From contig NZ_JAMBOH010000004.1 in NCBI RefSeq assembly GCF_023715505.1, positions 1-64,000 of the forward strand: DNA of 64,000 nucleotides, given 5' to 3'. Source of the stretch: Neobacillus cucumis. GTDB lineage: Bacteria > Bacillota > Bacilli > Bacillales_B > DSM-18226. Under the pieces are notes generated by a model. That model was not told the origin of the DNA, searched no databases, and was given only the letters and a program-made list of their open reading frames with translations. Below, one piece after another: positions 1-64,000 of this stretch. Position numbers and translations under genes: made by a program. Positions within the stretch are counted from its first letter, which is position 1. Each line of letters opens with the position of its first letter.

Positions 1-292
<292 letters not shown>

Positions 293-297
293 AAAAC

Positions 298-413
298 GAA
301 AAGCGGAGGCGACTGTTCTGCCTCGACAAGCGCTGGAACTTCTGACGGAAAAGTCGATAGACTTTGACAGAAGAAGCGAAGCGACTCGAGAGGCAAGGAG
401 CCGGAGCTGGACA
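298..413 (-). repeat. Dispersed hairpin repeat, copy A (diverged), between 23S and 5S
   Basis: Read on the minus strand this matches the ends of the other copies in the window: a TCCAGCTCC start near 413 and a GCTTTTCG-like end near 298. The interior has diverged strongly. It occupies most of the 23S-5S spacer. The relation rests mainly on the ends, so confidence is moderate. Confidence 0.55.
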
Positions 414-495
414 TGTAAAGAGTGATAAACTGGTTTTTATAAAGTTTCTTCTACATTATCTAGTTTTGAGAGAATGAAAAAAATAAAATTTTCTC

Positions 496-523
496 TTGCA
501 AAATATGAAAAAGACATTATAAT
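496..523 (+). promoter_or_regulatory. Probable sigma-A promoter for 5S rRNA and the tRNA array
   Basis: A -35 box TTGCAA (496-501) and a perfect -10 TATAAT (518-523) are separated by 16 bp. They lie 21 bp before the 5S gene, downstream of the conserved spacer motif TTATCTAGTTTTGAG. This suggests that 5S and the tRNAs can be transcribed separately from 16S and 23S. Confidence 0.55.
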
Positions 524-544
524 AAAATAGTGTCGAATAAATAG

Positions 545-661
545 TCTGGTAATAATGGCGAGAAGGTCACACCCGTTCCCATACCGAACACGGAAGTTAA
601 GTTTCTCAGCGCCGATGGTAGTTGGGACGCGAGTCCCTGTGAGAGTAGGACGTTGCCAGGC
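545..661 (+). rRNA. 5S ribosomal RNA
   Basis: The core around ACACCCGTTCCCATACCGAA and the GAGAGTAGGACG 3' arm are typical of Bacillus 5S rRNA. The ends TCTGGTAA and TTGCCAGG pair to form helix I. Its length of about 117 nt is normal. Confidence 0.97.
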
Positions 662-672
662 TGTAATATTAT

Positions 673-747
673 TCCGCAGTAGCTCAGTGGTAGAGCTATC
701 GGCTGTTAACCGATCGGTCGTAGGTTCGAGTCCTACCTGCGGAGCCA
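673..747 (+). tRNA. tRNA-Asn (GTT)
   Basis: Full cloverleaf with TCCGCAG/CTGCGGA acceptor pairing, anticodon loop CTGTTAA, and an encoded CCA. It is the first tRNA of the array. Confidence 0.96.
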
Positions 748-753
748 TTTTAT

Positions 754-845
754 GGAGAGCTGTCCGAGTGGCCGAAGGAGCACGATTGGAAATCGTGTAG
801 GCGGGTAACCCTGTCTCAAGGGTTCAAATCCCTTGCTCTCCGCCA
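754..845 (+). tRNA. tRNA-Ser (GGA)
   Basis: Class II tRNA of 92 nt with a long variable arm. The acceptor GGAGAGC pairs with GCTCTCC, the anticodon loop is TTGGAAA, and CCA is encoded. Confidence 0.96.
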
Positions 846-855
846 TAATATATTT

Positions 856-930
856 GGCCCCTTGGTCAAGCGGTTAAGACACCGCCCTTTCACGGCGGTA
901 ACACGGGTTCGAATCCCGTAGGGGTCACCA
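856..930 (+). tRNA. tRNA-Glu (TTC)
   Basis: Acceptor GGCCCCT pairs with AGGGGTC. The anticodon stem CCGCC/GGCGG encloses CTTTCAC, giving anticodon TTC. CCA is encoded. Confidence 0.96.
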
Positions 931-965
931 TTTTTTTCATAACATTGAAAAAACTCATATTAAAT

Positions 966-1041
966 GGAGGATTAGCTCAGCTGGGAGAGCATCTGCCTTA
1001 CAAGCAGAGGGTCGGCGGTTCGATCCCGTCATCCTCCACCA
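966..1041 (+). tRNA. tRNA-Val (TAC)
   Basis: Acceptor GGAGGAT pairs with ATCCTCC. The anticodon loop is CTTACAA and CCA is encoded. Confidence 0.96.
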
Positions 1042-1062
1042 TAATATTTTAGTTTCTATTAT

Positions 1063-1136
<74 letters not shown>

Positions 1137-1139
1137 TTT

Positions 1140-1216
1140 GGTCTGGTAGTTCAGTTGGTTAGAATGCCTGCCTGTCACGCAGGAGGTCGCGGGTTCGAGT
1201 CCCGTCCAGACCGCCA
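1140..1216 (+). tRNA. tRNA-Asp (GTC)
   Basis: Acceptor GGTCTGG pairs with CCAGACC. The anticodon loop is CTGTCAC and CCA is encoded. It begins only 3 nt after tRNA-fMet. Confidence 0.96.
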
Positions 1217-1222
1217 TATGAT

Positions 1223-1298
1223 GGCTCAGTAGCTCAGTCGGTAGAGCAAAGGACTGAAAATCCTTGTGTCGGCGGTTCGATTCCGTCCTGAGCCACCA
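1223..1298 (+). tRNA. tRNA-Phe (GAA)
   Basis: Acceptor GGCTCAG pairs with CTGAGCC. The anticodon loop is CTGAAAA and CCA is encoded. Confidence 0.96.
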
Positions 1299-1311
1299 TT
1301 TATAAGGTTTT

Positions 1312-1387
1312 GCCGGTGTAGCTCAACTGGTAGAGCAACTGAATCGTAATCAGTAGGTTGGGGGTTCAAGTCCTCTCGCCGGCACCA
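1312..1387 (+). tRNA. tRNA-Thr (CGT)
   Basis: Acceptor GCCGGTG pairs with CGCCGGC. The anticodon stem ACTGA/TCAGT encloses loop ATCGTAA, giving anticodon CGT, which reads ACG only. The tRNA-Thr at this place in the B. subtilis trnD array has, as I recall, TGT in an otherwise very similar body. Confidence 0.93.
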
Positions 1388-1415
1388 GAAGCTGGCAAAT
1401 TTGTTTTTATATAGT

Positions 1416-1500
1416 GGAGGGGTAGCGAAGTGGCTAAACGCGGCGGACTGTAAATCCGCTCCCTCCGGGTTCGGCGGTTCGAATCCGTCCCCCTCCACCA
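1416..1500 (+). tRNA. tRNA-Tyr (GTA)
   Basis: Class II tRNA of 85 nt. Acceptor GGAGGGG pairs with CCCCTCC, the anticodon loop is CTGTAAA, the variable arm is long, and CCA is encoded. Confidence 0.96.
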
Positions 1501-1505
1501 TTTAT

Positions 1506-1579
1506 AGGGGTATAGTTTAAAGGTAGAACGAAGGTCTCCAAAACCTTTGGTGTGGGTTCGATTCCTACTACCCCTGCCA
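1506..1579 (+). tRNA. tRNA-Trp (CCA)
   Basis: Acceptor AGGGGTA pairs with TACCCCT. The anticodon loop is TCTCCAAAA-like with anticodon CCA, and the 3' CCA is encoded. Confidence 0.95.
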
Positions 1580-1589
1580 ATTATATTGT

Positions 1590-1666
1590 GGCGATTGTGG
1601 CGAAGTGGTTAACGCATCGGATTGTGGTTCCGACATTCGTGGGTTCGATTCCCATCAGTCGCCCCA
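1590..1666 (+). tRNA. tRNA-His (GTG)
   Basis: The acceptor GCGATTG pairs with CAGTCGC. An extra 5' G at 1590 faces C73, the histidine identity element. The anticodon is GTG in ATTGTGGTT, and CCA is encoded. Confidence 0.95.
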
Positions 1667-1691
1667 TAATATAACCTATTTTAATAAGCAT

Positions 1692-1766
1692 TGGGCTATA
1701 GCCAAGCGGTAAGGCATCGCACTTTGACTGCGACATGCGTTGGTTCAAATCCAGCTAGCCCAGCCA
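1692..1766 (+). tRNA. tRNA-Gln (TTG)
   Basis: Acceptor TGGGCTA pairs with TAGCCCA. The anticodon loop is CTTTGAC and CCA is encoded. Confidence 0.96.
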
Positions 1767-1770
1767 TTTT

Positions 1771-1845
1771 GCGGAAGTAGTTCAGTGGTAGAACACCACC
1801 TTGCCAAGGTGGGGGTCGCGGGTTCGAATCCCGTCTTCCGCTCCA
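1771..1845 (+). tRNA. tRNA-Gly (GCC)
   Basis: Acceptor GCGGAAG pairs with CTTCCGC. The anticodon loop is TTGCCAA and CCA is encoded. Confidence 0.96.
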
Positions 1846-1853
1846 TAATATCC

Positions 1854-1927
<74 letters not shown>

Positions 1928-1960
1928 AAATATTTAAATAAGCAATAGCCATTATATTTT

Positions 1961-2046
1961 GCCGGGGTGGCGGAACTGGCAGACGCACAGGACTTAAAAT
2001 CCTGCGGTAGGTGACTACCGTACCGGTTCGATTCCGGTCCTCGGCA
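1961..2046 (+). tRNA. tRNA-Leu (TAA), CCA not encoded
   Basis: Class II tRNA of 86 nt. Acceptor GCCGGGG pairs with CCTCGGC and the anticodon loop is CTTAAAA. It ends in A73 followed by TTGC, so CCA is not in the gene. Confidence 0.95.
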
Positions 2047-2067
2047 TTGCTTTAAACAACTTAATAC

Positions 2068-2148
2068 GCCGGTGTGGCGGAATTGGCAGACGCGCACGAC
2101 TCAAAATCGTGTTCCTCTGGAGTGTCGGTTCGACCCCGACCACCGGTA
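2068..2148 (+). tRNA. tRNA-Leu (CAA), CCA not encoded
   Basis: Acceptor GCCGGTG pairs with CACCGGT, with one G-U pair at the end. The anticodon stem CACGA/TCGTG encloses CTCAAAA, giving anticodon CAA. There is no encoded CCA. It is the last tRNA of the array. Confidence 0.93.
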
Positions 2149-2160
2149 TTAGTTAGTTTA

Positions 2161-2200
2161 GAAAAACGTTTCTCCAATTTAATGGGAAACGTTTTTCTCT
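2161..2200 (+). terminator. Terminator of the rRNA-tRNA unit
   Basis: The inverted repeat GAAAAACGTTTC / GAAACGTTTTTC lies 12 bp after the last tRNA, with a T-rich 3' arm. Confidence 0.8.
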
Positions 2201-2349
2201 GTTATAATTCAAATTAGCTCTGATGTAATTTTTATTAAAATAGGAATAATCATTAGATAAATAGAATAGATTAGCAGAAATTTTATATTTATAAAAAAAC
2301 TTTCAGGATATCAAGTTTGAGGGAAATCGACAAATTTTGCGAAAATCAC

Positions 2350-2378
2350 TTGACTCCTTGGATCAATTTGTGTAATAC
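2350..2378 (+). promoter_or_regulatory. Sigma-A promoter for the single tRNA-Gly
   Basis: TTGACT (2350-2355), a 17-bp spacer and TAATAC (2373-2378) lie 36 bp before the lone tRNA-Gly gene. The rest of the spacer from 2201 shows no gene. Confidence 0.7.
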
Positions 2379-2414
2379 TTATTAAGTCAGTTCGTTCAAT
2401 ATTTTGTCATAAAT

Positions 2415-2488
2415 GCGGGTGTAGTTTACTGGTAAAACCTCAGCCTTCCAAGCTGATGTAGTGGGTTCGATTCCCATCACCCGCTCCA
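2415..2488 (+). tRNA. tRNA-Gly (TCC)
   Basis: Acceptor GCGGGTG pairs with CACCCGC. The anticodon loop is CTTCCAA and CCA is encoded. It stands apart from the main array, with its own promoter and terminator. Confidence 0.95.
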
Positions 2489-2500
2489 TACATATTAACT

Positions 2501-2547
2501 AACGCAGTGTATCGTTACATTAAGAGAATGATGCATTGCGTTTTTTT
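2501..2547 (+). terminator. Terminator of tRNA-Gly
   Basis: A 16-bp imperfect stem, starting AACGCAGTG and closing ATGCATTGCGTT, is followed by seven T. Confidence 0.85.
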
Positions 2548-2644
2548 ATATTTACAGGAAGCAATAACTGGCTTAAAAGAGCAACACTGGCGGCGGATAA
2601 AATTGAATAAATGGCTGCAGCAAATCAACTGACAGCTAACATAA

Positions 2645-2668
2645 AGATGCCAATATTATTGGCATCTA
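2645..2668 (-). terminator. Hairpin at the end of the B3/4-domain gene
   Basis: The perfect inverted repeat AGATGCCAAT / ATTGGCATCT surrounds the stop codon of the minus-strand gene (2656-2658). On the minus strand only a short T run follows. Confidence 0.6.
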
Positions 2669-3327
2669 ACAATTTGATATGAAGTTTCTCCTCCATGTAT
2701 TTGTGTAAACATGTTCATTAAGGATTCAGTTAGCTTGGCAGCATTCTCGTTACTGGTTGAAGGCCGCAGATAAATAATTTGCAAGGCATTCCTTGTATTT
2801 ATCGTAACAGGGGCCTTACCAGAGTCGACAAACGGACTTCCAAATGGTCCATTGCCATCGGAAGATATAATTAAATGCTCCATGGAGTTGGTCCTTCCGT
2901 TCAAGCCGTTGTATGCCTCGCCCTCCTTCCCAATCCTAATCACCACAGGAGCTTTTAACAAATCATAGTCGTAAACACCGATGGGAACTTGATATTGTAA
3001 GGAGAAAAAATTATTAATATCTATCGCACTATGGATAGAAGAAAGATAATTTTGCTTTTGTATCCTTCTAAATAGTGCCTCAACTGAATGACGATAACGG
3101 TTAGGATCCTTTCCTGTTTTTTTAAAAATATTTCTCCATTCCTTTATGCCGGGAAGGTCTGTTAGCTGCTTGTTTTCCAAATCAAAAAAGATTGATTCTT
3201 GGAAAAGCTGGAGCCTGCCTTTCACCATTTGTGGTGAATCGCTTACCGTTATATTTTTATATTCAATTACACCGATTTTAAAATCGGGTATTAGTTGACA
3301 GATTTCCTCAGAAATACGAATTTCCAA
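2656..3327 (-). CDS. B3/4 (PheT tRNA-binding) domain protein
   Basis: About 223 residues. The fold resembles the B3/B4 domain of the phenylalanyl-tRNA synthetase beta chain, found free-standing in many Firmicutes and suspected of editing or binding aminoacyl-tRNA. The family signature is the central GPFGSPFVDSG stretch after an SSDGNGP turn. A longer frame begins with TTG at 3342, but GGAGGTGG at 3333-3340 lies inside it and is spaced 5 nt from the TTG at 3327, so 3327 is taken as the start. No signal peptide or membrane segment is seen. It is monocistronic and convergent with the tRNA-Gly unit. The substrate is unknown. Confidence 0.8.
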   Translation of the reverse strand: MEIRISEEICQLIPDFKIGVIEYKNITVSDSPQMVKGRLQLFQESIFFDLENKQLTDLPGIKEWRNIFKKTGKDPNRYRHSVEALFRRIQKQNYLSSIHSAIDINNFFSLQYQVPIGVYDYDLLKAPVVIRIGKEGEAYNGLNGRTNSMEHLIISSDGNGPFGSPFVDSGKAPVTINTRNALQIIYLRPSTSNENAAKLTESLMNMFTQIHGGETSYQIVRCQ

Positions 3328-3437
3328 CGATTCCACCTCCAAAATTTAATGAAAATAGTTTATCATAAATAGATGTGCAACTAATAATTCAACAACCTAA
3401 ATAAATAAAAAGTCAAAGACGGAAGGAGGAGATATCA

Positions 3438-4571
3438 TTGGATATTCATGAATTAAAAAAAGAACTTATTGCCTATAGTAAAGAAATCGGTATTGATAAA
3501 ATTGGGTTCACTACAGCGGCTCCATTTTCCCAATTAAAGAACCGTTTGTTGAGACAACAGGAACTAGGCTACCAATCAGGTTTCGAAGAGCCTGATATAG
3601 ATAAGCGAGTAACCCCTGCGATACTGCTGGAAGGTGCTCAGTCGATTATTTCCATTGCTCTTGCTTACCCTGCGAAAATGACAATACGGGTTGAAAGCAA
3701 AAAGGGAGAAAGAAGAGGAATCTTTAGCAGAGCTTCATGGGGGCTTGACTATCATCATATTCTTCGAGACCGGCTTACTAAACTTGAAGAATTTATCATA
3801 AGTAAAATACCTAATGCCAAGTTAAAATCAATGGTCGATACAGGAGAACTCTCTGACCGGGCTGTAGCAGAAAGAGCGGGGATCGGCTGGAGTGGTAAGA
3901 ATTGTTCCATTATTACCCCGGAATTCGGCTCTTACGTTTATTTAGGAGAAATGATTACGAATATACCTTTCGAAGCGGATACACCGATTGAAGACAATTG
4001 TGGCTCTTGTACTATGTGTTTGGATGCTTGTCCAACTGGTGCTTTAATTCAGGGCGGTCAGATTAATTCCAATCGCTGCATTTCCTTTTTAACACAAACA
4101 AAAGAGCTTATTCCCGATGAATTCCGAGAAAAAATAGGGAACCGTGTTTATGGATGTGACTCATGTCAAACAGCGTGTCCGATAAACAAGGGTAAAAACT
4201 TTCATTTCCATGAAGAAATGGAACCCGATCCTGTAGTGGCAAAACCCTTATTAAAACCAATCCTTAAATTAAGCAATCGTGATTTTAAAAAAAGGTTCGG
4301 TTCAATATCAGGGGCTTGGAGAGGAAAGAAGCCAATCCAGAGGAATGCTATTATCGCACTAGCACATTTTAAAGATGAAAGTGCCGTTCCCGATTTAATT
4401 GACGTCTTAGAAAAAGAAGCTAGTCCGGTCACTAGAGGGACGGCGGCTTGGGCGCTTGGGAAAATCGGCGGTGAATCAGCTTATACGGCCTTAAGAAAAG
4501 CAAAAGAACTAGAAACAGATATCGAGGTCCAATCAGAAATAGAAAAGGGCTTAAATTTTTATAACAAATAA
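3438..4571 (+). CDS. queG: Epoxyqueuosine reductase QueG
   Basis: 377 residues. Reduces epoxyqueuosine to queuosine in the wobble base of GUN-decoding tRNAs, using cobalamin and two [4Fe-4S] clusters. The ferredoxin-type motifs CGSCTMCLDACPTG (about residues 192-205) and CDSCQTACP (about 240-248) are intact, and the N-terminal DUF1730-type region contains the DTGELSDRAVAERAG motif. HEAT-like repeats at the C-terminus (about 305-370) are normal for the long form. The start is TTG, preceded by GGAAGGAGGAG at good spacing. It corresponds to YhbA in B. subtilis, where it also leads into yhbB and cspR. Confidence 0.95.
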   Translation: MDIHELKKELIAYSKEIGIDKIGFTTAAPFSQLKNRLLRQQELGYQSGFEEPDIDKRVTPAILLEGAQSIISIALAYPAKMTIRVESKKGERRGIFSRASWGLDYHHILRDRLTKLEEFIISKIPNAKLKSMVDTGELSDRAVAERAGIGWSGKNCSIITPEFGSYVYLGEMITNIPFEADTPIEDNCGSCTMCLDACPTGALIQGGQINSNRCISFLTQTKELIPDEFREKIGNRVYGCDSCQTACPINKGKNFHFHEEMEPDPVVAKPLLKPILKLSNRDFKKRFGSISGAWRGKKPIQRNAIIALAHFKDESAVPDLIDVLEKEASPVTRGTAAWALGKIGGESAYTALRKAKELETDIEVQSEIEKGLNFYNK

Positions 4572-4601
4572 AGGGCATGCCAATTGGTTTTGCTCTTTTT
4601 T
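4571..4601 (+). terminator. Terminator after queG
   Basis: AAGGGCA and TGCTCTT pair (one G-U) around an inner CCAA/TTGG stem, followed by six T. Confidence 0.65.
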
Positions 4602-4656
4602 AATTGTTAAATCCAACCTTCTTTCATATGTATGAAGGGAAAGGGGTGGATTGGTT

Positions 4657-5538
4657 TTGCAGCATTTACTTCAAGACTTATTTGAAAAACGGGTAAATCA
4701 ATTTGTTTCTAATAAGCGAAGTCATAAAATATTTTTTCCAAAGGCTGAAATAAAACAGGATTCCGCAGCTAAACGATCTGCAGAGATTGTAAAAGTAAAA
4801 GCGGCAGGAAAAATCATCGAAGAGTCTAAGGAGGATGAGTTTCAAACGGTCAAATATCTAGCCCACTACCAATATTTAATTAAACAAAATGGAACACTTT
4901 ATATGGAAGAGGAACTAGAAGAAAGGTTAGCCAAGTTTTACAAAAATTCCTTAGTAATGGATGAGGAAATTAAACCGAACCTAGTGCAAGATGATATTCC
5001 ACAAACAGATACTAGCATCTTGGCTTATGAGAACCAAGACGAACGGCTAAGCTATGAATATAATCGATTAAAAGCAGTTCAATATGCAGAACGCTGGTGG
5101 AATAGTTATAATCCTGCTTATAAAAAGTTTCAGAATGATTGTACCAACTTTATCTCTCAATGCCTTTACGCTGGGGGAGCTCCGATGCGGGGCTATCCAA
5201 AGCGGGATGCAGGCTGGTGGCTGCAACATAATAACTGGAGCTACAGCTGGGCCGTAGCCCATTCTTTAAGGCTATATTTATCCAATTCAAGAAGCGGCCT
5301 TCGGGCAAAAGAAGTCAGCAGCCCGGACCAGTTAATTTTGGGAGATGTCATTTGTTATGATTTTGAAGGGGATGGAAGGTTCAATCATAACACTCTTGTT
5401 GCTGGTAAGGATGCTAACGGGATGCCTTTAGTAAATGCCCATACCTATAATAGCCGGATGCGATACTGGGCCTATGAGGATTCATCAGCCTATACTCCAA
5501 ATATCAAATATAAGTTTTATTCCATCATCGATGAATGA
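4657..5538 (+). CDS. Putative amidase-domain protein (YhbB-like)
   Basis: About 293 residues. The C-terminal half (from about residue 130) is the putative amidase domain (Amidase_6) with the NDCTNFISQCLYAGG signature: a Cys in DCTNF, with a later His (FNHNTLV) and HTYNSR, as in NlpC-like Cys-His folds. The N-terminal half is charged and helical and matches no domain I know. No clear signal peptide is seen, so the site of action is uncertain; a spore or wall role is only inferred. TTG codons at 4651 and 4657 are possible starts; GGGGTG at 4643-4648 is only 2 nt from the first but 8 nt from the second. Corresponds to yhbB by neighbourhood. Confidence 0.75.
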   Translation: MQHLLQDLFEKRVNQFVSNKRSHKIFFPKAEIKQDSAAKRSAEIVKVKAAGKIIEESKEDEFQTVKYLAHYQYLIKQNGTLYMEEELEERLAKFYKNSLVMDEEIKPNLVQDDIPQTDTSILAYENQDERLSYEYNRLKAVQYAERWWNSYNPAYKKFQNDCTNFISQCLYAGGAPMRGYPKRDAGWWLQHNNWSYSWAVAHSLRLYLSNSRSGLRAKEVSSPDQLILGDVICYDFEGDGRFNHNTLVAGKDANGMPLVNAHTYNSRMRYWAYEDSSAYTPNIKYKFYSIIDE

Positions 5539-5602
5539 TTCTTGAAAGCACAGGTCAGAGTGGTATAATTGCTTTTAGAGTTTTAATATGGGGTGAATCC
5601 TT

Positions 5603-6076
5603 TTGGCTATACACGTAGTATTATATCAACCACAAATACCTTCTAATACAGGTAACATTGCTCGGACTTGTGCAGGAACGAACGCTCATTTACATCTAAT
5701 TCGCCCTTTAGGATTTTCTACGGATGATAAGATGCTAAAAAGGGCAGGTCTAGACTATTGGGAACATGTAAATATCACTTATTACGATTCTCTAGATGAA
5801 TTCTATGAAAAAAATGCTGGTGGTGCTTTTTTTTATATAACGAAATTAGGACAAAAACAATTTACTAATTTCGATTATAGTGATACCGCAGAGGATTATT
5901 ATTTCATTTTCGGGCGTGAAACCACAGGTCTTCCAAAGAATATTATTCAAAATAATCTTGAAACCGCATTAAGAATTCCAATGAATGAAAATATCCGTTC
6001 ATTAAATCTTTCAAATACAGCTGCGATTGTTATTTATGAAGCATTACGTCAACAGGATTATCCAAATCTAAAATAA
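5603..6076 (+). CDS. trmL: tRNA (cytidine/uridine(34)-2'-O)-methyltransferase TrmL
   Basis: 157 residues, the minimal SPOUT methyltransferase length. Methylates the ribose of the wobble base in tRNA-Leu isoacceptors with S-adenosylmethionine. Visible motifs: the N-terminal QPQIPSNTGNIARTCA, then FGRETTGLP and the trefoil-knot segment IPMNENIRSLNLSN. The start is TTG after GGGGTGA. It was named cspR in B. subtilis and lies there, as here, downstream of queG and yhbB. Confidence 0.95.
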   Translation: MAIHVVLYQPQIPSNTGNIARTCAGTNAHLHLIRPLGFSTDDKMLKRAGLDYWEHVNITYYDSLDEFYEKNAGGAFFYITKLGQKQFTNFDYSDTAEDYYFIFGRETTGLPKNIIQNNLETALRIPMNENIRSLNLSNTAAIVIYEALRQQDYPNLK

Positions 6077-6084
6077 ATTAGTAT

Positions 6085-6112
6085 GGGAGGCCAACAGTAA
6101 AGGCCTCCTTCT
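6085..6112 (+). terminator. Terminator after trmL
   Basis: The perfect stem GGAGGCC / GGCCTCC (6086-6092 and 6102-6108) is followed by TTCT; the T tract is weak. Confidence 0.5.
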
Positions 6113-6135
6113 GCTAAAAAGAAAGGATTTTTACT

Positions 6136-6885
6136 ATGAAAGATGTAATCTCGACCATTCTCAACCATCGCTCGATTCGCCACTTTGAGGATAAGCCTTT
6201 AACGGACGAGCAAATTCACACAATTGTATCATGTGCCCAGGCAGCAGCAACATCGAGTTTTATTCAGGCATACTCCATTATTGGTGTAAAAGATAAAGAA
6301 AAGAAGAAAAAATTAGCTGAATTAACAGGAAACCAAGAATATGTAGAGAAAAATGGCTACTTTTTTGTTTTTTGTGCAGATCTTTACCGACATACGATAA
6401 TTGGGGAAAAGGTGCATAAAAACGTGGACCCATCGCTTCAGAGTACCGAAAAATTTATGGTAGCTCTGATTGATACATCCTTGGCTGCACAAAATGCTGC
6501 GATTGCTGCGGAATCTTTAGGGTTAGGAATATGTTACATAGGCGGAATTCGCAATAACTTGGAAGAAGTGAAAAAACTTTTAAACCTGCCGGACCGCGTG
6601 ATTCCATTGTTTGGACTTGCTGTGGGCTATCCGTCCCATATCACGGATAAAAAGCCAAGACTTCCGCTAGAACATGTTTTTCAAGTCGATCAATATGAAC
6701 AGGATATGGAGAGATATAATCGTCAACTAGATGAATATGACCAGTTGATTTCAGATTATTATGAGACAAGAACAAACGGGCAAAGAAAAGATCGGTGGAC
6801 CGAACAAATCGGCTATATGCTTTCGAAACAAAATAGGATGTATATGAAGGAGTTTATTCAAAAAAATAAGCTCGATTTACACTAA
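6136..6885 (+). CDS. Oxygen-insensitive NADPH nitroreductase (NfrA family)
   Basis: 249 residues, the usual length of NfsA/NfrA flavoreductases. The FMN-binding N-terminus (NHRSIRHFEDKPLT), the central YIGGIRNN and the LAVGYP motif are all present. The family reduces FMN, nitroaromatics and quinones with NAD(P)H in the cytoplasm. The start ATG follows AAAGGA. It is closed by a strong terminator, so probably monocistronic. It lies between trmL and prkA, where B. subtilis has yhbD-yhbF instead. Confidence 0.9.
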   Translation: MKDVISTILNHRSIRHFEDKPLTDEQIHTIVSCAQAAATSSFIQAYSIIGVKDKEKKKKLAELTGNQEYVEKNGYFFVFCADLYRHTIIGEKVHKNVDPSLQSTEKFMVALIDTSLAAQNAAIAAESLGLGICYIGGIRNNLEEVKKLLNLPDRVIPLFGLAVGYPSHITDKKPRLPLEHVFQVDQYEQDMERYNRQLDEYDQLISDYYETRTNGQRKDRWTEQIGYMLSKQNRMYMKEFIQKNKLDLH

Positions 6886-6918
6886 AAAATGACTGCCAGC
6901 AAATGGCAGTCATTTTTT
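6884..6918 (+). terminator. Terminator after the nitroreductase gene
   Basis: AAAAAATGACTGCCA / TGGCAGTCATTTTTT is a long perfect stem around AGCAAA; it can work on both strands. Confidence 0.85.
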
Positions 6919-6956
6919 ACGAGATAAGAAAGTATAAAAGTTTTAACTTCGAGAAT

Positions 6957-7080
6957 TGTCCAGCTCCAGCGCCTAGCCCCTCGATGGTCTACAGACAAGC
7001 CGTCCAAAAGGTTAAAAGGCAACCTTTCGGCCGGCATGTCTTGTGCTTGTCAGGGGCTGACCAAGGCGCTTGAGTTTTTC
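6957..7080 (+). repeat. Dispersed hairpin repeat, copy B
   Basis: Begins TTGTCCAGCTCCAGCGCCTA and ends GCGCTTGAGTTTTTC. Outer arms AGCGCCTAGCCCC and GGGGCTGACCAAGGCGCT pair, and an inner AAAGGTT/AACCTTT stem follows the tip. The upstream flank (AGTATAAAAGTTTTAAC, about 6928-6946) is shared with copies D and E. Confidence 0.85.
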
Positions 7081-7173
7081 TTATTTATTAGTACCAGGTT
7101 TGTCGTTATACCCCGCTGTGAAGATGGCTGCCAAAAAGGTAACCATTACTAAAATAACGATGAAAGTATTCAT
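7081..7173 (-). CDS. Small membrane protein, 30 residues (hypothetical)
   Basis: A 30-residue frame starting MNTFIVILVMVTFLAAIFTA and ending YNDKPGTNK, with its ATG at 7171-7173 and TAA at 7081-7083. It is one hydrophobic helix (residues 3-20) with a short polar, lysine-containing tail, as in many bacillar single-pass micropeptides. A GGGGGC stretch lies about 10 nt before the ATG, somewhat distant for a Shine-Dalgarno site. The stop codon abuts the end of repeat copy B. I do not recognise a family. It is convergent with the nitroreductase gene and divergent from prkA. Confidence 0.5.
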   Translation of the reverse strand: MNTFIVILVMVTFLAAIFTAGYNDKPGTNK

Positions 7174-7363
7174 GTTATGTACTGCCCCCTTTGTCCCGTT
7201 TTTAAATAGATTGTTTAGCTAAAGGACTACTTGATTAGTGGAACCTGCTAAACGGACGCTTTTCTGACACATACAATTTTATTATAGCCTAAGATTTTAA
7301 AATGAAAAGAGCAATATTCCTTTTAATGAAATAAAAAGATAGACAATATCTCGAAATGGTTAC

Positions 7364-7392
7364 GCATGTTCAAGTCTTTTTGTGCATAGAGT
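7364..7392 (+). promoter_or_regulatory. Sigma-E-like promoter of prkA
   Basis: GCATGTT (7364-7370), a 14-bp spacer and CATAGAGT (7385-7392) match the sporulation sigma-E consensus (KMATATT, CATACAHT) at 6 of 7 and 6 of 8 positions. They lie 40 bp before the prkA start. B. subtilis prkA is expressed in the mother cell. Sequence inference only. Confidence 0.5.
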
Positions 7393-7431
7393 ATATTAAT
7401 CGTCTCTGATAACCTACAGGGGGAGGGCCAT

Positions 7432-9327
7432 ATGGACATTTTAAAAAAAATCGAGAGGTACCGTGAAGAAGAGGAAAAACTTCGCTGGGAAGGAACATTC
7501 GCTGACTATTTATTGTTGTTGAAGGAAAAGCCGTGGGTAGCACAATCTGCACATTCTCGAGTTTATAATATGATCAGGGATGCTGGAATTGAAGAAGTTA
7601 AAGGGACGAAGCAGTATAATTTCTTTAGTAATCAACTATTTGGCTTAGAAGAGTCGCTAGAAAGGCTTGTTGAAGAATACTTCCATCCTGCTGCCAAAAG
7701 GCTCGACGTAAGAAAGCGAATCTTACTATTAATGGGTCCGGTGAGCGGAGGTAAATCTACCCTTGTAACTATGTTAAAAAGAGGGTTAGAAAACTACTCC
7801 CATACGGATAGGGGTTCCGTATTTGCCATCAAAGGATGTCCGATGCATGAAGATCCTTTGCATTTAATTCCACATCATTTGCGGGCAGACTTCTTTGAAG
7901 AATATGGAATTCGGATTGAAGGAAACTTATCTCCATTAAACATGATGCGCTTAGAACAGGAATATGGCGGTAGAATTGAAGATGTTTTAGTGGAAAGAAT
8001 ATTCTTCTCAGAAGATAAACGGACTGGTATAGGAACCTTTAGTCCGTCTGACCCAAAATCTCAGGATATTGCTGATTTAACAGGAAGTATTGATTTCTCG
8101 ACCATTGCAGAATATGGCTCAGAATCAGATCCGAGGGCCTATCGCTTTGATGGCGAACTAAATAAGGCGAACCGAGGGATGATGGAATTTCAAGAGATGT
8201 TGAAGTGTGACGAAAAATTCCTCTGGCATTTATTGTCACTAACTCAAGAGGGGAATTTTAAAGCAGGCAGGTTTGCCCTAATTAGTGCTGATGAGCTAAT
8301 TGTTGCTCACACGAACGAAACAGAATACCGTTCCTTTATTTCTAATAAGAAAAATGAAGCACTTCATTCTAGGATTATTGTGATGCCGATTCCTTACAAT
8401 TTAAAGGTGTCACAGGAAGAAAGAATTTATGAAAAGATGATTAATGAGAGTGATGTTTCGGATGTTCACATTGCACCGCATACGTTAAAGGTTGCTGCGA
8501 TGTTTACAATCTTAACCCGCTTAAAGGAACCGAAAAAGGGCGATATTGACCTGCTGAAAAAAATGCGTCTCTACGACGGTGAGAATGTAGAAGGATTTAA
8601 TTTGGCAGATGTGGAAGAACTGAAACGCGAGTATCCAGATGAAGGGATGAGTGGAATAGACCCTCGTTATGTTATTAATCGCATTTCATCGACCATCATT
8701 CGTAAAGAAGTACCGTCCATTAATGCCTTAGATGTATTAAGATCGTTAAAAGACGGACTTGACCAGCATCCATCAATTACGGCTGAGCTGCGAGATCGGT
8801 ATATGAATTACATCTCATTAGCGCGGAAAGAATATGACAATATTGCCAAAAACGAAGTGCAAAAGGCGTTTGTATACTCCTATGAAGAATCAGCTAAAAC
8901 ATTAATGGATAATTACCTTGATAACGTTGAGGCTTACTGCAATAAAGCAAAGCTGCGTGATCAGTTAACAGGGGAAGAAATAAATCCGGATGAAAAGCTA
9001 ATGCGTTCGATTGAGGAGCAAATCGGTATCTCTGAAAATGCTAAAAAAGCCTTCAGGGAAGAAATTTTAATCAGGATTTCTGCTTTTGCCAGAAAAGGCA
9101 AGCGGTTTGATTACAATTCCCATGACAGGCTCAGGGAAGCGATTCAAAAGAAATTATTTGCTGACCTTAAGGACGTTGTTAAGATTACCACTTCATCTAA
9201 GACACCAGATGAGCAGCAATTGAAGAAAATTAATGATGTTGTCGCACGCTTAATTGATGAACATGGCTATAATTCGACATCAGCAAATGAACTACTTCGC
9301 TATGTAGGAAGCTTACTAAACAGATAA
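7432..9327 (+). CDS. prkA: Serine protein kinase PrkA
   Basis: 631 residues, full length. An AAA+ domain with Walker A GPVSGGKST (about residues 102-110) fills the first two thirds; the C-terminal part resembles a kinase domain. Family members (E. coli YeaG) are reported as Ser/Thr kinases, and PrkA is needed for normal sporulation in B. subtilis. The ATG follows GGGGGAGGG. The next gene is yhbH, its usual partner; both resemble the E. coli yeaG-yeaH pair. A terminator separates the two, so yhbH probably has its own promoter. Confidence 0.96.
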   Translation: MDILKKIERYREEEEKLRWEGTFADYLLLLKEKPWVAQSAHSRVYNMIRDAGIEEVKGTKQYNFFSNQLFGLEESLERLVEEYFHPAAKRLDVRKRILLLMGPVSGGKSTLVTMLKRGLENYSHTDRGSVFAIKGCPMHEDPLHLIPHHLRADFFEEYGIRIEGNLSPLNMMRLEQEYGGRIEDVLVERIFFSEDKRTGIGTFSPSDPKSQDIADLTGSIDFSTIAEYGSESDPRAYRFDGELNKANRGMMEFQEMLKCDEKFLWHLLSLTQEGNFKAGRFALISADELIVAHTNETEYRSFISNKKNEALHSRIIVMPIPYNLKVSQEERIYEKMINESDVSDVHIAPHTLKVAAMFTILTRLKEPKKGDIDLLKKMRLYDGENVEGFNLADVEELKREYPDEGMSGIDPRYVINRISSTIIRKEVPSINALDVLRSLKDGLDQHPSITAELRDRYMNYISLARKEYDNIAKNEVQKAFVYSYEESAKTLMDNYLDNVEAYCNKAKLRDQLTGEEINPDEKLMRSIEEQIGISENAKKAFREEILIRISAFARKGKRFDYNSHDRLREAIQKKLFADLKDVVKITTSSKTPDEQQLKKINDVVARLIDEHGYNSTSANELLRYVGSLLNR

Positions 9328-9347
9328 TTCGGGTTTAAAATAGTACG

Positions 9348-9382
9348 GACTGGCAGATAAAACACTGTCAGTCTCTTTTTTT
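9348..9382 (+). terminator. Terminator after prkA
   Basis: GACTGGCAG / CTGTCAGTC stem (one G-U) with a TCTTTTTTT tail. Confidence 0.75.
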
Positions 9383-9483
9383 CCAATAAATAATCTCTAT
9401 TAATTCAATCTTTTATACAAAGATTTCTCGATGTGTTTATCTTGTCCAATTAATAGGCAATCAACCAATTGTCAAAATTATTT

Positions 9484-9512
9484 GTAAATTATTCGCTACT
9501 TCTGCATAGGAT
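9484..9512 (+). promoter_or_regulatory. Possible sigma-E-like promoter of yhbH
   Basis: GTAAATT (9484-9490), 14 bp, then CATAGGAT (9505-9512): a 5 of 7 and 6 of 8 match to sigma-E boxes, 109 bp before the start. The 239-bp spacer holds no gene. Confidence 0.3.
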
Positions 9513-9621
9513 AAAGTAATCCATCATTTAATTGATTTTTTTCATTCGCGTTATTTTATGTATTTGTTAAAAAATTGTGCAGTATGGAGTAAATTTTTAA
9601 TTTAATAAGGAGGGGTTTATA

Positions 9622-10788
9622 GTGACTGTCGATAACCATCAATTTGTGATTTCTAGAGAAGATTGGTCCCTCCACCGTAAAGGCCACGATGACCAACAGC
9701 GCCATCAAGAAAAAGTCCAGGAGGCAATTCGCAACAATCTTCCAGAATTAATTACAGAAGAGAGTATTATTATGTCTAATGGCCGCGATATGGTAAAAAT
9801 TCCAATTCGTTCATTGGACGAATATAAGATTCGTTATAATTATGACAAAAACAAACACGTGGGCCAAGGTGACGGTGAGAGTCAAGTCGGTGACGTAGTA
9901 GCAAGAGACGGTTCGAGCGGGCAAAAGGGGCCAGGAAAGGGTCAGGGTGCAGGTGATCAAGCAGGAGAAGACTATTTTGAAGCAGAAGTATCTTTAATGG
10001 AACTAGAGGAAGCACTATTTAAGCAACTAGAGCTGCCAAACCTAAAGAAAAAAGAGGAACAAGAACATCTAGTAGAAAATATTGAGTTCAATGATATCCG
10101 AAAAACCGGATTAATGGGAAACATTGATAAAAAACGTACGATGATGTCGGCTTTTAAGCGAAATGCGATGAGTGGCAAGCCTGCCTTCCATCCAATTTAC
10201 AAGGATGATTTAAAATTTAAAACATGGAATGAAGTAGTGAAACCTGATTCAAAAGCAGTGGTAATAGCGATGATGGATACGAGCGGCAGTATGGGGATTT
10301 GGGAAAAATATATGGCCCGAAGCTTTTTCTTCTGGATGACACGCTTTTTACGAACAAAATACGAAACAGTAGAAATTGAATTTATTGCTCATCATACCGA
10401 GGCAAAAGTAGTTACAGAAGAAGACTTTTTCTCTAAAGGGGAAAGCGGTGGAACCATATGTTCATCCGCCTATCGAAAAGCCTTAGAAATCATTGACGCT
10501 AAATATAATCCACGGAAATTCAACATTTATCCATTCCACTTTTCTGACGGTGATAACTTAACATCCGACAATGCCAGATGCGTGAAGCTTGTAGAAGAAT
10601 TAATGAAAGTATCCAACATGTTCGGATACGGAGAAGTAAATCAATATAATCGCCATTCCACATTAATGTCAGCCTATAAAAATATCAAGGATGAACAGTT
10701 CCGATATTATATACTCAAACAAAAAGCAGATGTTTTCCATGCGATGAAAAGCTTTTTCCAAAAAGAAGAATCGAAATTATACGCTTAA
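9622..10788 (+). CDS. yhbH: Sporulation protein YhbH (DUF444, VWA-like)
   Basis: 388 residues. DUF444 protein with a von Willebrand A-like fold in the C-terminal half; the metal-site motif DTSGSMG lies near residue 219. The N-terminal part includes a Gly/Gln-rich linker (about 88-115). Works with PrkA and SpoVR in an unresolved sporulation and stress module. The start is GTG preceded by AAGGAGGGG. Length and order after prkA match B. subtilis. Confidence 0.94.
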
Positions 10789-10822
10789 AAAAATGACAGG
10801 AGAATGCTCCTGTCATTTTTTT
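10787..10822 (+). terminator. Terminator after yhbH
   Basis: AAAAAAATGACAGGAG / CTCCTGTCATTTTTTT is a nearly perfect long stem, usable on both strands. Confidence 0.88.
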
Positions 10823-10866
10823 GCGTTGTGCGATAAATAAAATAGAGTAAAAATGGCTTTGAGGAT

Positions 10867-10989
10867 TGTCTAGCTGCAGCGCCTAGTGGCTCGGGGTCCA
10901 TAAGCCAATCCGCCAAGAAGGCAAAAGTGCAGCCTTCTCGTCGGCTCGTCTTATGCCTGTCGCCCCTGTTCAAGGCGCTTACGCTTTTC
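10867..10989 (+). repeat. Dispersed hairpin repeat, copy C
   Basis: Begins TTGTCTAGCTGCAGCGCCTA and ends CAAGGCGCTTACGCTTTTCG. The inner stem is replaced by a longer arm (AAGAAGGC / GCCTTCTCG). No coding sequence is seen. Confidence 0.85.
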
Positions 10990-11074
10990 GGTTTTCAGAC
11001 ATTACCAATAATACTTTCCCTAAAATAATCAACAATAAAAAAGCAAGAACATTTTAAAAGAGGGGGTATTACCA

Positions 11075-12061
11075 TTGATAAAAAAACCAGTTGGGTTATT
11101 ATTAACAGCATTCCTTACTATGGGACTCGCTGCTTGTAATAATGATAACCGTAATGATATAAATGACCGAACAGACAATCGTGTCGGATTTGATACAAAT
11201 GACAGAAATAATCGGATTGTAAATGTTCGTAACAATCGAGATAATGGCATTGATCATAACGGACCACTTACAGAGGATTATTCAAACCGTAACAATAATG
11301 AACCGGATTTAGATACAAATCGCTATAATGATAAGCGGAAGATCAAAAAAAATAACGATGATACGGTTTCCTCCTATTACACTAACTTAAATAGTAGTCA
11401 ATATCCACATACACAGGCTGTTTTAGTAAGGGATGCAAAATATCAGTACATTACCGTCGACCCTAGACAAAAAAACTGGTTCCAATTTGGCTTTATTCAA
11501 CCAGGACAAACAAATACACAGCAACAAAGACCCGCAGCACAGGCACCAGCTCAACAGCAAACAACACGGCAGGCACCGAACCAAGCACCTGCCCAACAGG
11601 CAACACCTGTACCTAGACAGCAGCAGACCCAAGCACCAAGTGGTGCCGCACAAAATCAAAATAATACGGTAACGTCAGGATCTGTAAGTCAATATGTTCA
11701 ACAGGTTATAGATCTTACCAATCAACAGAGAACTAAAAATGGTTTGCCAGCCTTAAAAGCCGATACACAGCTTAGTGGTGTGGCTCAAAAGAAGGCAGTG
11801 GATATGCAGCAAAATCATTATTTTTCACATACCAGTCCCACCTACGGATCTCCATTTGACATGATGAGAGACTTTGGCGTCACTTATAAGTCTGCAGGTG
11901 AAAATATTGCTCAAGGACAACGAACACCGCAAGAGGTAGTAACCGCTTGGATGAATAGTGAAGGCCACCGTAAAAATATTTTAAGTGCTAACTTTACACA
12001 TATTGGGGTTGGATTTGAACAAACGGGGAAAAACTGGTCCCAGATGTTTATTGGTAAGTAA
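11075..12061 (+). CDS. CAP-domain lipoprotein (YkwD-like)
   Basis: 328 residues. A lipoprotein signal peptide ends in the lipobox LAAC with the lipidated Cys at residue 21, so the protein is anchored outside the membrane. Next comes an Asn/Asp/Arg-rich stretch (21-110), then a Gln/Pro/Ala-rich linker (about 145-200), and a CAP (SCP/PR1) domain (about 205-325) with SHTSPTYGSPFDMM, AGENIAQG and WMNSEGHRKNIL. CAP proteins of this type occur in the spore and wall of bacilli; the activity is not established. The TTG start follows GAGGGGGT. The terminator is shared with the convergent kinase gene. Confidence 0.85.
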   Translation: MIKKPVGLLLTAFLTMGLAACNNDNRNDINDRTDNRVGFDTNDRNNRIVNVRNNRDNGIDHNGPLTEDYSNRNNNEPDLDTNRYNDKRKIKKNNDDTVSSYYTNLNSSQYPHTQAVLVRDAKYQYITVDPRQKNWFQFGFIQPGQTNTQQQRPAAQAPAQQQTTRQAPNQAPAQQATPVPRQQQTQAPSGAAQNQNNTVTSGSVSQYVQQVIDLTNQQRTKNGLPALKADTQLSGVAQKKAVDMQQNHYFSHTSPTYGSPFDMMRDFGVTYKSAGENIAQGQRTPQEVVTAWMNSEGHRKNILSANFTHIGVGFEQTGKNWSQMFIGK

Positions 12062-12070
12062 GAAATAGAA

Positions 12071-12108
12071 AAACAAACCGACAGATTTTAAAGTCTGCCG
12101 GTTTGTTT
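12071..12108. terminator. Bidirectional terminator containing the kinase stop codon
   Basis: AAACAAACCGACAGA / TCTGCCGGTTTGTTT pair over 15 bp (one G-U). The stop codon of the minus-strand kinase gene (12088-12090) is in the loop, so its last codons form one arm. Confidence 0.85.
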
Positions 12109-13359
12109 AATTCCTTTCATCGGAATGGTTGGGAATTCAAAGTTAAAAGTGGTTCCTTTTCCAACCTCACTTTCCACCCATATGGATCCATCCATAGCTC
12201 TGACAATGCTATAAACCACCATCATGCCCAAGCCAGTGCCATTTTTTCCTTTAGTGGAATAAAATGGTTCCCCTAACCTTTCAAGCTGCTGGGGAGACAT
12301 TCCAACTCCGGTATCTTTCACCTTAATGGTTACATCGTTTTGACTATATTCAGTAGAAACATGTAAATATCCGCCATGTGGCATTGATTCTATCGCATTC
12401 TTCAGAACGTTTACAAAGCATTGTCTAAACTTTTGTCCATCTCCTTTAACAAATCCTATTATGGAAAAGTCAGTGATAATTTCAACTGAGTTTTGGTTTG
12501 CTAGAGGCTGCAGAATACTGATAATTTGCCGGAGTTCGCTTTTTACATTAAGTTCTTCAAGAGATTCCAGTGCGGGTTTTGCAAATGTCAGATAATCCTG
12601 AATAACCCTCTCAGCCGAAAATAATTCTTCCTTAACGATTGCTAGGTATTCCTTTCTTTTTTGTCTTGATAAATAATCGTCTTGCAACAGTTGAACAAAT
12701 CCACTTGCCGCTGTTAGTGGATTTCTAATTTCATGGGAGATAGCAGCCCCCATTTGCTCAACTGCCTTTAATTTCTCCGCTTTAATAAGCTCTTGCTGCA
12801 TCTCGTTAGTCTTTCTGATAAATTCAATTCCATAGGAAATGATGCCAATACCAAAAGATGGGATTACAAGATAAGCAAACCATGCATCAACAAGGTTGAG
12901 CGGAGCATCATCAAAACTCATACCCAGCACTGTCACTATACCAAGGATCATTCCCATGCATATGGTACATAAAATTCGCCGAGCGGGAGCTTGTTTAAAA
13001 AACCAAGGGTGGAAGCGCCATAGGATAAAGGCAAGTGGAATATAAAGAGCCAGGGTTTGCCAAAAGCCAATATTGATTCCATAAAATCCTCTTATAGCGA
13101 CCATGGCTCCGATCAGTATAGGCCCGATACCGACATATAAACCGCCAAGAACTATAGGAATCATTCGTAAATCAAATCTAGCATATGAAACAGGTGCGTA
13201 GGAAAATTGAATACATAACCATATTGTTAAAATAAACAATCCTATATAAGAGGGCTTTGATAGGGAGAATTTTTTACTTTTTTCAAGATATAATAAACCA
13301 ACAAATAGTAAAATAATCATAAGAGAAAGATTGAAGAAAAGGTGTTTCGTGATTTCCAT
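12088..13359 (-). CDS. Sensor histidine kinase with 5TM (5TMR-LYT type) input domain
   Basis: About 423 residues. The N-terminal 180 residues hold five to six hydrophobic helices of the 5TMR-LYT kind, seen in KinB and LytS-like sensors. HisKA follows with the H-box AISHEIRNPLTAASG, then HATPase with N-box NVLKNAIESM, DTGVGMS and GTGLGM. All catalytic motifs are intact. A TTG at 13413 would add 18 residues but has no Shine-Dalgarno site; the ATG at 13357-13359, behind GGATGGTGAG, is preferred. No response regulator gene is adjacent, so it is an orphan kinase like the B. subtilis sporulation kinases KinA-E; feeding the Spo0A phosphorelay is inferred only. Confidence 0.88.
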   Translation of the reverse strand: MEITKHLFFNLSLMIILLFVGLLYLEKSKKFSLSKPSYIGLFILTIWLCIQFSYAPVSYARFDLRMIPIVLGGLYVGIGPILIGAMVAIRGFYGINIGFWQTLALYIPLAFILWRFHPWFFKQAPARRILCTICMGMILGIVTVLGMSFDDAPLNLVDAWFAYLVIPSFGIGIISYGIEFIRKTNEMQQELIKAEKLKAVEQMGAAISHEIRNPLTAASGFVQLLQDDYLSRQKRKEYLAIVKEELFSAERVIQDYLTFAKPALESLEELNVKSELRQIISILQPLANQNSVEIITDFSIIGFVKGDGQKFRQCFVNVLKNAIESMPHGGYLHVSTEYSQNDVTIKVKDTGVGMSPQQLERLGEPFYSTKGKNGTGLGMMVVYSIVRAMDGSIWVESEVGKGTTFNFEFPTIPMKGIKQTGRL

Positions 13360-13466
13360 TTTCTCACCATCCAAATTGAGCTCATAGGAAAATTTTACAT
13401 TTAAAGTTGGCAAGTTACAACAAAATTCGCAAAATATTTTGAAAAAGTGACATATTTATAGTTAAT

Positions 13467-13517
13467 ATAAAAAAAACAAACCTAGAAGCGTTTCACATTG
13501 GAAACCTTCCAGGTTTA
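13467..13517 (-). terminator. Terminator of the diguanylate cyclase gene
   Basis: On the minus strand AAACCTGGAAG / CTTCTAGGTTT form the stem, followed by a run of T. The stop codon (13493-13495) lies inside the hairpin. Confidence 0.65.
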
Positions 13518-15022
13518 TCGTTTATAGAAATGGTATTTCTGCCTCTTGTTTTAGATAGGTATAAAGCAGAATCAGCTTCTTTAATTAATGAATCGGGAGG
13601 TAGTGAATTGGTAGGATACATGGTGGCAATGCCAATGCTTAAAGTAATGATATCTGCTATTTCTGAACTTTTATGAGGTACTTTGAGTGAATGAACCGTA
13701 TCTTTTATCTGCTGTGCTGCTTGCAGCCCCTTCCCTTTGTCTGCAGAAGGCAAAATCAGTGCAAATTCTTCACCGCCATATCGACAAAAAGTATCTCGTG
13801 AATGTTCTGGATACAACTGATTAACTGATTGAGCAATCTTCTGTAAACACCAGTCTCCTTTTAAATGACCATATGTATCATTGTATTTTTTAAAGTAATC
13901 TATATCAAACATAACTAACGTAATTGGTGCATGATTGTCCAGTGCATTAGACCATTCGCAGAGAAGGGCTTCATCGAAAAAACGGCGATTAGCGATTCCT
14001 GTTAACCCATCCATATAGGATAATCGGTTTAGCAGTTCATTCGCTTCTTGGAGCTTTTGTTCAGTTAGCTTTCTTTTTGTAATATTTCTTGAAACAATGA
14101 TGACTTTTTTCTCACCTTCTTCTTGATAAGGAACACTTTTTAAAGTTGATTCTATCCAAACATAGTCACCAAACTTGGAACGGCAGCGATAAGTAGATTC
14201 GGCTGAACCTTTTTGGAGTGCTCTCTCGAACATGTTACTTGTTCGTTCAACATCGTCAGGATGAATAAAGGTCTCTAATCTTTTTCCTAAAAGCTCGGGA
14301 TATTCAAATTGAATAACCTCTCTTACAGCTGGTGATATGTAAATATATTCTGCTTGATCATTGTGCATGGTAATCATGTCACTGGAATACTCCGCAAGTA
14401 AACGAAAGCGTTCTTCGGTTTCTTTTACCCTGATAAGGCTATGTTTTAATTGACTTTGAGTCTCATTCGAACCGATGACAAATACAAAAAAATGATATCC
14501 AAACAAACCACCTGCTAATGAAATAAGATAATGCATGGTTAACACATTTCTAAGGATTTCTGTATTATCAATACGGATCATAAAGATAATTGAAATAATC
14601 ATTAAACCGCATAGATTCATTATAAAAGCTTTTGCGGTACGATGAATGTTTAAGTTTGAAATAACACCGCAAACAATTCCTGTCAAAAATGCCCCACTGG
14701 CAGGAAGAATAGCAGAACTGTTGAAACCAAATAGTATAATTCTTCCGAAAGCGATTAGAATTGCTGCAATAATTGCCGGAATATACCCGCCGAACGCTCC
14801 TGCAATCACTACCACTAAGTGGCGTAAATCAGCATAAATGTTCGGACTAACTTGTATAGAAAACGACATTAAAACATTTCCCAGAATTCCAAAACATATC
14901 CCCCAGTAAATCTTAGAGGAGATGGGTGAGGTTGGATATAATGGCTTGTCTTTAAATAACACACCCATTATAGAAAAAGAAGCGATTAAGAGTGCTGCAT
15001 TTGAGACAAAGTCTTTGAGCAT
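13493..15022 (-). CDS. Membrane diguanylate cyclase: 5TM sensor, PAS, GGDEF
   Basis: 509 residues. Five or six membrane helices of the 5TMR-LYT type (residues 5-190) are followed by a PAS domain with PAC segment (about 205-330) and a GGDEF domain (about 345-500). The active loop reads RYGGEEF, a functional variant of GGDEF, with IDYFKKYNDTYGH upstream, so it should make cyclic-di-GMP. The inhibitory RxxD site, five residues before the motif, reads HSRD and has lost its Arg. Similar in plan to B. subtilis DgcK, plus the PAS. It sits next to a kinase with the same kind of input domain. Confidence 0.92.
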   Translation of the reverse strand: MLKDFVSNAALLIASFSIMGVLFKDKPLYPTSPISSKIYWGICFGILGNVLMSFSIQVSPNIYADLRHLVVVIAGAFGGYIPAIIAAILIAFGRIILFGFNSSAILPASGAFLTGIVCGVISNLNIHRTAKAFIMNLCGLMIISIIFMIRIDNTEILRNVLTMHYLISLAGGLFGYHFFVFVIGSNETQSQLKHSLIRVKETEERFRLLAEYSSDMITMHNDQAEYIYISPAVREVIQFEYPELLGKRLETFIHPDDVERTSNMFERALQKGSAESTYRCRSKFGDYVWIESTLKSVPYQEEGEKKVIIVSRNITKRKLTEQKLQEANELLNRLSYMDGLTGIANRRFFDEALLCEWSNALDNHAPITLVMFDIDYFKKYNDTYGHLKGDWCLQKIAQSVNQLYPEHSRDTFCRYGGEEFALILPSADKGKGLQAAQQIKDTVHSLKVPHKSSEIADIITLSIGIATMYPTNSLPPDSLIKEADSALYLSKTRGRNTISINDKPGRFPM

Positions 15023-15215
15023 GTAAATTCTCCGTAATAAAATAGAAGTGAATGTTATGGTACCATAGTTTTATGGAATAATGATAAAGCATTCCAATTA
15101 TACTATAATTTTGGTATTTTTAACAAAGCAGTCAGGAAAACAAAGAGAAATAAAAAAGCTTCCTTCAAAAAGGAAGCTATCCTATACAAGAAAGTATAAA
15201 AGTTTTTAACTTTGA

Positions 15216-15495
15216 GAATTGTCTAGCTCCAGCGCCTAGCCCCTCGATGGTCTACAGCTTATCCAGTTGCCGCTCCTTGGGACGCAAGTCTAGCCATCCC
15301 CTGAAGAAGGAAAAAACGCCTTCTTGCAGGGGCCGTCTTAGCCAAGAGTCCCAGGGCAGTCGCCTCCACATTTAGGTCAATCCGTCTAAAAGGTTAAAAA
15401 ACAACTTTCGGCCGGCTCGTCTTATGCTTGGCTACAGAAAGCTACCGCTTTCTGTACGCATTAAGGGCGACTAGTCTTTGTCCCTGCTTTCGCCG
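15216..15495 (+). repeat. Dispersed hairpin repeat, copy D (composite)
   Basis: Starts exactly like copy B, including the upstream flank (AAGTATAAAAGTTTTTAAC from about 15191), but after about 45 bp it is interrupted by other hairpin-forming sequence (TTGGGACGCAAG near 15278, TCTTAGCCAAGAGTCCCA near 15336). The common core returns at about 15375-15430, and it finishes with a further hairpin (ACAGAAAGC / GCTTTCTGT). The gap 15023-15497 holds this and no gene. Confidence 0.7.
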
Positions 15496-15497
15496 TA

Positions 15498-16157
15498 CTA
15501 CACTTGAACCAATTCTTTCGCAAATTCTTTTGCTGCTATTCGTGCATATCTTTTTCCTTGTTCCAGTAGCTCAGGTACTCTTTGCGGATTTAAATCAAAA
15601 CCTTCTGCTACAAGTGTATCACTTACTTCCATTCCTAAGAAACGGAGGGCAATTTTTAAATATCGATCCCCCGACTCCAATTCTTGCAAAGGTGTTCCAG
15701 TATACTGGCCGCCTCTTGTTTGAATATGAATGGCCTTCTTATTAGATAACAGACCTTTAGGGCCATTAGCAGTATGGACAAAAGTTTTTCCAGAAATGAA
15801 TAAATTATCTATATAAGCTTTTAAAATTGCAGGAGAATTCAAATTCCACATAGGGGAAACGAATACATAATAGTCATACGTAATAAACTCATCTGCAAGA
15901 GCATGCATCTTTAAAATTTTTTCTTTTTCCGAATCTAACAGTTGATCAAGTGTATATCCATAACCGGCCAACTTTCCTCTAGCTGAAACCAAATCGGCAT
16001 CCATTTGCGGAAATTCAAACGCAAACAAATCTATTCTGTTAATCTCTACATCCGGACGTTCTGCCTGAAATACTTCTAGAAACGCTTCACCAATTTTTAA
16101 CCCTTTTGATTTCTCTAAACCTTTCGGGTTTGCAGTTACATATAGTAATTTTTTCAT
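15498..16157 (-). CDS. azoR: FMN-dependent NADH-azoreductase
   Basis: 219 residues, normal for AzoR flavodoxin-fold reductases. The N-terminus MKKLLYVTANPKG with the phosphate loop, the central FVSPMWNLNSPAILKAYIDN and the IQTRGGQYTG motif match the family. It reduces azo dyes and quinones with NADH and FMN in the cytoplasm. The frame is open upstream, but AAGGTTGG at proper spacing selects the ATG at 16155-16157. Repeat copy D ends directly at its stop codon. Confidence 0.9.
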   Translation of the reverse strand: MKKLLYVTANPKGLEKSKGLKIGEAFLEVFQAERPDVEINRIDLFAFEFPQMDADLVSARGKLAGYGYTLDQLLDSEKEKILKMHALADEFITYDYYVFVSPMWNLNSPAILKAYIDNLFISGKTFVHTANGPKGLLSNKKAIHIQTRGGQYTGTPLQELESGDRYLKIALRFLGMEVSDTLVAEGFDLNPQRVPELLEQGKRYARIAAKEFAKELVQV

Positions 16158-16337
16158 ATTATCCCAACCTTCATAGTTAATATTACTTATTACCTCAATT
16201 ATAGAAAAAATACGGTTCGTTAATATTGAACAATTGGTGAAGTTCATGAATATTAAGTGACATGGAGACGCTTGAGAACGTGAAAAGACATTTAAAAGAT
16301 TGGCAAAATTTATTATACAAACGCTTACAAAAACATG

Positions 16338-16366
16338 TTGACTCTCTATATAACGGGTGGTAAGAT
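16338..16366 (+). promoter_or_regulatory. Sigma-A promoter of the first GPH symporter gene
   Basis: TTGACT (16338-16343), a 17-bp spacer and TAAGAT (16361-16366). The ROK-type operator begins 13 bp further on. Confidence 0.75.
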
Positions 16367-16379
16367 AAGAGTACATTAA

Positions 16380-16404
16380 TTAGTTAGTTCAATAAACTAA
16401 TTAA
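16380..16404. promoter_or_regulatory. ROK/XylR-like operator 1
   Basis: The imperfect palindrome TTAGTTAGTTC-AAT-AAACTAATTAA; flanking bases extend a longer perfect repeat from 16377. It matches the operators at 18149, 21149 and 30775 and resembles XylR sites of bacilli. Confidence 0.75.
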
Positions 16405-16446
16405 TGGAATCTCGAGATGCAATTTATATATTTATTTTAGTATTTT

Positions 16447-16460
16447 TGAAAAGGTTTCCA
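16447..16460. promoter_or_regulatory. cre-like site 1
   Basis: TGAAAAGGTTTCCA is close to the CcpA cre consensus but with GG where CG is normal. It lies 43 bp before the GPH start. Related motifs occur at the other three operator-bearing promoters. Confidence 0.4.
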
Positions 16461-16503
16461 ATTCACAAGCTCAACACTTAAGAACATTATGGAGGGGAAA
16501 AAA

Positions 16504-17907
16504 ATGGGTCAATTGGCACAAAAAGTAGAAACAAAACCAACAGCTGAGTTCAGAAAGTTTGGTATGAAAGATAAACTAGGTTATATGTTTGGTGACTGGG
16601 GGAATGATTTCTTTTTTATTCTTGTAGCATCATTCTTAATGGTATTCTATACGGATATCTACCATCTAAATCCGGCTACAGTAGGCGGGCTATTCCTAAT
16701 CGCACGTTTGTGGGATGCAGTAGCAGACGTTTCTTGGGGACGTTTCATTGATACAAGAAAAGCTGGGAAAAATGGAAAATTTAAGCCATGGATTTTAAGA
16801 ATGTCATTTCCACTTGTTATTGTTGGTGTGTTAATGTTTGTACACATCCCTGGTATGTCTAATGGATTTTATCTGGCTTATGCATATGTAACGTATATCT
16901 TATGGGGAACATTGTATAGTACGGTTAATATTCCTTATGGCTCAATGGCATCTGTTATCACAGGCGATCCTGTTGAACGTACAACACTATCAAGTTGGAG
17001 AACGATGGGTGGAAACTTAGCAGGTTTAATCATTAACGTAGTTGGTCCTATGATTTTGTTTGTTAACAATAAAGCAGATGCTAATCACTTCTTACTAGGT
17101 GCAATTATTTTTGGTGTACTTGCACTCGCTTGTTATATCGCTTGCTATAAATTATCAATTGAACGAATTGTGATGGATGAATCAACAAAATCAGAGATGA
17201 ACTTTGGACAAACAATGAAAGGTCTAGTCAAAAACAGACCGTTAATGTGGTTCCTTATTGCTTCCTTATTGTTCATGATTTGTTTCATGTTAATTGGTAC
17301 TGTAAACGTTTACCTATTTAAAGATTATTTTGGAAACGCTAAAGCATTAAGTATGGTTGGACTTCTTCAATCAGTGGCTGTATTTGTTGGTATGCCAATG
17401 GTTAAACCATTAGTTGCAAAATTTGGTAAAAAAGAAGTGGCTTCAGGTGGTTTATTACTTGCAACTATTATATATGCTCTCTTATATTTCCTTCCAAATT
17501 TAACAGCAACACAATTTATTGGGGTCCTAACAATTGCCATGTTTGGTTATGGTATCTTCAACCTTGTCATTTGGGCTTTCGTTACAGATGTTATCGATTA
17601 TCATGAGTATTTAACTGGTCTGCGTGAAGATGGAACCGTTTACTCCATCTACTCAATGGCTCGTAAAATTGGTCAAGCCGTTGCTGGAGGCTTAGGTGGC
17701 GCTGTGATTGCTGCAGTAGGATATAATTCAACTCTTCAAGCACAATCGTCTGGTACTCTACAGGGAATTCACACACTTGGAACTTTAGTACCTGCAATCA
17801 CACTAGCTATTGTGTTCCTAATCATTGTGTTCTGTTATCCATTGAACAAAAAGCGTACAGCACAACTTACAATTGATTTAGCTGAAAAGAGAAAAGGCAA
17901 AAATTAA
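16504..17907 (+). CDS. GPH-family sugar/hexuronide:cation symporter (copy 1)
   Basis: 467 residues with about 12 membrane helices. Belongs to the glycoside-pentoside-hexuronide symporters (MelB, UidB, YjmB). Typical features: the N-terminal FGDWGNDFFF, DAVADVSWGRFIDT, and WGTLYSTVNIPYGS after helix 4. Likely imports a hexuronide or hexuronate, given uxaC downstream. An in-frame ATG at 16489 contains the Shine-Dalgarno GGAGGGG, so the next ATG (16504) is the start. It has its own promoter, ROK operator and terminator, and a close paralogue follows. Confidence 0.88.
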   Translation: MGQLAQKVETKPTAEFRKFGMKDKLGYMFGDWGNDFFFILVASFLMVFYTDIYHLNPATVGGLFLIARLWDAVADVSWGRFIDTRKAGKNGKFKPWILRMSFPLVIVGVLMFVHIPGMSNGFYLAYAYVTYILWGTLYSTVNIPYGSMASVITGDPVERTTLSSWRTMGGNLAGLIINVVGPMILFVNNKADANHFLLGAIIFGVLALACYIACYKLSIERIVMDESTKSEMNFGQTMKGLVKNRPLMWFLIASLLFMICFMLIGTVNVYLFKDYFGNAKALSMVGLLQSVAVFVGMPMVKPLVAKFGKKEVASGGLLLATIIYALLYFLPNLTATQFIGVLTIAMFGYGIFNLVIWAFVTDVIDYHEYLTGLREDGTVYSIYSMARKIGQAVAGGLGGAVIAAVGYNSTLQAQSSGTLQGIHTLGTLVPAITLAIVFLIIVFCYPLNKKRTAQLTIDLAEKRKGKN

Positions 17908-17923
17908 TTTATAAACCATGATG

Positions 17924-17955
17924 AAGATAGCTAAGATCCTTTAGCTATCTTTTTT
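17924..17955 (+). terminator. Terminator after GPH copy 1
   Basis: AAGATAGCTAA / TTAGCTATCTT perfect stem with a TTTTTT tail. The rest of the 371-bp gap holds the promoter of the next gene and no convincing gene. Confidence 0.85.
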
Positions 17956-18105
17956 AATTGCGTCAAAATTGCTCCGAAGTAAAAAGTGTTTAAAAGTTGG
18001 TGCCGATTACAAAGGTAGTTGTGTTCTTCTATATTGTAATAACCACTAATTTTACTCTCTGTGAATAATTCAATAATTTCAGGCATAACCGCTTTCACAA
18101 AAGTA

Positions 18106-18134
18106 TTGACGAAATTTGTCGATAGTGATATCCT
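18106..18134 (+). promoter_or_regulatory. Sigma-A promoter of the second GPH symporter gene
   Basis: TTGACG (18106-18111), a 17-bp spacer and TATCCT (18129-18134). The operator starts 14 bp later. Confidence 0.6.
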
Positions 18135-18148
18135 ACTAATGAAAACGA

Positions 18149-18173
18149 TTAATTAGTTTATTAAACAAACTAA
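18149..18173. promoter_or_regulatory. ROK/XylR-like operator 2
   Basis: TTAATTAGTTT-ATT-AAACAAACTAA, a near-perfect palindrome of the shared operator family. Confidence 0.8.
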
Positions 18174-18278
18174 TTAGCCCGAATTAAAATTAATTTTTTA
18201 GGGAAAAATTAAAAATCATTTTTTGCAGGTATTTGAAAAGGATTTTACATGTAATTCCTTTAAAATGGAGGGGTAAAA

Positions 18279-19691
18279 ATGAGTCAGACAGCTAGAAAAT
18301 GGGAAGAAGAAACGGTAGAAGCAAAGGTTGCATTCAGAAGGTTTGGAATGCGGGATAAAATTGGTTATTTGTTTGGTGATTTCGGTAACGATTTCTTTTT
18401 TATTCTTGTAAGCTCTTTCTTAATGGTATATTACACCGATATTTTAGGTATTAGTGCAGCAACTGTGGGAATACTTTTTTTGGTTGCTCGAATATGGGAT
18501 GCTGTAGCTGATGTTACGTGGGGGCGCTTTATTGATACAAGAAAAACAGGGAAAAACGGAAAATTCAGGCCATGGATTTTTAGAATGTCCCTACCACTTG
18601 TACTCTCAGGTGTGTTAATGTTCGTAAAGATACCAGGCATGTCAGATGGGGCTTATATGGCTTATGCTTTTATCACCTATATACTATGGGGAACATTATA
18701 CAGTACAGTAAATATTCCATACGGCTCAATGGCGTCAGTCATTACTGGGGATCCCGTTGAGCGGACAGCATTATCCACATTTAGGACGATGGGGAGTATG
18801 CTCGCAAGTCTAATCATTAATGTTGTTGGACCACTGATTTTATTTGTGGACAATAAGGCTGATGCAAACCGTTTTCTATTAGGAGCAATTCTTTTTGGCT
18901 TACTTTCTATCTCTTGTTACATTGCTTGCTATAAATTAACGACAGAGCGTATTATTATGCCTGAAACTAAAGGGAAAAAGGCGAATTTAGGTAAATCATT
19001 AAAAGGTCTTGGGAAAAATAAGCCATTAATATCTATCCTTTTTGCTTCGTTGCTTCTTATGCTATGTACGATGTTGATTGGTGCGGTTAATGTATATTTG
19101 TTTAAAGATTATTTTGGTAACGCTTCAGCATTAAGTATAATAGGGTTCGTTCAAGCTGTTGCAGTATTTATTGCCATTCCCTTAGTAAAACCTTTTGTTG
19201 CGAAATATGGTAAAAAGGAAATGGCAGCAGTTGGTATGGCAATAGCATTTATTGTTTATGGACTACTATATTTCTTGCCAGAATTGACAGCAACCCAATT
19301 TATTATCATTTCAGCAGTGGGGATGTTTGGGTATGGATTCTTCAATATTGTAATTTGGGCATTTGTAACCGATGTAATCGATTATCATGAATATTTAACA
19401 GGTTTACGAGAAGATGGTACCGTTTACTCTGTCTATTCATTTGCACGTAAAGTAGGGCAAGCAATTGCTGGGGGTATTGGTGGTATTGCGATTGCAGCAG
19501 TGGGATACAATGCAAAGCTTCCAGAGCAGACTGGAAGCGCACTTCATGGTATTCATACATTAGCTACATTAGTACCTGCATTCATCTATCTCTTGATCTT
19601 TTTGATTTTAGTATTCTTTTACCCATTAACGAAAAAACGTACAAACCAACTTGTAATTGACTTAGCTGAAAAAAGAGAAGAACAAATTTAA
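18279..19691 (+). CDS. GPH-family sugar/hexuronide:cation symporter (copy 2)
   Basis: 470 residues, about 12 membrane helices, a tandem paralogue of the preceding symporter. Nearly identical segments are seen in FGDFGNDFFF, DAVADVTWGRFIDTRK and VTDVIDYHEYLTGLREDG, with divergence in the central loop and some helices. The ATG follows GGAGGGG. Its own promoter and ROK operator suggest a different substrate or affinity under the same control. Two terminators follow, the second shared with the convergent ROK gene. Confidence 0.88.
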   Translation: MSQTARKWEEETVEAKVAFRRFGMRDKIGYLFGDFGNDFFFILVSSFLMVYYTDILGISAATVGILFLVARIWDAVADVTWGRFIDTRKTGKNGKFRPWIFRMSLPLVLSGVLMFVKIPGMSDGAYMAYAFITYILWGTLYSTVNIPYGSMASVITGDPVERTALSTFRTMGSMLASLIINVVGPLILFVDNKADANRFLLGAILFGLLSISCYIACYKLTTERIIMPETKGKKANLGKSLKGLGKNKPLISILFASLLLMLCTMLIGAVNVYLFKDYFGNASALSIIGFVQAVAVFIAIPLVKPFVAKYGKKEMAAVGMAIAFIVYGLLYFLPELTATQFIIISAVGMFGYGFFNIVIWAFVTDVIDYHEYLTGLREDGTVYSVYSFARKVGQAIAGGIGGIAIAAVGYNAKLPEQTGSALHGIHTLATLVPAFIYLLIFLILVFFYPLTKKRTNQLVIDLAEKREEQI

Positions 19692-19726
19692 AAAACTAGT
19701 GAGATGATCAAATTAATTCTGTTGAG

Positions 19727-19756
19727 CCCCGATTCAATTCCTAATCGGGGTTTTTC
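19727..19756 (+). terminator. Terminator after GPH copy 2
   Basis: CCCCGATT / AATCGGGG perfect stem followed by five T. Confidence 0.85.
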
Positions 19757-19760
19757 ATAT

Positions 19761-19791
19761 AAAAACTCCCTTAAGCTAAAGGGAGTTTTTA
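19761..19791. terminator. Bidirectional terminator between GPH copy 2 and the ROK gene
   Basis: AAAAACTCCCTT / AAGGGAGTTTTT perfect stem, with A and T tracts on both sides. Confidence 0.85.
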
Positions 19792-19807
19792 TATTATGAT
19801 GGTCGTC

Positions 19808-21007
19808 TTAGGAATTTATGATGGCGCTTCCATCTTTGTCTGTTTTCAAATGAAAAGGTAAATTTAACATGGGAACATCCAGAAATTGCTTGATCGCAAG
19901 GGCGCAGGCTCCAAGAATGCTTGATTTTCTGCCAATTGATGAAATTCTCAATTCACGGTAATGACTGATAGATGAGTTCAGATTAGCTCTTATTTTCTTG
20001 AGAGAATCCGGGTACATACGCAGAAGTTTACTATCAAGCACAATTATATCCGGGTTATACATGTTAATCATATTATTCAATCCAATTGATAAATAGAAAA
20101 TAAATTGCTCCATTTCTTCGCGTAGTTCTTCATCGCCTTCATTTAGCCATTCTTGGATTTGTTCATAAGTTAAATTCTCAATCTGCCTTTTTTTGGTCAG
20201 ATATTCAAAAATACTTGATTCTGATGCATATTTTTCCCAGCATCCTTTATTTCCACAATTACACTGCTTACCTCCAGGAACGACAATCATATGACCAATT
20301 TCTCCTGCATACCCTTCATGACCTCGGAAAAACTCATTATTCATCATCATACCAAGACCGATTCCTGAATAAAGGGTTGCACATAATAAATTGTCTGTTT
20401 CATGATATACAAATACACGCTCTGCAAAGGAGCTGAGATTGGCATTGTTTTCAAGATGAATCGGGATACCGACTTCTCTTTCTAAATCACTTTTTAAATT
20501 CATTTCATGCCATTTCAGACGCGGAACATAGTGTATGATCTCTTCTTTGGATACCAAACCATGAATTGCGATAACAATTCCAACAATCCCATAGCGGCTA
20601 TCGTTAAAATTTGCTTTGAATTTTTTGATTTGTTCAATCAGCATCAGAAGAATGTCTTTATAGTTAGTAGTATTTATTTTGACACTATTTGATGAGATAG
20701 GACAACCAAGAAGATCTGATATTGTAAATGAAATTTCTCCATAATCCAGATCAATCCCAAGTGCGTAGCCAGCATGTCCATTTAACGAGAGCATAATCGG
20801 TTTTCTTCCAACCGTATAATGCTCAAGATGGGTCTCAATAATGAGCCCTTCTTCTAATAGATCTGCTACCTGGGCTGAGATGGTGGCTCTCGTCAGGTTA
20901 GTGGATTTGGATAAATCGGCTCTTGATATCATGCCTTCTTTAACTATTTCTCTAATAATGAGAGAACGATTAATTTTCTTTATGTATGCCGCATCACCGG
21001 TAACCAT
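19808..21007 (-). CDS. ROK-family transcriptional repressor (XylR-like), copy 1
   Basis: 399 residues. The N-terminal winged helix-turn-helix (about residues 18-65, SRADLSKSTNLTRATISAQV) precedes a ROK sugar-binding domain with GYALGIDLD, GYAGEIGHM and the zinc motif CNCGNKGCWEKYAS. This is the XylR/NagC architecture: a repressor released by a sugar or sugar acid. The ATG at 21007 follows GAGGATAT. It is divergent from uxaC; the perfect ROK operator lies in their shared 274-bp spacer. A second, similar ROK gene sits beside larA, so the two may share sites. Confidence 0.9.
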   Translation of the reverse strand: MVTGDAAYIKKINRSLIIREIVKEGMISRADLSKSTNLTRATISAQVADLLEEGLIIETHLEHYTVGRKPIMLSLNGHAGYALGIDLDYGEISFTISDLLGCPISSNSVKINTTNYKDILLMLIEQIKKFKANFNDSRYGIVGIVIAIHGLVSKEEIIHYVPRLKWHEMNLKSDLEREVGIPIHLENNANLSSFAERVFVYHETDNLLCATLYSGIGLGMMMNNEFFRGHEGYAGEIGHMIVVPGGKQCNCGNKGCWEKYASESSIFEYLTKKRQIENLTYEQIQEWLNEGDEELREEMEQFIFYLSIGLNNMINMYNPDIIVLDSKLLRMYPDSLKKIRANLNSSISHYRELRISSIGRKSSILGACALAIKQFLDVPMLNLPFHLKTDKDGSAIINS

Positions 21008-21110
21008 TTATATCCTCCATTTCGGGCATTTCCTTTTGTGTATATTCCTATTATATCAGTTCTTTTTAACAAATGACCGTTATAATTCAATTAATTACTA
21101 AATAGTTAAT

Positions 21111-21138
21111 TGACTAAACATATTAAACATGATAAATT
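21111..21138 (+). promoter_or_regulatory. Sigma-A promoter of uxaC
   Basis: TTGACT (21111-21116), a 16-bp spacer and TAAATT (21133-21138); the operator begins 10 bp later. A TATAAT for the divergent ROK gene may lie at 21050-21055 on the minus strand. Confidence 0.6.
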
Positions 21139-21148
21139 ATCTATGTAA

Positions 21149-21173
21149 TTAATTTGTTTATTAAACAAATTAA
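21149..21173. promoter_or_regulatory. ROK/XylR-like operator 3 (perfect palindrome)
   Basis: TTAATTTGTTT-ATT-AAACAAATTAA has perfect 11-bp half-sites and is the best match to the shared operator. It lies between the divergent ROK and uxaC genes. Confidence 0.85.
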
Positions 21174-21220
21174 AGAAGTGGGTTAACTTTAGTTATAAAA
21201 AAAAGATTTATTAGCAATTC

Positions 21221-21234
21221 TGTAAGGGTTTACA
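21221..21234. promoter_or_regulatory. cre-like site 2
   Basis: TGTAAGGGTTTACA is a near palindrome and differs from the cre consensus only by G for C in the centre. It lies 47 bp before the uxaC start. Confidence 0.5.
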
Positions 21235-21281
21235 CTGGGCAAGCTAAGGATATGAATTTAAAGTAAAAGGAGAGAATTTCA

Positions 21282-22685
21282 ATGAAAAATTTTATGGATC
21301 AGCACTTTCTGCTTGATACAAAGACCGCGATTAAGCTTTATGATAAAGCCGCAGCCGAGGCACCTATTTTTGATTTCCATTGTCACTTGGATCCTAAAGA
21401 AGTATGGGAAAACAAGTCATATGAAAATATAACTCAGATTTGGCTGGGTGGAGATCATTATAAGTGGAGAACTATGCGGATGCACGGCATTGGCGAGCGC
21501 TACATTACAGGTGATGCGAGTGATTGGGAAAAGTTTGAAAAGTGGGCAGAAACGGTTCCTCATTTAATAGGCAACCCTGTTTATCATTGGACTCACTTAG
21601 AATTAAAAATTTTCTTCGGAATTGATAAGGTATTAAGTCCAGAAACAGCTCAGGAAATTTGGGAAGAATGTAATGAAAAATTACAGAAGCCTGACTTCAG
21701 TGCAAGAGGGCTAATTGAGAGATCAAACGTAAAGTTTATCGGCACAACTGATGATCCAATTTCTACTTTAGAATACCATCAATTATTGAAAAATGATGAA
21801 ACTTTTAACACAATGATTGCTCCAACATTCCGTCCGGATGGTGCGCTTTTTATTGAACGTCCAACTTTCACAAGCTGGCTTGAAAAATTGGCTAATGTTT
21901 CAGGCATAAAAACAGATTCCTTAGATGGGTTTTTAGCAGCATTGAAACAACGAGTTGAGTATTTTCATCAAAATGGGGGCCGTGCCTCTGACCATGATAT
22001 TCAAAAAATGGAGTATGTAGAAACAACTAAGCAAGAGGTTGAAGCCATTTTCAATAAACGTGTAAGCGGTGAACAACTTTCAAATCAAGAATTGACTGCT
22101 TATCGTATTTTCCTCTTAAAAGAACTTGGGAAAATGTATGCTGAAAAGCAGTGGGTTATGCAGCTTCATATGGGAGCCATGCGGAACAATAACACAAGAA
22201 TGAAAGAATTGCTTGGAACAGATGTAGGATTTGATTCAGTTGGAGAAGCTAATATGGCGGAGGGCTTATCTCGATTCCTTGATGCCCTTGATCAAGAAAA
22301 AGCACTTCCAAGAACTGTTTTATTTAACTTGAACCAAAAAGATAATGTCGTATTAGCCGGGATGATGGGGAACTTCTATGAAGAAGGTGTTCCTGGGAAG
22401 GTCCAATTAGGTTCTGGCTGGTGGTTTGTTGACCATATCGATGGTATGGAAAGACAAATGAAGGATTTTGCAAATGTGGGTGTACTAAGCCATTTTATTG
22501 GTATGCTGACAGATTCTCGCAGTTTCCTCTCATATGCACGTCATGACTATTTCCGTCGAATTTTATGTAACATCCTTGGCGATTGGGTAGAAAAAGGGTT
22601 AGCACCAAACGATATGAATCACATGGAGAAAATGGTTCGGAATATTTGCTATGATAATGCCGAACGATTCTTTTTGAAACGCTAA
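21282..22685 (+). CDS. uxaC: Glucuronate isomerase UxaC
   Basis: 467 residues, full length. Converts D-glucuronate to D-fructuronate (or galacturonate to tagaturonate) in the cytoplasm. The metal-binding DFHCHLDP (about residues 30-37) of the amidohydrolase-like fold, LHMGAMRNNNTRM, and WWFVDHIDGMERQM near the C-terminus are all intact. The ATG follows AAGGAGAG. First gene behind a ROK-controlled promoter, followed by gndA after 139 bp with only a weak hairpin (about 22701-22722), so the two may be cotranscribed. This anchors the island in hexuronate breakdown. Confidence 0.95.
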   Translation: MKNFMDQHFLLDTKTAIKLYDKAAAEAPIFDFHCHLDPKEVWENKSYENITQIWLGGDHYKWRTMRMHGIGERYITGDASDWEKFEKWAETVPHLIGNPVYHWTHLELKIFFGIDKVLSPETAQEIWEECNEKLQKPDFSARGLIERSNVKFIGTTDDPISTLEYHQLLKNDETFNTMIAPTFRPDGALFIERPTFTSWLEKLANVSGIKTDSLDGFLAALKQRVEYFHQNGGRASDHDIQKMEYVETTKQEVEAIFNKRVSGEQLSNQELTAYRIFLLKELGKMYAEKQWVMQLHMGAMRNNNTRMKELLGTDVGFDSVGEANMAEGLSRFLDALDQEKALPRTVLFNLNQKDNVVLAGMMGNFYEEGVPGKVQLGSGWWFVDHIDGMERQMKDFANVGVLSHFIGMLTDSRSFLSYARHDYFRRILCNILGDWVEKGLAPNDMNHMEKMVRNICYDNAERFFLKR

Positions 22686-22824
22686 GGTGCAGGTCTGATT
22701 GAGGTCCTGTATAGGGGGCCTCTTCTTGATCTAATGTTAATTAGAAAAATAAGAACTTTTTTATTGTCATAAGGGTAAGAATATGGTTATCTATAAAGAA
22801 TAACAACAAGGAAAGAGGGATAGT

Positions 22825-24237
22825 ATGTCAAAACAACAAATCGGTGTAATTGGTTTAGCAGTAATGGGAAAGAACTTGGCCTTAAATATTGAAAGCCGTG
22901 GATATTCAGTAGCTGTTTTTAACCGCTCTTACGATAAAACAGATGCATTCTTAAAGAATGAGGCTGAAGGAAAAAACTTTGTTGGTGCTCATACAGTAGA
23001 GGAATTTGTGAATTCCTTAGAAAAGCCGCGTAAAATTTTATTAATGGTTAAAGCTGGTACCGCTACTGATGCAACAATTGATTCTTTAAAACCATACCTT
23101 GAAGAAGGCGATATCCTAATTGATGGAGGAAACACATTCTTCCAAGATACAATTAGACGTAACAAAGAATTAGCCAATGCTGGCTTCCATTTTATTGGTA
23201 CAGGTGTTTCCGGAGGAGAAGAAGGGGCTCTTAAAGGACCATCCATTATGCCTGGCGGGAATAAAGAAGCATATGAATTAGTACAGCCTATTTTAGAAGC
23301 TATTTCAGCTAAGGTTGAGGGCGATCCATGCTGCACCTACATTGGACCAAACGGCGCAGGTCATTATGTGAAAATGGTTCATAATGGAATTGAATATGGA
23401 GATATGCAATTAATTTCCGAAGCTTATTTTATTTTGAAAAATGTTCTTGGGTTAGGTGCAGAAGAGCTGCATAATGTATTTTCTGAATGGAATAAAGGCG
23501 AATTAGATAGCTACTTAATCGAAATTACTGCAGATATCTTTACAAAGGTAGACGAAGACACAGGTAAACCAATGGTAGATGTAATCCTAGATACTGCAGG
23601 CCAAAAAGGTACTGGTAAGTGGACAAGCCAAAATGCCCTAGATTTAGGGGTGCCACTTCCAATTATCACAGAATCAGTCTTCGCTCGCTTTATCTCAGCA
23701 ATGAAAGAAGAGCGTGTAAAAGCAAGTAAAGTATTAACCGGACCAGAGGTTAAGCCATTTGAGGGAAGCAAAGAAGAATTAATTGAAGCTGTTCGTAAAG
23801 CTTTATACATGAGTAAAATTTGCTCGTATGCACAAGGTTTTGCCCAAATGCGTGTTGCATCTGAAGAATATGACTGGAATCTTCGTTACGGGGATATTGC
23901 GATGATTTTCCGCGGAGGCTGTATCATCCGTGCTCAATTCCTACAAAAAATCAAAGATGCATACGACCGTGATTCAGAACTTTCAAACCTTTTATTAGAT
24001 CCATACTTCAAGGATATTGTAGAGAACTATCAACAGGCGTTACGTCAAGTCATTGCAGTGGCGATTGAGCGTGGTATTCCAGTTCCATCATTTGCAAGTG
24101 CAATTGCTTATTATGACAGCTACCGCACTGAAACTCTTCCTGCAAATCTCTTGCAAGCTCAGCGTGACTACTTTGGTGCTCATACGTATCAACGTGTTGA
24201 TAAAGAAGGCGTATTCCATACAAACTGGATGGAATAA
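22825..24237 (+). CDS. gndA: 6-phosphogluconate dehydrogenase, decarboxylating
   Basis: 470 residues. Oxidises 6-phosphogluconate to ribulose-5-phosphate and CO2 with NAD(P)+. The Rossmann motif [15 protein letters not shown] is at the N-terminus; [13 protein letters not shown] and [15 protein letters not shown] hold substrate and catalytic residues; [16 protein letters not shown] is in the helical domain. Full length. It could be the housekeeping GndA or a GntZ-like enzyme of a gluconate pathway; its place behind uxaC and in the same island as a gluconokinase favours the latter use. A strong terminator follows. Confidence 0.95.
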
Positions 24238-24262
24238 GGACTTCTTTTGTTAAGTGATTTAT

Positions 24263-24307
24263 AGAGACTAATCTGCCCATAAGGGTTGGTTAGTCTCTAT
24301 TTTTTTG
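24263..24307 (+). terminator. Terminator after gndA
   Basis: AGAGACTAA / TTAGTCTCT stem with a large loop and an ATTTTTTT tail. Confidence 0.8.
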
Positions 24308-24475
24308 CTGTTTATTGTTTTGACTGGAAATTTTTTATAAAAAGCAATATAAGACAAAAAAGAGAGATATTTGAGCATTTTTAGAGAATGATTTTTACTA
24401 TGGGGTGCAATATAATGAAAACATGGTTCGTTAGCAAATCAGTTGTTAACGCTTACTTATAGGGGTGTGGAACTA

Positions 24476-25375
24476 ATGGATAAGTTGAGTTCGTCTACTT
24501 ATAGAAGAAAAGTAATGGATGAATGGATAACTGCTTTTTATCGGTTACAAGGTTTAGACAACTCATTTAATTTTCACTCACACCGAGAATATGAGATTTA
24601 TTTTTTTCATTCAGGTGATTGTAAGTACTTAATTAACAATCGAATTTATGAATTACAGCCTGGTGACATTATATTGTTGGATGGGATGACATTGCATAAA
24701 CCAAATCCAGGTATAGGCAGCACCTACACAAGAAGTATGCTTCATTTTTCGCCTACTTGGCTTCGTGAATTGTTGGGTACTCTTGGAATTCCTAATTTAT
24801 TAGATCCCTTTAAAAAACTTAACAATTGCTTACTACGAACAGGTTATGATGAATCAGGGCAAATTGTTGATGGAAAGATTAAGGAAATAGCGGCTTCGTT
24901 GGAACTAATTGATGTAGACTTTCAAAGGACCGGTAAGAAAAATGAGCTTTTAGAAGCAGAGGTTAAACTTGAGTTAATTCAATTATTACTAAGAATCTAT
25001 AAGATGAGTCAAAAGGAATTATCTCAAATAACGAGTAAAAAGACCGATAAGGAAGATCATGCTGAGTCAATTGCATCCTGGATTAATGATCACTATTTCG
25101 AAAAGGTTAGTTTGGAGCGGATAGCAGCAGAATTAAATCTCAGTAAGTATTATGCCTCACACGTCTTTAAGGAAGTTACTGGTTTTACGGTAATGGAATA
25201 TGTAATGGGGTGCCGGCTCAATCAGGTGAAGTATTTATTGGAGATGGAACCAGATCGAACGCTTACAGATGTTTCGCGGTCAGCTGGGTTTGAGAGTGTT
25301 GCCCATTTTAGTAGATATTTTAAAGAAAAGGTGGGTAAAACGCCTTCACAATATCGTAAGGAAAAGCTCAAGTAA
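24476..25375 (+). CDS. AraC-family transcriptional regulator
   Basis: 299 residues. An N-terminal cupin sensor (about residues 20-150, with FHSHREYEIYFFHSG and LQPGDIILLDGMTLHKPN) precedes two C-terminal helix-turn-helix units (about 205-298, LERIAAELNLSKYYASHVFKE and GFESVAHFSRYFKEKVGKTPSQYR). Typically an activator responding to a sugar. The frame opens at 24443, but AGGGGTG selects the ATG at 24476. TATAAT at 24411-24416 could be its -10 box. It heads an operon of two TIM-barrel and two Gfo/Idh genes and is probably their local regulator. Confidence 0.9.
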   Translation: MDKLSSSTYRRKVMDEWITAFYRLQGLDNSFNFHSHREYEIYFFHSGDCKYLINNRIYELQPGDIILLDGMTLHKPNPGIGSTYTRSMLHFSPTWLRELLGTLGIPNLLDPFKKLNNCLLRTGYDESGQIVDGKIKEIAASLELIDVDFQRTGKKNELLEAEVKLELIQLLLRIYKMSQKELSQITSKKTDKEDHAESIASWINDHYFEKVSLERIAAELNLSKYYASHVFKEVTGFTVMEYVMGCRLNQVKYLLEMEPDRTLTDVSRSAGFESVAHFSRYFKEKVGKTPSQYRKEKLK

Positions 25376-25406
25376 AAAATCCTTGTAAAAGAAGGAGGAA
25401 TAAGAA

Positions 25407-26294
25407 ATGAATAATGATTTATTAATTTCCGGTTTTTCGGATGAAATCTCTTCTGATTTTAATACTCAGCTTGAAGTTGTAGCAAAATTAGGAATGCGTT
25501 ATATTTCCTTGCGGGGTATCGATGGAAAAAATATTGGTGATTTTACGGTGGAAGAGATAAAAGAAAGTGTCCAGCCACGGCTTCATAGAGCCGGGATTGG
25601 TATTTCTTCGATTGGATCGCCAATCGGTAAGGTGTTCATCAATGATGAAGAGGGATTTGCCAAACAAAAGACCATGTTAGCTACACTTTGCCAGATTGCT
25701 AACTTGTTAGATTGTAAATACATTCGTATTTTTAGCTTTTATATTCCAAAGGGTGAAGAAGCCGACAACTACAGAGATGAAGTAATTGGCAAAATAAAAG
25801 AGTTTGCAGCTATTGCAGAAAAATTTGATGTTATTTTATTACACGAAAATGAAAAGGACATTTATGGGGACATTGCTAGACGCTGTCATGAGATTTTGAA
25901 AGAGGTTGGTTCAGCCTATTTTAAGGCTATCTTTGATTTTGCTAACTTTGTTCAGTGTGGCGAGGATACCCAGGAATGCTACGATTTGTTAAAAGAAGAA
26001 ATTGTCTATATACACATCAAAGACGCTGTCACAACGGATAGTCAAAACGTGGTCTGCGGTACTGGGGAAGGTAAAATACCTGAAATTTTGGCACAAGCAA
26101 TTCAAAGCGGTTACAAAGGCTTCCTAACACTCGAACCTCATCTTGTTCTCTTTGATTCTTTAAAGGACTTGGAACTTGAAGATGCTCAAGAGATTATTAA
26201 AGATAACAAAGGTCTTGATGGTGCAGGTGGGTACAAACTTCAATATGAGTCACTATTAAACATTCTTGAAAAAATAGAAAGCGGGGAAAAATAA
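25407..26294 (+). CDS. Sugar phosphate isomerase/epimerase-like TIM-barrel protein (1)
   Basis: 295 residues. AP-endonuclease-2-like TIM barrel (xylose isomerase-like, IolE family). Probable metal ligands are Glu in LLHENEKDIYG, Asp in IFDFANFVQ, His in YIHIKDAV and Glu in LTLEPHL. Such proteins isomerise, epimerise or dehydrate sugars and keto-sugars. The ATG follows GAAGGAGGAA. It is followed 1 bp later by a Gfo/Idh oxidoreductase gene, so the two probably act in sequence. Substrate unknown. Confidence 0.85.
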   Translation: MNNDLLISGFSDEISSDFNTQLEVVAKLGMRYISLRGIDGKNIGDFTVEEIKESVQPRLHRAGIGISSIGSPIGKVFINDEEGFAKQKTMLATLCQIANLLDCKYIRIFSFYIPKGEEADNYRDEVIGKIKEFAAIAEKFDVILLHENEKDIYGDIARRCHEILKEVGSAYFKAIFDFANFVQCGEDTQECYDLLKEEIVYIHIKDAVTTDSQNVVCGTGEGKIPEILAQAIQSGYKGFLTLEPHLVLFDSLKDLELEDAQEIIKDNKGLDGAGGYKLQYESLLNILEKIESGEK

Positions 26295-26295
26295 A

Positions 26296-27453
26296 ATGGC
26301 AAATGTTAGATTAGGAATTATTGGCTTAGGAGCACAGGGCGGAGCCTACGCAGGATTTTTAGCAGAAGGAAAAGTGAAAAACATGGTTCTTGGAGCAATC
26401 TGTGACATTGACCCAGCGAAAAAGGAATTGGCAGCTGAAAAATATCCTGAAGTTCCATTTTATGATGACTATATTGATATGCTTGAAAGCGGTAAAGTTG
26501 ACGCTGTAGTAACTTGTGTTCCACATTATCTGCACCCTGAAATGGGAATTGAAGCACTTAAAAGAGATATCCATGCATTGGTAGAAAAGCCTGCAGGTGT
26601 TTATACAAAACAAGTAAGAGAATTAAATGAATTTGCTGCAACAAAACCAGAATTAACCTTCGGAATTATGTTTAATCAACGGACAAATCCACTCTATCAA
26701 AAGGTGAAAGAAATTATTGATAATGGTGAAATTGGCCAAATTCGTCGTACAAACTGGATCATTACGACTTGGTGGAGACCACAAGGCTATTATGACCAAA
26801 GCGCATGGAGAGCAACATGGGGCGGCGAAGGCGGCGGTGTCCTTGTCAATCAGGCACCACACCAAATTGATTTGCTTCAGTGGATTTGTGGTATGCCTAA
26901 AAAGGTCTATTCTAATGTAAAATACGGCTACCAAAGAAATATCGCTGTAGAAGATGAAGTAACGACAATCTTAGACTATGGTAATGGAGCAACAGGCGTA
27001 TTTATTACGTGTACGCACGATGTTATGGGAACTGACCGCTTTGAAATTTTGGGGGATAAAGGAAAAATTGTTGTCGATGACAGCAAAAAAATAACGGTTA
27101 AACGTCTTAAAAAATCTGAATCTGAAATGAGCGCAACCATGAGCTGGGCAGATGTAACAAAAATTTTCATGGGTCAGGGCTTATCTGAAATATATACAGA
27201 AGAAGTAATTGAATTTGAAAGTGTTTGGGGCGGTCAGCATATTGCGGTAATGGAAAACTTTGCAGCGAATATTGTGGAAGGAACCCCACTTCTTGCACCT
27301 GGCAGTGACGGAATCAATGGCGTTGCCCTGGCAAATGCAATTCACCTTTCGAGCTGGTTAGGTAAAGAAGTAGAACTTCCAATTGATGAAGAGTTATACT
27401 TCGCAGAGTTGAGTAAAAAAGTGGAAGAAGAAAAAGAGAATCCAATTAAATAA
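26296..27453 (+). CDS. Gfo/Idh/MocA-family oxidoreductase
   Basis: 385 residues. An N-terminal Rossmann domain with GIIGLGAQGG (residues 8-17), the ALVEKPAG motif with catalytic Lys, and NQAPHQIDLLQW with the conserved His in the C-terminal domain. Oxidises or reduces a sugar hydroxyl with NAD(P). It begins 1 bp after the TIM-barrel gene and leads into a second, damaged Gfo/Idh gene. In other bacteria such pairs make and use 3-keto-sugars; that link here is inference. Confidence 0.9.
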   Translation: MANVRLGIIGLGAQGGAYAGFLAEGKVKNMVLGAICDIDPAKKELAAEKYPEVPFYDDYIDMLESGKVDAVVTCVPHYLHPEMGIEALKRDIHALVEKPAGVYTKQVRELNEFAATKPELTFGIMFNQRTNPLYQKVKEIIDNGEIGQIRRTNWIITTWWRPQGYYDQSAWRATWGGEGGGVLVNQAPHQIDLLQWICGMPKKVYSNVKYGYQRNIAVEDEVTTILDYGNGATGVFITCTHDVMGTDRFEILGDKGKIVVDDSKKITVKRLKKSESEMSATMSWADVTKIFMGQGLSEIYTEEVIEFESVWGGQHIAVMENFAANIVEGTPLLAPGSDGINGVALANAIHLSSWLGKEVELPIDEELYFAELSKKVEEEKENPIK

Positions 27454-27534
27454 TCAATATTATTAATCTATAAATCTAAACGAACTCGGGGAGTCTTTCT
27501 TCCTCTTCGGGTTCATTTTAAAGGGGAATAGCTG

Positions 27535-28554
27535 ATGCTCAAAATAGCAGTTATATGACTTGGCGATATATCAAAAATTCATATTCCAGCTATACAAGCA
27601 AACCCTAGTGCCGAGTTAGTGGCAGTATGTGATCTTAATGAATCATTAAGGAATACCGTACCTGATGTAAACTTTTATACTGACTATCAAGAAATGCTAA
27701 AGAAAGAATCATTGGATTGTGTGCATGTTTGTTTGCCGCATAATCTTCACTATCCAGTTACAAAAGTCTGTGTTGAAAATGGTGTTCATGTCTTTCAGGA
27801 GAAGCCTTTGTCTTTAAATACAAAGGAAGGTTTGGCTTTAGCGAAGCTAGAGGATGAGCATCACACTAAAATTTGTGTCTGCTTTCAAAATCGCTGCAAT
27901 GAGTCCTTTGAATTGCTGCAAGAAATTATCGCTAGCGGTCAATTGGGCAAGATGATGGGGATAAAAGGATTAGTTACTTGGTATCGACCAAAAGAATATT
28001 ACGATGTGAAACCTTGGCGTGGAAAGATGGAGTTTGCTGGTGGCGGAGTGATGATTAACCAAGCCCTCCATACCATCGATTTAATCCAGTTGCTTGGTGG
28101 TGAGATTGATTCGATTAGAGGGTCCATCGATCAATTATTGGATTACGGGATTGAGGTTGAAGATACAGCTTCAGCTCATATTAAATTTAAAAATGGTGCA
28201 AAAGGATTATTTTTTGCCACCAATGCCAATGCGGAAAATTCAAGTGTCGAGCTAGAGGTATCCTTTGAAAAAGGAAAATTCACCATCAAAGATAGTGTTT
28301 TAACAAAAATCAATGGAGACGGAAAGAAAGAAAAATTGATTGAAGATGCCAAGATGCCAGGTACAAAATTCTATTACGGGGCAAGCCATATTAAATTAAT
28401 CAATCAATTTTATTCCGCAATAATAAATAACTCCGAGAATTATGTAAAGGTTAAAGATGCCCTTACATCGATGAAAATGATTGACGCAATTCGCCAATCC
28501 TCAGAAGAAAAAAGGATAATAAAAATGGAGGAATTACAACATGCAAACAGCTAA
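27535..28554 (+). pseudogene. Gfo/Idh/MocA-family oxidoreductase with in-frame TGA at codon 8
   Basis: Read through from the ATG at 27535 (AAGGGG 8 bp upstream) the frame codes MLKIAVI, then TGA (27556-27558), then LGDISKIHIPAIQANPSA and a complete Gfo/Idh protein of about 339 residues with VFQEKPLSL and INQALHTIDLIQL. The TGA stands exactly where the first Gly of the Rossmann GLGD motif is expected, one base away from GGA. Nothing else is broken, so it is a recent nonsense mutation, a sequencing error, or a readthrough codon. A restart at GTG 27619 would lack the nucleotide-binding loop. It overlaps the next gene by 14 bp. Confidence 0.8.
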
Positions 28555-29398
28555 AATTGGCGTTCAAATGTTTAACCTTAAAGAAAAAATTGTGGAGCTT
28601 GGTGCATATGAAACATTAAGAAAGTTAAGTGAGCTTGGCTTTCATTATGTCGAAGTAACTCAAATTCAAATGACTGAAGAAAATGTAGCTGAATTAAGAA
28701 GAGCAAGTGTTGATTTTGGGATCAAAATTGCATCTATCTCAGCTCCTTTAGATACCATGCCAGGCATGCCAGGTGAATCATTGACAGAGGACTTTGATAA
28801 AATTGTGAATGATTGCAAAACATTAGATTGTAACTTTATCCGCATTGGTATGATGCCGATCCAATTAATGGGCCATAAGGACCAAGTTATGGAGTATATA
28901 AGTAATGCAGAAGCTATGGCAGAAAGACTAGCGGAGCATGGAATAGAATTATATTATCATAACCACCATATAGAATTTGAAAAATATGATGGAGAATGTT
29001 TGTTGGACATTATGAAAAACAACACTTCTAAACTCGGCTTTGAGCTAGATGTCCACTGGGCTCAAAGAGGTGGCGAGAATCCGATAAATGTGATTAATAG
29101 ATTTGCAGGTCGTGTCTCATTAATCCACTTAAAAGATTATCGAATTGGAAATATGAATGTAAGTGAAGAAGATTTTAAAGATATGTCTAAGTTCATGCAA
29201 AAGTTCACAAATATAATCGAGTTTGCAGAACTTGGTCAAGGTAACTTGGACATAAAGGGTATAATAGAAGCTGGTATTGAAAGCGGTGTACAATATTTCC
29301 TAATTGAGCAAGATGATACTTATGGCCGCGATCCATTTGATACGTTAAAGGATTCGGGGGACTATTTAAGAGAGTTAGGTTATGGAGATTGGTTTTAA
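28541..29398 (+). CDS. Sugar phosphate isomerase/epimerase-like TIM-barrel protein (2)
   Basis: 285 residues. IolE-like TIM barrel with LYYHNHHIEFEKYDG, LGFELDVHWAQRGG, LIHLKDYRIG and FLIEQDDTYG, which supply the metal-binding Glu, Asp/His and His positions. Only distantly like the first TIM-barrel protein of this operon. The ATG follows GGAGGAATT inside the end of the preceding gene, so translation is probably coupled. The operon ends here with a terminator-like repeat. Substrate unknown; related proteins act on keto-inositols and 3-keto-glycosides. Confidence 0.87.
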   Translation: MQTAKIGVQMFNLKEKIVELGAYETLRKLSELGFHYVEVTQIQMTEENVAELRRASVDFGIKIASISAPLDTMPGMPGESLTEDFDKIVNDCKTLDCNFIRIGMMPIQLMGHKDQVMEYISNAEAMAERLAEHGIELYYHNHHIEFEKYDGECLLDIMKNNTSKLGFELDVHWAQRGGENPINVINRFAGRVSLIHLKDYRIGNMNVSEEDFKDMSKFMQKFTNIIEFAELGQGNLDIKGIIEAGIESGVQYFLIEQDDTYGRDPFDTLKDSGDYLRELGYGDWF

Positions 29399-29423
29399 AT
29401 GCAATCAGCTATAAAAGAGGCAG

Positions 29424-29452
29424 GTGTCAGGCACAAGGTGTCTGGCACTTTT
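29424..29452 (+). terminator. Hairpin with GTGTCNGGCAC repeats
   Basis: GTGTCAGGCAC and GTGTCTGGCAC are at the same time direct repeats and imperfectly self-complementary (9 of 11), followed by TTTTC. It may serve as the terminator of the AraC-led operon. Confidence 0.5.
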
Positions 29453-29489
29453 CTTTGGATCGAGTTTTAGACAAACCAGTTGACGTTAA

Positions 29490-29516
29490 TTAAAAAGGAC
29501 CTCAGTGACGAGGGCC
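29490..29516 (-). terminator. Terminator of ROK copy 2
   Basis: On the minus strand AGGCCCTC / GAGGTCCT form a stem followed by TTTTTAATT. Confidence 0.65.
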
Positions 29517-29530
29517 TAATTGAGTCATCC

Positions 29531-30688
29531 TTATAAAGTTAAACTAAGCTCAGAAACTCCTAAAAACTTTTGAATTCCTAATGCACATGCTCCCATGATA
29601 CATGCTTTTTTTCCGAACTCCGATACTAACAGCTCAGAGTAATGACTTATAGTAGAAGTAAGGTGGGCTTTAAGTTCTTCAGCAGCATTAGGATACAAAC
29701 GAAGCAATTCACTATTTACGACCAAAATTTCTGGGTTATAAAGATTAATTAGATTATTTAGTCCGATGGAAAGATATTCTATAAAATGTTCCATTTCTTT
29801 AAGAATTGTTGGTTCTTGTTCCTTTAATCCAGTCAGGATATCCTCGAAACTAAAATCAAGTGTTTGTTGGACTTGAGTTATACGACGAGTAAGGCTATTT
29901 TCTGAGGCATACTGTTCCCAACAGCCTGAATTTCCGCAGCTGCAAGGTACACCATTGGGCACAATTATCATATGGCCAATTTCTCCTGCATATCCATGAT
30001 AGCCCTTTAACAATTTACCATTTATCATAAATCCAAGTCCAATACCAGAATATAAGCTTACAGATAGTAAGTTGTTACTATGATGGTGTTTGTAAACCTT
30101 TTCCGCAATTGAACATAAATTCGCATTATTTTCAATGTATATATTAATGCCAAGTTCATTTTCTAGGTCTTTTTTTAAGTTTTTGTTTTTCCATCCATGT
30201 TGTGGAACAAAATAAATTATTTCATTGGTATCCACAATTCCGTGAATTCCAAGGACGACTCCAATAAGGCCGTAATGAGTTTGTTCACATTTAAATTGGT
30301 AATTTTTAATTTGCTGGGTTAGTATATCAAAAATGACTTCGTAATTAGAGACTGGCAGGTCGATAACGTCCGTGTGTACGGCACAACCACTCAAATCAGC
30401 CAGAGTAAAGGTAATCGTAGTCTTATCAAGATCAATTCCCAAGGCGAAACCGGCTTTTTGGTTAATTGATAGCATAATCGGTCTTCTCCCTAGACTTTTG
30501 TGTTCTAATTGTGATTCGACTATAAATGCATGATCCAATAGCTCTGAAACCTGCACAGAAATAGTTGCTTTATTTAGTCCTGTAACTTTAGCAATCTCTG
30601 CCCTCGAAATTGATTTATGCTCAATAATTGTACTTAATATTAACGATCTATTCATTTTTTTGATTAGTGATGCATCACCAGTGAGCAT
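29531..30688 (-). CDS. ROK-family transcriptional repressor (XylR-like), copy 2
   Basis: 385 residues, clearly a paralogue of the ROK protein at 19808-21007. The helix-turn-helix SRAEIAKVTGLNKATISVQVS (broken here only by the limits of the motif) is at the N-terminus; the ROK domain carries GFALGIDLD, GYAGEIGHM and CSCGNSGCWEQYAS. The frame is open 60 nt upstream, but AAGGAGG selects the ATG at 30686-30688, aligning its start (MLTGDASLIKKMNRS) with the paralogue (MVTGDAAYIKKINRS). Divergent from the larA operon, with a ROK operator in the shared spacer. Confidence 0.9.
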   Translation of the reverse strand: MLTGDASLIKKMNRSLILSTIIEHKSISRAEIAKVTGLNKATISVQVSELLDHAFIVESQLEHKSLGRRPIMLSINQKAGFALGIDLDKTTITFTLADLSGCAVHTDVIDLPVSNYEVIFDILTQQIKNYQFKCEQTHYGLIGVVLGIHGIVDTNEIIYFVPQHGWKNKNLKKDLENELGINIYIENNANLCSIAEKVYKHHHSNNLLSVSLYSGIGLGFMINGKLLKGYHGYAGEIGHMIIVPNGVPCSCGNSGCWEQYASENSLTRRITQVQQTLDFSFEDILTGLKEQEPTILKEMEHFIEYLSIGLNNLINLYNPEILVVNSELLRLYPNAAEELKAHLTSTISHYSELLVSEFGKKACIMGACALGIQKFLGVSELSLTL

Positions 30689-30735
30689 AAAAAACCTCCT
30701 TGTCTTTTTAAAAGAAAATATCACATATTTATTTA

Positions 30736-30764
30736 TTGACGTATGCAAGCCATAATGATATATT
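30736..30764 (+). promoter_or_regulatory. Sigma-A promoter of the larA operon
   Basis: TTGACG (30736-30741), a 17-bp spacer and TATATT (30759-30764). The operator begins 10 bp later. Confidence 0.7.
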
Positions 30765-30774
30765 ATACAGGTAA

Positions 30775-30799
30775 TTAGTTTGTTTGGTAAACAAATTAA
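30775..30799. promoter_or_regulatory. ROK/XylR-like operator 4
   Basis: TTAGTTTGTTT-GGT-AAACAAATTAA; the half-sites differ at one pair. It ties the larA operon to the uxaC and symporter promoters. Confidence 0.8.
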
Positions 30800-30834
30800 T
30801 TAAAAGATTCCAAATTATTTTAAAAAGGTCAATT

Positions 30835-30848
30835 TGAAAGGGATTACA
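30835..30848. promoter_or_regulatory. cre-like site 3
   Basis: TGAAAGGGATTACA differs from the cre consensus only at the central C. It lies 83 bp before the larA start. A looser version (TGAAAAGGATTTTACA) starts near 18233 before GPH copy 2. Confidence 0.45.
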
Positions 30849-30931
30849 GTTAAGAATTCATACTCCCTGTTCATACATTGAATAGATAACAATGAGGTAA
30901 ACTTAAATTAAACAAAGGAGGATATAAAAAT

Positions 30932-32200
30932 ATGGGAATTCTGCAAGAACTATTAAAGGATATTCCGGTACCCAAAATGGCTAAAGTGAAAGTAAAGTTT
31001 GAAAACAATAAGATTGACGACCTTGGGCAAGAATTAAAGTTGAAATTAAACCGCGTACATATTCAAGAAAAAATTCAGCCTGGGATGGAAATTGCTATTG
31101 CTGTTGGGAGTAGAGGGCTTGACCGGCTCGTAGAATTAACAGCGGTAACGGTGCAATTCCTAAAGGAGCTAGGTGCGAAACCATTCATCGTTCCTAGTAT
31201 GGGTAGCCACGGCGGTGCAACGGCCGAGGGACAGCGTGAGGTATTGGCCCATCTTGGCGTAACAGAAGCTGCTGTCGGTTGTGAAATCCGCTCATCGATG
31301 GAAGTGGTGAAAGTTGGGGAATTACCTAATGGATTACCTATCTATGTTGATAAGTTTGCGTCAAAAGCAGATGGCATTGTGGTCATTAATCGGGTAAAAC
31401 CACATACAGCTTTCCGGGGACCAGTCGAAAGTGGAATTATGAAGATGATTAGTATTGGTCTAGGGAAGCAAAAAGGCGCAGAAGCATGTCACCAAATGGG
31501 CTTTAAATATATGGCTGAAAATGTGCCGGCAATGGCAAAGGTGATTATGGAAAAAACACCATTCCTGTTTGGAGTAGCAACAATTGAGAATGCCTTTGAT
31601 AAAGTGGCAGTGCTCGAAGTACTTACTCCTGAGGAAATTGTGGAAAAAGAACCTGCACTACAAAAGCAAGCCAAAGAGTTATTGCCGAAGCTTTTCTTTG
31701 ATCAATTGGATGTCCTTTTGATTGATGAGATTGGTAAAAATATTAGCGGTGATGGCATGGATCCAAACATTACCGGGCGCTATCCAACCCCGTATGCATC
31801 TGGCGGACCTGATGTAAACAAAATGGTCGTGCTTGACGTAACCGTTCAATCAGAGGGAAATGCGAATGGAGTAGGGACAGCAGATTTTACTACCCAGCGG
31901 CTGGTAGATAAGATGGATAAAGAAGGCACTTATGCGAATGGTTTGACTTCAACCGTTTGTGCACCTACAAAAATTGCTACTACCTTGCCAAATGATAAAA
32001 TGGCTATTCAAGCAGCTGTTAAAACCTGTAATATCTTAGATTTTACAAAGGTTAAATTGGTTAGGATTAAAAATACATTAGTGCTTAGTGAGATTGAAGT
32101 TTCTGAGCCTTTGCTTCCATACATAGCGCAGCATCCGAATATGGAGCAAATTTCAGATGTATATGAATTTCAATTTGATGAAAAAGGAAATTTATTTTAA
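30932..32200 (+). CDS. larA: LarA-superfamily nickel-pincer racemase/epimerase, probable D-gluconate 2-epimerase
   Basis: 422 residues, full LarA length. The nickel-pincer nucleotide (NPN) enzyme residues are in place: catalytic His93 (GSHGG) and His158 (VKPHTAF), Lys171 (GIMKM) that anchors the cofactor, and His187 (EACHQMG) as nickel ligand. The superfamily inverts the carbon next to the carboxylate of 2-hydroxy acids; known members racemise lactate or malate, and some epimerise D-gluconate to D-mannonate. Company with a UxuB-like SDR, gluconokinase, UxaC and Gnd argues for sugar-acid 2-epimerisation, not lactate. The start ATG follows AAAGGAGG. First gene of a ROK-controlled operon that also makes its cofactor. 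Confidence 0.88.
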   Translation: MGILQELLKDIPVPKMAKVKVKFENNKIDDLGQELKLKLNRVHIQEKIQPGMEIAIAVGSRGLDRLVELTAVTVQFLKELGAKPFIVPSMGSHGGATAEGQREVLAHLGVTEAAVGCEIRSSMEVVKVGELPNGLPIYVDKFASKADGIVVINRVKPHTAFRGPVESGIMKMISIGLGKQKGAEACHQMGFKYMAENVPAMAKVIMEKTPFLFGVATIENAFDKVAVLEVLTPEEIVEKEPALQKQAKELLPKLFFDQLDVLLIDEIGKNISGDGMDPNITGRYPTPYASGGPDVNKMVVLDVTVQSEGNANGVGTADFTTQRLVDKMDKEGTYANGLTSTVCAPTKIATTLPNDKMAIQAAVKTCNILDFTKVKLVRIKNTLVLSEIEVSEPLLPYIAQHPNMEQISDVYEFQFDEKGNLF

Positions 32201-32218
32201 ACAAGAGGAGAGATAGAT

Positions 32219-32989
32219 ATGTCAAATTTATTTGATTTAACAGGGAAAACAGCAGTTGCAATCGGGGGAAATGGTGTATTAGGATCAGCGATGGCAAAAG
32301 GTTTAGCGGAGCATGGAGCAAGAGTAGCCATTGTCGGACGTAATTTAGAAAAGGCTGAAGCTGTTGTTCAGGAAATTACCGCAAATGGCGGGGAAGCAAA
32401 GGCATTTCAAGCCGATGTTAGTTCTCGTGACTCCTTAATGAAAGTAGCAGATGACATTGACCAATGGTCAGGCGGGTGTGATATCCTCTTAAATGCACCG
32501 GGAACGAATAGTTCAACACCATTTCTTGAACTTGAAATGGATGAATATGATAAAATTATGGAAATTAACCTTAAAGGAATTGTGTTAGCTTGTCAGATCT
32601 TTGCGAAAAGGATGATTGAACAAGATAGAAAGGGAAGTATTATTAATATTTCTTCTGTATCTTCAACCACACCTCTTTCTCGGGTATTTACGTATTCTGT
32701 ATCAAAAGCAGGTCTTAATAGTGTTACACAATATTTAGCTCGTGAGTTTGCTCCAAATGGAATTCGTGTAAATGCTATTATTCCTGGTTTCTTTCCTGCT
32801 GAACAAAACAGAAAGATTTTGGATGCAGAAAGAATTGAAAACATCATGAGACATACACCGATGAATCGTTTTGGCGAAGCCGAAGAACTTCAAGGTGCGA
32901 CAGTGTGGCTTGCATCGGAAAAAGCATCAAGCTTTGTTACTGGTGCCTTGATAAGAGTAGATGGCGGATTTGGAAGTATGACGATTTAG
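32219..32989 (+). CDS. SDR oxidoreductase, probable D-mannonate oxidoreductase (UxuB-like)
   Basis: 256 residues. Classical short-chain dehydrogenase: GGNGVLGSA nucleotide loop (about residues 17-25), NISSVSS with the catalytic Ser, YSVSKAG with Tyr and Lys. The C-terminal stretch PGFFPAEQNR, HTPMNRFGE and ASSFVTG follows the pattern of SDR-type D-mannonate (fructuronate) oxidoreductases such as YjmF of B. subtilis. It would reduce D-fructuronate from UxaC to D-mannonate, the substrate proposed for the LarA homologue. It begins 18 bp after larA, behind AGAGGAGAG. It might instead act on another aldonate or ketose. Confidence 0.75.
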   Translation: MSNLFDLTGKTAVAIGGNGVLGSAMAKGLAEHGARVAIVGRNLEKAEAVVQEITANGGEAKAFQADVSSRDSLMKVADDIDQWSGGCDILLNAPGTNSSTPFLELEMDEYDKIMEINLKGIVLACQIFAKRMIEQDRKGSIINISSVSSTTPLSRVFTYSVSKAGLNSVTQYLAREFAPNGIRVNAIIPGFFPAEQNRKILDAERIENIMRHTPMNRFGEAEELQGATVWLASEKASSFVTGALIRVDGGFGSMTI

Positions 32990-33068
32990 TCATTGTCACA
33001 TAAAGTAGCTTTTTTTTAAATATGTTAAAGTAGGATAGAAATTAAAGAAAGTCGGGGGAGTTGGGGAA

Positions 33069-33872
33069 ATGCTGACAGAGAAGTATAAAAAATTACAATC
33101 CATTCTCCGTGAGATGAAATCAGTTGTTGTTGCATTTTCAGGAGGGGTAGATAGTACGTTTTTGTTAAAAGCTGCGGTTGAAACATTAGGTACGGAGCAG
33201 GTACTTGCGGTAACAGCAGACTCTGAAAGCTATCCCTCAAGTGAATTGGAAGAGGCAAAGAAACTAGCAGAAAAAATTGGTGCTAAACACCAAGTCATCG
33301 AAACCTCCGAGCTGGCCATCCCGGGCTATGCAGAGAACAATAAGAATCGTTGCTATTTTTGTAAAAGCAGTTTATTCGATCACTTAATCCCTGTAATGAA
33401 TGAAAAGGGGTTTCAAAATGTGATTTATGGTGTCATCGCTGACGATATGAATGAATTTCGCCCTGGCATGAAGGCAGCTAAAGAAAAGGGGATTCGGGGT
33501 CCGCTGCAAGAAGCGGACCTCTATAAAGAAGAAATTAGAGAACTTTCCAAAGTTTTTAATTTGCCAATTTGGAATAAACCCTCTTTAGCCTGTCTTTCAT
33601 CGAGAATAGCCTATGGTGAGTTTATTACTAAGGAGAAATTATCCAAGGTTGAAAAGGCTGAGGATTATCTAAGATCACTTCAAATTCGCCAAGTACGGGT
33701 AAGAACACATCAGGATATTGCAAGGATAGAAGTAGAACCAAGCGATATGGCTATTGTTTTAAATCAGCATGAACAAATAGTTAAACAACTTCAAGACTTT
33801 GGTTACAAATACATTACCCTTGACTTAGTTGGTTATCAGAGCGGAAGTATGAACAAAGTTCTAACTAAATAG
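33069..33872 (+). CDS. larE: ATP-dependent sulfur transferase LarE (NPN cofactor synthesis)
   Basis: 267 residues. PP-loop ATPase with FSGGVDSTF (residues 23-31). LarE adenylates the carboxylates of the pyridinium mononucleotide and inserts sulfur. Cys175 (ACLSSR) aligns with the sulfur donor Cys of known LarE. Two further cysteines, Cys95 and Cys98 (NRCYFCK), complete the three-Cys set seen in the [4Fe-4S]-type LarE of Thermotoga, so this enzyme may be catalytic and not sacrificial; that is inference. The ATG follows GGGGGAG. Followed by a strong terminator before gntK. Confidence 0.92.
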   Translation: MLTEKYKKLQSILREMKSVVVAFSGGVDSTFLLKAAVETLGTEQVLAVTADSESYPSSELEEAKKLAEKIGAKHQVIETSELAIPGYAENNKNRCYFCKSSLFDHLIPVMNEKGFQNVIYGVIADDMNEFRPGMKAAKEKGIRGPLQEADLYKEEIRELSKVFNLPIWNKPSLACLSSRIAYGEFITKEKLSKVEKAEDYLRSLQIRQVRVRTHQDIARIEVEPSDMAIVLNQHEQIVKQLQDFGYKYITLDLVGYQSGSMNKVLTK

Positions 33873-33898
33873 TATTTGCCTCGGGTTTTGATAAGAGT

Positions 33899-33940
33899 AA
33901 AAGAAAAGGCTTTGGAAGAATCCAAAGCCTTTTCTTTTAA
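33899..33940 (+). terminator. Strong terminator inside the lar operon
   Basis: AAAAGAAAAGGCTTTGG / CCAAAGCCTTTTCTTTT is a perfect 17-bp stem ending in a T-rich arm, between larE and gntK. No clear promoter is seen in the 36 bp before gntK, so it probably limits, and does not end, transcription. Confidence 0.88.
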
Positions 33941-33976
33941 AAAATGGATAATTATAAATAAAGGAAGATGAAATTT

Positions 33977-35452
33977 ATGTCAAGTGAATTTGTAATGGGG
34001 CTTGATATTGGAACAACAAGTGTAAAAGCGTGTGTGTTTACTTTAAACGGAAAATTAGTAGCCGAAGTAGAGAAAATGAACACATCCTTTTATCCCCACC
34101 AGGGCTGGGTGGAGCAAGACCCTATCGAAATTGAACAGGCTGCAATCCTAGCAATTAGAGAAGTTATAGATAAAGCAGCCATCGACAAAAATGAATTAGT
34201 TACAATAGGTTTTTCTGCTGCTATGCACTCATTAGTTTGTATCGGTGAAGAGGGAACACCTATTTCTCCAGCACTCATTTGGGCGGATGGCAGGAGTTAT
34301 GAACAAGCTGAAAAGATAATAAAAACAAGGGGAGATAAGGTTTATTCCCAAACCGGAACTCCGGTTCACCCAATGACACCATTTGTAAAGCTAGTCTGGA
34401 TGAAAGAAACAGAATATGAACCTTACAGAAAAGCCCAATACTTTATGTCTATTAAGGAATACTTACTGCAATGCTGGTTTGGTAAAAGGGTGATTGACTA
34501 TTCCATGGCATCAGCAACAGGATTATTCAACCCGGAAACACATAAATGGGAACAAGAATTATTAGAACTTGCTGGTATAAAAGAAAAGCAGCTTTCAGAA
34601 ATTGTTCCTCCGACGAAAACCCTAATAGGCATTAACCAATCAAAGGCTGCAGAAATGGGAATAAACCCGCAAATGCCCTTTGTTGTTGGCGCTGCAGACG
34701 GCCAATTGGCCAATCTCGGCATAGGAGCCATCCTGCCTGGAGAAGTGGCTGTATCTGTAGGTACAAGTGGAGCAATCCGGCAGCTTACAAAAGGAGTAAG
34801 GATTAGTGAAAGTCAAGAAACTTTCTGTTATTCCTTTACAGAGGATACCTCTATTATTGGCGGCCCAACTAACAATGGAGGAGTAGTTCTGCAATGGCTA
34901 AAGGACCTTTTAGAAGACGATCGAAGTTTTACAGATTTTCTAGCCGATGCAAAAAAGGCTGCGCCGGGGGCAGATGGAATTCTCTTTCTTCCTTATTTAA
35001 ATGGTGAACGAGCTCCTATCTGGAATCAACGGGCAAAAGGTAATTTCTATGGAGTTTCCATAACTCATAAAAAAGAACATTTTATTCGAGCCGTGCTAGA
35101 AGGGATTACTTTTAATCTCTATCAAATAGGAAAAGCCTTGGAACGGTTAGCAGGAGAGCCGCAAAAGATTTATGTTAATGGCGGTCTAGCCAGATCTCCA
35201 TTGTGGCTGCAAATGATGGCGGATATTTTTGAAGCAGAGATTTATGTTTCGGAAAGCCACCACAGTGCTGCCTGGGGCGCTGCATGGACAGCCCTTGTCG
35301 CGATTCATAAAGTAGAATCTTTTGAAGATATTAAAAAGAATATACCCATGGGGAAAGCGACCTTACCAAATAAGGATACCAGTGAAATCTATAAGAGGAT
35401 TTATCAGAATTACATCGAATTGGCTAAAGATATGAAAAAGTATTTTAGATAG
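33977..35452 (+). CDS. gntK: FGGY-family carbohydrate kinase, probable gluconokinase
   Basis: 491 residues. Two actin-like domains: the phosphate motif GLDIGTTSVKA at the N-terminus, WADGRSYEQA and HPMTPFVKLVW in the first domain, GADGILFLPYLNGERAP and VNGGLARSPLWLQMMADIF in the second, as in GntK of bacilli. It would phosphorylate D-gluconate to 6-phosphogluconate, feeding GndA. A xylulose or other FGGY specificity cannot be excluded from sequence. GGAAG is 2 nt from the ATG at 33968 but 9 nt from that at 33977, so the latter is chosen. Followed by larB after 19 bp. Confidence 0.82.
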   Translation: MSSEFVMGLDIGTTSVKACVFTLNGKLVAEVEKMNTSFYPHQGWVEQDPIEIEQAAILAIREVIDKAAIDKNELVTIGFSAAMHSLVCIGEEGTPISPALIWADGRSYEQAEKIIKTRGDKVYSQTGTPVHPMTPFVKLVWMKETEYEPYRKAQYFMSIKEYLLQCWFGKRVIDYSMASATGLFNPETHKWEQELLELAGIKEKQLSEIVPPTKTLIGINQSKAAEMGINPQMPFVVGAADGQLANLGIGAILPGEVAVSVGTSGAIRQLTKGVRISESQETFCYSFTEDTSIIGGPTNNGGVVLQWLKDLLEDDRSFTDFLADAKKAAPGADGILFLPYLNGERAPIWNQRAKGNFYGVSITHKKEHFIRAVLEGITFNLYQIGKALERLAGEPQKIYVNGGLARSPLWLQMMADIFEAEIYVSESHHSAAWGAAWTALVAIHKVESFEDIKKNIPMGKATLPNKDTSEIYKRIYQNYIELAKDMKKYFR

Positions 35453-35471
35453 GAAAGTTAGGGGGAAGCTT

Positions 35472-36248
35472 ATGCTTGATGAAATATTAAAACAAGTTCA
35501 AACAGGAACCCTTAGTATTACAGAGGCTAAAGAAAGATTAGCGACCTTTGAAAATCTAGGCTTTGCGAAAGTGGACCATCATCGTAAGAAACGTCAAGGC
35601 TTTGCTGAGGTCATTTATGGCGAAGGAAAAACGGCTGATCAAATCATCTCTATTGTTCAAGCTTTAAGGGCCCGGAATAACGAAATCCTTGTCACAAGAG
35701 TTTCTAAAGAAAAGGCAGTAGTTATCCTGAATACTTGTCCGGAACTTACTTATAATGAGACAGCACATATTCTTTTTCTGAAAGATGAAACCGGGCCAAT
35801 AAAAAATAAAGAGGGCTACATTGCTGTAATAGCCGCAGGTACCTCGGATTTAAGGGTGGCTGAGGAAGCAGCGGTTACTGCAGAGGTTTTAGGCAGTCAT
35901 GTTCATCGCATTTATGATGTAGGAGTTGCAGGAATACATCGTTTATTGAACCATGCTGAGGAAATTCAACAAGCAACTGTATCTGTTGTGGTTGCAGGAA
36001 TGGAAGGAGCCCTTCCAAGTGTAGTTGGCGGTCTTGTCTCCCATCCAGTAATTGCAGTACCAACAAGTATTGGTTACGGAGCAAATTTTCATGGGTTGTC
36101 AGCCCTGTTAACAATGCTAAACTCATGTGCTTCAGGAATAAGTGTTGTCAATATTGATAATGGATTTGGCGGAGGCTATAATGCAGTCTTAATTCACCAA
36201 CTTGCACAAAAAGGGGAAACCGTAAAAAATGAAAACACTATACTTTGA
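35472..36248 (+). CDS. larB: Pyridinium-3,5-bisthiocarboxylate pathway carboxylase LarB
   Basis: 258 residues. LarB carboxylates and hydrolyses nicotinate adenine dinucleotide to start NPN synthesis. The C-terminal half is PurE-like (AAGTSDLRVAEEAA, GVAGIHRLL, AGMEGALPSVVGGL), and Cys219 (LNSCASG) matches the Cys that captures the substrate in known LarB. The ATG follows AGGGGGAAG. It overlaps larC by 20 bp, so translation is coupled. Confidence 0.95.
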   Translation: MLDEILKQVQTGTLSITEAKERLATFENLGFAKVDHHRKKRQGFAEVIYGEGKTADQIISIVQALRARNNEILVTRVSKEKAVVILNTCPELTYNETAHILFLKDETGPIKNKEGYIAVIAAGTSDLRVAEEAAVTAEVLGSHVHRIYDVGVAGIHRLLNHAEEIQQATVSVVVAGMEGALPSVVGGLVSHPVIAVPTSIGYGANFHGLSALLTMLNSCASGISVVNIDNGFGGGYNAVLIHQLAQKGETVKNENTIL

Positions 36249-37110
36249 TTGTTTTTCAGGAATAAGCGGGGATATGGTCCTCGGTGCGCTAATCGATGCA
36301 GGGGCAGACCCGAATCTTTTAGTGGCAGAATTGAAGAAGCTGCAAATAGAAGATGAATATGATTTGAAATGGAAAAGAATTGTTAAGAATGGAATCACCA
36401 GTACGAAGTTTGATGTGATTCTACTAAATAGCTCTGAGCAGACTCATAATCACCAAGAGCACAGTCATGATCACGAACATGAGCACAGCCATGATCATGA
36501 ACATGATCACGAACATGGTCACAGCCATGATCATGATCACAGCCATGATCACGAACATAAATATACCCATGCTCATGAACACCATGATCACCATCACCAT
36601 ACACATCGTGCATATAAAGATATTGTAGAGTTAATTGAAGCAGCTGATTTCTCTATTCCAGTCAAAGAAACGGCTCTAAAGATATTTAAAAGAATTGGAG
36701 AGGCGGAAGGGCTTATCCACGGGATTCCTTTAGAAAAGGTTCATTTCCATGAAGTAGGTGCCATTGATTCTATTATCGATATAATAGGCGCAGCGATATT
36801 CATTCATCAATTAAACGTTGAAACAATAAAGTCATCCCCGATCCCAGTGGGAACGGGAAGAATCCATATTGACCATGGAATTTATCCTGTTCCGGCTCCT
36901 GCAACACTAGAAATTCTAAAAGGAGTACCAATTGAGCAGTCAGACATAAGGGCAGAGTTAACCACACCAACTGGAGCGGCCATTATTGCTGTACTCGCTG
37001 AGGAATTCGGGCCCATCCCTTCAATGAAAATATCTTCAATTGGCTATGGGGCAGGAACAAAAACCTTTAAACAACATCCCAACGTACTTCGAGTAATTAT
37101 CGGTGATTAA
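36229..37110 (+). CDS. larC: Nickel insertion protein LarC, N-terminal domain only, His-rich
   Basis: 293 residues against roughly 400 for full LarC. The N-terminal cyclometallase domain is intact: CFSGISGDMVLGAL at the start, VHFHEVGAIDSIIDIIG, and GTGRIHIDHGIYPVPAPATLEIL. The frame stops right after HPNVLRVIIGD, where full-length LarC goes on into the C-terminal domain with the NIDDM motif (LarC2 of Lactobacillus). No LarC2 sequence follows; repeat copy E begins at the stop codon. Residues 73-126 contain 28 His, mostly in HD/HE repeats, probably for nickel storage or capture. Either LarC2 is encoded elsewhere or the gene has lost it. Confidence 0.88.
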   Translation: MKTLYFDCFSGISGDMVLGALIDAGADPNLLVAELKKLQIEDEYDLKWKRIVKNGITSTKFDVILLNSSEQTHNHQEHSHDHEHEHSHDHEHDHEHGHSHDHDHSHDHEHKYTHAHEHHDHHHHTHRAYKDIVELIEAADFSIPVKETALKIFKRIGEAEGLIHGIPLEKVHFHEVGAIDSIIDIIGAAIFIHQLNVETIKSSPIPVGTGRIHIDHGIYPVPAPATLEILKGVPIEQSDIRAELTTPTGAAIIAVLAEEFGPIPSMKISSIGYGAGTKTFKQHPNVLRVIIGD

Positions 37111-37222
37111 GAAAGGCGCAAGCGCCTTGGTCAGCCCCGACTAGCATAAGACGAGCAGGCCAAAAGGTTGCTTTTTAACCGGAGCTAGACAAGTATAAAG
37201 GTTAAAAACTTTTATACTTTCA
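37110..37222 (-). repeat. Dispersed hairpin repeat, copy E
   Basis: Reverse orientation to copies B, C and F: GAAAGGCGCAAGCGCCTTGG at the left end, CCGGAGCTAGACAAGTATAA near 37180-37197, and the flank GTTAAAAACTTTTATACTTT. The middle part of the usual core is shortened. It abuts the larC stop codon. Confidence 0.8.
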
Positions 37223-37236
37223 TATGTCATAAAATA

Positions 37237-37265
37237 AAAGCTGCCATATTTTTGGCAGCTTTCTT
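37237..37265. terminator. Terminator between larC and the minus-strand genes
   Basis: AAAGCTGCCA / TGGCAGCTTT perfect 10-bp stem with A/T tracts, usable both ways. Confidence 0.8.
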
Positions 37266-37542
37266 CAAGCCCATTTTATCTCTTTTAATAGTTGCTGCCT
37301 AAATAATTGAATGATAAATTCATTGTAAAAATCATTTCTCACAATCACCTGATAGTTGTTATTCGGATGTATGTAATAATGGATATCGGTTAAAACGCTA
37401 TTATCATCAAAATATTGTCGTACTTCCATAAGGCTTTTCTTTAACTCACTATCAAATAGCGTAATAAAAACTCAATATCATTACCATTAGCCGTTTCATT
37501 TAGTTCAATAAGCTTTTTGTCATACGTATACTCGACTCTCAT
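37265..37542 (-). pseudogene. Small gene with a frameshift (hypothetical, about 92 residues)
   Basis: From the ATG at 37540-37542 (GGAGGATTTTG upstream) the frame codes MRVEYTYDKKLIELNETANG and then IEF before it stops early. If one T is restored in the T5 run (37466-37470) it continues as ITLFDSELKKSLMEVRQYFD and ends IIQLFRQQLLKEIKWA at 37265. The clean two-part frame and good ribosome site point to a real small cytosolic protein with a 1-base deletion or a homopolymer sequencing error. The family is not recognised. It starts 10 bp after the permease stop codon, so it was the second gene of that operon. Confidence 0.6.
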
Positions 37543-37552
37543 CAAAATCCTC

Positions 37553-38833
37553 CTATATTAAGTATCTTAAATAAATGTAAATGGTACAAATCACGATAGA
37601 AAGGAGCATTAATGGAAAAGCAATTAGTAAAAACTTTCCAAACGTAATCGGGTATCCTTCCTTTGCGGCAAGACCAGCTACAATAACGTTAGCGCTTGCA
37701 CCGATCAATGTACCATTTCCCCCAAGACATGCTCCTAGAGACAGGCTCCACCAGAGTGGTTCCAAATTTTGAATGCCCAATTCACCCATATCCTTTATCA
37801 TCGGAATCATCGTGGCTACGAATGGAATGTTATCGATAAAGGCTGAGGCAATCGCACTAACCCAAAGAATTAGAATCGATGTGGATGCCACATCTCCGCC
37901 GGTCAAATGGACGGAGTAATCAGCTAGTAGAGAAATAACTCCTGTTTCGATCAATCCTGAGACAAGGACGAACAACCCAATAAAGAAGAAAATGGTTGTC
38001 CACTCTACCTTTAAAAAAGACTTATCCAAATATTCTTCCCCTGTTAATAGAAGTAAAAGGAAGGCACCTGCTAACGCAACGGTCGCCGATTCAATATGAA
38101 GCAGTTGATGCAGGAAAAATCCCACAATTGTTAAAAGCAATGCTGTTAATGACTTCATTAATAGTGTCTTATCCGTAATTTCTTCCTTTTCGTCAAGGTC
38201 CATTAAACTAGCTTTCAATTCTGGTGATGTTCGGAGCTGTTTACGATAGATAAAGGCTAGAATACCGACATTTACAAATAAAATGAAAAAAGAAATAGCA
38301 GTCAGATTATTGATAAATGCCATAAACGTTAATTCTTTCACAGCGCTTCCTAGCATGATATTTGGGGGGTCGCCAATTAAGGTAGAGGTTCCGCCAATGT
38401 TGGAAGCGATAATCTCTGTAATTAAAAACGGAATCGGATTTACCCGTAATTGCCTTGTGATACTAAATGTTACCGGAACCATAAGCAGGACGGTAGTGAC
38501 ATTATCTAAAAAGGCTGAGCCTAATGCTGTAATAATCCCAAGTGCTACTAATATCTTCAATGGATCGCCTTTCACTTTTTTAGCTGCCCATATGGCGATA
38601 TACTTGAACAAGCCTGTTTCAGATGTAATCGCGACAATAATCATCATCCCTGTCAACAATCCGAGTGTATTAAAATCAATGTGATGTAAGGCCTTTTCTT
38701 GACCAACAATTCCTAACAGGACCATTATAATTCCGCCAGCCATGGCGATAATTGTGCGGTGAATCTTTTCAGTGACAATAAAGGCGTAGGTAAATAAAAA
38801 TACTACTATTGCAATAATTGCTTGTGTTGACAC
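37553..38833 (-). CDS. ArsB/NhaD-family ion transporter
   Basis: 426 residues, about 11 membrane helices. Belongs to the ion transporter superfamily (ArsB, NhaD, citrate-type permeases). The two pseudo-repeated halves each carry the re-entrant motif: SNIGGTSTLIGDPPNIM (first) and LGGNGTLIGASANVI (second), with AFLDNVTTVLLMVP and AFIDNIPFVATMIP before them. The ion cannot be told from sequence; arsenite, Na+/H+ exchange or an organic anion are possible. No ars genes are nearby. Confidence 0.88.
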   Translation of the reverse strand: MSTQAIIAIVVFLFTYAFIVTEKIHRTIIAMAGGIIMVLLGIVGQEKALHHIDFNTLGLLTGMMIIVAITSETGLFKYIAIWAAKKVKGDPLKILVALGIITALGSAFLDNVTTVLLMVPVTFSITRQLRVNPIPFLITEIIASNIGGTSTLIGDPPNIMLGSAVKELTFMAFINNLTAISFFILFVNVGILAFIYRKQLRTSPELKASLMDLDEKEEITDKTLLMKSLTALLLTIVGFFLHQLLHIESATVALAGAFLLLLLTGEEYLDKSFLKVEWTTIFFFIGLFVLVSGLIETGVISLLADYSVHLTGGDVASTSILILWVSAIASAFIDNIPFVATMIPMIKDMGELGIQNLEPLWWSLSLGACLGGNGTLIGASANVIVAGLAAKEGYPITFGKFLLIAFPLMLLSIVICTIYIYLRYLI

Positions 38834-38881
38834 GTATGAACCACTTCTCCCTCTGTATTCTTACATTCATTGAAAAAATGC

Positions 38882-38913
38882 AAAAAAGGAGCCTGTTTTG
38901 ACAGACTCCACCA
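38882..38913 (-). terminator. Terminator of the phosphoesterase gene
   Basis: On the minus strand GGAGTCTGT / ACAGGCTCC form a stem followed by TTTTTTG. Confidence 0.75.
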
Positions 38914-38997
38914 AAAAACAACATATCTATTATATGTTTTATTGTATAAAACTATACATAGGATGTAAAGGGGCTTACCCCTAAAGTTCTAAGGTAT

Positions 38998-40110
38998 TTA
39001 CAAACCTAATTTCTTAATAAAATCAACCATCTCCTCATGCTCCTCTTTTACTAGTCTATATAATCCTTTATCTGTCTTGACTAGAGATTTTCCCTTTTCG
39101 TCGGCAATTGGTTTTGTGTATGATTTTTGGGCAACTATCTGCCATTTTCCATTTCGATGGCTTAATTTAAGATCAATGATTCCAAGTCTGCTTCCAAAGG
39201 CAGCAGCCATTACGACAGGTTTACCGTTGATTTCCCCTGTCTCCAAATTAGTATTTGGCAGATTTTTATAGACAGGCCCTGGGAATACGCTATGTGAATG
39301 ACCTGCCAGAACGACATCGATTTCAGGGATTTGAGTTAAGTAATAAACGGCGTTTTCCGTATCATCTTGATATGGTTCACTACTAATCCCTGTATGGGCT
39401 AGAGCGATAATAATATCAGCCCCATCTGCCTTTATAATTGGTACAAACTCCTTAGCTGTTTCAACCATTGGTTTTGCAAACACTTTTCCTTCAAGATTGG
39501 CCTTGTCCCACTTCATTATATGGGTAGGCATCAAGGCAATAACACCAATTTTTAGTTCATGTGAGTTACCGCTCTGATCGACTATTTTTCTTTTTAAAAT
39601 AGTATAGGGTTTAAAGTATGGTTTATTTGTTTTTACCGAAAACACATTTGCATTAAGGACAGGCATCTTTGCCCCTTTTAAGGCAGTATTTAAAAAACTT
39701 AATCCATAGTTAAATTCATGATTTCCAATCGCAATTGCATCATATTTTAAATAATTAAATGCCCGGTAAACAGGATGTGTTTTTCCTTTATGCATTCCTC
39801 TGATTCTGGCCAAATACTCACCGAGTGGATTTCCCTTTAAATGGTCTCCATCATCAAATAATAAAGTGTTTTTACTTTCCTTACGTGCTTCCCTGATAAG
39901 TGTTGACGTTTTAACCAGACCTATTCGATTGTCTACTTTTGTTTGATAGTAATCATAATTCATCAAATCTGCATGTATATCTGTCGTTTCTAAGATCCGT
40001 AAATCGACCAATGTCTGACTAGTTTTTCCTGTCTCGGCTGCAAAAGTATTAGATGCATAAGTAAAGAAAATAATCTGAAGAGAAAGTAAAGTTATTATTC
40101 TTCTTTTCAT
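38998..40110 (-). CDS. Secreted metallophosphoesterase, CpdB/UshA-like, lacking the 5'-nucleotidase domain
   Basis: 370 residues. A signal peptide (residues 1 to about 25, cleavage near TFAAE) is followed by a calcineurin-like phosphoesterase domain with ETTDIHADL, DDGDHLKGNP, GNHEFNYG, ALAHTG and AGHSHSVFPG, all metal ligands present. It resembles 2',3'-cyclic-nucleotide 2'-phosphodiesterase/3'-nucleotidase (CpdB, YfkN), but those have 250 or more further residues with the C-terminal nucleotidase domain. The frame stops soon after the metallophosphatase part (VKEEHEEMVDFI), and nothing like the missing domain follows. It probably acts outside the membrane on cyclic nucleotides. Confidence 0.82.
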   Translation of the reverse strand: MKRRIITLLSLQIIFFTYASNTFAAETGKTSQTLVDLRILETTDIHADLMNYDYYQTKVDNRIGLVKTSTLIREARKESKNTLLFDDGDHLKGNPLGEYLARIRGMHKGKTHPVYRAFNYLKYDAIAIGNHEFNYGLSFLNTALKGAKMPVLNANVFSVKTNKPYFKPYTILKRKIVDQSGNSHELKIGVIALMPTHIMKWDKANLEGKVFAKPMVETAKEFVPIIKADGADIIIALAHTGISSEPYQDDTENAVYYLTQIPEIDVVLAGHSHSVFPGPVYKNLPNTNLETGEINGKPVVMAAAFGSRLGIIDLKLSHRNGKWQIVAQKSYTKPIADEKGKSLVKTDKGLYRLVKEEHEEMVDFIKKLGL

Positions 40111-40241
40111 TATGATTACCTCCTACATGTCTAGGTGTAGAGTAATCTTAGTATGGGTCTTTCTTTTCAATTTATCCGCGGCAGATGTATTTGCATGCAT
40201 GAAACACTAGAAAGTGATTTCGCTAAAAATATTTAAATTAG

Positions 40242-40276
40242 AACAAACAGCCAGCCAACTAGGCTGGCTGTTTGTT
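40242..40276. terminator. Hairpin containing the stop codon of the MMPL gene
   Basis: AACAAACAGCCAGCC / GGCTGGCTGTTTGTT is a perfect 15-bp stem; the stop codon (40259-40261) is in its 5-base loop. Confidence 0.8.
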
Positions 40277-42433
40277 CCGATTCTGCTGACGTTTTAAATG
40301 ATGGCCAAAGAACCACCAATTCCAATCACCCAAAAGCCTCATTAAAGCTGGAACTAAGATCATTCTGACAATGGTTGCATCAATAAAAATGGCAATTGCT
40401 ATACCCACTCCAAGCTGCTTTACCGGCATAACCCCTGTAAAAGCAAACGCCCCAGTTACCACAATCATGATTGCAGCAGCGGAAGTGATGATTTTACTAG
40501 TAAAGGTTAGCCCGGAAATTGTGGCTAAGGTATTGTCACCTGTTTGAAGGTAAAATTCCTGAATCCTTGAGATAAGAAAGACTTCATAGTCCATAGAAAG
40601 TCCGAAGACAAGAGTGAATACAAATACAGGTAGGATTAACGCAATATCAACAGGTTTCATTCCAAAATGTCCCTCTTGAAAGATCCAAACTACAATCCCG
40701 AAAGTACAGGTTAAGCTCAATACATTCATTAAAATCGCCTTAAGAGGAATCAAAATAGAACGAAACGCAGCCATTAATATCACAAGGGTCGATAACACAA
40801 TTAACAGTAATCCATAATGTGCCTTTTGATAGATCTCGGTAAAAATCTCTTGTTCAAATTTGATAGGACCACCAAAAAAGGCTTGGACGCCAAGTTTTCT
40901 TTGTGACCAATCGTTTACCCAGTCCCTAGCTTTTGCAGAATGCTCTTCAGTGTTTAAATAAACTTCCAAAAGTATTTGATTGTTTCTGATAAAGTATTCC
41001 TTTAACGCAGCAAGCTGCGCCGTGTCCCCATGCTGGAAAAACTGATATAGCTGTTCTTCATTCTTTATTCCTGTGGCAGAATAAGGGGAATTAACGGTAT
41101 TAACCAGCGTATCCTTTTCAATCGAATGGATAATTGTACTTATTTTTTTAAAATTATTCCTTTTTGTTACCGGCCCCTTTGTTTTAAGCACAATCGTTAC
41201 TTTTTTTTCGTCTTTTTTCTCGCTTGCAATAAATTGCTTCTGGAATGTTTCAAGTGCTAACCGAGAAGGGTAATTGGCTGGCAGAGAATCCGTACCAGGA
41301 ATGGCCAAAACCAATTGCTTTACTGGTGCTAGTCCAGCCAAGAGAATAGCGAGTGAGAGTACAATCATGATAATCGGATGATTCATCACCATTTTAGCAA
41401 AACGGTACCAAATGCTATTTTCCTTTTCCATAACTCGAATCACACTAAAGTTATTTATATTTTTCCCTAAAAGTGAAAGTAATGCTGGTAGAAAGGTTAA
41501 GGCTGAAAACGCTGAAAGTAGGACGACCAGCATCCCCCCTAGGGCAACATTTTGAAAGATGTCGATTTTAATAAACCAGAGCCCAGAAAGGCCTATAAAA
41601 ACGCAAAGTCCCGAGAAGATAATCGATCTTCCAGCTGTTCTAACTGTCACTTCTATTGCTTCTTGAATTGATTTGGTTCGCAATTCCTCTTTGTACCGGT
41701 TAATGAACAATAAGGCAAAATCAATACTTAAGGCTAGACCAATCATTGGAACAATGTTAAGTATAAAGATCGTTAAATCAAGTTGATAACTAAAGAAGTA
41801 AACGGTGCCCATCGTGATTAAGATGGAAACCACTCCAATAACAATAGGGAGGGCGGCAGCGACAAGGCCTCCAAATGCAAAGATAAGCACTACTAATGCG
41901 ATCGGCAGACCAATCATCTCTGCCTTTCGTAAATCTTCTTGGCTGGCAACATTTAAGTCCTGAACGATTATTGGTTCCCCAGTCATCGTAACCTTTAAAC
42001 CATGTTGGTTTTTAAGAATCCTTTTTAATTTTTCGATTTCCTCTCCAAGATTCTCGGCCTGTTTGTCAAAAGTAAGCAGCCCATAGGCATAATTGTCTTT
42101 AATCATTCCATCTCTATCAAAGGGAGAAGTGATATCTCTGGCAGAGTCAAAATTAGAAAGCCTACTAAATGTATTTTGGATAAACTGATGAAATTCCTTA
42201 TCTTTGATTGTTTTATCCCTCTCGAAAACCAGGATAATGGAGGATTTAGGATGTCCAAAGTCTTTTTCGAGAATTTTCCTTGTTTGATTATATTCTCCCT
42301 TGTATTCAAAGCCATTCCCGCTTAAAACAGTAGGTAATTTAAGGGCAAATAGGCCGAAAAAAAGAATAACTGCGATCCAAATGAGCAGTATCCATTTGCG
42401 ATTTCTGTAGATAGAACTTCCTAATTTATCCAA
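40259..42433 (-). CDS. MMPL-family RND transporter (YdfJ-like)
   Basis: 724 residues, typical of MMPL proteins in Gram-positives. One N-terminal helix, an external domain (about residues 35-165), helices 2-6, then a repeat of this plan after residue 370. Conserved stretches include IGLALSIDFALLFINRYKEEL and VFGLSMDYEVFLISRIQEFY, the paired signature with the proton-relay acidic residues. Exports lipids or hydrophobic compounds; substrate unknown. Divergent from deoR with 222 bp between; I see no local regulator. Confidence 0.9.
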   Translation of the reverse strand: MDKLGSSIYRNRKWILLIWIAVILFFGLFALKLPTVLSGNGFEYKGEYNQTRKILEKDFGHPKSSIILVFERDKTIKDKEFHQFIQNTFSRLSNFDSARDITSPFDRDGMIKDNYAYGLLTFDKQAENLGEEIEKLKRILKNQHGLKVTMTGEPIIVQDLNVASQEDLRKAEMIGLPIALVVLIFAFGGLVAAALPIVIGVVSILITMGTVYFFSYQLDLTIFILNIVPMIGLALSIDFALLFINRYKEELRTKSIQEAIEVTVRTAGRSIIFSGLCVFIGLSGLWFIKIDIFQNVALGGMLVVLLSAFSALTFLPALLSLLGKNINNFSVIRVMEKENSIWYRFAKMVMNHPIIMIVLSLAILLAGLAPVKQLVLAIPGTDSLPANYPSRLALETFQKQFIASEKKDEKKVTIVLKTKGPVTKRNNFKKISTIIHSIEKDTLVNTVNSPYSATGIKNEEQLYQFFQHGDTAQLAALKEYFIRNNQILLEVYLNTEEHSAKARDWVNDWSQRKLGVQAFFGGPIKFEQEIFTEIYQKAHYGLLLIVLSTLVILMAAFRSILIPLKAILMNVLSLTCTFGIVVWIFQEGHFGMKPVDIALILPVFVFTLVFGLSMDYEVFLISRIQEFYLQTGDNTLATISGLTFTSKIITSAAAIMIVVTGAFAFTGVMPVKQLGVGIAIAIFIDATIVRMILVPALMRLLGDWNWWFFGHHLKRQQNRNKQPA

Positions 42434-42655
42434 AAAGATGGCCTCCTTTAAAGAATTATCCCTTATTGTTTTAAATCAGGATATAAAAAAGGTGCTTCCG
42501 CTTTCCGTAAATTTTTCCCTAATTCTATTTGAAAATTCACATGAAAAACAATATGAAAAAATGTTCAAAGTAAGTATCACAAATGTAAAAAATCATGAAT
42601 TACATCCCTGTTATTTGGTACAATAAAGAAAATCAGAAACTTTATAGGTGATAAA

Positions 42656-43594
42656 ATGGAACAAGATAAATTGAATAAAGTTATTGAAGCGGCCAAGTTA
42701 TATTATTTATTGGATTATAACCAAAATGAAATTGCTAAGATTTTGGGTGTTTCTCGTCCCACTGTATCACGTTTGTTACAGCAGGCAAAGAGAGAGGGCA
42801 TAGTCAAAATTTCTATAATGGACCCGACTGAGAATGTTGAAAATTTAGCTTCCCAATTAGAAAAAAAGTTCCATTTAAAAAAAGCGATTGTCGCTTCTAT
42901 ACCACAATATGAAGACCATATTATTAAAAATTATCTTGGTGAAATGGCTGCGATTTACTTGGAGGGCATTGTTAAAGATGACGACATTATCGGAGTTACA
43001 TGGGGGACAACGCTCTATCATATTGCAATCGAACTAAGACAAAAATTCATAAAAAACGTCAAAGTTGTCCAATTAAAAGGCGGGGTAAGTCATGCGGAAA
43101 CCAATACATATGCATCAGAAATTCTATATCTATTTGGTAAGGCATTTCATACGACACCACTAAATCTCCCCTTGCCTGCCATAGTCGATCATGTAGTTGT
43201 AAAACAAGCAATGGAGGCAGACCGCCATATCCGAAGAATTTTAGAAATGGGAAAACAGGCTAATATTGCTCTGTTCACAATAGGATCGATTAAGACAGAC
43301 TCCTTATTGTTTCAATTAGGATATTTTACTGACAGTGATTTGGAATCACTTTCTGGCAAGGCAGTTGGTGATATTTGTTCGCGATTCTTTGATAAGGATG
43401 GACAAATTTGTAATGAGAGCTTAAATGAAAGAACCTTGGGTGTGAATCTTGATGAGCTAAGTAAGAAAGAATATTCCATTGTTGTAGCTGGGGGACCCAA
43501 CAAAATAGATGGAATTTATGGTGCCTTAACCGGAAAATATGCAAATGTTCTCATTACCGATCAATTTACGGCAAAATTCCTGCTTGATAAATAG
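42656..43594 (+). CDS. deoR: SorC-family transcriptional regulator DeoR
   Basis: 312 residues. Helix-turn-helix at the N-terminus (about residues 18-50, YNQNEIAKILGVSRPTVSRLL) and a SorC/CggR-type sugar-phosphate-binding domain with GVTWGTTLYH and VAGGPNKIDGIYGAL. It sits directly upstream of deoC, as the deoxyribonucleoside repressor DeoR of bacilli, whose inducer is deoxyribose-5-phosphate. The ATG follows TAGGTGAT. A TACAAT at 42619-42624 may be its -10 box. Confidence 0.88.
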   Translation: MEQDKLNKVIEAAKLYYLLDYNQNEIAKILGVSRPTVSRLLQQAKREGIVKISIMDPTENVENLASQLEKKFHLKKAIVASIPQYEDHIIKNYLGEMAAIYLEGIVKDDDIIGVTWGTTLYHIAIELRQKFIKNVKVVQLKGGVSHAETNTYASEILYLFGKAFHTTPLNLPLPAIVDHVVVKQAMEADRHIRRILEMGKQANIALFTIGSIKTDSLLFQLGYFTDSDLESLSGKAVGDICSRFFDKDGQICNESLNERTLGVNLDELSKKEYSIVVAGGPNKIDGIYGALTGKYANVLITDQFTAKFLLDK

Positions 43595-43632
43595 TAAATA
43601 CATTTATGGTTATATATGAAGATGTTAATTTT

Positions 43633-43681
43633 ACATTTGTTCATATAGATATTTACAAATGTTCATGATGTTTGGTATAGT
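43633..43681 (+). promoter_or_regulatory. deoC promoter with probable DeoR operator
   Basis: TTTACA (43652-43657), an 18-bp spacer and TATAGT (43676-43681). The inverted repeat ACATTTGT (43633-43640) and ACAAATGT (43655-43662), 14 bp apart, overlaps the -35 box, as expected for a repressor site. Confidence 0.6.
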
Positions 43682-43743
43682 TATGTTGTTATAAAAATCG
43701 ATATGGAATCTGTATAACAAAAAAATATCAGGGGGAAATTAAG

Positions 43744-44418
43744 ATGACTCAAAATATTGTCAAAATGATAGATCATACATTATTAAAAGCAGATGCAACG
43801 CAAGAAGAAATTCTTAAAATTATTAATGAAGCGAAAGAGTATTTATTTGCATCTGTATGTGTTAATCCAACATGGGTTAAAACAGCAGCTGAACTGCTTG
43901 CTGATACTCCTGAAGTAAAGGTATGTACAGTGATTGGATTTCCATTAGGAGCCTCAACTTCAGAAACAAAGGCATTTGAAACAAAAAATGCGATCGAAAA
44001 CGGTGCGGATGAGGTGGATATGGTTATCAACATTTCTGCGCTAAAGGACCAACAGGATGACATAGTTGAAAAAGATATTCGTGCCGTCGTTGAGGCGGCA
44101 AAGGGTAAAGCGCTAGTTAAAGTAATTATTGAAACATGCTTATTGACTGATGAAGAAAAGGTTAAAGCTTGTGAACTTGCTGTTAAAGCGGGAGCTGATT
44201 TTGTTAAAACTTCTACAGGATTCTCTACAGGTGGAGCGACCGCCCAGGATATCCGTTTAATGCGTCAAACAGTAGGAGCTAATGTTGGAGTCAAGGCTTC
44301 AGGCGGAGTTAGAAGCCGTGAAGATGCGTTGGCGATGGTGGAAGCTGGAGCTACCCGCATTGGTGCTAGTTCAGGTGTTTCCATTGCTAAGGGGGAAATT
44401 TCTAATAACAACTATTAA
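43744..44418 (+). CDS. deoC: Deoxyribose-phosphate aldolase
   Basis: 224 residues. Cleaves 2-deoxyribose-5-phosphate to glyceraldehyde-3-phosphate and acetaldehyde. [12 protein letters not shown] at the start, VCVNPTWV, the Lys pair in [11 protein letters not shown] and [14 protein letters not shown] (the Schiff-base Lys), and KASGGVRS are all present. The ATG follows GGGGGAAAT. In B. subtilis nupC and pdp follow; here they are absent and a small XapX gene follows instead. Confidence 0.96.
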
Positions 44419-44439
44419 TTTAATGTGAGGGTACCATGT

Positions 44440-44610
44440 ATGAAAGAGGTTATATTGGCCTTAATTGCCGGATTAATTGTAGGAATGTTATTTAGGTTCT
44501 TAAAACTACCTTTACCAGCACCACCTGTATTTTCTGCCGTAATAGGTGTATTTGGTGTTTATTTTGGCGGTGTTGTTCTAGATTGGATAATGAAGTTAGT
44601 GCAGCATTAA
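44440..44610 (+). CDS. XapX-domain small membrane protein
   Basis: 56 residues, two membrane helices. The LPLPAPPVFSAVIGVFGVYFG core is the XapX (DUF1427) signature. Function unknown. A frame from GTG 44425 exists, but GAGGGT within it is the ribosome site for the ATG at 44440. It lies 21 bp after deoC and is probably cotranscribed; a terminator follows. Confidence 0.8.
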   Translation: MKEVILALIAGLIVGMLFRFLKLPLPAPPVFSAVIGVFGVYFGGVVLDWIMKLVQH

Positions 44611-44634
44611 TTTTTAGCTAAAGAATGGCCAAAT

Positions 44635-44678
44635 AAAAAAAGAGAAGCTATTTCTATGGAATATCTTCTCCTTTTTTA
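44635..44678 (+). terminator. Terminator after the XapX gene
   Basis: GAGAAGCTATTTC / GGAATATCTTCTC imperfect stem, A6 before and T6 after. Confidence 0.8.
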
Positions 44679-44724
44679 TGTAAAGGAAAGCAGAGTAAAT
44701 TGGAAAGATTAAGGAATGAGAATT

Positions 44725-45528
44725 ATGTTAAAAAGAATAGGCTTTATCGGTGCAGGGAAAATGGCTCAAGCTATGATAGAGGGAATTGTAAAAGCAAATG
44801 GGGTTACTAAAGACCATATAATGGCAAGTGCTGCAACTGAAAAGACACTAAAGGTTGTTTCTGAAAAATATGGTATTCTTGGATCATTAAACAATAAGGA
44901 TGTGGCAAGATTTGCTGAAATTCTCATTCTAGCAGTGAAACCTGACCAGCATGCAGGAATTATCAATGAAATTAAAAATGAAATAACCCAAGGTACTATT
45001 ATTGTTACGATTGCAGCAGGAATTACTTTGGCAGACATTGATCGTTTATTTGGTTTGCAGGTTAAATCGGTCCGGACCATGCCCAATACCCCTTCGTTAG
45101 TAGGGGAAGGAATGAGTGCCCTTTGTCCAAATAAATATATCACTGAAGAAGAGCTAATGGCGGTAGAACAACTGTTTCAATCCTTCGGTCAAACGGAGCG
45201 TTTGCCGGAGAACCTAATGGATGCCGTACCGTCTATCAGTGGTTCATCACCAGCCTATGTCTATATGTTAATAGAAGCAATGGCGGATGGGGGAGTACGA
45301 CAAGGAATTCCACGAGATAAGGCCTATCGGCTGGCGGCACAAGCTGTACTTGGGGCTGCCAAAATGGTTCTGGAAACAGGCAGACACCCCGGTGAGCTGA
45401 AAGATCAAGTTTGTACACCTGGAGGAGCAACAATTGAGGCAGTTGCAACTCTTGAAAGTGAACAATTCCGGGGGTCAATCATTGCTGCAATGGAGAGCTG
45501 TACCAGTAAGGTGAAAAATTTAGGATGA
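44725..45528 (+). CDS. proC: Pyrroline-5-carboxylate reductase
   Basis: 267 residues. The last step of proline synthesis, NAD(P)H-dependent. Rossmann motif GFIGAGKMAQAMIEG at the N-terminus, VRTMPNTP in the middle, and the C-terminal signature GSSPAYVYMLIEAMADGGV ... TPGGATIEA. The ATG at 44725 is 9 nt after AAGGA; the ATG at 44716 would be too close. Bacilli often carry several such genes; which paralogue this is cannot be told. Confidence 0.94.
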   Translation: MLKRIGFIGAGKMAQAMIEGIVKANGVTKDHIMASAATEKTLKVVSEKYGILGSLNNKDVARFAEILILAVKPDQHAGIINEIKNEITQGTIIVTIAAGITLADIDRLFGLQVKSVRTMPNTPSLVGEGMSALCPNKYITEEELMAVEQLFQSFGQTERLPENLMDAVPSISGSSPAYVYMLIEAMADGGVRQGIPRDKAYRLAAQAVLGAAKMVLETGRHPGELKDQVCTPGGATIEAVATLESEQFRGSIIAAMESCTSKVKNLG

Positions 45529-45538
45529 TATTATCTTG

Positions 45539-45566
45539 GATTCCATAATAGGGATCCTTTTTTATA
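45539..45566 (+). terminator. Terminator after proC
   Basis: GGATTCC / GGGATCC stem (one G-U) with a TTTTTT tail. Confidence 0.75.
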
Positions 45567-45711
45567 TTTATAAAAAAATTCGACCTTTTTCGACTCTTTC
45601 CGTAGTTTTTTTATCAATTCATAATAAACTCAAGATAAACACAAACTTATCACTAAAGAGTATTACCAAAGTGATCAGTTTCCGCTAATTAAATTGAGGT
45701 GCAGGCAGTTA

Positions 45712-46890
45712 ATGGACTTAAATAAATATAAGTATTCACTTGTTCAAAAGGTAAACAGTCAGTTGTCGATGTGGTTTGACACCAAGTCCGAGATCAGCAA
45801 TATAGAAGTTTATCGATTTCTACATTCCCTTTACACGAGTGCTGGGACGTTACAGTTGGTGGGTCTCTACCAGCTAATTGGATTTTTAATGGGGCAAATC
45901 AATGCAGAAGAGGATAGACTTTGGGAGAAAGAAGAATTACGAACGTTTTTAGAAGGATTATTTAATCTGACAAAAGAATATGAAATTCTCTCGGAGAATG
46001 AAGCTGTGAAAGATATTGAGCGCCGCCATGATGAAAATGTTCCACTCATTCAAATTATTGATGATGATATTTCGATGCTCATACTTCTCAAAGCTGCCTT
46101 GGAGGAAAATGGTTGGATAGTCGTTTCAAATATAGACCCTGCTAAGGCAATTTCGCAATACTACGATTTAAATCCTGACTGTGTAATGATTGATATAAAT
46201 CTACCTGGAATTAGTGGACTCAAGTTCCTGGAGGAGATTGAGCACCATACGCATCAACACTTTGTATCGATAATTATAATGAGTTTGATGAATGACCGGG
46301 AAACAAGAATCAAGGCATTCCAACTTGGTGCTGATGATTTTATGGAAAAGCCGATTGATTTAGAAGAATTGACTGTTCGGATTGCCCGTCATTTAAAAAG
46401 AACAGAATTACTTAATCAAGCCCTATCAGCAGCAAAAGCAGACAGCGGTCCACATGAGGAAATCGTAAATGACTGGACGGACGAAATAACTAAAAGAAAA
46501 TTATTTGTTTCTATCATTGATGATGATCCTATTATTAGAACCATGCTGATGCGAATCCTTAATGTAATGGATTTTTCTAATTTTGATGTAAGTTTAGCAG
46601 AATTTGGAGATGGGGTACAGTTTTTCAAATCCAATAGATTAGAGGAAAAAGGAGACCATTTTTTAATAATTGACGGTGTGATGCCAATAATGGATGGTAT
46701 TGAAGTTTTACAAAAGGTCCAAAAGATAAAACATAGTCATAAAGTTCATGTCCTTATGCTGACCGGGAGAAAAAGCGAAGCAGATATTGAAAAGGCATTA
46801 GCACTTGGCGCTGATGATTATGTCACTAAACCCTTTAGCATTAAGGAGCTGCAGGCTAGAATACAAAGGTTAATTAAAAGGATGAATTAA
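45712..46890 (+). CDS. HPt-REC-REC signalling protein
   Basis: 392 residues. The N-terminal helical segment carries FLHSLYTSAGTL, close to the HPt signature, with His38 as candidate phosphosite. Two receiver domains follow: REC1 (about 111-230) with acidic pocket DDD at 117-119, Asp161 and Lys213; REC2 (about 265-390) with DDD near 270, Asp321 and the TKP motif. No output domain is seen, so it acts through partners. The ATG at 45712 is preferred over TTG 45694, which overlaps the GAGGTG site. First gene of the polysaccharide operon. Confidence 0.85.
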   Translation: MDLNKYKYSLVQKVNSQLSMWFDTKSEISNIEVYRFLHSLYTSAGTLQLVGLYQLIGFLMGQINAEEDRLWEKEELRTFLEGLFNLTKEYEILSENEAVKDIERRHDENVPLIQIIDDDISMLILLKAALEENGWIVVSNIDPAKAISQYYDLNPDCVMIDINLPGISGLKFLEEIEHHTHQHFVSIIIMSLMNDRETRIKAFQLGADDFMEKPIDLEELTVRIARHLKRTELLNQALSAAKADSGPHEEIVNDWTDEITKRKLFVSIIDDDPIIRTMLMRILNVMDFSNFDVSLAEFGDGVQFFKSNRLEEKGDHFLIIDGVMPIMDGIEVLQKVQKIKHSHKVHVLMLTGRKSEADIEKALALGADDYVTKPFSIKELQARIQRLIKRMN

Positions 46891-46891
46891 T

Positions 46892-47929
46892 TTGTTTACA
46901 GATGAGTTGCTGTTCCTTTCCGTTTTAACCCTATCCTTAGTAGGGATTCTTGTATTTTTGCTTGGGTACTTAACAATCAGAAAAATAATTGAGATTCAAA
47001 AAAGAAAAAAGATTGAACATTACCGTGAAATCTATAATCCTCTTATTTCTTCGATCTTAATTGAGGGTAGTTTTTCAAGGAAACTAACTCCCGAAACGGT
47101 TCTACAACAAAAGGCCCTTGAACAATTGCTAAGCAGGTATACGAAGGTAATCGAAGGGGATGAGGAAAAGAATCGTTTATCAAAACTAGCATCGATGTAC
47201 TTATCAGATTATTATCAAAAAATGCTTCAAAGCCACAAATGGAGTACTAGAATGAATACACTTTATCATATTGAGGATTTTAATATGATAAACCTTATGG
47301 AAGATGTTTTCAGGTTATTATACAGGAAAAAAATTACACACCAAGAACAGATTCATATCTTGAGAATATTGGCGTTATTTCAATTTTCTAAGCTATTTGA
47401 CCTGTTGACCACTAAATATCAAGACCTAACCGAATTTGATTATCGCCATATCCTAATGCCATTAGAACAGAAGAAATTTGACCAATTTGTACTCCATTTT
47501 CATCAAGCAGGCTTGCCGCTTCAAAAAGCAATAATGGATGTGATTGCAAGTAAGCGAGAGGTCAGCTATAACCATTTCTTAGAGAAAACTTTCTCGAACT
47601 ATTCCGGAGAAATAAGGTTAAGGGCCTTAAAGGCATTGGCCGAAATTGGATATGTAAAGAATAGTGCTCCATACTTAGAACTTCTCTATTCAGATAAATG
47701 GGAAGAGCGGATGGTTGCAATCAAATTAATTGGTTCATTGAAAGAAGAAAAAGCAATACCGAGGTTGATTGAGCTAATGCATGACAGGACATGGTGGGTT
47801 CGGTCACAGGCTGGACAGGCCATCAGCCAATTTAGCCACGGTAAAGAGATCCTTCGAACTGTTTTAGATTCGTCAAAAGATACATTTGCAAAAGATATGG
47901 CCTGGGAATGGCTGCATAAAGGGGTATAA
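46892..47929 (+). CDS. Membrane-anchored HEAT-repeat protein
   Basis: 345 residues. One N-terminal membrane helix (about residues 7-27), a helical middle part, and HEAT-like repeats in the last third (LRALKALAEIGYVKNSAPYL and MVAIKLIGSLKEEKAIPRLI units). HEAT repeats usually serve protein contacts. The TTG start lies one base after the preceding stop, and the next gene begins 4 bp on, so it is tightly embedded in the operon. Probably a scaffold for the synthase; inferred from position. Confidence 0.75.
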   Translation: MFTDELLFLSVLTLSLVGILVFLLGYLTIRKIIEIQKRKKIEHYREIYNPLISSILIEGSFSRKLTPETVLQQKALEQLLSRYTKVIEGDEEKNRLSKLASMYLSDYYQKMLQSHKWSTRMNTLYHIEDFNMINLMEDVFRLLYRKKITHQEQIHILRILALFQFSKLFDLLTTKYQDLTEFDYRHILMPLEQKKFDQFVLHFHQAGLPLQKAIMDVIASKREVSYNHFLEKTFSNYSGEIRLRALKALAEIGYVKNSAPYLELLYSDKWEERMVAIKLIGSLKEEKAIPRLIELMHDRTWWVRSQAGQAISQFSHGKEILRTVLDSSKDTFAKDMAWEWLHKGV

Positions 47930-47933
47930 ACGG

Positions 47934-49346
47934 ATGCCATTTATTCATTGGGGAGATATTGTATCGGCTTTTGCCTGGTTTATTGCAGTTTATATGGTAA
48001 TAGTCATTATTTTTTATTCGGTAATTCTTATTATCTCCTGTTTTCAACTTCGAAAAGAATACCAGCTTGATCGGATACAGGCTTACGAAGATTATTTAGA
48101 CGAAATTTATACCAAACCTGTTTCAATTATTGTTCCTGCATACAATGAAGAAGCTGGTATTATTCAAAGTGTTCGCTCACTATTAAGTGTAAACTATCCA
48201 ACCTTTGAAATAATTGTAGTAAACGATGGTTCCAAGGACCACACCCTGGAAAAGATGATTGAATTCTATGATATGAAGGAAATCAAAAAAGTGGTTAGAA
48301 TTCAAGTGAATACTAAACCAATCAAAAAGATATATCAATCATCGATTCTATCCAACCTTTTCTTGATCGACAAGGAAAACGGAGGAAAAGCAGATGCCCT
48401 TAATGTCGGACTCAACTTCTCCCATTATCCTTATTTTTGCTCTTTGGATGGTGATTCGGTTCTCGAAGAAGATGCTTTTTTGAAGGTAATGAAACCAATT
48501 GTGGACTCGGCTGAAGAAGTAATTGCTTCCGGAGGAAGTGTAAGGATTGCCAATGGCTGTGAAATTCAAAATGGTCATCTTCAAAGTGTTGGCCTATCCA
48601 ATAAGCCATTGGTAGTGATGCAGATAATTGAATACTTACGAGCATTCTTAATGGGGAGAATTGGTCTCAGCAGACACAATCTTCTCCTTATTATCTCAGG
48701 TGCCTTTGGTGTTTTTTCTAAGCATTGGGTAATTGCTGCAGGAGGCTATCGAACCGATACGGTTGGTGAAGATATGGAACTTGTGGTGCGAATACATCGT
48801 TTATTAAAAGAAAAGGGACTGAAAAAGAAGATCGTATACGTTCCGGATCCTGTTTGTTGGACAGAAGTGCCAGAGGACATGAAATTTTTGCGGAGACAGC
48901 GTAGACGATGGCATAGGGGCCTATTTGAAAGTTTATGGGCCCATCGAAAATTAACCTTTAATCCTAAATACGGATCGATTGGTCTTCTAGCATTTCCTTA
49001 TTTTTGGATTGTAGAGTTTTTCGGCCCGATTATTGAGCTATCAGGCTATATTTTTATGATATTATGTTTGCTTCTCGGGGGAACCTACATCGAGTTTTCC
49101 ATTTTGCTGTTTTTACTTTCTTGTTTGTATGGGTCGATTTTTTCAATGGCTGCCGTCCTTTTAGAGGAGTGGAGCTTAACCAAATATCCAAAGGTAACAG
49201 ATATCCTTAAGCTTTTTCTATATTCACTAACAGAAACCATCTGGTATCGGCCTATGACCGTTTTATGGCGCTGTGAGGGGGTCTGGCAAATCATAAAAGG
49301 AGATACAAGCTGGGGAGAAATGAAAAGAAAAGGTGTATCAAAATGA
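47934..49346 (+). CDS. Processive family 2 glycosyltransferase
   Basis: 470 residues. Membrane helix at 10-35, GT2 catalytic domain with VPAYNEEAGI, VVNDGSKDHT, LDGDSVLEED (DxD), VGEDMELVVRIH and RQRRRWHRG, the QxxRW motif of processive beta-glycan synthases, then three to four C-terminal membrane helices. Resembles poly-N-acetylglucosamine and related exopolysaccharide synthases (PgaC, YdaM). The start ATG 47934 follows AAAGGGG at 9 nt; the longer frame from 47886 overlaps the preceding gene without need. Overlaps the next gene by 4 bp. Confidence 0.9.
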   Translation: MPFIHWGDIVSAFAWFIAVYMVIVIIFYSVILIISCFQLRKEYQLDRIQAYEDYLDEIYTKPVSIIVPAYNEEAGIIQSVRSLLSVNYPTFEIIVVNDGSKDHTLEKMIEFYDMKEIKKVVRIQVNTKPIKKIYQSSILSNLFLIDKENGGKADALNVGLNFSHYPYFCSLDGDSVLEEDAFLKVMKPIVDSAEEVIASGGSVRIANGCEIQNGHLQSVGLSNKPLVVMQIIEYLRAFLMGRIGLSRHNLLLIISGAFGVFSKHWVIAAGGYRTDTVGEDMELVVRIHRLLKEKGLKKKIVYVPDPVCWTEVPEDMKFLRRQRRRWHRGLFESLWAHRKLTFNPKYGSIGLLAFPYFWIVEFFGPIIELSGYIFMILCLLLGGTYIEFSILLFLLSCLYGSIFSMAAVLLEEWSLTKYPKVTDILKLFLYSLTETIWYRPMTVLWRCEGVWQIIKGDTSWGEMKRKGVSK

Positions 49347-52300
49347 AAAAACCAATCTACTTATTTGTCTATACTATGATCTTTTTGGTCGTTCTAACAA
49401 GCCCTTTTTGGTTATGGAAATTGCAGCCAGAAAAAAAATTGAATGTGTTAATAGTAGATAAAACCATACCGAATACTACATACCGAGAACATAAGGGATT
49501 GGTGTGGATTTTAAACAATGCCAAGTATTTCAAGAATGGGCAAGAACCCTATTCATTAAAAAATGATTATAAAGGATTTAAGCCGAAAAAAAATCAGCAA
49601 TATACCATTGTCCCACTACCCAAGGATTTAAAAGAATATGATGTTTTCTATTTGACAGATCAGTACGGTGTCTATAAAAAGGAATTTTATGGTCAGAATC
49701 CCACTGGCAGCAGGTCGGCCAAGATTTATGGAGGTCTGACACTAAGTGAAGTTAACCAAATGAAAAAGGCACTTATTCAATCAAAGTCAAAAACTTTAAT
49801 TGCAGAATTCAATACATTTGCTAGTCCAACATCCCAATCGGCCAGGGAGGAAATTTCAAATTTGCTTAATGTCGAGTGGTCTGGATGGATTGGCAGATAT
49901 TTTTCTGATTTGAATAGTAATGAAGTACCTCAATGGGTAAAACAGGATTATCAAAAACAAGGAGAAAAATGGGCTTTTAATGGAGAAGGATTTGTATTTG
50001 TAAGTAAAAATAATTATGTGGTTGTAATAGGGGAAAATGATGTCCACCATTCAGGACTCAAATTTAAATTAACCAGTCAAGGACAAAAACATTTTTCGCA
50101 ACAAATAGACGGGACGTATCAGTATTGGTTCGATATTATTGATGCGAAAAATAATAAGGAGATCTTAGCGAATTATCAGCTGCCTGTGTCGAAAAGGGCC
50201 AGTGGGAAATTGAAGGGGTACGGAATACCCAAGGAGTTTCCTGCTGTCATATATCACAAAAATGCGAGATACTCCTCCTATTATTTTTCGGGCGACTATG
50301 CTGATGAAGCAGAACATGTGCCGGGGATTTATCAGACACAAGGTTTGGATAAGTGGAAAAGGACATTCGGATCAAATCATTCTTTTTATTGGACAGCCTA
50401 TGTTCCGATGATGAAAGATATACTCAAAAATGGGTTAAAACACGTTGAGACCCAAGAGAAAATCGAACTGGTTGAAGAGAATGGAATAAAGACTAATAGC
50501 AAAACAAATGCTTCCTATATCCAAGTTCAAAAGAATGGAAAATGGGAGAACCTTTTAATTAAGGGAGTGAATATGGGGATTGGCAGACCTGGCTACTTTC
50601 CTGGAGAAGCATCCATTACAAAAGAAGAATATTTCCGATGGTTTCAAGAAATTGGAGCAATGAATGCCAATGCCATTAGGGTTTATACTCTGCATCCTCC
50701 CCAGTTTTATGAAGCTTTTTACGAATATAACCAAATTGCGAAAAGACCATTATATCTATTTCATGGAACGTGGGTTAATGAAGAAAATCTAGTCAAAACA
50801 CAGGATGCATTTGCCAATGTAAATGTGGATGATGCCAAGCTGGAGATAAAGAATATGATTGATATTATTCATGGAAATGCTAATCTTGCCAAACGGCCTG
50901 GTCATGCATCAGGTGTTTATAACCATGATATTTCAAAGTTTGTCATCGGCACGATTATAGGAACAGAATGGGACCCGGCAATGGTGGAGAACACCAATAC
51001 CAAGCATTCTGAAATGGCTCAGTTTAAAGGGAACTATTTTCAAACAGTCCATGCCACTCCGTTTGAAATTTGGCTGGCCGAATTGATGGATTATGCAGCA
51101 GAGTATGAGTCAAAGCAATATAACTGGCAGCATTCGATGAGCTTTACGAATTGGGTTACAACGGATTTGCTCAAACATCCATCAGAACCACTTGAAACAG
51201 AAGATATGGTTTCTGTTGATCCTAATCATATAAAGGCCTCAGGGTCTTTTAAAGCCGGGCTTTTTGCCTCTTATCATATCTATCCATACTACCCGGATTT
51301 TCTCAATTACGAAAAGAAGTATCTAAATTATACAGATGCTGCAGGGAATAAAAATAATTACGCAGGGTATCTGAATGATCTGCGTTCAGCACATCAAATG
51401 CCGATTTTGGTGGCGGAATTTGGTGTACCTTCTTCAAGAGGATTAACTCATAAAAATCCTTATGGAATGAATCAGGGATTTCATTCAGAAGAAGAGCAAG
51501 GACAGATCGATCAGCATTTATATCAATCGATTGTATCAGAAAAATATGCGGGCGGACTTGTGTTTACTTGGCAGGATGAATGGTTTAAGCGGACATGGAA
51601 CACAATGGACTTTGATAATCCGGACCGCCGCCCTTATTGGAATAACCAGCAAACAAATGAACAGCATTTTGGTTTGCTTGGATTCGAACCAGGGAAGAAG
51701 GAAACAGCCATAATTGTCGATGGTGCTTCAGAAGATTGGGAAATCGCCGGTACAAAATTTGGTTACCAATCTAAGGGGTATCAGGGTATAAAAGAGGTGC
51801 GTTTCGCATCTGACAGCGGCTACTTATATTTCTTACTAAAATATAATCAACCTGTAGACTTTAACAGCGGAGGCACATATCTATTGCTCGATACCATTGG
51901 AAACCAAGGGAAAACAACGATTCCGATTAACCAGCAAGCTAGTATTAAAACAGATTACGGAATTGACTTTCTTATAAAGCTCCAGGGTCCAAAAGATTCA
52001 CGAATCTTGGTTGATAGTTATTATGATACCTTCTATTATCAGTATGGAAAAACCTTGAAAATGATTCCTGAAGAGCCATATGCCTCAAGGAAGGATAACG
52101 GGGTGTTTAATCCCATTCGGCTGGCATTAAATAAACATCAAACAATTCCTTCAACAAAGGAAGTCATTCCGTTTCAGGATTATGAAACAGGGGTTTTAAA
52201 ATACGGTAATGCTAATCCAGCCAGCAAAGATTTTGATTCCTTAACAGATATAAGTTTGAGCAATGATAAAAAGGTGCTAGAAGGAAGAATCGCTTGGCAG

Positions 52301-52591
52301 TTATTAAATGTTAAAGATCCCAGCTTAAAAGAAGTAACGGGGGATATTTGGAAACAGGGGTTGTCAAGCTCTATTAAGACTAGTGGAATTAGGGCTGCTG
52401 TTGTAACAACGGCGAAAGGCAGTGTACAACAAACCATTCCTAAGACTGTGAACGGGCAGCTCAAACAAAAGGGTTCACTATTTTACAACTGGAGAACGTG
52501 GGACCAGCCTGAATTCTATGAACGATTGAAAACATCTTACGAAATCATGCAAAAAACATATGGTACCATGGAAATTAATCAAACTAAATAA
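49343..52591 (+). CDS. Large membrane-anchored protein with glycosidase-like TIM barrel
   Basis: 1082 residues. One N-terminal membrane helix (about 5-25), then an extracytoplasmic region of unknown fold (about 30-390). The middle (about 400-780) looks like a clan-A TIM-barrel glycoside hydrolase: KGVNMGIGRPGYFPGE, ANAIRVYTLHPPQFYEAFYEYN, and two candidate acidic residues in GTIIGTEWDP and ILVAEFGVPSSRG. The C-terminal 280 residues appear beta-rich (from about IIVDGASEDWEIAGTKF). Probably trims, exports or modifies the polymer made by the upstream synthase. Family not certain. Confidence 0.75.
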   Translation: MKKPIYLFVYTMIFLVVLTSPFWLWKLQPEKKLNVLIVDKTIPNTTYREHKGLVWILNNAKYFKNGQEPYSLKNDYKGFKPKKNQQYTIVPLPKDLKEYDVFYLTDQYGVYKKEFYGQNPTGSRSAKIYGGLTLSEVNQMKKALIQSKSKTLIAEFNTFASPTSQSAREEISNLLNVEWSGWIGRYFSDLNSNEVPQWVKQDYQKQGEKWAFNGEGFVFVSKNNYVVVIGENDVHHSGLKFKLTSQGQKHFSQQIDGTYQYWFDIIDAKNNKEILANYQLPVSKRASGKLKGYGIPKEFPAVIYHKNARYSSYYFSGDYADEAEHVPGIYQTQGLDKWKRTFGSNHSFYWTAYVPMMKDILKNGLKHVETQEKIELVEENGIKTNSKTNASYIQVQKNGKWENLLIKGVNMGIGRPGYFPGEASITKEEYFRWFQEIGAMNANAIRVYTLHPPQFYEAFYEYNQIAKRPLYLFHGTWVNEENLVKTQDAFANVNVDDAKLEIKNMIDIIHGNANLAKRPGHASGVYNHDISKFVIGTIIGTEWDPAMVENTNTKHSEMAQFKGNYFQTVHATPFEIWLAELMDYAAEYESKQYNWQHSMSFTNWVTTDLLKHPSEPLETEDMVSVDPNHIKASGSFKAGLFASYHIYPYYPDFLNYEKKYLNYTDAAGNKNNYAGYLNDLRSAHQMPILVAEFGVPSSRGLTHKNPYGMNQGFHSEEEQGQIDQHLYQSIVSEKYAGGLVFTWQDEWFKRTWNTMDFDNPDRRPYWNNQQTNEQHFGLLGFEPGKKETAIIVDGASEDWEIAGTKFGYQSKGYQGIKEVRFASDSGYLYFLLKYNQPVDFNSGGTYLLLDTIGNQGKTTIPINQQASIKTDYGIDFLIKLQGPKDSRILVDSYYDTFYYQYGKTLKMIPEEPYASRKDNGVFNPIRLALNKHQTIPSTKEVIPFQDYETGVLKYGNANPASKDFDSLTDISLSNDKKVLEGRIAWQLLNVKDPSLKEVTGDIWKQGLSSSIKTSGIRAAVVTTAKGSVQQTIPKTVNGQLKQKGSLFYNWRTWDQPEFYERLKTSYEIMQKTYGTMEINQTK

Positions 52592-52595
52592 ACAA

Positions 52596-52634
52596 CCTTA
52601 AAACCACCGGTGCTTAGCTTCGGTGGTTTTAAGG
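52596..52634 (+). terminator. Terminator of the polysaccharide operon
   Basis: CCTTAAAACCACC / GGTGGTTTTAAGG perfect 13-bp stem; no clear T tract follows. Confidence 0.6.
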
Positions 52635-52667
52635 TGTTAAAGGTTTCTTCTAAAATGTGAAATCGAA

Positions 52668-52696
52668 ATAAAAAACCAGAGAAGGTTCTCTGGTTT
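52668..52696 (-). terminator. Terminator of pit
   Basis: On the minus strand AAACCAGAGAA / TTCTCTGGTTT is followed by TTTTATTT. Confidence 0.85.
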
Positions 52697-52699
52697 AAG

Positions 52700-53701
52700 T
52701 TAAAAGAATAAATTCAAAATAAAGTAAATAAGGGCTGCAATCAATGCTGTAATTGGGAGGGTGATGACCCAAGTAATTAACATCCGTTTAGCTGTATCCC
52801 ATTTAACGCCCTTTAGACGATGAGCAGAACCAACTCCAAGGATACCGGAAGAAATTACATGTGTAGTACTAACTGGTAAATGAATATATGTAGCACCAAA
52901 AATAATAGCAGCACCAGTTATATCCGCAGCAACCCCATTAACTGGACGTATCTTCATAATTTTTCCGCCAACCGTTTTGATTATTTTCCAGCCGCCAATA
53001 GAGGTTCCTAATCCCATCGAAATTGCACAGGAAGCTTGAACCCAAAAAGGGATTCCTGCATCTGGTGAAAGATATTTACTAGATACAAGTGCTAAAGTAA
53101 TGATACCCATTGATTTTTGCGCATCATTTGTTCCGTGTGAATAAGATTGTAATGCGGCCGTCGCGATTTGGATATAACGGAATCGTTTGTTCGTTTTGGC
53201 TAAATTAAAGTTTTTAAAGGCAACTTTAAAAATACTATAAACAATATATCCCACCACGAAAGCTAAAATTGGAGAAAGAATCAGCGCCTCAATGATTTTG
53301 ATGAAACCAGTGTAGTTTAAGGAATTAAATCCTTCTGCTGCAATGGCCGCGCCAGCAATAGAACCAATAATTGCGTGAGAAGAACTGCTTGGAATTCCAA
53401 AATACCAAGTGAGTAAGTTCCAAAAGATAGCTGAAAGTAATGCTGCTAAAATTACGACTGACCCATTGTGCAGTGTAAATGGATCAACTATATCCTTAGA
53501 TACAGTTTTAGCAACCCCGGTAAACGTTAACGCTCCAACAAAATTCATAACCGCTGCTAGAAGTATGGCCTGACGCGGCTTTAACGCTTTAGTGGAAACG
53601 GATGTGGCGATTGCATTTGCAGTATCGTGAAAACCATTAATAAAATCAAATGCAAGGGCACCAATGACAATTAATATTGTTAAAATTAGTACAAGACTCA
53701 T
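52700..53701 (-). CDS. pit: Low-affinity inorganic phosphate transporter Pit
   Basis: 333 residues, about 10 membrane helices. PiT family (PF01384) with GFHDTANAIATSVSTKAL in the first half and SYSHGTNDAQKSMG in the second, the paired signature motifs. Imports metal-phosphate with protons. It lies 11 bp after the DUF47 gene, its usual partner, and is expected in one transcript with it. Confidence 0.95.
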   Translation of the reverse strand: MSLVLILTILIVIGALAFDFINGFHDTANAIATSVSTKALKPRQAILLAAVMNFVGALTFTGVAKTVSKDIVDPFTLHNGSVVILAALLSAIFWNLLTWYFGIPSSSSHAIIGSIAGAAIAAEGFNSLNYTGFIKIIEALILSPILAFVVGYIVYSIFKVAFKNFNLAKTNKRFRYIQIATAALQSYSHGTNDAQKSMGIITLALVSSKYLSPDAGIPFWVQASCAISMGLGTSIGGWKIIKTVGGKIMKIRPVNGVAADITGAAIIFGATYIHLPVSTTHVISSGILGVGSAHRLKGVKWDTAKRMLITWVITLPITALIAALIYFILNLFF

Positions 53702-53712
53702 TTTTTTGCTCC

Positions 53713-54327
53713 TTATGCATTTTTCATAATAATGGATTCAAGTGTATTAGCTACAGTCTGGCAGAAGTCTGCGATATCCTCTAGGTCTTCATAAATTTCC
53801 TTATATTGAATAATTCGAATTGGATCCTTTTCAACAGTGAATAAATGTTTAATTGAATGTCTTAAAATATTATCGCACTTTGATTCATAATCCTTAATCT
53901 TAATGGCATGTTCTCTAATTTGAGCTAACTTTTTATTAGATAATAGCTCAACGGCTTTTTGAATTTCGTGAACACTGCCTTGAATGGCATCAACAAACTG
54001 TAACATAAACTCATCTGCGTCTGTGATGGAGTACATTTCAAATAGAGCAGCACAAGCTTCAAGTCCGTCTAGTACATCATCCATGCTCATTGCCAGCTGG
54101 AGAATATCCTCACGTTCAATCGGAGTTATGAAAGCATCGTTTAGTTCTTTAATCACTTCATGAACGAAAGTATCACCTTTGGATTCATACTCTTTCATCT
54201 TCTCAGAGAAGATTTTTAAATCACTGATATTTTTTAATTTATATTCAGTAAAAAAATCAACACTTTCATCAAGATTTGATGAAATATTACTTAATAATGC
54301 CGAGAATTTATCTACCTTTTTAGCCAT
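53713..54327 (-). CDS. DUF47 (PhoU-like) partner of Pit
   Basis: 204 residues, all helical, PhoU-like fold. Acidic ESKGDTFVHEV and ESKCDNILRHS repeats are probable metal sites. Such proteins accompany Pit transporters and modulate phosphate uptake (YkaA in B. subtilis). The frame opens at 54378, but GAGGTATT selects the ATG at 54325-54327. Confidence 0.88.
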   Translation of the reverse strand: MAKKVDKFSALLSNISSNLDESVDFFTEYKLKNISDLKIFSEKMKEYESKGDTFVHEVIKELNDAFITPIEREDILQLAMSMDDVLDGLEACAALFEMYSITDADEFMLQFVDAIQGSVHEIQKAVELLSNKKLAQIREHAIKIKDYESKCDNILRHSIKHLFTVEKDPIRIIQYKEIYEDLEDIADFCQTVANTLESIIMKNA

Positions 54328-54414
54328 AGGATAATACCTCCAATAATTTAAACAATGTATGTTTTCTTTCGCACCCAAATCATTTTAGCTGAAATATGTC
54401 GAAAAGAGAAAGAA

Positions 54415-54442
54415 TTTACGTTAAATTTACAAAAACTTAACA
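54415..54442. promoter_or_regulatory. Possible PhoP box upstream of the DUF47-pit operon
   Basis: Three hexamers TTTACG (54415-54420), TTTACA (54426-54431) and TTAACA (54437-54442) repeat every 11 bp, the spacing of PhoP sites in bacilli (TT-N-ACA with 5-bp gaps). They read on the plus strand, opposite to pit. The rest of the gap 54328-54692 holds AT-rich sequence without a gene. Confidence 0.45.
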
Positions 54443-54692
54443 TTAGAATTTTCTGAATTTATCTATTGCTGCCTATAAAAAGTCTTTTATTACTTTTGCC
54501 TTATATTAAAATTTTATGTCCGTCCTGCGAATGTTTATTTTTTTAATCCAATATTTATTTTTTTATGAGTATAAATAACAAAAAAGGGTACTTTATAGGT
54601 ACAGGCAGTAAACAATGCAAATGAATTAAACAAAACTGTCTGAAGTATAAACAAAAAGGTGAAATGAAGAATACTAAAAAGGAGTGTTCTAA

Positions 54693-54947
54693 ATGAGTTT
54701 CATTTGGTCATTAATTGTTGGTGGTATAATCGGCTGGTTAGCGGGTTTAATAGTCGGAAGAAATATTCCGGGGGGCATTATTGGTAATATCATCGCAGGT
54801 TTTGTTGGTGCATGGTTAGGAACGGCAGTATTAGGAGACTGGGGACCAAATGTGGCTGATTTCGCCATAGTTCCTGCTATTATTGGTGCCGCCGTTTTAG
54901 TGCTTCTTTTAAGCTTCATTATGCGTGCCTTTAGAAAGGCAGACTAA
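54693..54947 (+). CDS. GlsB/YeaQ/YmgE-family membrane protein
   Basis: 84 residues, three membrane helices with Gly-rich turns (GGIIGWLAGLIVG, GGIIGNIIAGFVGAWLG). Transglycosylase-associated-protein family, widely linked to stress in Gram-positives and E. coli. The ATG follows AAGGAGTG. Monocistronic, with a terminator shared with the convergent pseudouridine synthase gene. Confidence 0.88.
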   Translation: MSFIWSLIVGGIIGWLAGLIVGRNIPGGIIGNIIAGFVGAWLGTAVLGDWGPNVADFAIVPAIIGAAVLVLLLSFIMRAFRKAD

Positions 54948-54962
54948 AAGAAATTTAACAAG

Positions 54963-54998
54963 GAAAAGGATGTCTCCCGAATCGAGGCATCCTTTTTT
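54963..54998. terminator. Bidirectional terminator
   Basis: AAAAGGATGTCTC / GAGGCATCCTTTTTTT stem between two convergent genes. Confidence 0.85.
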
Positions 54999-55921
54999 TA
55001 TATTTTATTTATATCAATAGCATGAAAAACTTCAGACAAATCGGTAATTGGTGCATGGCATAAAATGGACTCTCTGGTAAATGGATGTGTGAATTCAAGC
55101 TTTACCGCATGGAGAGCCTGCCTGTTTGTGAGCGGTTCACCACCATATAAAGTATCACCAATCAAGGGATGACCCAGGTGACTAAAATGAACTCTAATTT
55201 GATGAGTTCTCCCCGTTTCCAGCCAACATTTTAGGTAAGTAAAATTCTTTTGTTTATTAATATTTATTATTTGATAATGTGTTATTGCACCCTGTCCATT
55301 AGGCGAGACTCTACGTCTAGTCGCATGATGACGGTCCCGCCCAATTGGCATATTTAAGGTGCCTTTTCGCTGTTTAATTAGACCGTGCACAGCGGCAATG
55401 TATGTTCTTTTGATTTGGCGTTTTTCGAGCATTTTATCTAAGATCGCACCTGCTAGTGCGTGTTTTGCAAAAAGAATTGCACCCGATGTATCACGGTCTA
55501 ATCGATGGATTTGGCGGACATTACCTGATTCACCTTTTGATAGCAGATAAAAAGCTACAGCATTTATTAATGAATCTTTTTCTTTAACCGGATCATTTGG
55601 ATGTGTATTCATAAAAGGCGGTTTATTGACAACTAAAACATGGTCATCTTCAAACAATATATTTAATTCATGATAGTTCGGGATGACATGCGGATCTTCC
55701 TCTTCAAAAAGATGGAGTTGAAGTTTTGCGCCGGCTGTCAATGGTAAGTTCCAGTTAACTCGGTTGCCTTCCATTAGGACCTTATTATCAGATCGGAATT
55801 GATGCGTTAATCTTTTGGGAGCCTCCCAAATTTTTTGGAAAAGGTGTTCAACAGTAACACCTTCCCACTCCCTTGGAACAATGATTTGCAGCCATTCGCC
55901 AGTTCGTTTGGTTAAGTACAT
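54998..55921 (-). CDS. RluA-family pseudouridine synthase (YhcT-like)
   Basis: 307 residues. Catalytic Asp in HRLDRDTSGAILFAK, with GRTHQIRVHFSHLGHPLIGD downstream, both RluA-family signatures. Converts uridine to pseudouridine in rRNA or tRNA; the target cannot be read from sequence. The N-terminal 80 residues are degenerate compared with the S4-like domain of RluD. Neighbour of the DUF5365 gene, as yhcT and yhcU in B. subtilis. Confidence 0.9.
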   Translation of the reverse strand: MYLTKRTGEWLQIIVPREWEGVTVEHLFQKIWEAPKRLTHQFRSDNKVLMEGNRVNWNLPLTAGAKLQLHLFEEEDPHVIPNYHELNILFEDDHVLVVNKPPFMNTHPNDPVKEKDSLINAVAFYLLSKGESGNVRQIHRLDRDTSGAILFAKHALAGAILDKMLEKRQIKRTYIAAVHGLIKQRKGTLNMPIGRDRHHATRRRVSPNGQGAITHYQIININKQKNFTYLKCWLETGRTHQIRVHFSHLGHPLIGDTLYGGEPLTNRQALHAVKLEFTHPFTRESILCHAPITDLSEVFHAIDINKI

Positions 55922-55969
55922 TATTTTCTCCTTTTATCTTTAGAATAAAAAACGTTGAAATTGGGTGGG

Positions 55970-56096
55970 AAATGTCCAGCTCCAGCGCCTAGCCCCTCGA
56001 TGGTCTACAGCCAATCCGTCCAAAAGGTTAAAAAGCAACCTTTCGGACGGCTCGTCTTATGCTTGTCGGGGCTGACCAAGGCGCTTCCGCTTTTCT
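55970..56096 (+). repeat. Dispersed hairpin repeat, copy F
   Basis: The cleanest copy: TGTCCAGCTCCAGCGCCTAG at the start, inner hairpin AAAGGTTAAAAAGCAACCTTT, GGGGCTGACCAAGGCGCTTC near the end, then CGCTTTTC. It shares its first 40 bp with copies B and D. Lies between the divergent pseudouridine synthase and DUF5365 genes. Confidence 0.88.
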
Positions 56097-56198
56097 TATC
56101 TGTGGTGATAATTACCACCCAAAATTCACTTCGAATTATGTTATTCTTATGATATATATTACGACAGAAATAAGCGATGGCAAAGGTGGGTTAGATAA

Positions 56199-56585
56199 GT
56201 GAAAATAGTTTTTGCCTCGACACCAAGTCAAGAAGAAGAGATTAATGAACTGGTGAGGTACGTATACTCTAATATTTTTCCTCATTATTTTAGTGATGAA
56301 GAAATTAGTCAATTTAAGGAATTAAAGGTCTTGGATACGTCTTTGGATTTTAATACATTAAAAGATGCGTTTCAAGTTATGACAAGTATACAAACAGTTA
56401 TTTCGATTTTAGAATCGTCACCGCTGGATGAACAATATGAAATGGTGTTTAACAAAAATGTTGCTACACTTAAAGAATTTGGACTGTTTTTTCCTTTTGA
56501 TTTTGAGCAGTTTATAGAAACAAAAAGCTTAAAAAGTTCAATGCTGAGTATATACACCAAAGCAGATAATGAATTGATCATATAA
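56199..56585 (+). CDS. DUF5365-family protein (YhcU-like)
   Basis: 128 residues, cytoplasmic, helical and acidic, with no membrane segment. The pattern MKIVFASTPSQEEEINELVR and size resemble YhcU of B. subtilis, which also lies beside the RluA-type gene. Function unknown. The GTG start follows GGTGGG. Confidence 0.7.
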   Translation: MKIVFASTPSQEEEINELVRYVYSNIFPHYFSDEEISQFKELKVLDTSLDFNTLKDAFQVMTSIQTVISILESSPLDEQYEMVFNKNVATLKEFGLFFPFDFEQFIETKSLKSSMLSIYTKADNELII

Positions 56586-56599
56586 AAAGCAGTAAAGCA

Positions 56600-56628
56600 A
56601 AAGCCTGTAATTATTTACAGGCTTTATT
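56600..56628 (+). terminator. Terminator after the DUF5365 gene
   Basis: AAAGCCTGTAA / TTACAGGCTTT perfect stem, followed by ATTTATTTC. Confidence 0.75.
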
Positions 56629-56785
56629 TATTTCTTGCTCTTACTGTGATATTTTTGAGATTATAGTATAAGGAGCTTTTCCTGCACTTTGCAAAAAATG
56701 TCGGTTTTTATCCTGTCATTTTTAGAGGAAAAAAGAAGTTAAACTTCGAATTATTGTATGGACAAAAATAGGAGGGATTACATCT

Positions 56786-58528
56786 ATGGAATGGAAAACG
56801 ATTGCGAAAAGTTGGCTTGATTTTGAAGGGCTTGACAATGAGTTGAAAAATGAATTAGAAACATTAAAGGGAAATGAAAAACAACTCGAAGAAATATTTT
56901 ATAAAAATCTTGAGTTCGGTACGGGTGGAATGCGAGGAGAAATTGGTGTAGGTACAAATCGCATGAACATATATACAGTCCGTAAAGCTTCTGCAGGATT
57001 AGCGGCATACATAGAAGAGCATGGTGAAGAAGCGAAAAAACGCGGAGTTGTGATTGCCTATGATTCACGTCATAAATCGCCAGATTTTGCGTTGGAAGCT
57101 GCTAAAACGCTTGCTTCTAAAGGAATTCAAACATATGTATTTGATGAGTTACGACCTACACCAGAACTTTCATTTGCTCTAAGACATTTGAATGCTTTTT
57201 CTGGGATTGTGGTTACAGCGAGCCATAATCCACCTGAATATAATGGTTATAAAGTTTATGGCTCAGATGGCGGTCAGCTGCCACCTGAAGCGGCCGATAT
57301 CGTAATTGCCAAGGTTAATGAAATTGAAAATGAATTACTAATTGAAGTTAGCAGTGAGGAAGAATTACGTAATGCTGGTTTAATCAAAACAATCGGTTCT
57401 GAAATCGACCAAGTCTATATTGAAAAGTTAAAAACGATATCTGAAAATCCAACTCTTGCTGCGGAGACCGATATTAAGATTGTATTTACTCCATTACATG
57501 GAACAGCCAATAAATTAGTCCGAGCTGGCCTTGCGGCATTAGGCTATAGTAATGTAACGGTTGTAAAAGAACAAGAATTGCCTGATCCTGAATTTTCAAC
57601 TGTAAAAAGTCCTAATCCTGAAGAGCACGCTGCATTTGAATTAGCGATTCGCGATGGAAAGAAGGTCGGAGCGGATATTTTAATTGCAACTGACCCTGAT
57701 GCAGACAGACTTGGAATTGCTGTTCCTAATGAAGAGGGAGAATATATTGTATTAACTGGCAATCAGACCGGTGCTTTATTAGTGGACTATCTTCTTTCTC
57801 AGAAACAAGCAAAAGGAATATTGCCTCAAAATGGGGTTGTATTAAAAACCATTGTTACATCTGAGTTAGGCCGGAAAATTGCTGCTGCATTCAACCTAGA
57901 AACAGTTGATGTTTTAACCGGATTTAAATTCATTGCAGAAAAAATAAAGGAATATGAAACAACAGGAGAGCATACCTTCCTATTTGGCTACGAGGAGTCT
58001 TACGGCTACTTAATTGGGGACTTCGCGCGTGATAAGGATGCTGTTCAAGCAGCGTTGCTGGCTACAGAGGTTTGTGCCCACTATAAAAAACAAGGATTAA
58101 CCCTTTATGAAGGAATGCTCCGCGTATTCGAAAAATACGGTTTCTATCAAGAGGGACTTCGTTCTTTAACACTGAAAGGAAAAGAAGGGGCAGAGATGAT
58201 TCAACGCCTGTTAGCATCTTTCCGTAATGAGCCATTAACAAGTTTGGGTTCACTTAAGACTGTTGCCAGCGAGGATTATTTGACTCGTAATAGAGCAACA
58301 AAAGATGGCGAAGAATCGATTCAGTTACCTAAATCTAATGTTTTGAAATATATCTTTGAAGATGGATCATGGGTATGCTTACGTCCATCTGGAACGGAGC
58401 CAAAAGTTAAATTTTATTTTGGTGTCAATAGTGCAAGTCTTGCAGAAAGCAAACAAAAGCTGCATACCATTGAAAAGGATTTTATGGAGTTAGTAGATAA
58501 GAAAGTAAAAATGGTTCAAACTATTTAA
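56786..58528 (+). CDS. pgcA: Alpha-phosphoglucomutase PgcA
   Basis: 580 residues, full length. Interconverts glucose-1-phosphate and glucose-6-phosphate, supplying UDP-glucose for teichoic acid and glycolipid. Active-site Ser in [16 protein letters not shown], metal loop [10 protein letters not shown], sugar loop GYEESYGYL, and phosphate-binding [12 protein letters not shown] are all present. The ATG follows ATAGGAGGG. It is yhxB in B. subtilis, in a comparable neighbourhood. Confidence 0.95.
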
Positions 58529-58560
58529 TTTATAGGATGCAGCTTAGCGTTTTAACGAAT

Positions 58561-58593
58561 AAAACGGCCTCCATATTAGGAAGCCGTTTTTTT
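58561..58593 (+). terminator. Terminator after pgcA
   Basis: AAAACGGCCTCC / GGAAGCCGTTTT stem with one mismatch and a TTT tail. Confidence 0.82.
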
Positions 58594-58654
58594 GGTGGAA
58601 TTCTATTTTCCCGGTAGAAAAATTTTCTCAACAATTTTGTATCCACTTTATTTT

Positions 58655-58909
58655 TCAGGAGAGACTATACATCGGTAAGCCATTTTCATCAGGGTCCAGT
58701 GAATCATTTGCATGGTCAATGTAACGGAGCAGATTATATAATTTTGTCTCAATCACAGTGTAGTCACGTTCAAAATTATATGCGTGCAGGAATTGTTCAA
58801 TCTTTTTCGATAAGAATTGGTCCTTTGTCCGAACCATTAAAATTAATAAATTGTCCCATTCGGATCTGTGCGTATAATATAACGCCCGATCGTAATCCAG
58901 TTTATTCAT
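58655..58909 (-). CDS. YhdB-like small protein
   Basis: 84 residues, probably cytoplasmic, rich in Tyr, Asp and Leu (MNKLDYDRALYYTHRSEWDN at the start). Size and position near pgcA and spoVR recall YhdB of bacilli. Function unknown. A GGAGGC stretch lies about 8 nt before the ATG. Transcribed towards pgcA. Confidence 0.65.
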   Translation of the reverse strand: MNKLDYDRALYYTHRSEWDNLLILMVRTKDQFLSKKIEQFLHAYNFERDYTVIETKLYNLLRYIDHANDSLDPDENGLPMYSLS

Positions 58910-59046
58910 TCGATTTTGCCTCCTCCATATTAGGAGTTGACTTTATTTTATGACATTCCCCAGATAACTTTCACAGAAAATGTTGGACACCTGATGTTTA
59001 CGCGGTTTTTAACATTTACCAGTATAAAAAAGTTTTCTATAGAAAC

Positions 59047-60042
59047 GTGGTGCATTATTTGGGTCGATTGATTTGTATGCTTTTCTGCTTATTCATACTA
59101 ACAGATTCCGTGGCTGATGCGAAGATTGTAAAAGTGGATAAACCGTACTCATATGAACGTCTGAAGCAAGATCTGAAACAAATGAATAAAAAATACCGGG
59201 AACATATTGAAATTAAAACAATTGGAACAACACATTTTGGAAGGGAAATTTGGGGAGTAAAGTTAGGAGAGGGAAAAACTAATATTGTATTAATTGGTGC
59301 TCATCATGGGCGAGAGTGGCTGACAAGTGCCCTTCTGATGAACATGCTCGAGAGTTATGCCGAAGCATGTCAGAGAGGCAATAGACTCGGGTTTAGGTCA
59401 ACAGATATCCTGAATCAAGTTTCTATTTGGTTTATACCAATGCTTAATCCGGATGGAGTGACCATTCAACAAAATAATCTCAAATCATTCTCCTTGGATT
59501 ATCAAGACCAATTGTTACAGATGAATGAAGGCTCAAGAAATTTAAGAAGATGGAAGGCTAATGGGATTGGAGTGGATTTAAACAGACAATACCCTGCAGG
59601 CTGGAGAAGGCTTAACCAAGAGCAGTCAAACCCAAGCTATGCTTTTTATAAAGGTAAAAAACCTCTTGAATCCAAAGAGGTCATTGCTTTAACCCAATTT
59701 ATTAAAGAGATAAAACCTTCGATTGCCGTTGCTTATCATACAGCAGGCAGGGAGATTTTTTGGAATTACAAAAATGGAAAACATCTGAAGCGTGATTATA
59801 AGGTTGCAAAGAAGGTATCCAGGCTGACCAACTATAAATTAGCGAAACCAGAACCAGAGGCATTTGGCGGTGGCTTTACAGATTGGTTTATTACCACCTA
59901 TCACAAACCGGCTATGACCATTGAAATTAGTTACCTAGTTGGGGAAACTAGTCCGCCCCTGTCAGTTTTTAATACCGAGTGGAAGCGAAATAAATATGTC
60001 GGTCTTCTTCTTGCGAAGGAAGCCAAAAAGATGGACCAATAA
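59047..60042 (+). CDS. Secreted M14-family zinc carboxypeptidase
   Basis: 331 residues. A signal peptide (to about residue 25, ending SVADA) is followed by an M14 domain. Zinc ligands in GAHHGREW (HxxE) and AVAYHTAG (His), substrate-binding DLNRQYPAGW, and catalytic Glu in MTIEISYLVGE are visible. Possibly trims peptidoglycan stem peptides, as related gamma-D-glutamyl-diamino-acid peptidases of bacilli. The start is unsure: GTG 59047 has no good ribosome site, and TTG 59059 or ATG 59077 are alternatives. No LysM domain is present. Confidence 0.85.
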   Translation: MVHYLGRLICMLFCLFILTDSVADAKIVKVDKPYSYERLKQDLKQMNKKYREHIEIKTIGTTHFGREIWGVKLGEGKTNIVLIGAHHGREWLTSALLMNMLESYAEACQRGNRLGFRSTDILNQVSIWFIPMLNPDGVTIQQNNLKSFSLDYQDQLLQMNEGSRNLRRWKANGIGVDLNRQYPAGWRRLNQEQSNPSYAFYKGKKPLESKEVIALTQFIKEIKPSIAVAYHTAGREIFWNYKNGKHLKRDYKVAKKVSRLTNYKLAKPEPEAFGGGFTDWFITTYHKPAMTIEISYLVGETSPPLSVFNTEWKRNKYVGLLLAKEAKKMDQ

Positions 60043-60108
60043 ATTAAGTATTTTAAACCGTAGAATCACAAAAACAAACGGCTTGCTATTGTTTTTTGGC
60101 CATCTCTC

Positions 60109-60137
60109 TCATCAATCTCACCTTTTCTTCATACATT
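60109..60137 (+). promoter_or_regulatory. Sigma-E-like promoter of spoVR
   Basis: TCATCAA (60109-60115), a 14-bp spacer and CATACATT (60130-60137); the -10 element is a perfect match to the sigma-E consensus. It lies 28 bp before the start codon. Confidence 0.6.
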
Positions 60138-60165
60138 GTTTTAAGAGGAAAAGGGGGAGTGAGGA

Positions 60166-61581
60166 ATGAAAGTTGAAGATCGCAAGCAGCTAGAATATGC
60201 AATTAGTGAAATTACTGAGATTGCCAGAGGCTTTGGTCTGGATTTTTATCCAATGCGCTATGAAATCTGTCCAGCTGAAATTATCTATACTTTTGGTGCC
60301 TATGGTATGCCAACTCGATTTTCACATTGGAGTTTCGGGAAACAATTCCATAAAATGAAACTGCATTATGATTTAGGTCTAAGTAAAATTTATGAGCTTG
60401 TAATAAATTCTAACCCTTGTTATGCATTTTTGCTTGATTCTAACACACTTATTCAAAATAAGTTAATCGTTGCTCACGTTTTAGCCCATTGCGACTTCTT
60501 TAAAAATAATGTCCGCTTCCAGAATACCAAACGGGATATGGTAGAAAGTATGGCTGCTACTGCAGAGCGAATCCATAAATATGAAATACAATATGGAAAG
60601 AAGGAAGTAGAAACCTTTTTAGACGCTGTGTTGGCAATTGATGAGCACATTGACCCTTCTCTAATGAGGCCGAAACTTTCATGGTCCATAACGGATTTAG
60701 ATGATGATGAAGATGATGAGCAGCGAAATATAACCCCATATGATGATTTATGGAAGCTGGATGAAAAGGATAATAAGGTAATTAGAAGTCCGAAGAAAAA
60801 GAAGTTCCCTCCCAAGCCGGAAAAGGACTTATTATTATTTATTGAAACCTTTAGTCGAGAGTTAGAGGATTGGCAGCGCGATATTTTAACCATGATGCGT
60901 GAGGAAATGCTCTATTTCTGGCCGCAGCTTGAAACGAAAATTATGAACGAGGGTTGGGCCTCATTTTGGCATCAACGAATATTACGCGAATTGGATTTAA
61001 CAAGTGGTGAAGCAATTGAATTTGCAAAACTGAATGCGGGAGTTGTTCAGCCATCCAAAACGGGAATCAACCCTTACTACCTTGGTATTAAAATCTTTGA
61101 GGATATCGAAGAAAGATATAATAACCCAACAGAAGAGATGAAACGAAGAGGTGTTAAGCCAGGGTCTGGCAGGGAAAAGATGTTCGAGGTACGGGAAGTT
61201 GAATCAGACATATCTTTCCTTCGTAATTACTTAAACAAAGATCTAGTAATGAGAGAGGATATGTATCTGTTCCAAAAGCAGGGAAGGGATTATAAGATCG
61301 TTGATAAAGAATGGGAACATATCCGTGATCAATTAGTGAATATGCGGGTAAACGGAGGATTCCCTTATATCACCGTTAATGATGGCGACTTCTTGAAAAA
61401 TGGAGAGTTGTACTTAATGCACTGGTATGAGGGTGTAGAATTAGACGTAAAGTATCTTGAAAAGGTACTTCCGTATATTCACCAGCTTTGGGGCAGACCT
61501 GTCCATATGGAAACCATGGTTGAAGAAAGAAAAATGCTGTTTTCCTATGATGGTAAAGGTGTACATCGAAAATATTTATAA
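60166..61581 (+). CDS. spoVR: Stage V sporulation protein R
   Basis: 471 residues, full length. SpoVR family (E. coli YcgB), involved in spore cortex formation in B. subtilis. Recognised by [33 protein letters not shown], and [13 protein letters not shown] long acidic linker (about 180-225) precedes the second half. ATG after GGGGGAGTGAGG. The family is functionally linked to PrkA and YhbH, whose genes lie 50 kb away in this window. Confidence 0.96.
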
Positions 61582-61586
61582 CGTAA

Positions 61587-61617
61587 AGGCAGCTATTTTA
61601 AATAGCTGCCTCTTTGC
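61587..61617 (+). terminator. Terminator after spoVR
   Basis: AGGCAGCTATTT / AAATAGCTGCCT perfect 12-bp stem with a short CTTTG tail. Confidence 0.7.
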
Positions 61618-61667
61618 TTATATCTCTAAACTGTTTGAAATGGATGAGCGAAGGAGAGAATCCTAAA

Positions 61668-62801
61668 TTAGATTACAACAGTTTCTTTCGCAAGTGCCTC
61701 TTCTACTGAAACATATTTAAATCCTAGGTCTTTTGCCACCGCTTCATAAGTAATATCCCCATTTGCTACATTAACGCCAAGCTTTAAAGCAGCATTTTCC
61801 GAAATGGCTTTTACAACCCCTTTATTAGCGATTTGTAAAGCATATGGAACAGTAACGTTCGTAAGGGCAATTGTTGAGGTTCTTGGAACTGCCCCAGGCA
61901 TATTGGCAACGGAATAATGAACCACACCATGTTTGACAAAAATAGGATTATCATGTGTTGTTACATGGTCAATGGTTTCAACAATTCCGCCTTGGTCAAT
62001 CGCCACATCGACAATAACAGATCCTGGCTTCATTGTCTTCACCATTTCTTCAGTTACTAGTTTCGGAGCCTTTGCACCGGGAATTAACACTGCTCCAATG
62101 AAAAGATCAGCTTCCGCAACTGCTTCTGCGATGTTAAATGGATTTGAAATTAATGTTTTAACTTGATTTCCAAAAATATCATCTAACTGGCGTAAACGGT
62201 CGGCACTTAAATCTATGATGGTTACATCAGCACCTAGCCCAATAGCCATTTTAGCAGCATTTGTTCCAACAATACCACCACCAAGAATAGTTACCTTACC
62301 ACGGTTAACTCCTGGTACGCCAGCTAGAAGGATTCCTTGACCGCCATTATTCTTTTGTAAGAATTGTGCACCAATTTGTGCGCTCATGCGACCGGCCACT
62401 TCACTCATTGGGGTAAGCAGCGGAAGAGTTCTGTTTACAGAGACTGTTTCATACGCAATAGCAAGAACCCCTTTATCTTTAAGTGCCTTTGCTAAAGAAG
62501 GTTCAGCAGCAAGGTGCAAATAAGTAAATAAGATTAACCCTTGGCGGAAATACTGATACTCACTTTCTAATGGCTCTTTTACCTTCATTATCATTTCTGA
62601 TTTTGTCCAGACATCTTTAACATCTTCCAGGATTTCTGCGCCCGCTTTTGAATAGTCCTCATTAGTGAATCCGCTTCCAACACCGGCGTCTTTTTCTACT
62701 AAAACATTATGACCAGCTTTTACTAATGAAACAACACCAGCTGGAGTAAGTGATACACGATTTTCGTTATTTTTAATCTCTTTAGGTACACCAATAAACA
62801 T
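61668..62801 (-). CDS. ald: Alanine dehydrogenase
   Basis: 377 residues. Oxidatively deaminates L-alanine to pyruvate with NAD+; needed for growth on alanine and normal sporulation in B. subtilis. [20 protein letters not shown] at the start, the catalytic Lys and His in MKVKEPL and YLHLA, and the Rossmann motif [13 protein letters not shown]. The ATG follows AGGGAGGAC. The regulator gene upstream on the same strand is probably its activator. Confidence 0.96.
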
Positions 62802-62936
62802 ATCTGAAGTCCTCCCTAATACTTAAAAGTATTTCCTTGCTATGGCTAAAGTATAAAATGTTTTTCTCGGAAATACTTTGTTTAGAAAGTAGAAAATTTT
62901 TCATCCATTTTGGGGATTTTCACAAAATGTTCAAAT

Positions 62937-64000
62937 CTATTTATATTTCTCGAGCTTTAGGTCAATATAGAGAAGCATTTTCTGGCTAGGGTCCTTAAAA
63001 TTCACATCTCCAATTTCAGAAATCCGCTTTAACCGGTAATTGAGAGTGTTCACATGAACATTTAGTTCCTTGGCGGCATCATTTATATTGTTATCTTTAT
63101 TTAAGAAAACCTCTAACGTTTCAATTAGATTACTATGATGTTTTAGGTCATATTCTTGCAGCCTTCTCAATGAATAATTTTCAGAAGCTTCACTTTGTCT
63201 TTTTTCCAAAATAACTTCAAAAAGTTGATAAATCCCCAGTTTTTGATAATTAAAAATTTCTTTTGTTTCTGCTGGGAATTTTTCTTTAATTGATAAAACA
63301 TTTAAGGTTTCTTTATATGCTTGGCCAATTTTTTGATAATCATCATAAATACTGCTGTATACAGGAGTGATTCCTTTGATCTGATACCGCTCGGCCATTG
63401 TCGAAACAAAGGTCTGAACAAAACGATTAAACTCTTGATAAGGCGCTTTATTATTAACAGCGGAGATTAAGACAATTAGTTGATTGCAGTCCATTGTATA
63501 TAGCAATATTTTCATCAGTTGACTGGTTTTTAATAAATAAGAAATATTTTGTTCTACTTTACTTGTTATGTTTTCTGGAAATTGAAATACTGCAATCACA
63601 AAGGAAGGGGAGGGAGTAATTTTCAATTCATGAAAACGCTCGTAGATGTCCTTTTCGGCCTTCAAGTGTCCTGTTAATAGTTTCCAGAAGAATTCCTGCG
63701 AATGTTCTTCTTTTTTATTTTTCCTGGTTTGCAGCTGTAAAAGTTTATTTTTTGCCGAATCCGCCGCTTTTTTGAGTAAATCAAAATCCTTATCAGTTAA
63801 GGTTTTATCAATTTCTATCGCCCAAATAAAGCCTAATACCTCATCTTGCTTCCAAATAGATATAGCAACTCTATTATTAAGTCCAATATCATCCATATTC
63901 TTAACACGGATTGGTTCACGGGTTTGAAGCAGGGCGGGAATGGTTCCTTCTTTCCATAATTGATTAATCACCTTCTCAGGCACTCTTCGTCCGATGATGG
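62937..64000 (-). CDS. PucR-family transcriptional regulator, 5' end outside window
   Basis: At least 354 residues are visible; the frame stays open to the window edge (IIGRRV before the GTG at 63981-63983), so the N-terminus is missing. A GAF-like sensor region, then the PucR C-terminal helix-turn-helix (DAAKELNVHVNTLNYRLKRI). This is the architecture of AdeR, the activator of ald in B. subtilis; its place directly upstream of ald supports that role. Effector unknown. Confidence 0.85.
   Translation of the reverse strand, partial: IIGRRVPEKVINQLWKEGTIPALLQTREPIRVKNMDDIGLNNRVAISIWKQDEVLGFIWAIEIDKTLTDKDFDLLKKAADSAKNKLLQLQTRKNKKEEHSQEFFWKLLTGHLKAEKDIYERFHELKITPSPSFVIAVFQFPENITSKVEQNISYLLKTSQLMKILLYTMDCNQLIVLISAVNNKAPYQEFNRFVQTFVSTMAERYQIKGITPVYSSIYDDYQKIGQAYKETLNVLSIKEKFPAETKEIFNYQKLGIYQLFEVILEKRQSEASENYSLRRLQEYDLKHHSNLIETLEVFLNKDNNINDAAKELNVHVNTLNYRLKRISEIGDVNFKDPSQKMLLYIDLKLEKYK

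Follow-up and report, generated by a model that had tools for sequence, protein, structure and literature searches.

Within the 64-kb window, which is the whole stretch of DNA that was analysed, genes for a predicted hexuronate route and for a nickel-pincer enzyme lie in one island, on the forward strand unless stated otherwise. The gene uxaC encodes glucuronate isomerase (21282..22685; NF002794 equivalog, 646.7 bits, cut-off 387), and gnd the NADP-dependent, decarboxylating 6-phosphogluconate dehydrogenase (22825..24237; NF006765, 793.3 bits, cut-off 413; TIGR00873, 773.2 bits). They are followed by an AraC-family regulator (24443..25375; AraC/MelR-type matches, all below the cut-offs) and a variable cassette, which comprises TIM-barrel sugar isomerase/epimerase homologue 1 (25407..26294; L-ribulose-5-phosphate 3-epimerase matches far below cut-off), Gfo/Idh oxidoreductase 1 (26296..27453; IolG, 109.6 bits against a cut-off of 355) and the IolE-like TIM-barrel homologue 2 (28541..29398; TIGR04379, 48.4 bits against a cut-off of 290). 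Between the latter two lies Gfo/Idh oxidoreductase 2 (27619..28554; IolG, 101.8 bits), whose N terminus is cut short by an in-frame stop at 27556, the eighth codon of the frame upstream. Further downstream, larA encodes a LarA homologue, a predicted D-mannonate/D-gluconate 2-epimerase (30932..32200; NF052515 "NPN isomerase group 22", 559.1 bits, cut-off 400), and is followed by an SDR, a predicted fructuronate reductase in the role of UxuB (32219..32989; NF006132 "D-mannonate oxidoreductase"), which clears its cut-off narrowly (288.7 versus 281 bits). The remaining genes are larE, the sulfur transferase for NPN synthesis (33069..33872; TIGR00268, 371.6 bits, cut-off 150), an FGGY kinase, predicted to be a gluconokinase (33968..35452), and the NPN synthesis genes larB (35472..36248; NF033503, 306 bits, cut-off 175) and larC1 (36229..37110; TIGR00299, 224.9 bits, cut-off 90). 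Upstream of uxaC, two GPH-family symporters are encoded. GPH1 (16489..17907; TIGR00792 gph, 359.9 bits, cut-off 231) is a probable glucuronide/hexuronide importer, whose top equivalog is "glucuronide transporter" (295.8 bits, below the cut-off of 528), and GPH2 (18279..19691; TIGR00792, 369.2 bits) matches the same transporter model at 308.2 bits, also below 528.

One locus thus holds the isomerase, the fructuronate reductase, a C2 epimerase candidate, the gluconokinase and Gnd, with the kinase below its curated cut-off and the SDR barely above. An earlier note on this DNA had placed uxaC, gnd, the LarA homologue, a UxuB-like SDR and larE/B/C in one island, and profile matches above the cut-offs agree with this. 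Its naming of the FGGY protein as a gluconokinase holds in that TIGR01314 is the best match (xylulokinase, 344.3 bits), but the score of 484.4 bits falls short of the cut-off of 648.55. Within the window, to which the statement is limited, the reported absence of uxuA, kdgK and kdgA was also confirmed: tblastn with one query protein each (E ≤1) returned zero matches for UxuA and KdgK, and a single 14-residue match (E 0.92) for KdgA. There was no match to UxaE within the window. As for the cofactor genes, larE, larB and larC1 are present, but the LarC2 part is missing, with no match in the 64 kb. The LarC2 gene occurs in 38 of 56 related loci and is absent from the window and its two closest loci (L001 and L002); in the relatives G001–G003, frames of 407–466 amino acids with a LarC2-like part (39–40% identity) lie elsewhere in the genome.

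The island is also tied together by shared operators, as the earlier note had claimed. A single 26-base palindromic motif recurs at four sites with at most three mismatches; 100 shuffles gave an expectation of 0.00. These sites are located upstream of GPH1 (16377..16403; 2–3 mismatches, 0.00 expected), upstream of GPH2 (about 18150..18176; 0 mismatches on the + strand and 2 on the − strand), between ROK1 and uxaC (21146..21176; 1–2 mismatches) and between ROK2 and larA (30772..30802; 1–2 mismatches). ROK1 (19808..21007) and ROK2 (29531..30748) are ROK-family repressors encoded on the reverse strand, both with NagC/Mlc/ROK matches below cut-off. The palindromes are presumably the sites of these repressors, and the inducer is likewise presumed. 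Among the 56 related loci, the operator core lies less than 200 bases ahead of larA in 29.

The window LarA belongs to NCBIfam "group 22", a name that carries no assigned reaction; the equation of this label with the group numbering of 2020 is our own inference. Searches with the single protein against solved structures gave no match. Its kinship with LarA was settled by structure and profile comparison: the predicted structure has the LarA two-domain fold, and hhalign places R75, H108, H174, K184 and H200 at window residues R61, H93, H158, K171 and H187, in local matches that span residues 29–189 or 29–266 only and do not extend to W358 and T359. When group 22 was compared with two LarAs by hhalign in global mode, no useful alignment resulted, and a 15-sequence profile matched only TAL-effector repeats among the solved structures, with poor E-values, which we took as chance. 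The equivalents of the five residues do not vary among the 15 sequences of alignment A1, and a MAFFT alignment shows R75, K184, H200 and the two catalytic histidines in 22 of 22 group 22 sequences. This part of the earlier claim that all NPN residues are present stands, but the claim does not hold for D72 and is in doubt for K298. In none of the 22 group 22 sequences does an Asp, or any other residue, align with D72, which is listed as a catalytic residue (PMC7583248); the same alignment shows this Asp in the lactate and malate enzymes, in GntE2 and in two group 18 sequences. Nor is a Lys aligned with K298 in these 22 sequences, four of which have an Arg in this column, in a region that is outside the hhalign match and modelled with lower confidence. 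A possible counterpart of K298 is R283, which hardly varies in A1.

The loop that follows the second catalytic histidine is also altered. GntE enzymes are described as carrying a signature of E and then V or S at this point (PMC11770544, PMC7583248), seen as H-E-V in L106 and L108 and as H-E-S in PDB 4nar; it is absent from the window LarA, which has a longer loop reading H-T-A-F-R-G-P. The placement in a tree with lactate, malate and gluconate enzymes that the earlier note had proposed was carried out (FastTree, midpoint rooting). In it, 4nar and group 18 cluster with the lactate and malate racemases, apart from the 22 group 22 sequences, with a support of 1.0. Lactate racemase, malate racemase and Thermotoga maritima GntE thus share a clade to which the window LarA does not belong, and the protein is not in the gluconate-epimerase groups from which the earlier note had argued. 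Identity as a lactate racemase was rejected (model NF033504 is not among the matches at E 0.001), as was identity as a malate racemase, whose models scored 23.5–30.7 bits, with matches confined to part of the protein's N-terminal half. The 13 enzymes reported as assayed in 2020 did not include group 22, and among the matches listed in open-licence PMC we found no assay of a group 22 enzyme and no paper on its function or on this cluster.

The gene cluster is real and conserved among relatives. Around 56 LarA loci from GTDB genomes, within fetched flanks on contigs that are often short, the SDR was found at ≥60% identity in 44, UxaC in 27 and Gnd in 29, and in nine loci a transketolase follows larC2 by about 160 bases or less. 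Relative L045 has the order UxaE-LarA-FGGY-SDR-Gnd. The TIM-barrel/Gfo-Idh cassette is absent from several UxaC-LarA-SDR clusters (e.g. L003, L015, L026, L034 and L037). L004 has no kinase between larE and larB, but past larC2 it carries a gluconokinase of the classical type, which scores 818.3 bits against the cut-off of 648.55; L016 and L025 have one beyond the cluster (830.7 and 815.3 bits), and six other LarA-linked kinases scored 395–626 bits, all below that cut-off. The classical genes near these three loci may represent separate gluconate operons. No matching FGGY kinase was seen in the fetched stretch of the Paenibacillus loci L026, L027 and L029. L046, which is as close as L045 (63%) and shares a clade with it in a tree from which L043 was excluded for its stops, has KDG kinase, KDPG aldolase and dehydratases of the galactonate and IlvD types as neighbours instead, and other group 22 branches adjoin galactarate or IlvD-type sugar-acid dehydratases, or have a galactonate dehydratase about 7 kb off. 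Among the 49 loci at 63–97% identity, the larA of L043 contains two in-frame stops, and the other 48 have an uninterrupted larA.

Across 193 genomes of the family, an earlier count of all group 22 proteins gave 62 genomes, 52 with and 10 without UxaC. Since this count mixed clades (in the 10 genomes that lack UxaC, no group 22 match exceeds 58% identity), the window-type clade of 77–97% identity was counted alone; no LarA in the family falls between 58 and 77%. This clade is present in 47 genomes, and UxaC in all 47, compared with 33 of the 146 others (counts not corrected for kinship); the SDR is adjacent, within 300 bases, in 46. UxuA is missing from 25 of the 47 versus six of the 33 that have UxaC but not this clade, genome completeness not being given. 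Four of the 47 have UxaC with neither UxuA nor a KDPG aldolase over cut-off (small numbers, completeness again not given), whereas the aldolase is present in 33 of 33 UxaC genomes without the clade. UxuA is kept by 22 clade genomes, including the closest named relative, which has UxuA and three KDPG-aldolase-family matches elsewhere in its genome. In these counts, rows for UxuA in G018, G020 and G197 and for UxaC in G128, G184 and G201 were dropped as fragments or distant matches, and G024, with a split UxuA, was counted as UxuA-present. A search of the genomes behind the first 56 loci covered 50 (L020, L036, L038, L053, L054 and L056 were left out) and found full-length UxuA in 17, UxaC over cut-off in 47 and KDPG aldolase over cut-off in 43.

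The best reading of the locus, which we consider likely from its sequence, is a regulon that takes glucuronate via gluconate to ribulose-5-phosphate and feeds the pentose phosphate pathway. The GPH symporters would import the substrate, glucuronate that is probably glucuronide-derived; UxaC would convert glucuronate to D-fructuronate, and the SDR would reduce the latter to D-mannonate. LarA, with a nickel-pincer cofactor supplied by LarB, LarE and a LarC, would then invert C2 to give D-gluconate, which the FGGY kinase would phosphorylate to 6-phosphogluconate for decarboxylation by Gnd to ribulose-5-phosphate. Acting at the four palindromes, the ROK repressors would switch on the whole set together. 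What the sequence establishes here is the identity of the genes, the predicted LarA fold, most of the cofactor residues, the operators, the linkage and the co-occurrence with UxaC. From these we infer the substrates of LarA and the kinase and the direction of the reactions. Several points weigh against the reading: the GntE loop signature is absent, nothing recognisable aligns with D72 or K298, the cluster kinase and the six other LarA-linked kinases score below the gluconokinase cut-off, LarC2 is missing, 22 clade genomes keep UxuA, L046 has neighbours of a different kind, and three Paenibacillus loci show no matching kinase. The order of reactions given by the earlier note is well backed by the context, with UxaC in 47 of 47 clade genomes, the SDR beside LarA in 46, transketolase after nine clusters, classical gluconokinases at or near three and the gene set of L045. 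Its proposal that epimerisation replaces dehydration to KDG can apply to some of the genomes only: 25 with the clade have no UxuA, and four of these also no KDPG aldolase over cut-off, but 22 keep UxuA.

Other arrangements of the same genes have to be considered. The two middle steps could be swapped, such that D-mannonate is first phosphorylated by the FGGY kinase and 6-phosphomannonate is then epimerised by LarA to 6-phosphogluconate. Both activities are reported from cell extracts of Lactobacillus suebicus (PMC6978723), and the window kinase and the six other LarA-linked kinases all score below the gluconokinase cut-off; the classical gluconokinases (815–831 bits) at or near L004, L016 and L025 and the use of free hydroxy acids by LarA-family enzymes in two papers that describe assays (one of them PMC7583248) make this order unlikely. 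It is also improbable that LarA epimerises another sugar acid of the regulon, an aldarate or a product of the TIM-barrel/Gfo-Idh cassette, with glucuronate degraded through UxuA and KDG by genes outside this locus. The dehydratases for galactarate or other sugar acids beside other group 22 members, the UxuA and KDPG-aldolase-family genes of the closest relative and the different native substrate suspected for GntE1 of group 19 (PMC7583248) would fit such a role. However, several clusters have UxaC, LarA and the SDR without the cassette, UxaC occurs without UxuA in 25 of 47 clade genomes, four of them also without KDPG aldolase over cut-off, and the presence of Gnd and transketolase nearby agrees with an exit via 6-phosphogluconate.

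We consider it very improbable that LarA is not a working epimerase, or catalyses some other hydride transfer, in a cluster that is decaying or serves another purpose. The loss of D72, the lack of a recognisable K298, the absence of LarC2 from the window, L001 and L002, and the in-frame stops in Gfo2 (one) and in the LarA of L043 (two) point in this direction; against it stand the retention of both catalytic histidines, R75, K184 and H200 in the 22 group 22 sequences compared, the open reading frame in the other 48 loci and the LarC2-like part found elsewhere in the three close relatives searched.

If the glucuronate-to-gluconate reading is true, a function is assigned to one clade inside LarA group 22, and the nickel-pincer superfamily acquired mannonate epimerisation at least twice. 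As this LarA belongs to a deep branch separate from the known GntE enzymes, the activity would have arisen there independently of GntE, with a changed catalytic site. For the group as a whole, we lean slightly towards a family of nickel-pincer enzymes that evolved independently to epimerise sugar acids at C2 and whose active site was remodelled, with a longer loop, without D72 and without a recognisable K298. In Bacillaceae and Paenibacillaceae, one clade would have specialised as the D-mannonate/D-gluconate epimerase and taken the place of UxuA and, in part of the genomes, of the KDG branch altogether; other clades would take galactonate, galactarate or related acids. Group 22 bears on whether D72 and K298 are needed for C2 epimerisation, and the reading suggests nickel dependence of growth on glucuronate in a good part of Bacillaceae. 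The prediction is directly testable, because some genomes have UxaC without UxuA and without KDPG aldolase over cut-off.

The pathway idea itself is published for T. maritima; new here is that the key step would fall to a distantly related enzyme family. In T. maritima, a hexuronate route with a mannonate-to-gluconate step was proposed for the UxaR regulon gnd-uxaRED-gntEK, in which GntE2 is LarAH20 (PDB 4nar) (PMC7583248, PMC3750489), and activity of GntE2 on D-mannonate is reported as measured (PMC7583248). Both systems (ours by prediction) use a nickel-pincer LarA homologue for this step, followed by gluconokinase and Gnd. GntE2, however, belongs to group 20, has the loop H-E-S and keeps D72 and K298, whereas the window enzyme is of group 22, and the UxaE and GntR regulator of T. 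maritima contrast with the ROK repressors of the window and its lack of a UxaE match. The gene content of L045 equals that of the T. maritima gnd/uxaE/gntE/gntK locus, with group 22 replacing GntE, and T. maritima is described as also retaining a kdgAK-uxuBA operon (PMC3750489), as 22 of 47 clade genomes retain UxuA. With the canonical UxaC-UxuB-UxuA-KdgK-KdgA pathway (PMC6353982), the proposed route shares the first two steps, from glucuronate via fructuronate to mannonate; it then has C2 epimerisation instead of dehydration to KDG and ends in ribulose-5-phosphate and CO2. Mannonate likewise reaches 6-phosphogluconate in the hybrid isomerase/phosphoketolase pathway of L. suebicus, whose proteome is reported to lack detectable UxuA, KdgK and KdgA, but there phosphorylation precedes epimerisation and the activities are described from extracts rather than from named genes (PMC6978723). 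In fold comparison, the window LarA is close to the group 17 enzymes of Blautia wexlerae and Streptococcus plurextorum (PDB 9q3j/9q3k), described as divergent, with no assigned activity and hypothetically tied to carbohydrate metabolism (PMC12611868); these carry Asn where group 22, which keeps both catalytic histidines, has the second one.

The cluster and its transport genes span positions 16489 to 37110 of the window, according to gene calls and profile matches. It opens with two GPH symporters, a ROK repressor, uxaC, gnd and an AraC regulator, continues with a cassette of four genes, two for TIM-barrel and two for Gfo/Idh proteins, and a second ROK repressor, and ends with larA, an SDR gene, larE, an FGGY kinase gene, larB and larC1. 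The best reading of this arrangement, which we consider probable from sequence comparisons, is a route from glucuronate to ribulose-5-phosphate in which the predicted LarA epimerase would convert mannonate to gluconate. Curated cut-offs were passed in the window by UxaC, Gnd, LarE, LarB, LarC1 and the SDR, the latter narrowly (288.7 against 281 for the 'D-mannonate oxidoreductase' model). The FGGY kinase matched the gluconokinase model best, yet scored 484.4, below the cut-off of 648.55. What the earlier note observed holds for the most part; its statements on the LarA residues, on LarC and on the kinase need correcting. The window LarA shares 97% identity with that of N. drentensis JC05, by which the source is a Neobacillus.

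The AraC, TIM-barrel and Gfo/Idh genes (24443-29398) form a cassette found in only some clusters; as a guess, it may serve oxidative handling of glucuronides. In its second Gfo/Idh gene (27535-28554), codon 8 (27556) of the upstream reading frame is an in-frame stop, and close relatives include uninterrupted copies; this is either a pseudogene or a sequence error.

The shared operators claimed for this island were confirmed. A palindrome of the form AATTWGTTTRKTAAACAAAYTAATTA occurs at four sites (before GPH1, before GPH2, and in the ROK1-uxaC and ROK2-larA gaps), where shuffles predict 0.00 matches, and its core (TTWGTTTNNTAAACWAA) lies less than 200 bases upstream of larA in 29 of 56 related loci. 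From its position, we infer that it is bound by the ROK proteins.

These 56 LarA loci came from one scan of GTDB genomes, with flanks of up to 10 kb on each side and many contigs shorter. Within these flanks, the SDR (at least 60% identity) was present in 44 loci, Gnd in 29 and UxaC in 27, and LarA-SDR pairs with lar genes were found in records named Neobacillus, Peribacillus, Niallia, Domibacillus, Paenibacillus, Virgibacillus and others. Nine loci carry a transketolase gene within about 160 bases downstream of larC2. A Paenibacillaceae MAG (L045) carries UxaE, LarA, FGGY kinase, SDR and Gnd in this order, which corresponds in content to the T. maritima gnd-uxaRED-gntEK locus presented in PMC3750489, with a group 22 protein in place of GntE. 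Locus L004 lacks a kinase between larE and larB and has a classical gluconokinase (818.3 bits) past larC2; L016 and L025 have one past the cluster (830.7 and 815.3 bits). Unless these enzymes serve separate gluconate operons, they favour gluconate as the acid that would be phosphorylated.

For cofactor supply, LarC1 is present, and no LarC2 match was found in the window, neither after LarC1 (36229-37552) nor elsewhere. Of the 56 loci, 38 encode LarC2; L001 and L002, which are nearest to the window, also lack it. A putative supply from another gene is plausible, because genomes G001, G002 and G003 each encode elsewhere a frame of 407-466 residues, part of which is 39-40% identical to LarC2.

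The alternative to epimerisation is dehydration of mannonate to KDG by UxuA, followed by KDG kinase and KDPG aldolase. Among 193 genomes of the N. drentensis family, counted once fragments and distant matches had been excluded, 62 contained group 22 proteins, 80 intact UxaC and 64 intact UxuA. The group 22 proteins split cleanly by identity to the window LarA into a clade at 77-97% (47 genomes) and 45 matches at 58% or below. UxaC was present in 47/47 clade genomes versus 33/146 others, and the SDR lay within 300 bases of LarA in 46/47 versus 0/45 lower-identity matches; in the one exception, G023, LarA sits on a contig of 6807 bases. Among UxaC genomes, UxuA accompanied the clade in 22/47 cases versus 27/33 without it (Fisher P 0.002, kinship not corrected). 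Four clade genomes (G004, G015, G018, G019) had UxaC but lacked both UxuA and a KDPG aldolase over the cut-off, versus 0/33 non-clade genomes, all 33 of which had the aldolase; these numbers are too few for a test. A set of 50 added G012 as a fifth such genome, and G040, with in-frame stops in UxaC and LarA, is a sixth. Single absences are weak evidence, since assembly completeness is not given; the link of the clade to UxaC, unlike these, is not weak.

On the side of dehydration, the nearest relative, N. drentensis JC05, encodes UxuA next to a UxaC remnant and genes for sugar transport. It also has another UxaC, which is intact and lies some 6 kb away from a gene of the KDPG aldolase family, and a second group 22 protein that adjoins a galactarate dehydratase. 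By analogy, the window's genome may therefore combine both routes, as T. maritima does according to PMC3750489. At the JC05 UxuA locus (L067; G001 C1:4074000-4092000), the remnant covers 95 model positions with one stop, and the neighbours include Gfo/Idh genes and genes for ABC sugar transport.

The LarA route itself is not new in kind and is a variant of a known pathway, because mannonate-to-gluconate epimerisation was already proposed for T. maritima (Rodionova 2012, as cited in PMC7583248 and PMC6978723) and GntE1 and GntE2 were measured on D-mannonate (Desguin 2020; PMC7583248). The latter work states that this epimerisation probably gives mannonate entry to the pentose phosphate pathway; none of the 13 enzymes it tested came from group 22. 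In extracts of Lactobacillus suebicus, mannonate also reaches 6-phosphogluconate, there with phosphorylation ahead of epimerisation (PMC6978723). As far as searches of open-licence PMC literature reach, the new elements are a separate LarA branch in this role, its frequency in one family (47/193 genomes) and genomes showing no other way past mannonate.

Other group 22 clades (44-56% identity) are possible further nickel-dependent sugar-acid epimerases. Their LarA adjoins a galactarate dehydratase (L068) or IlvD-type dehydratases (L050, and L070 with TRAP transporter genes), or is separated by about 7 kb from a galactonate dehydratase (L052, L071, L075, L081, L082). Judged by these neighbours, group 22 in general seems to consist of sugar-acid epimerases; this favours an aldonate as the probable substrate of the window LarA. 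A Clostridia MAG (L046:6530-10706) encodes a LarA of 63% identity, in the same tree clade as those of the window and L045, directly between IlvD-type and galactonate dehydratases and near KDG kinase and KDPG aldolase. The exit there is a different one, which shows that this enzyme clade need not lead to Gnd.

In Bacillus massiliglaciei (L034:1425-6707), a TRAP transporter and a GH31 glycosidase precede the UxaC-LarA-SDR cluster, pointing to glycosidic substrates. In Salimicrobium flavidum, two in-frame stops interrupt the LarA gene (L043:10001-11263), and stops also fall inside the matched UxaC frame of that genome; this cluster may be decaying or misassembled.
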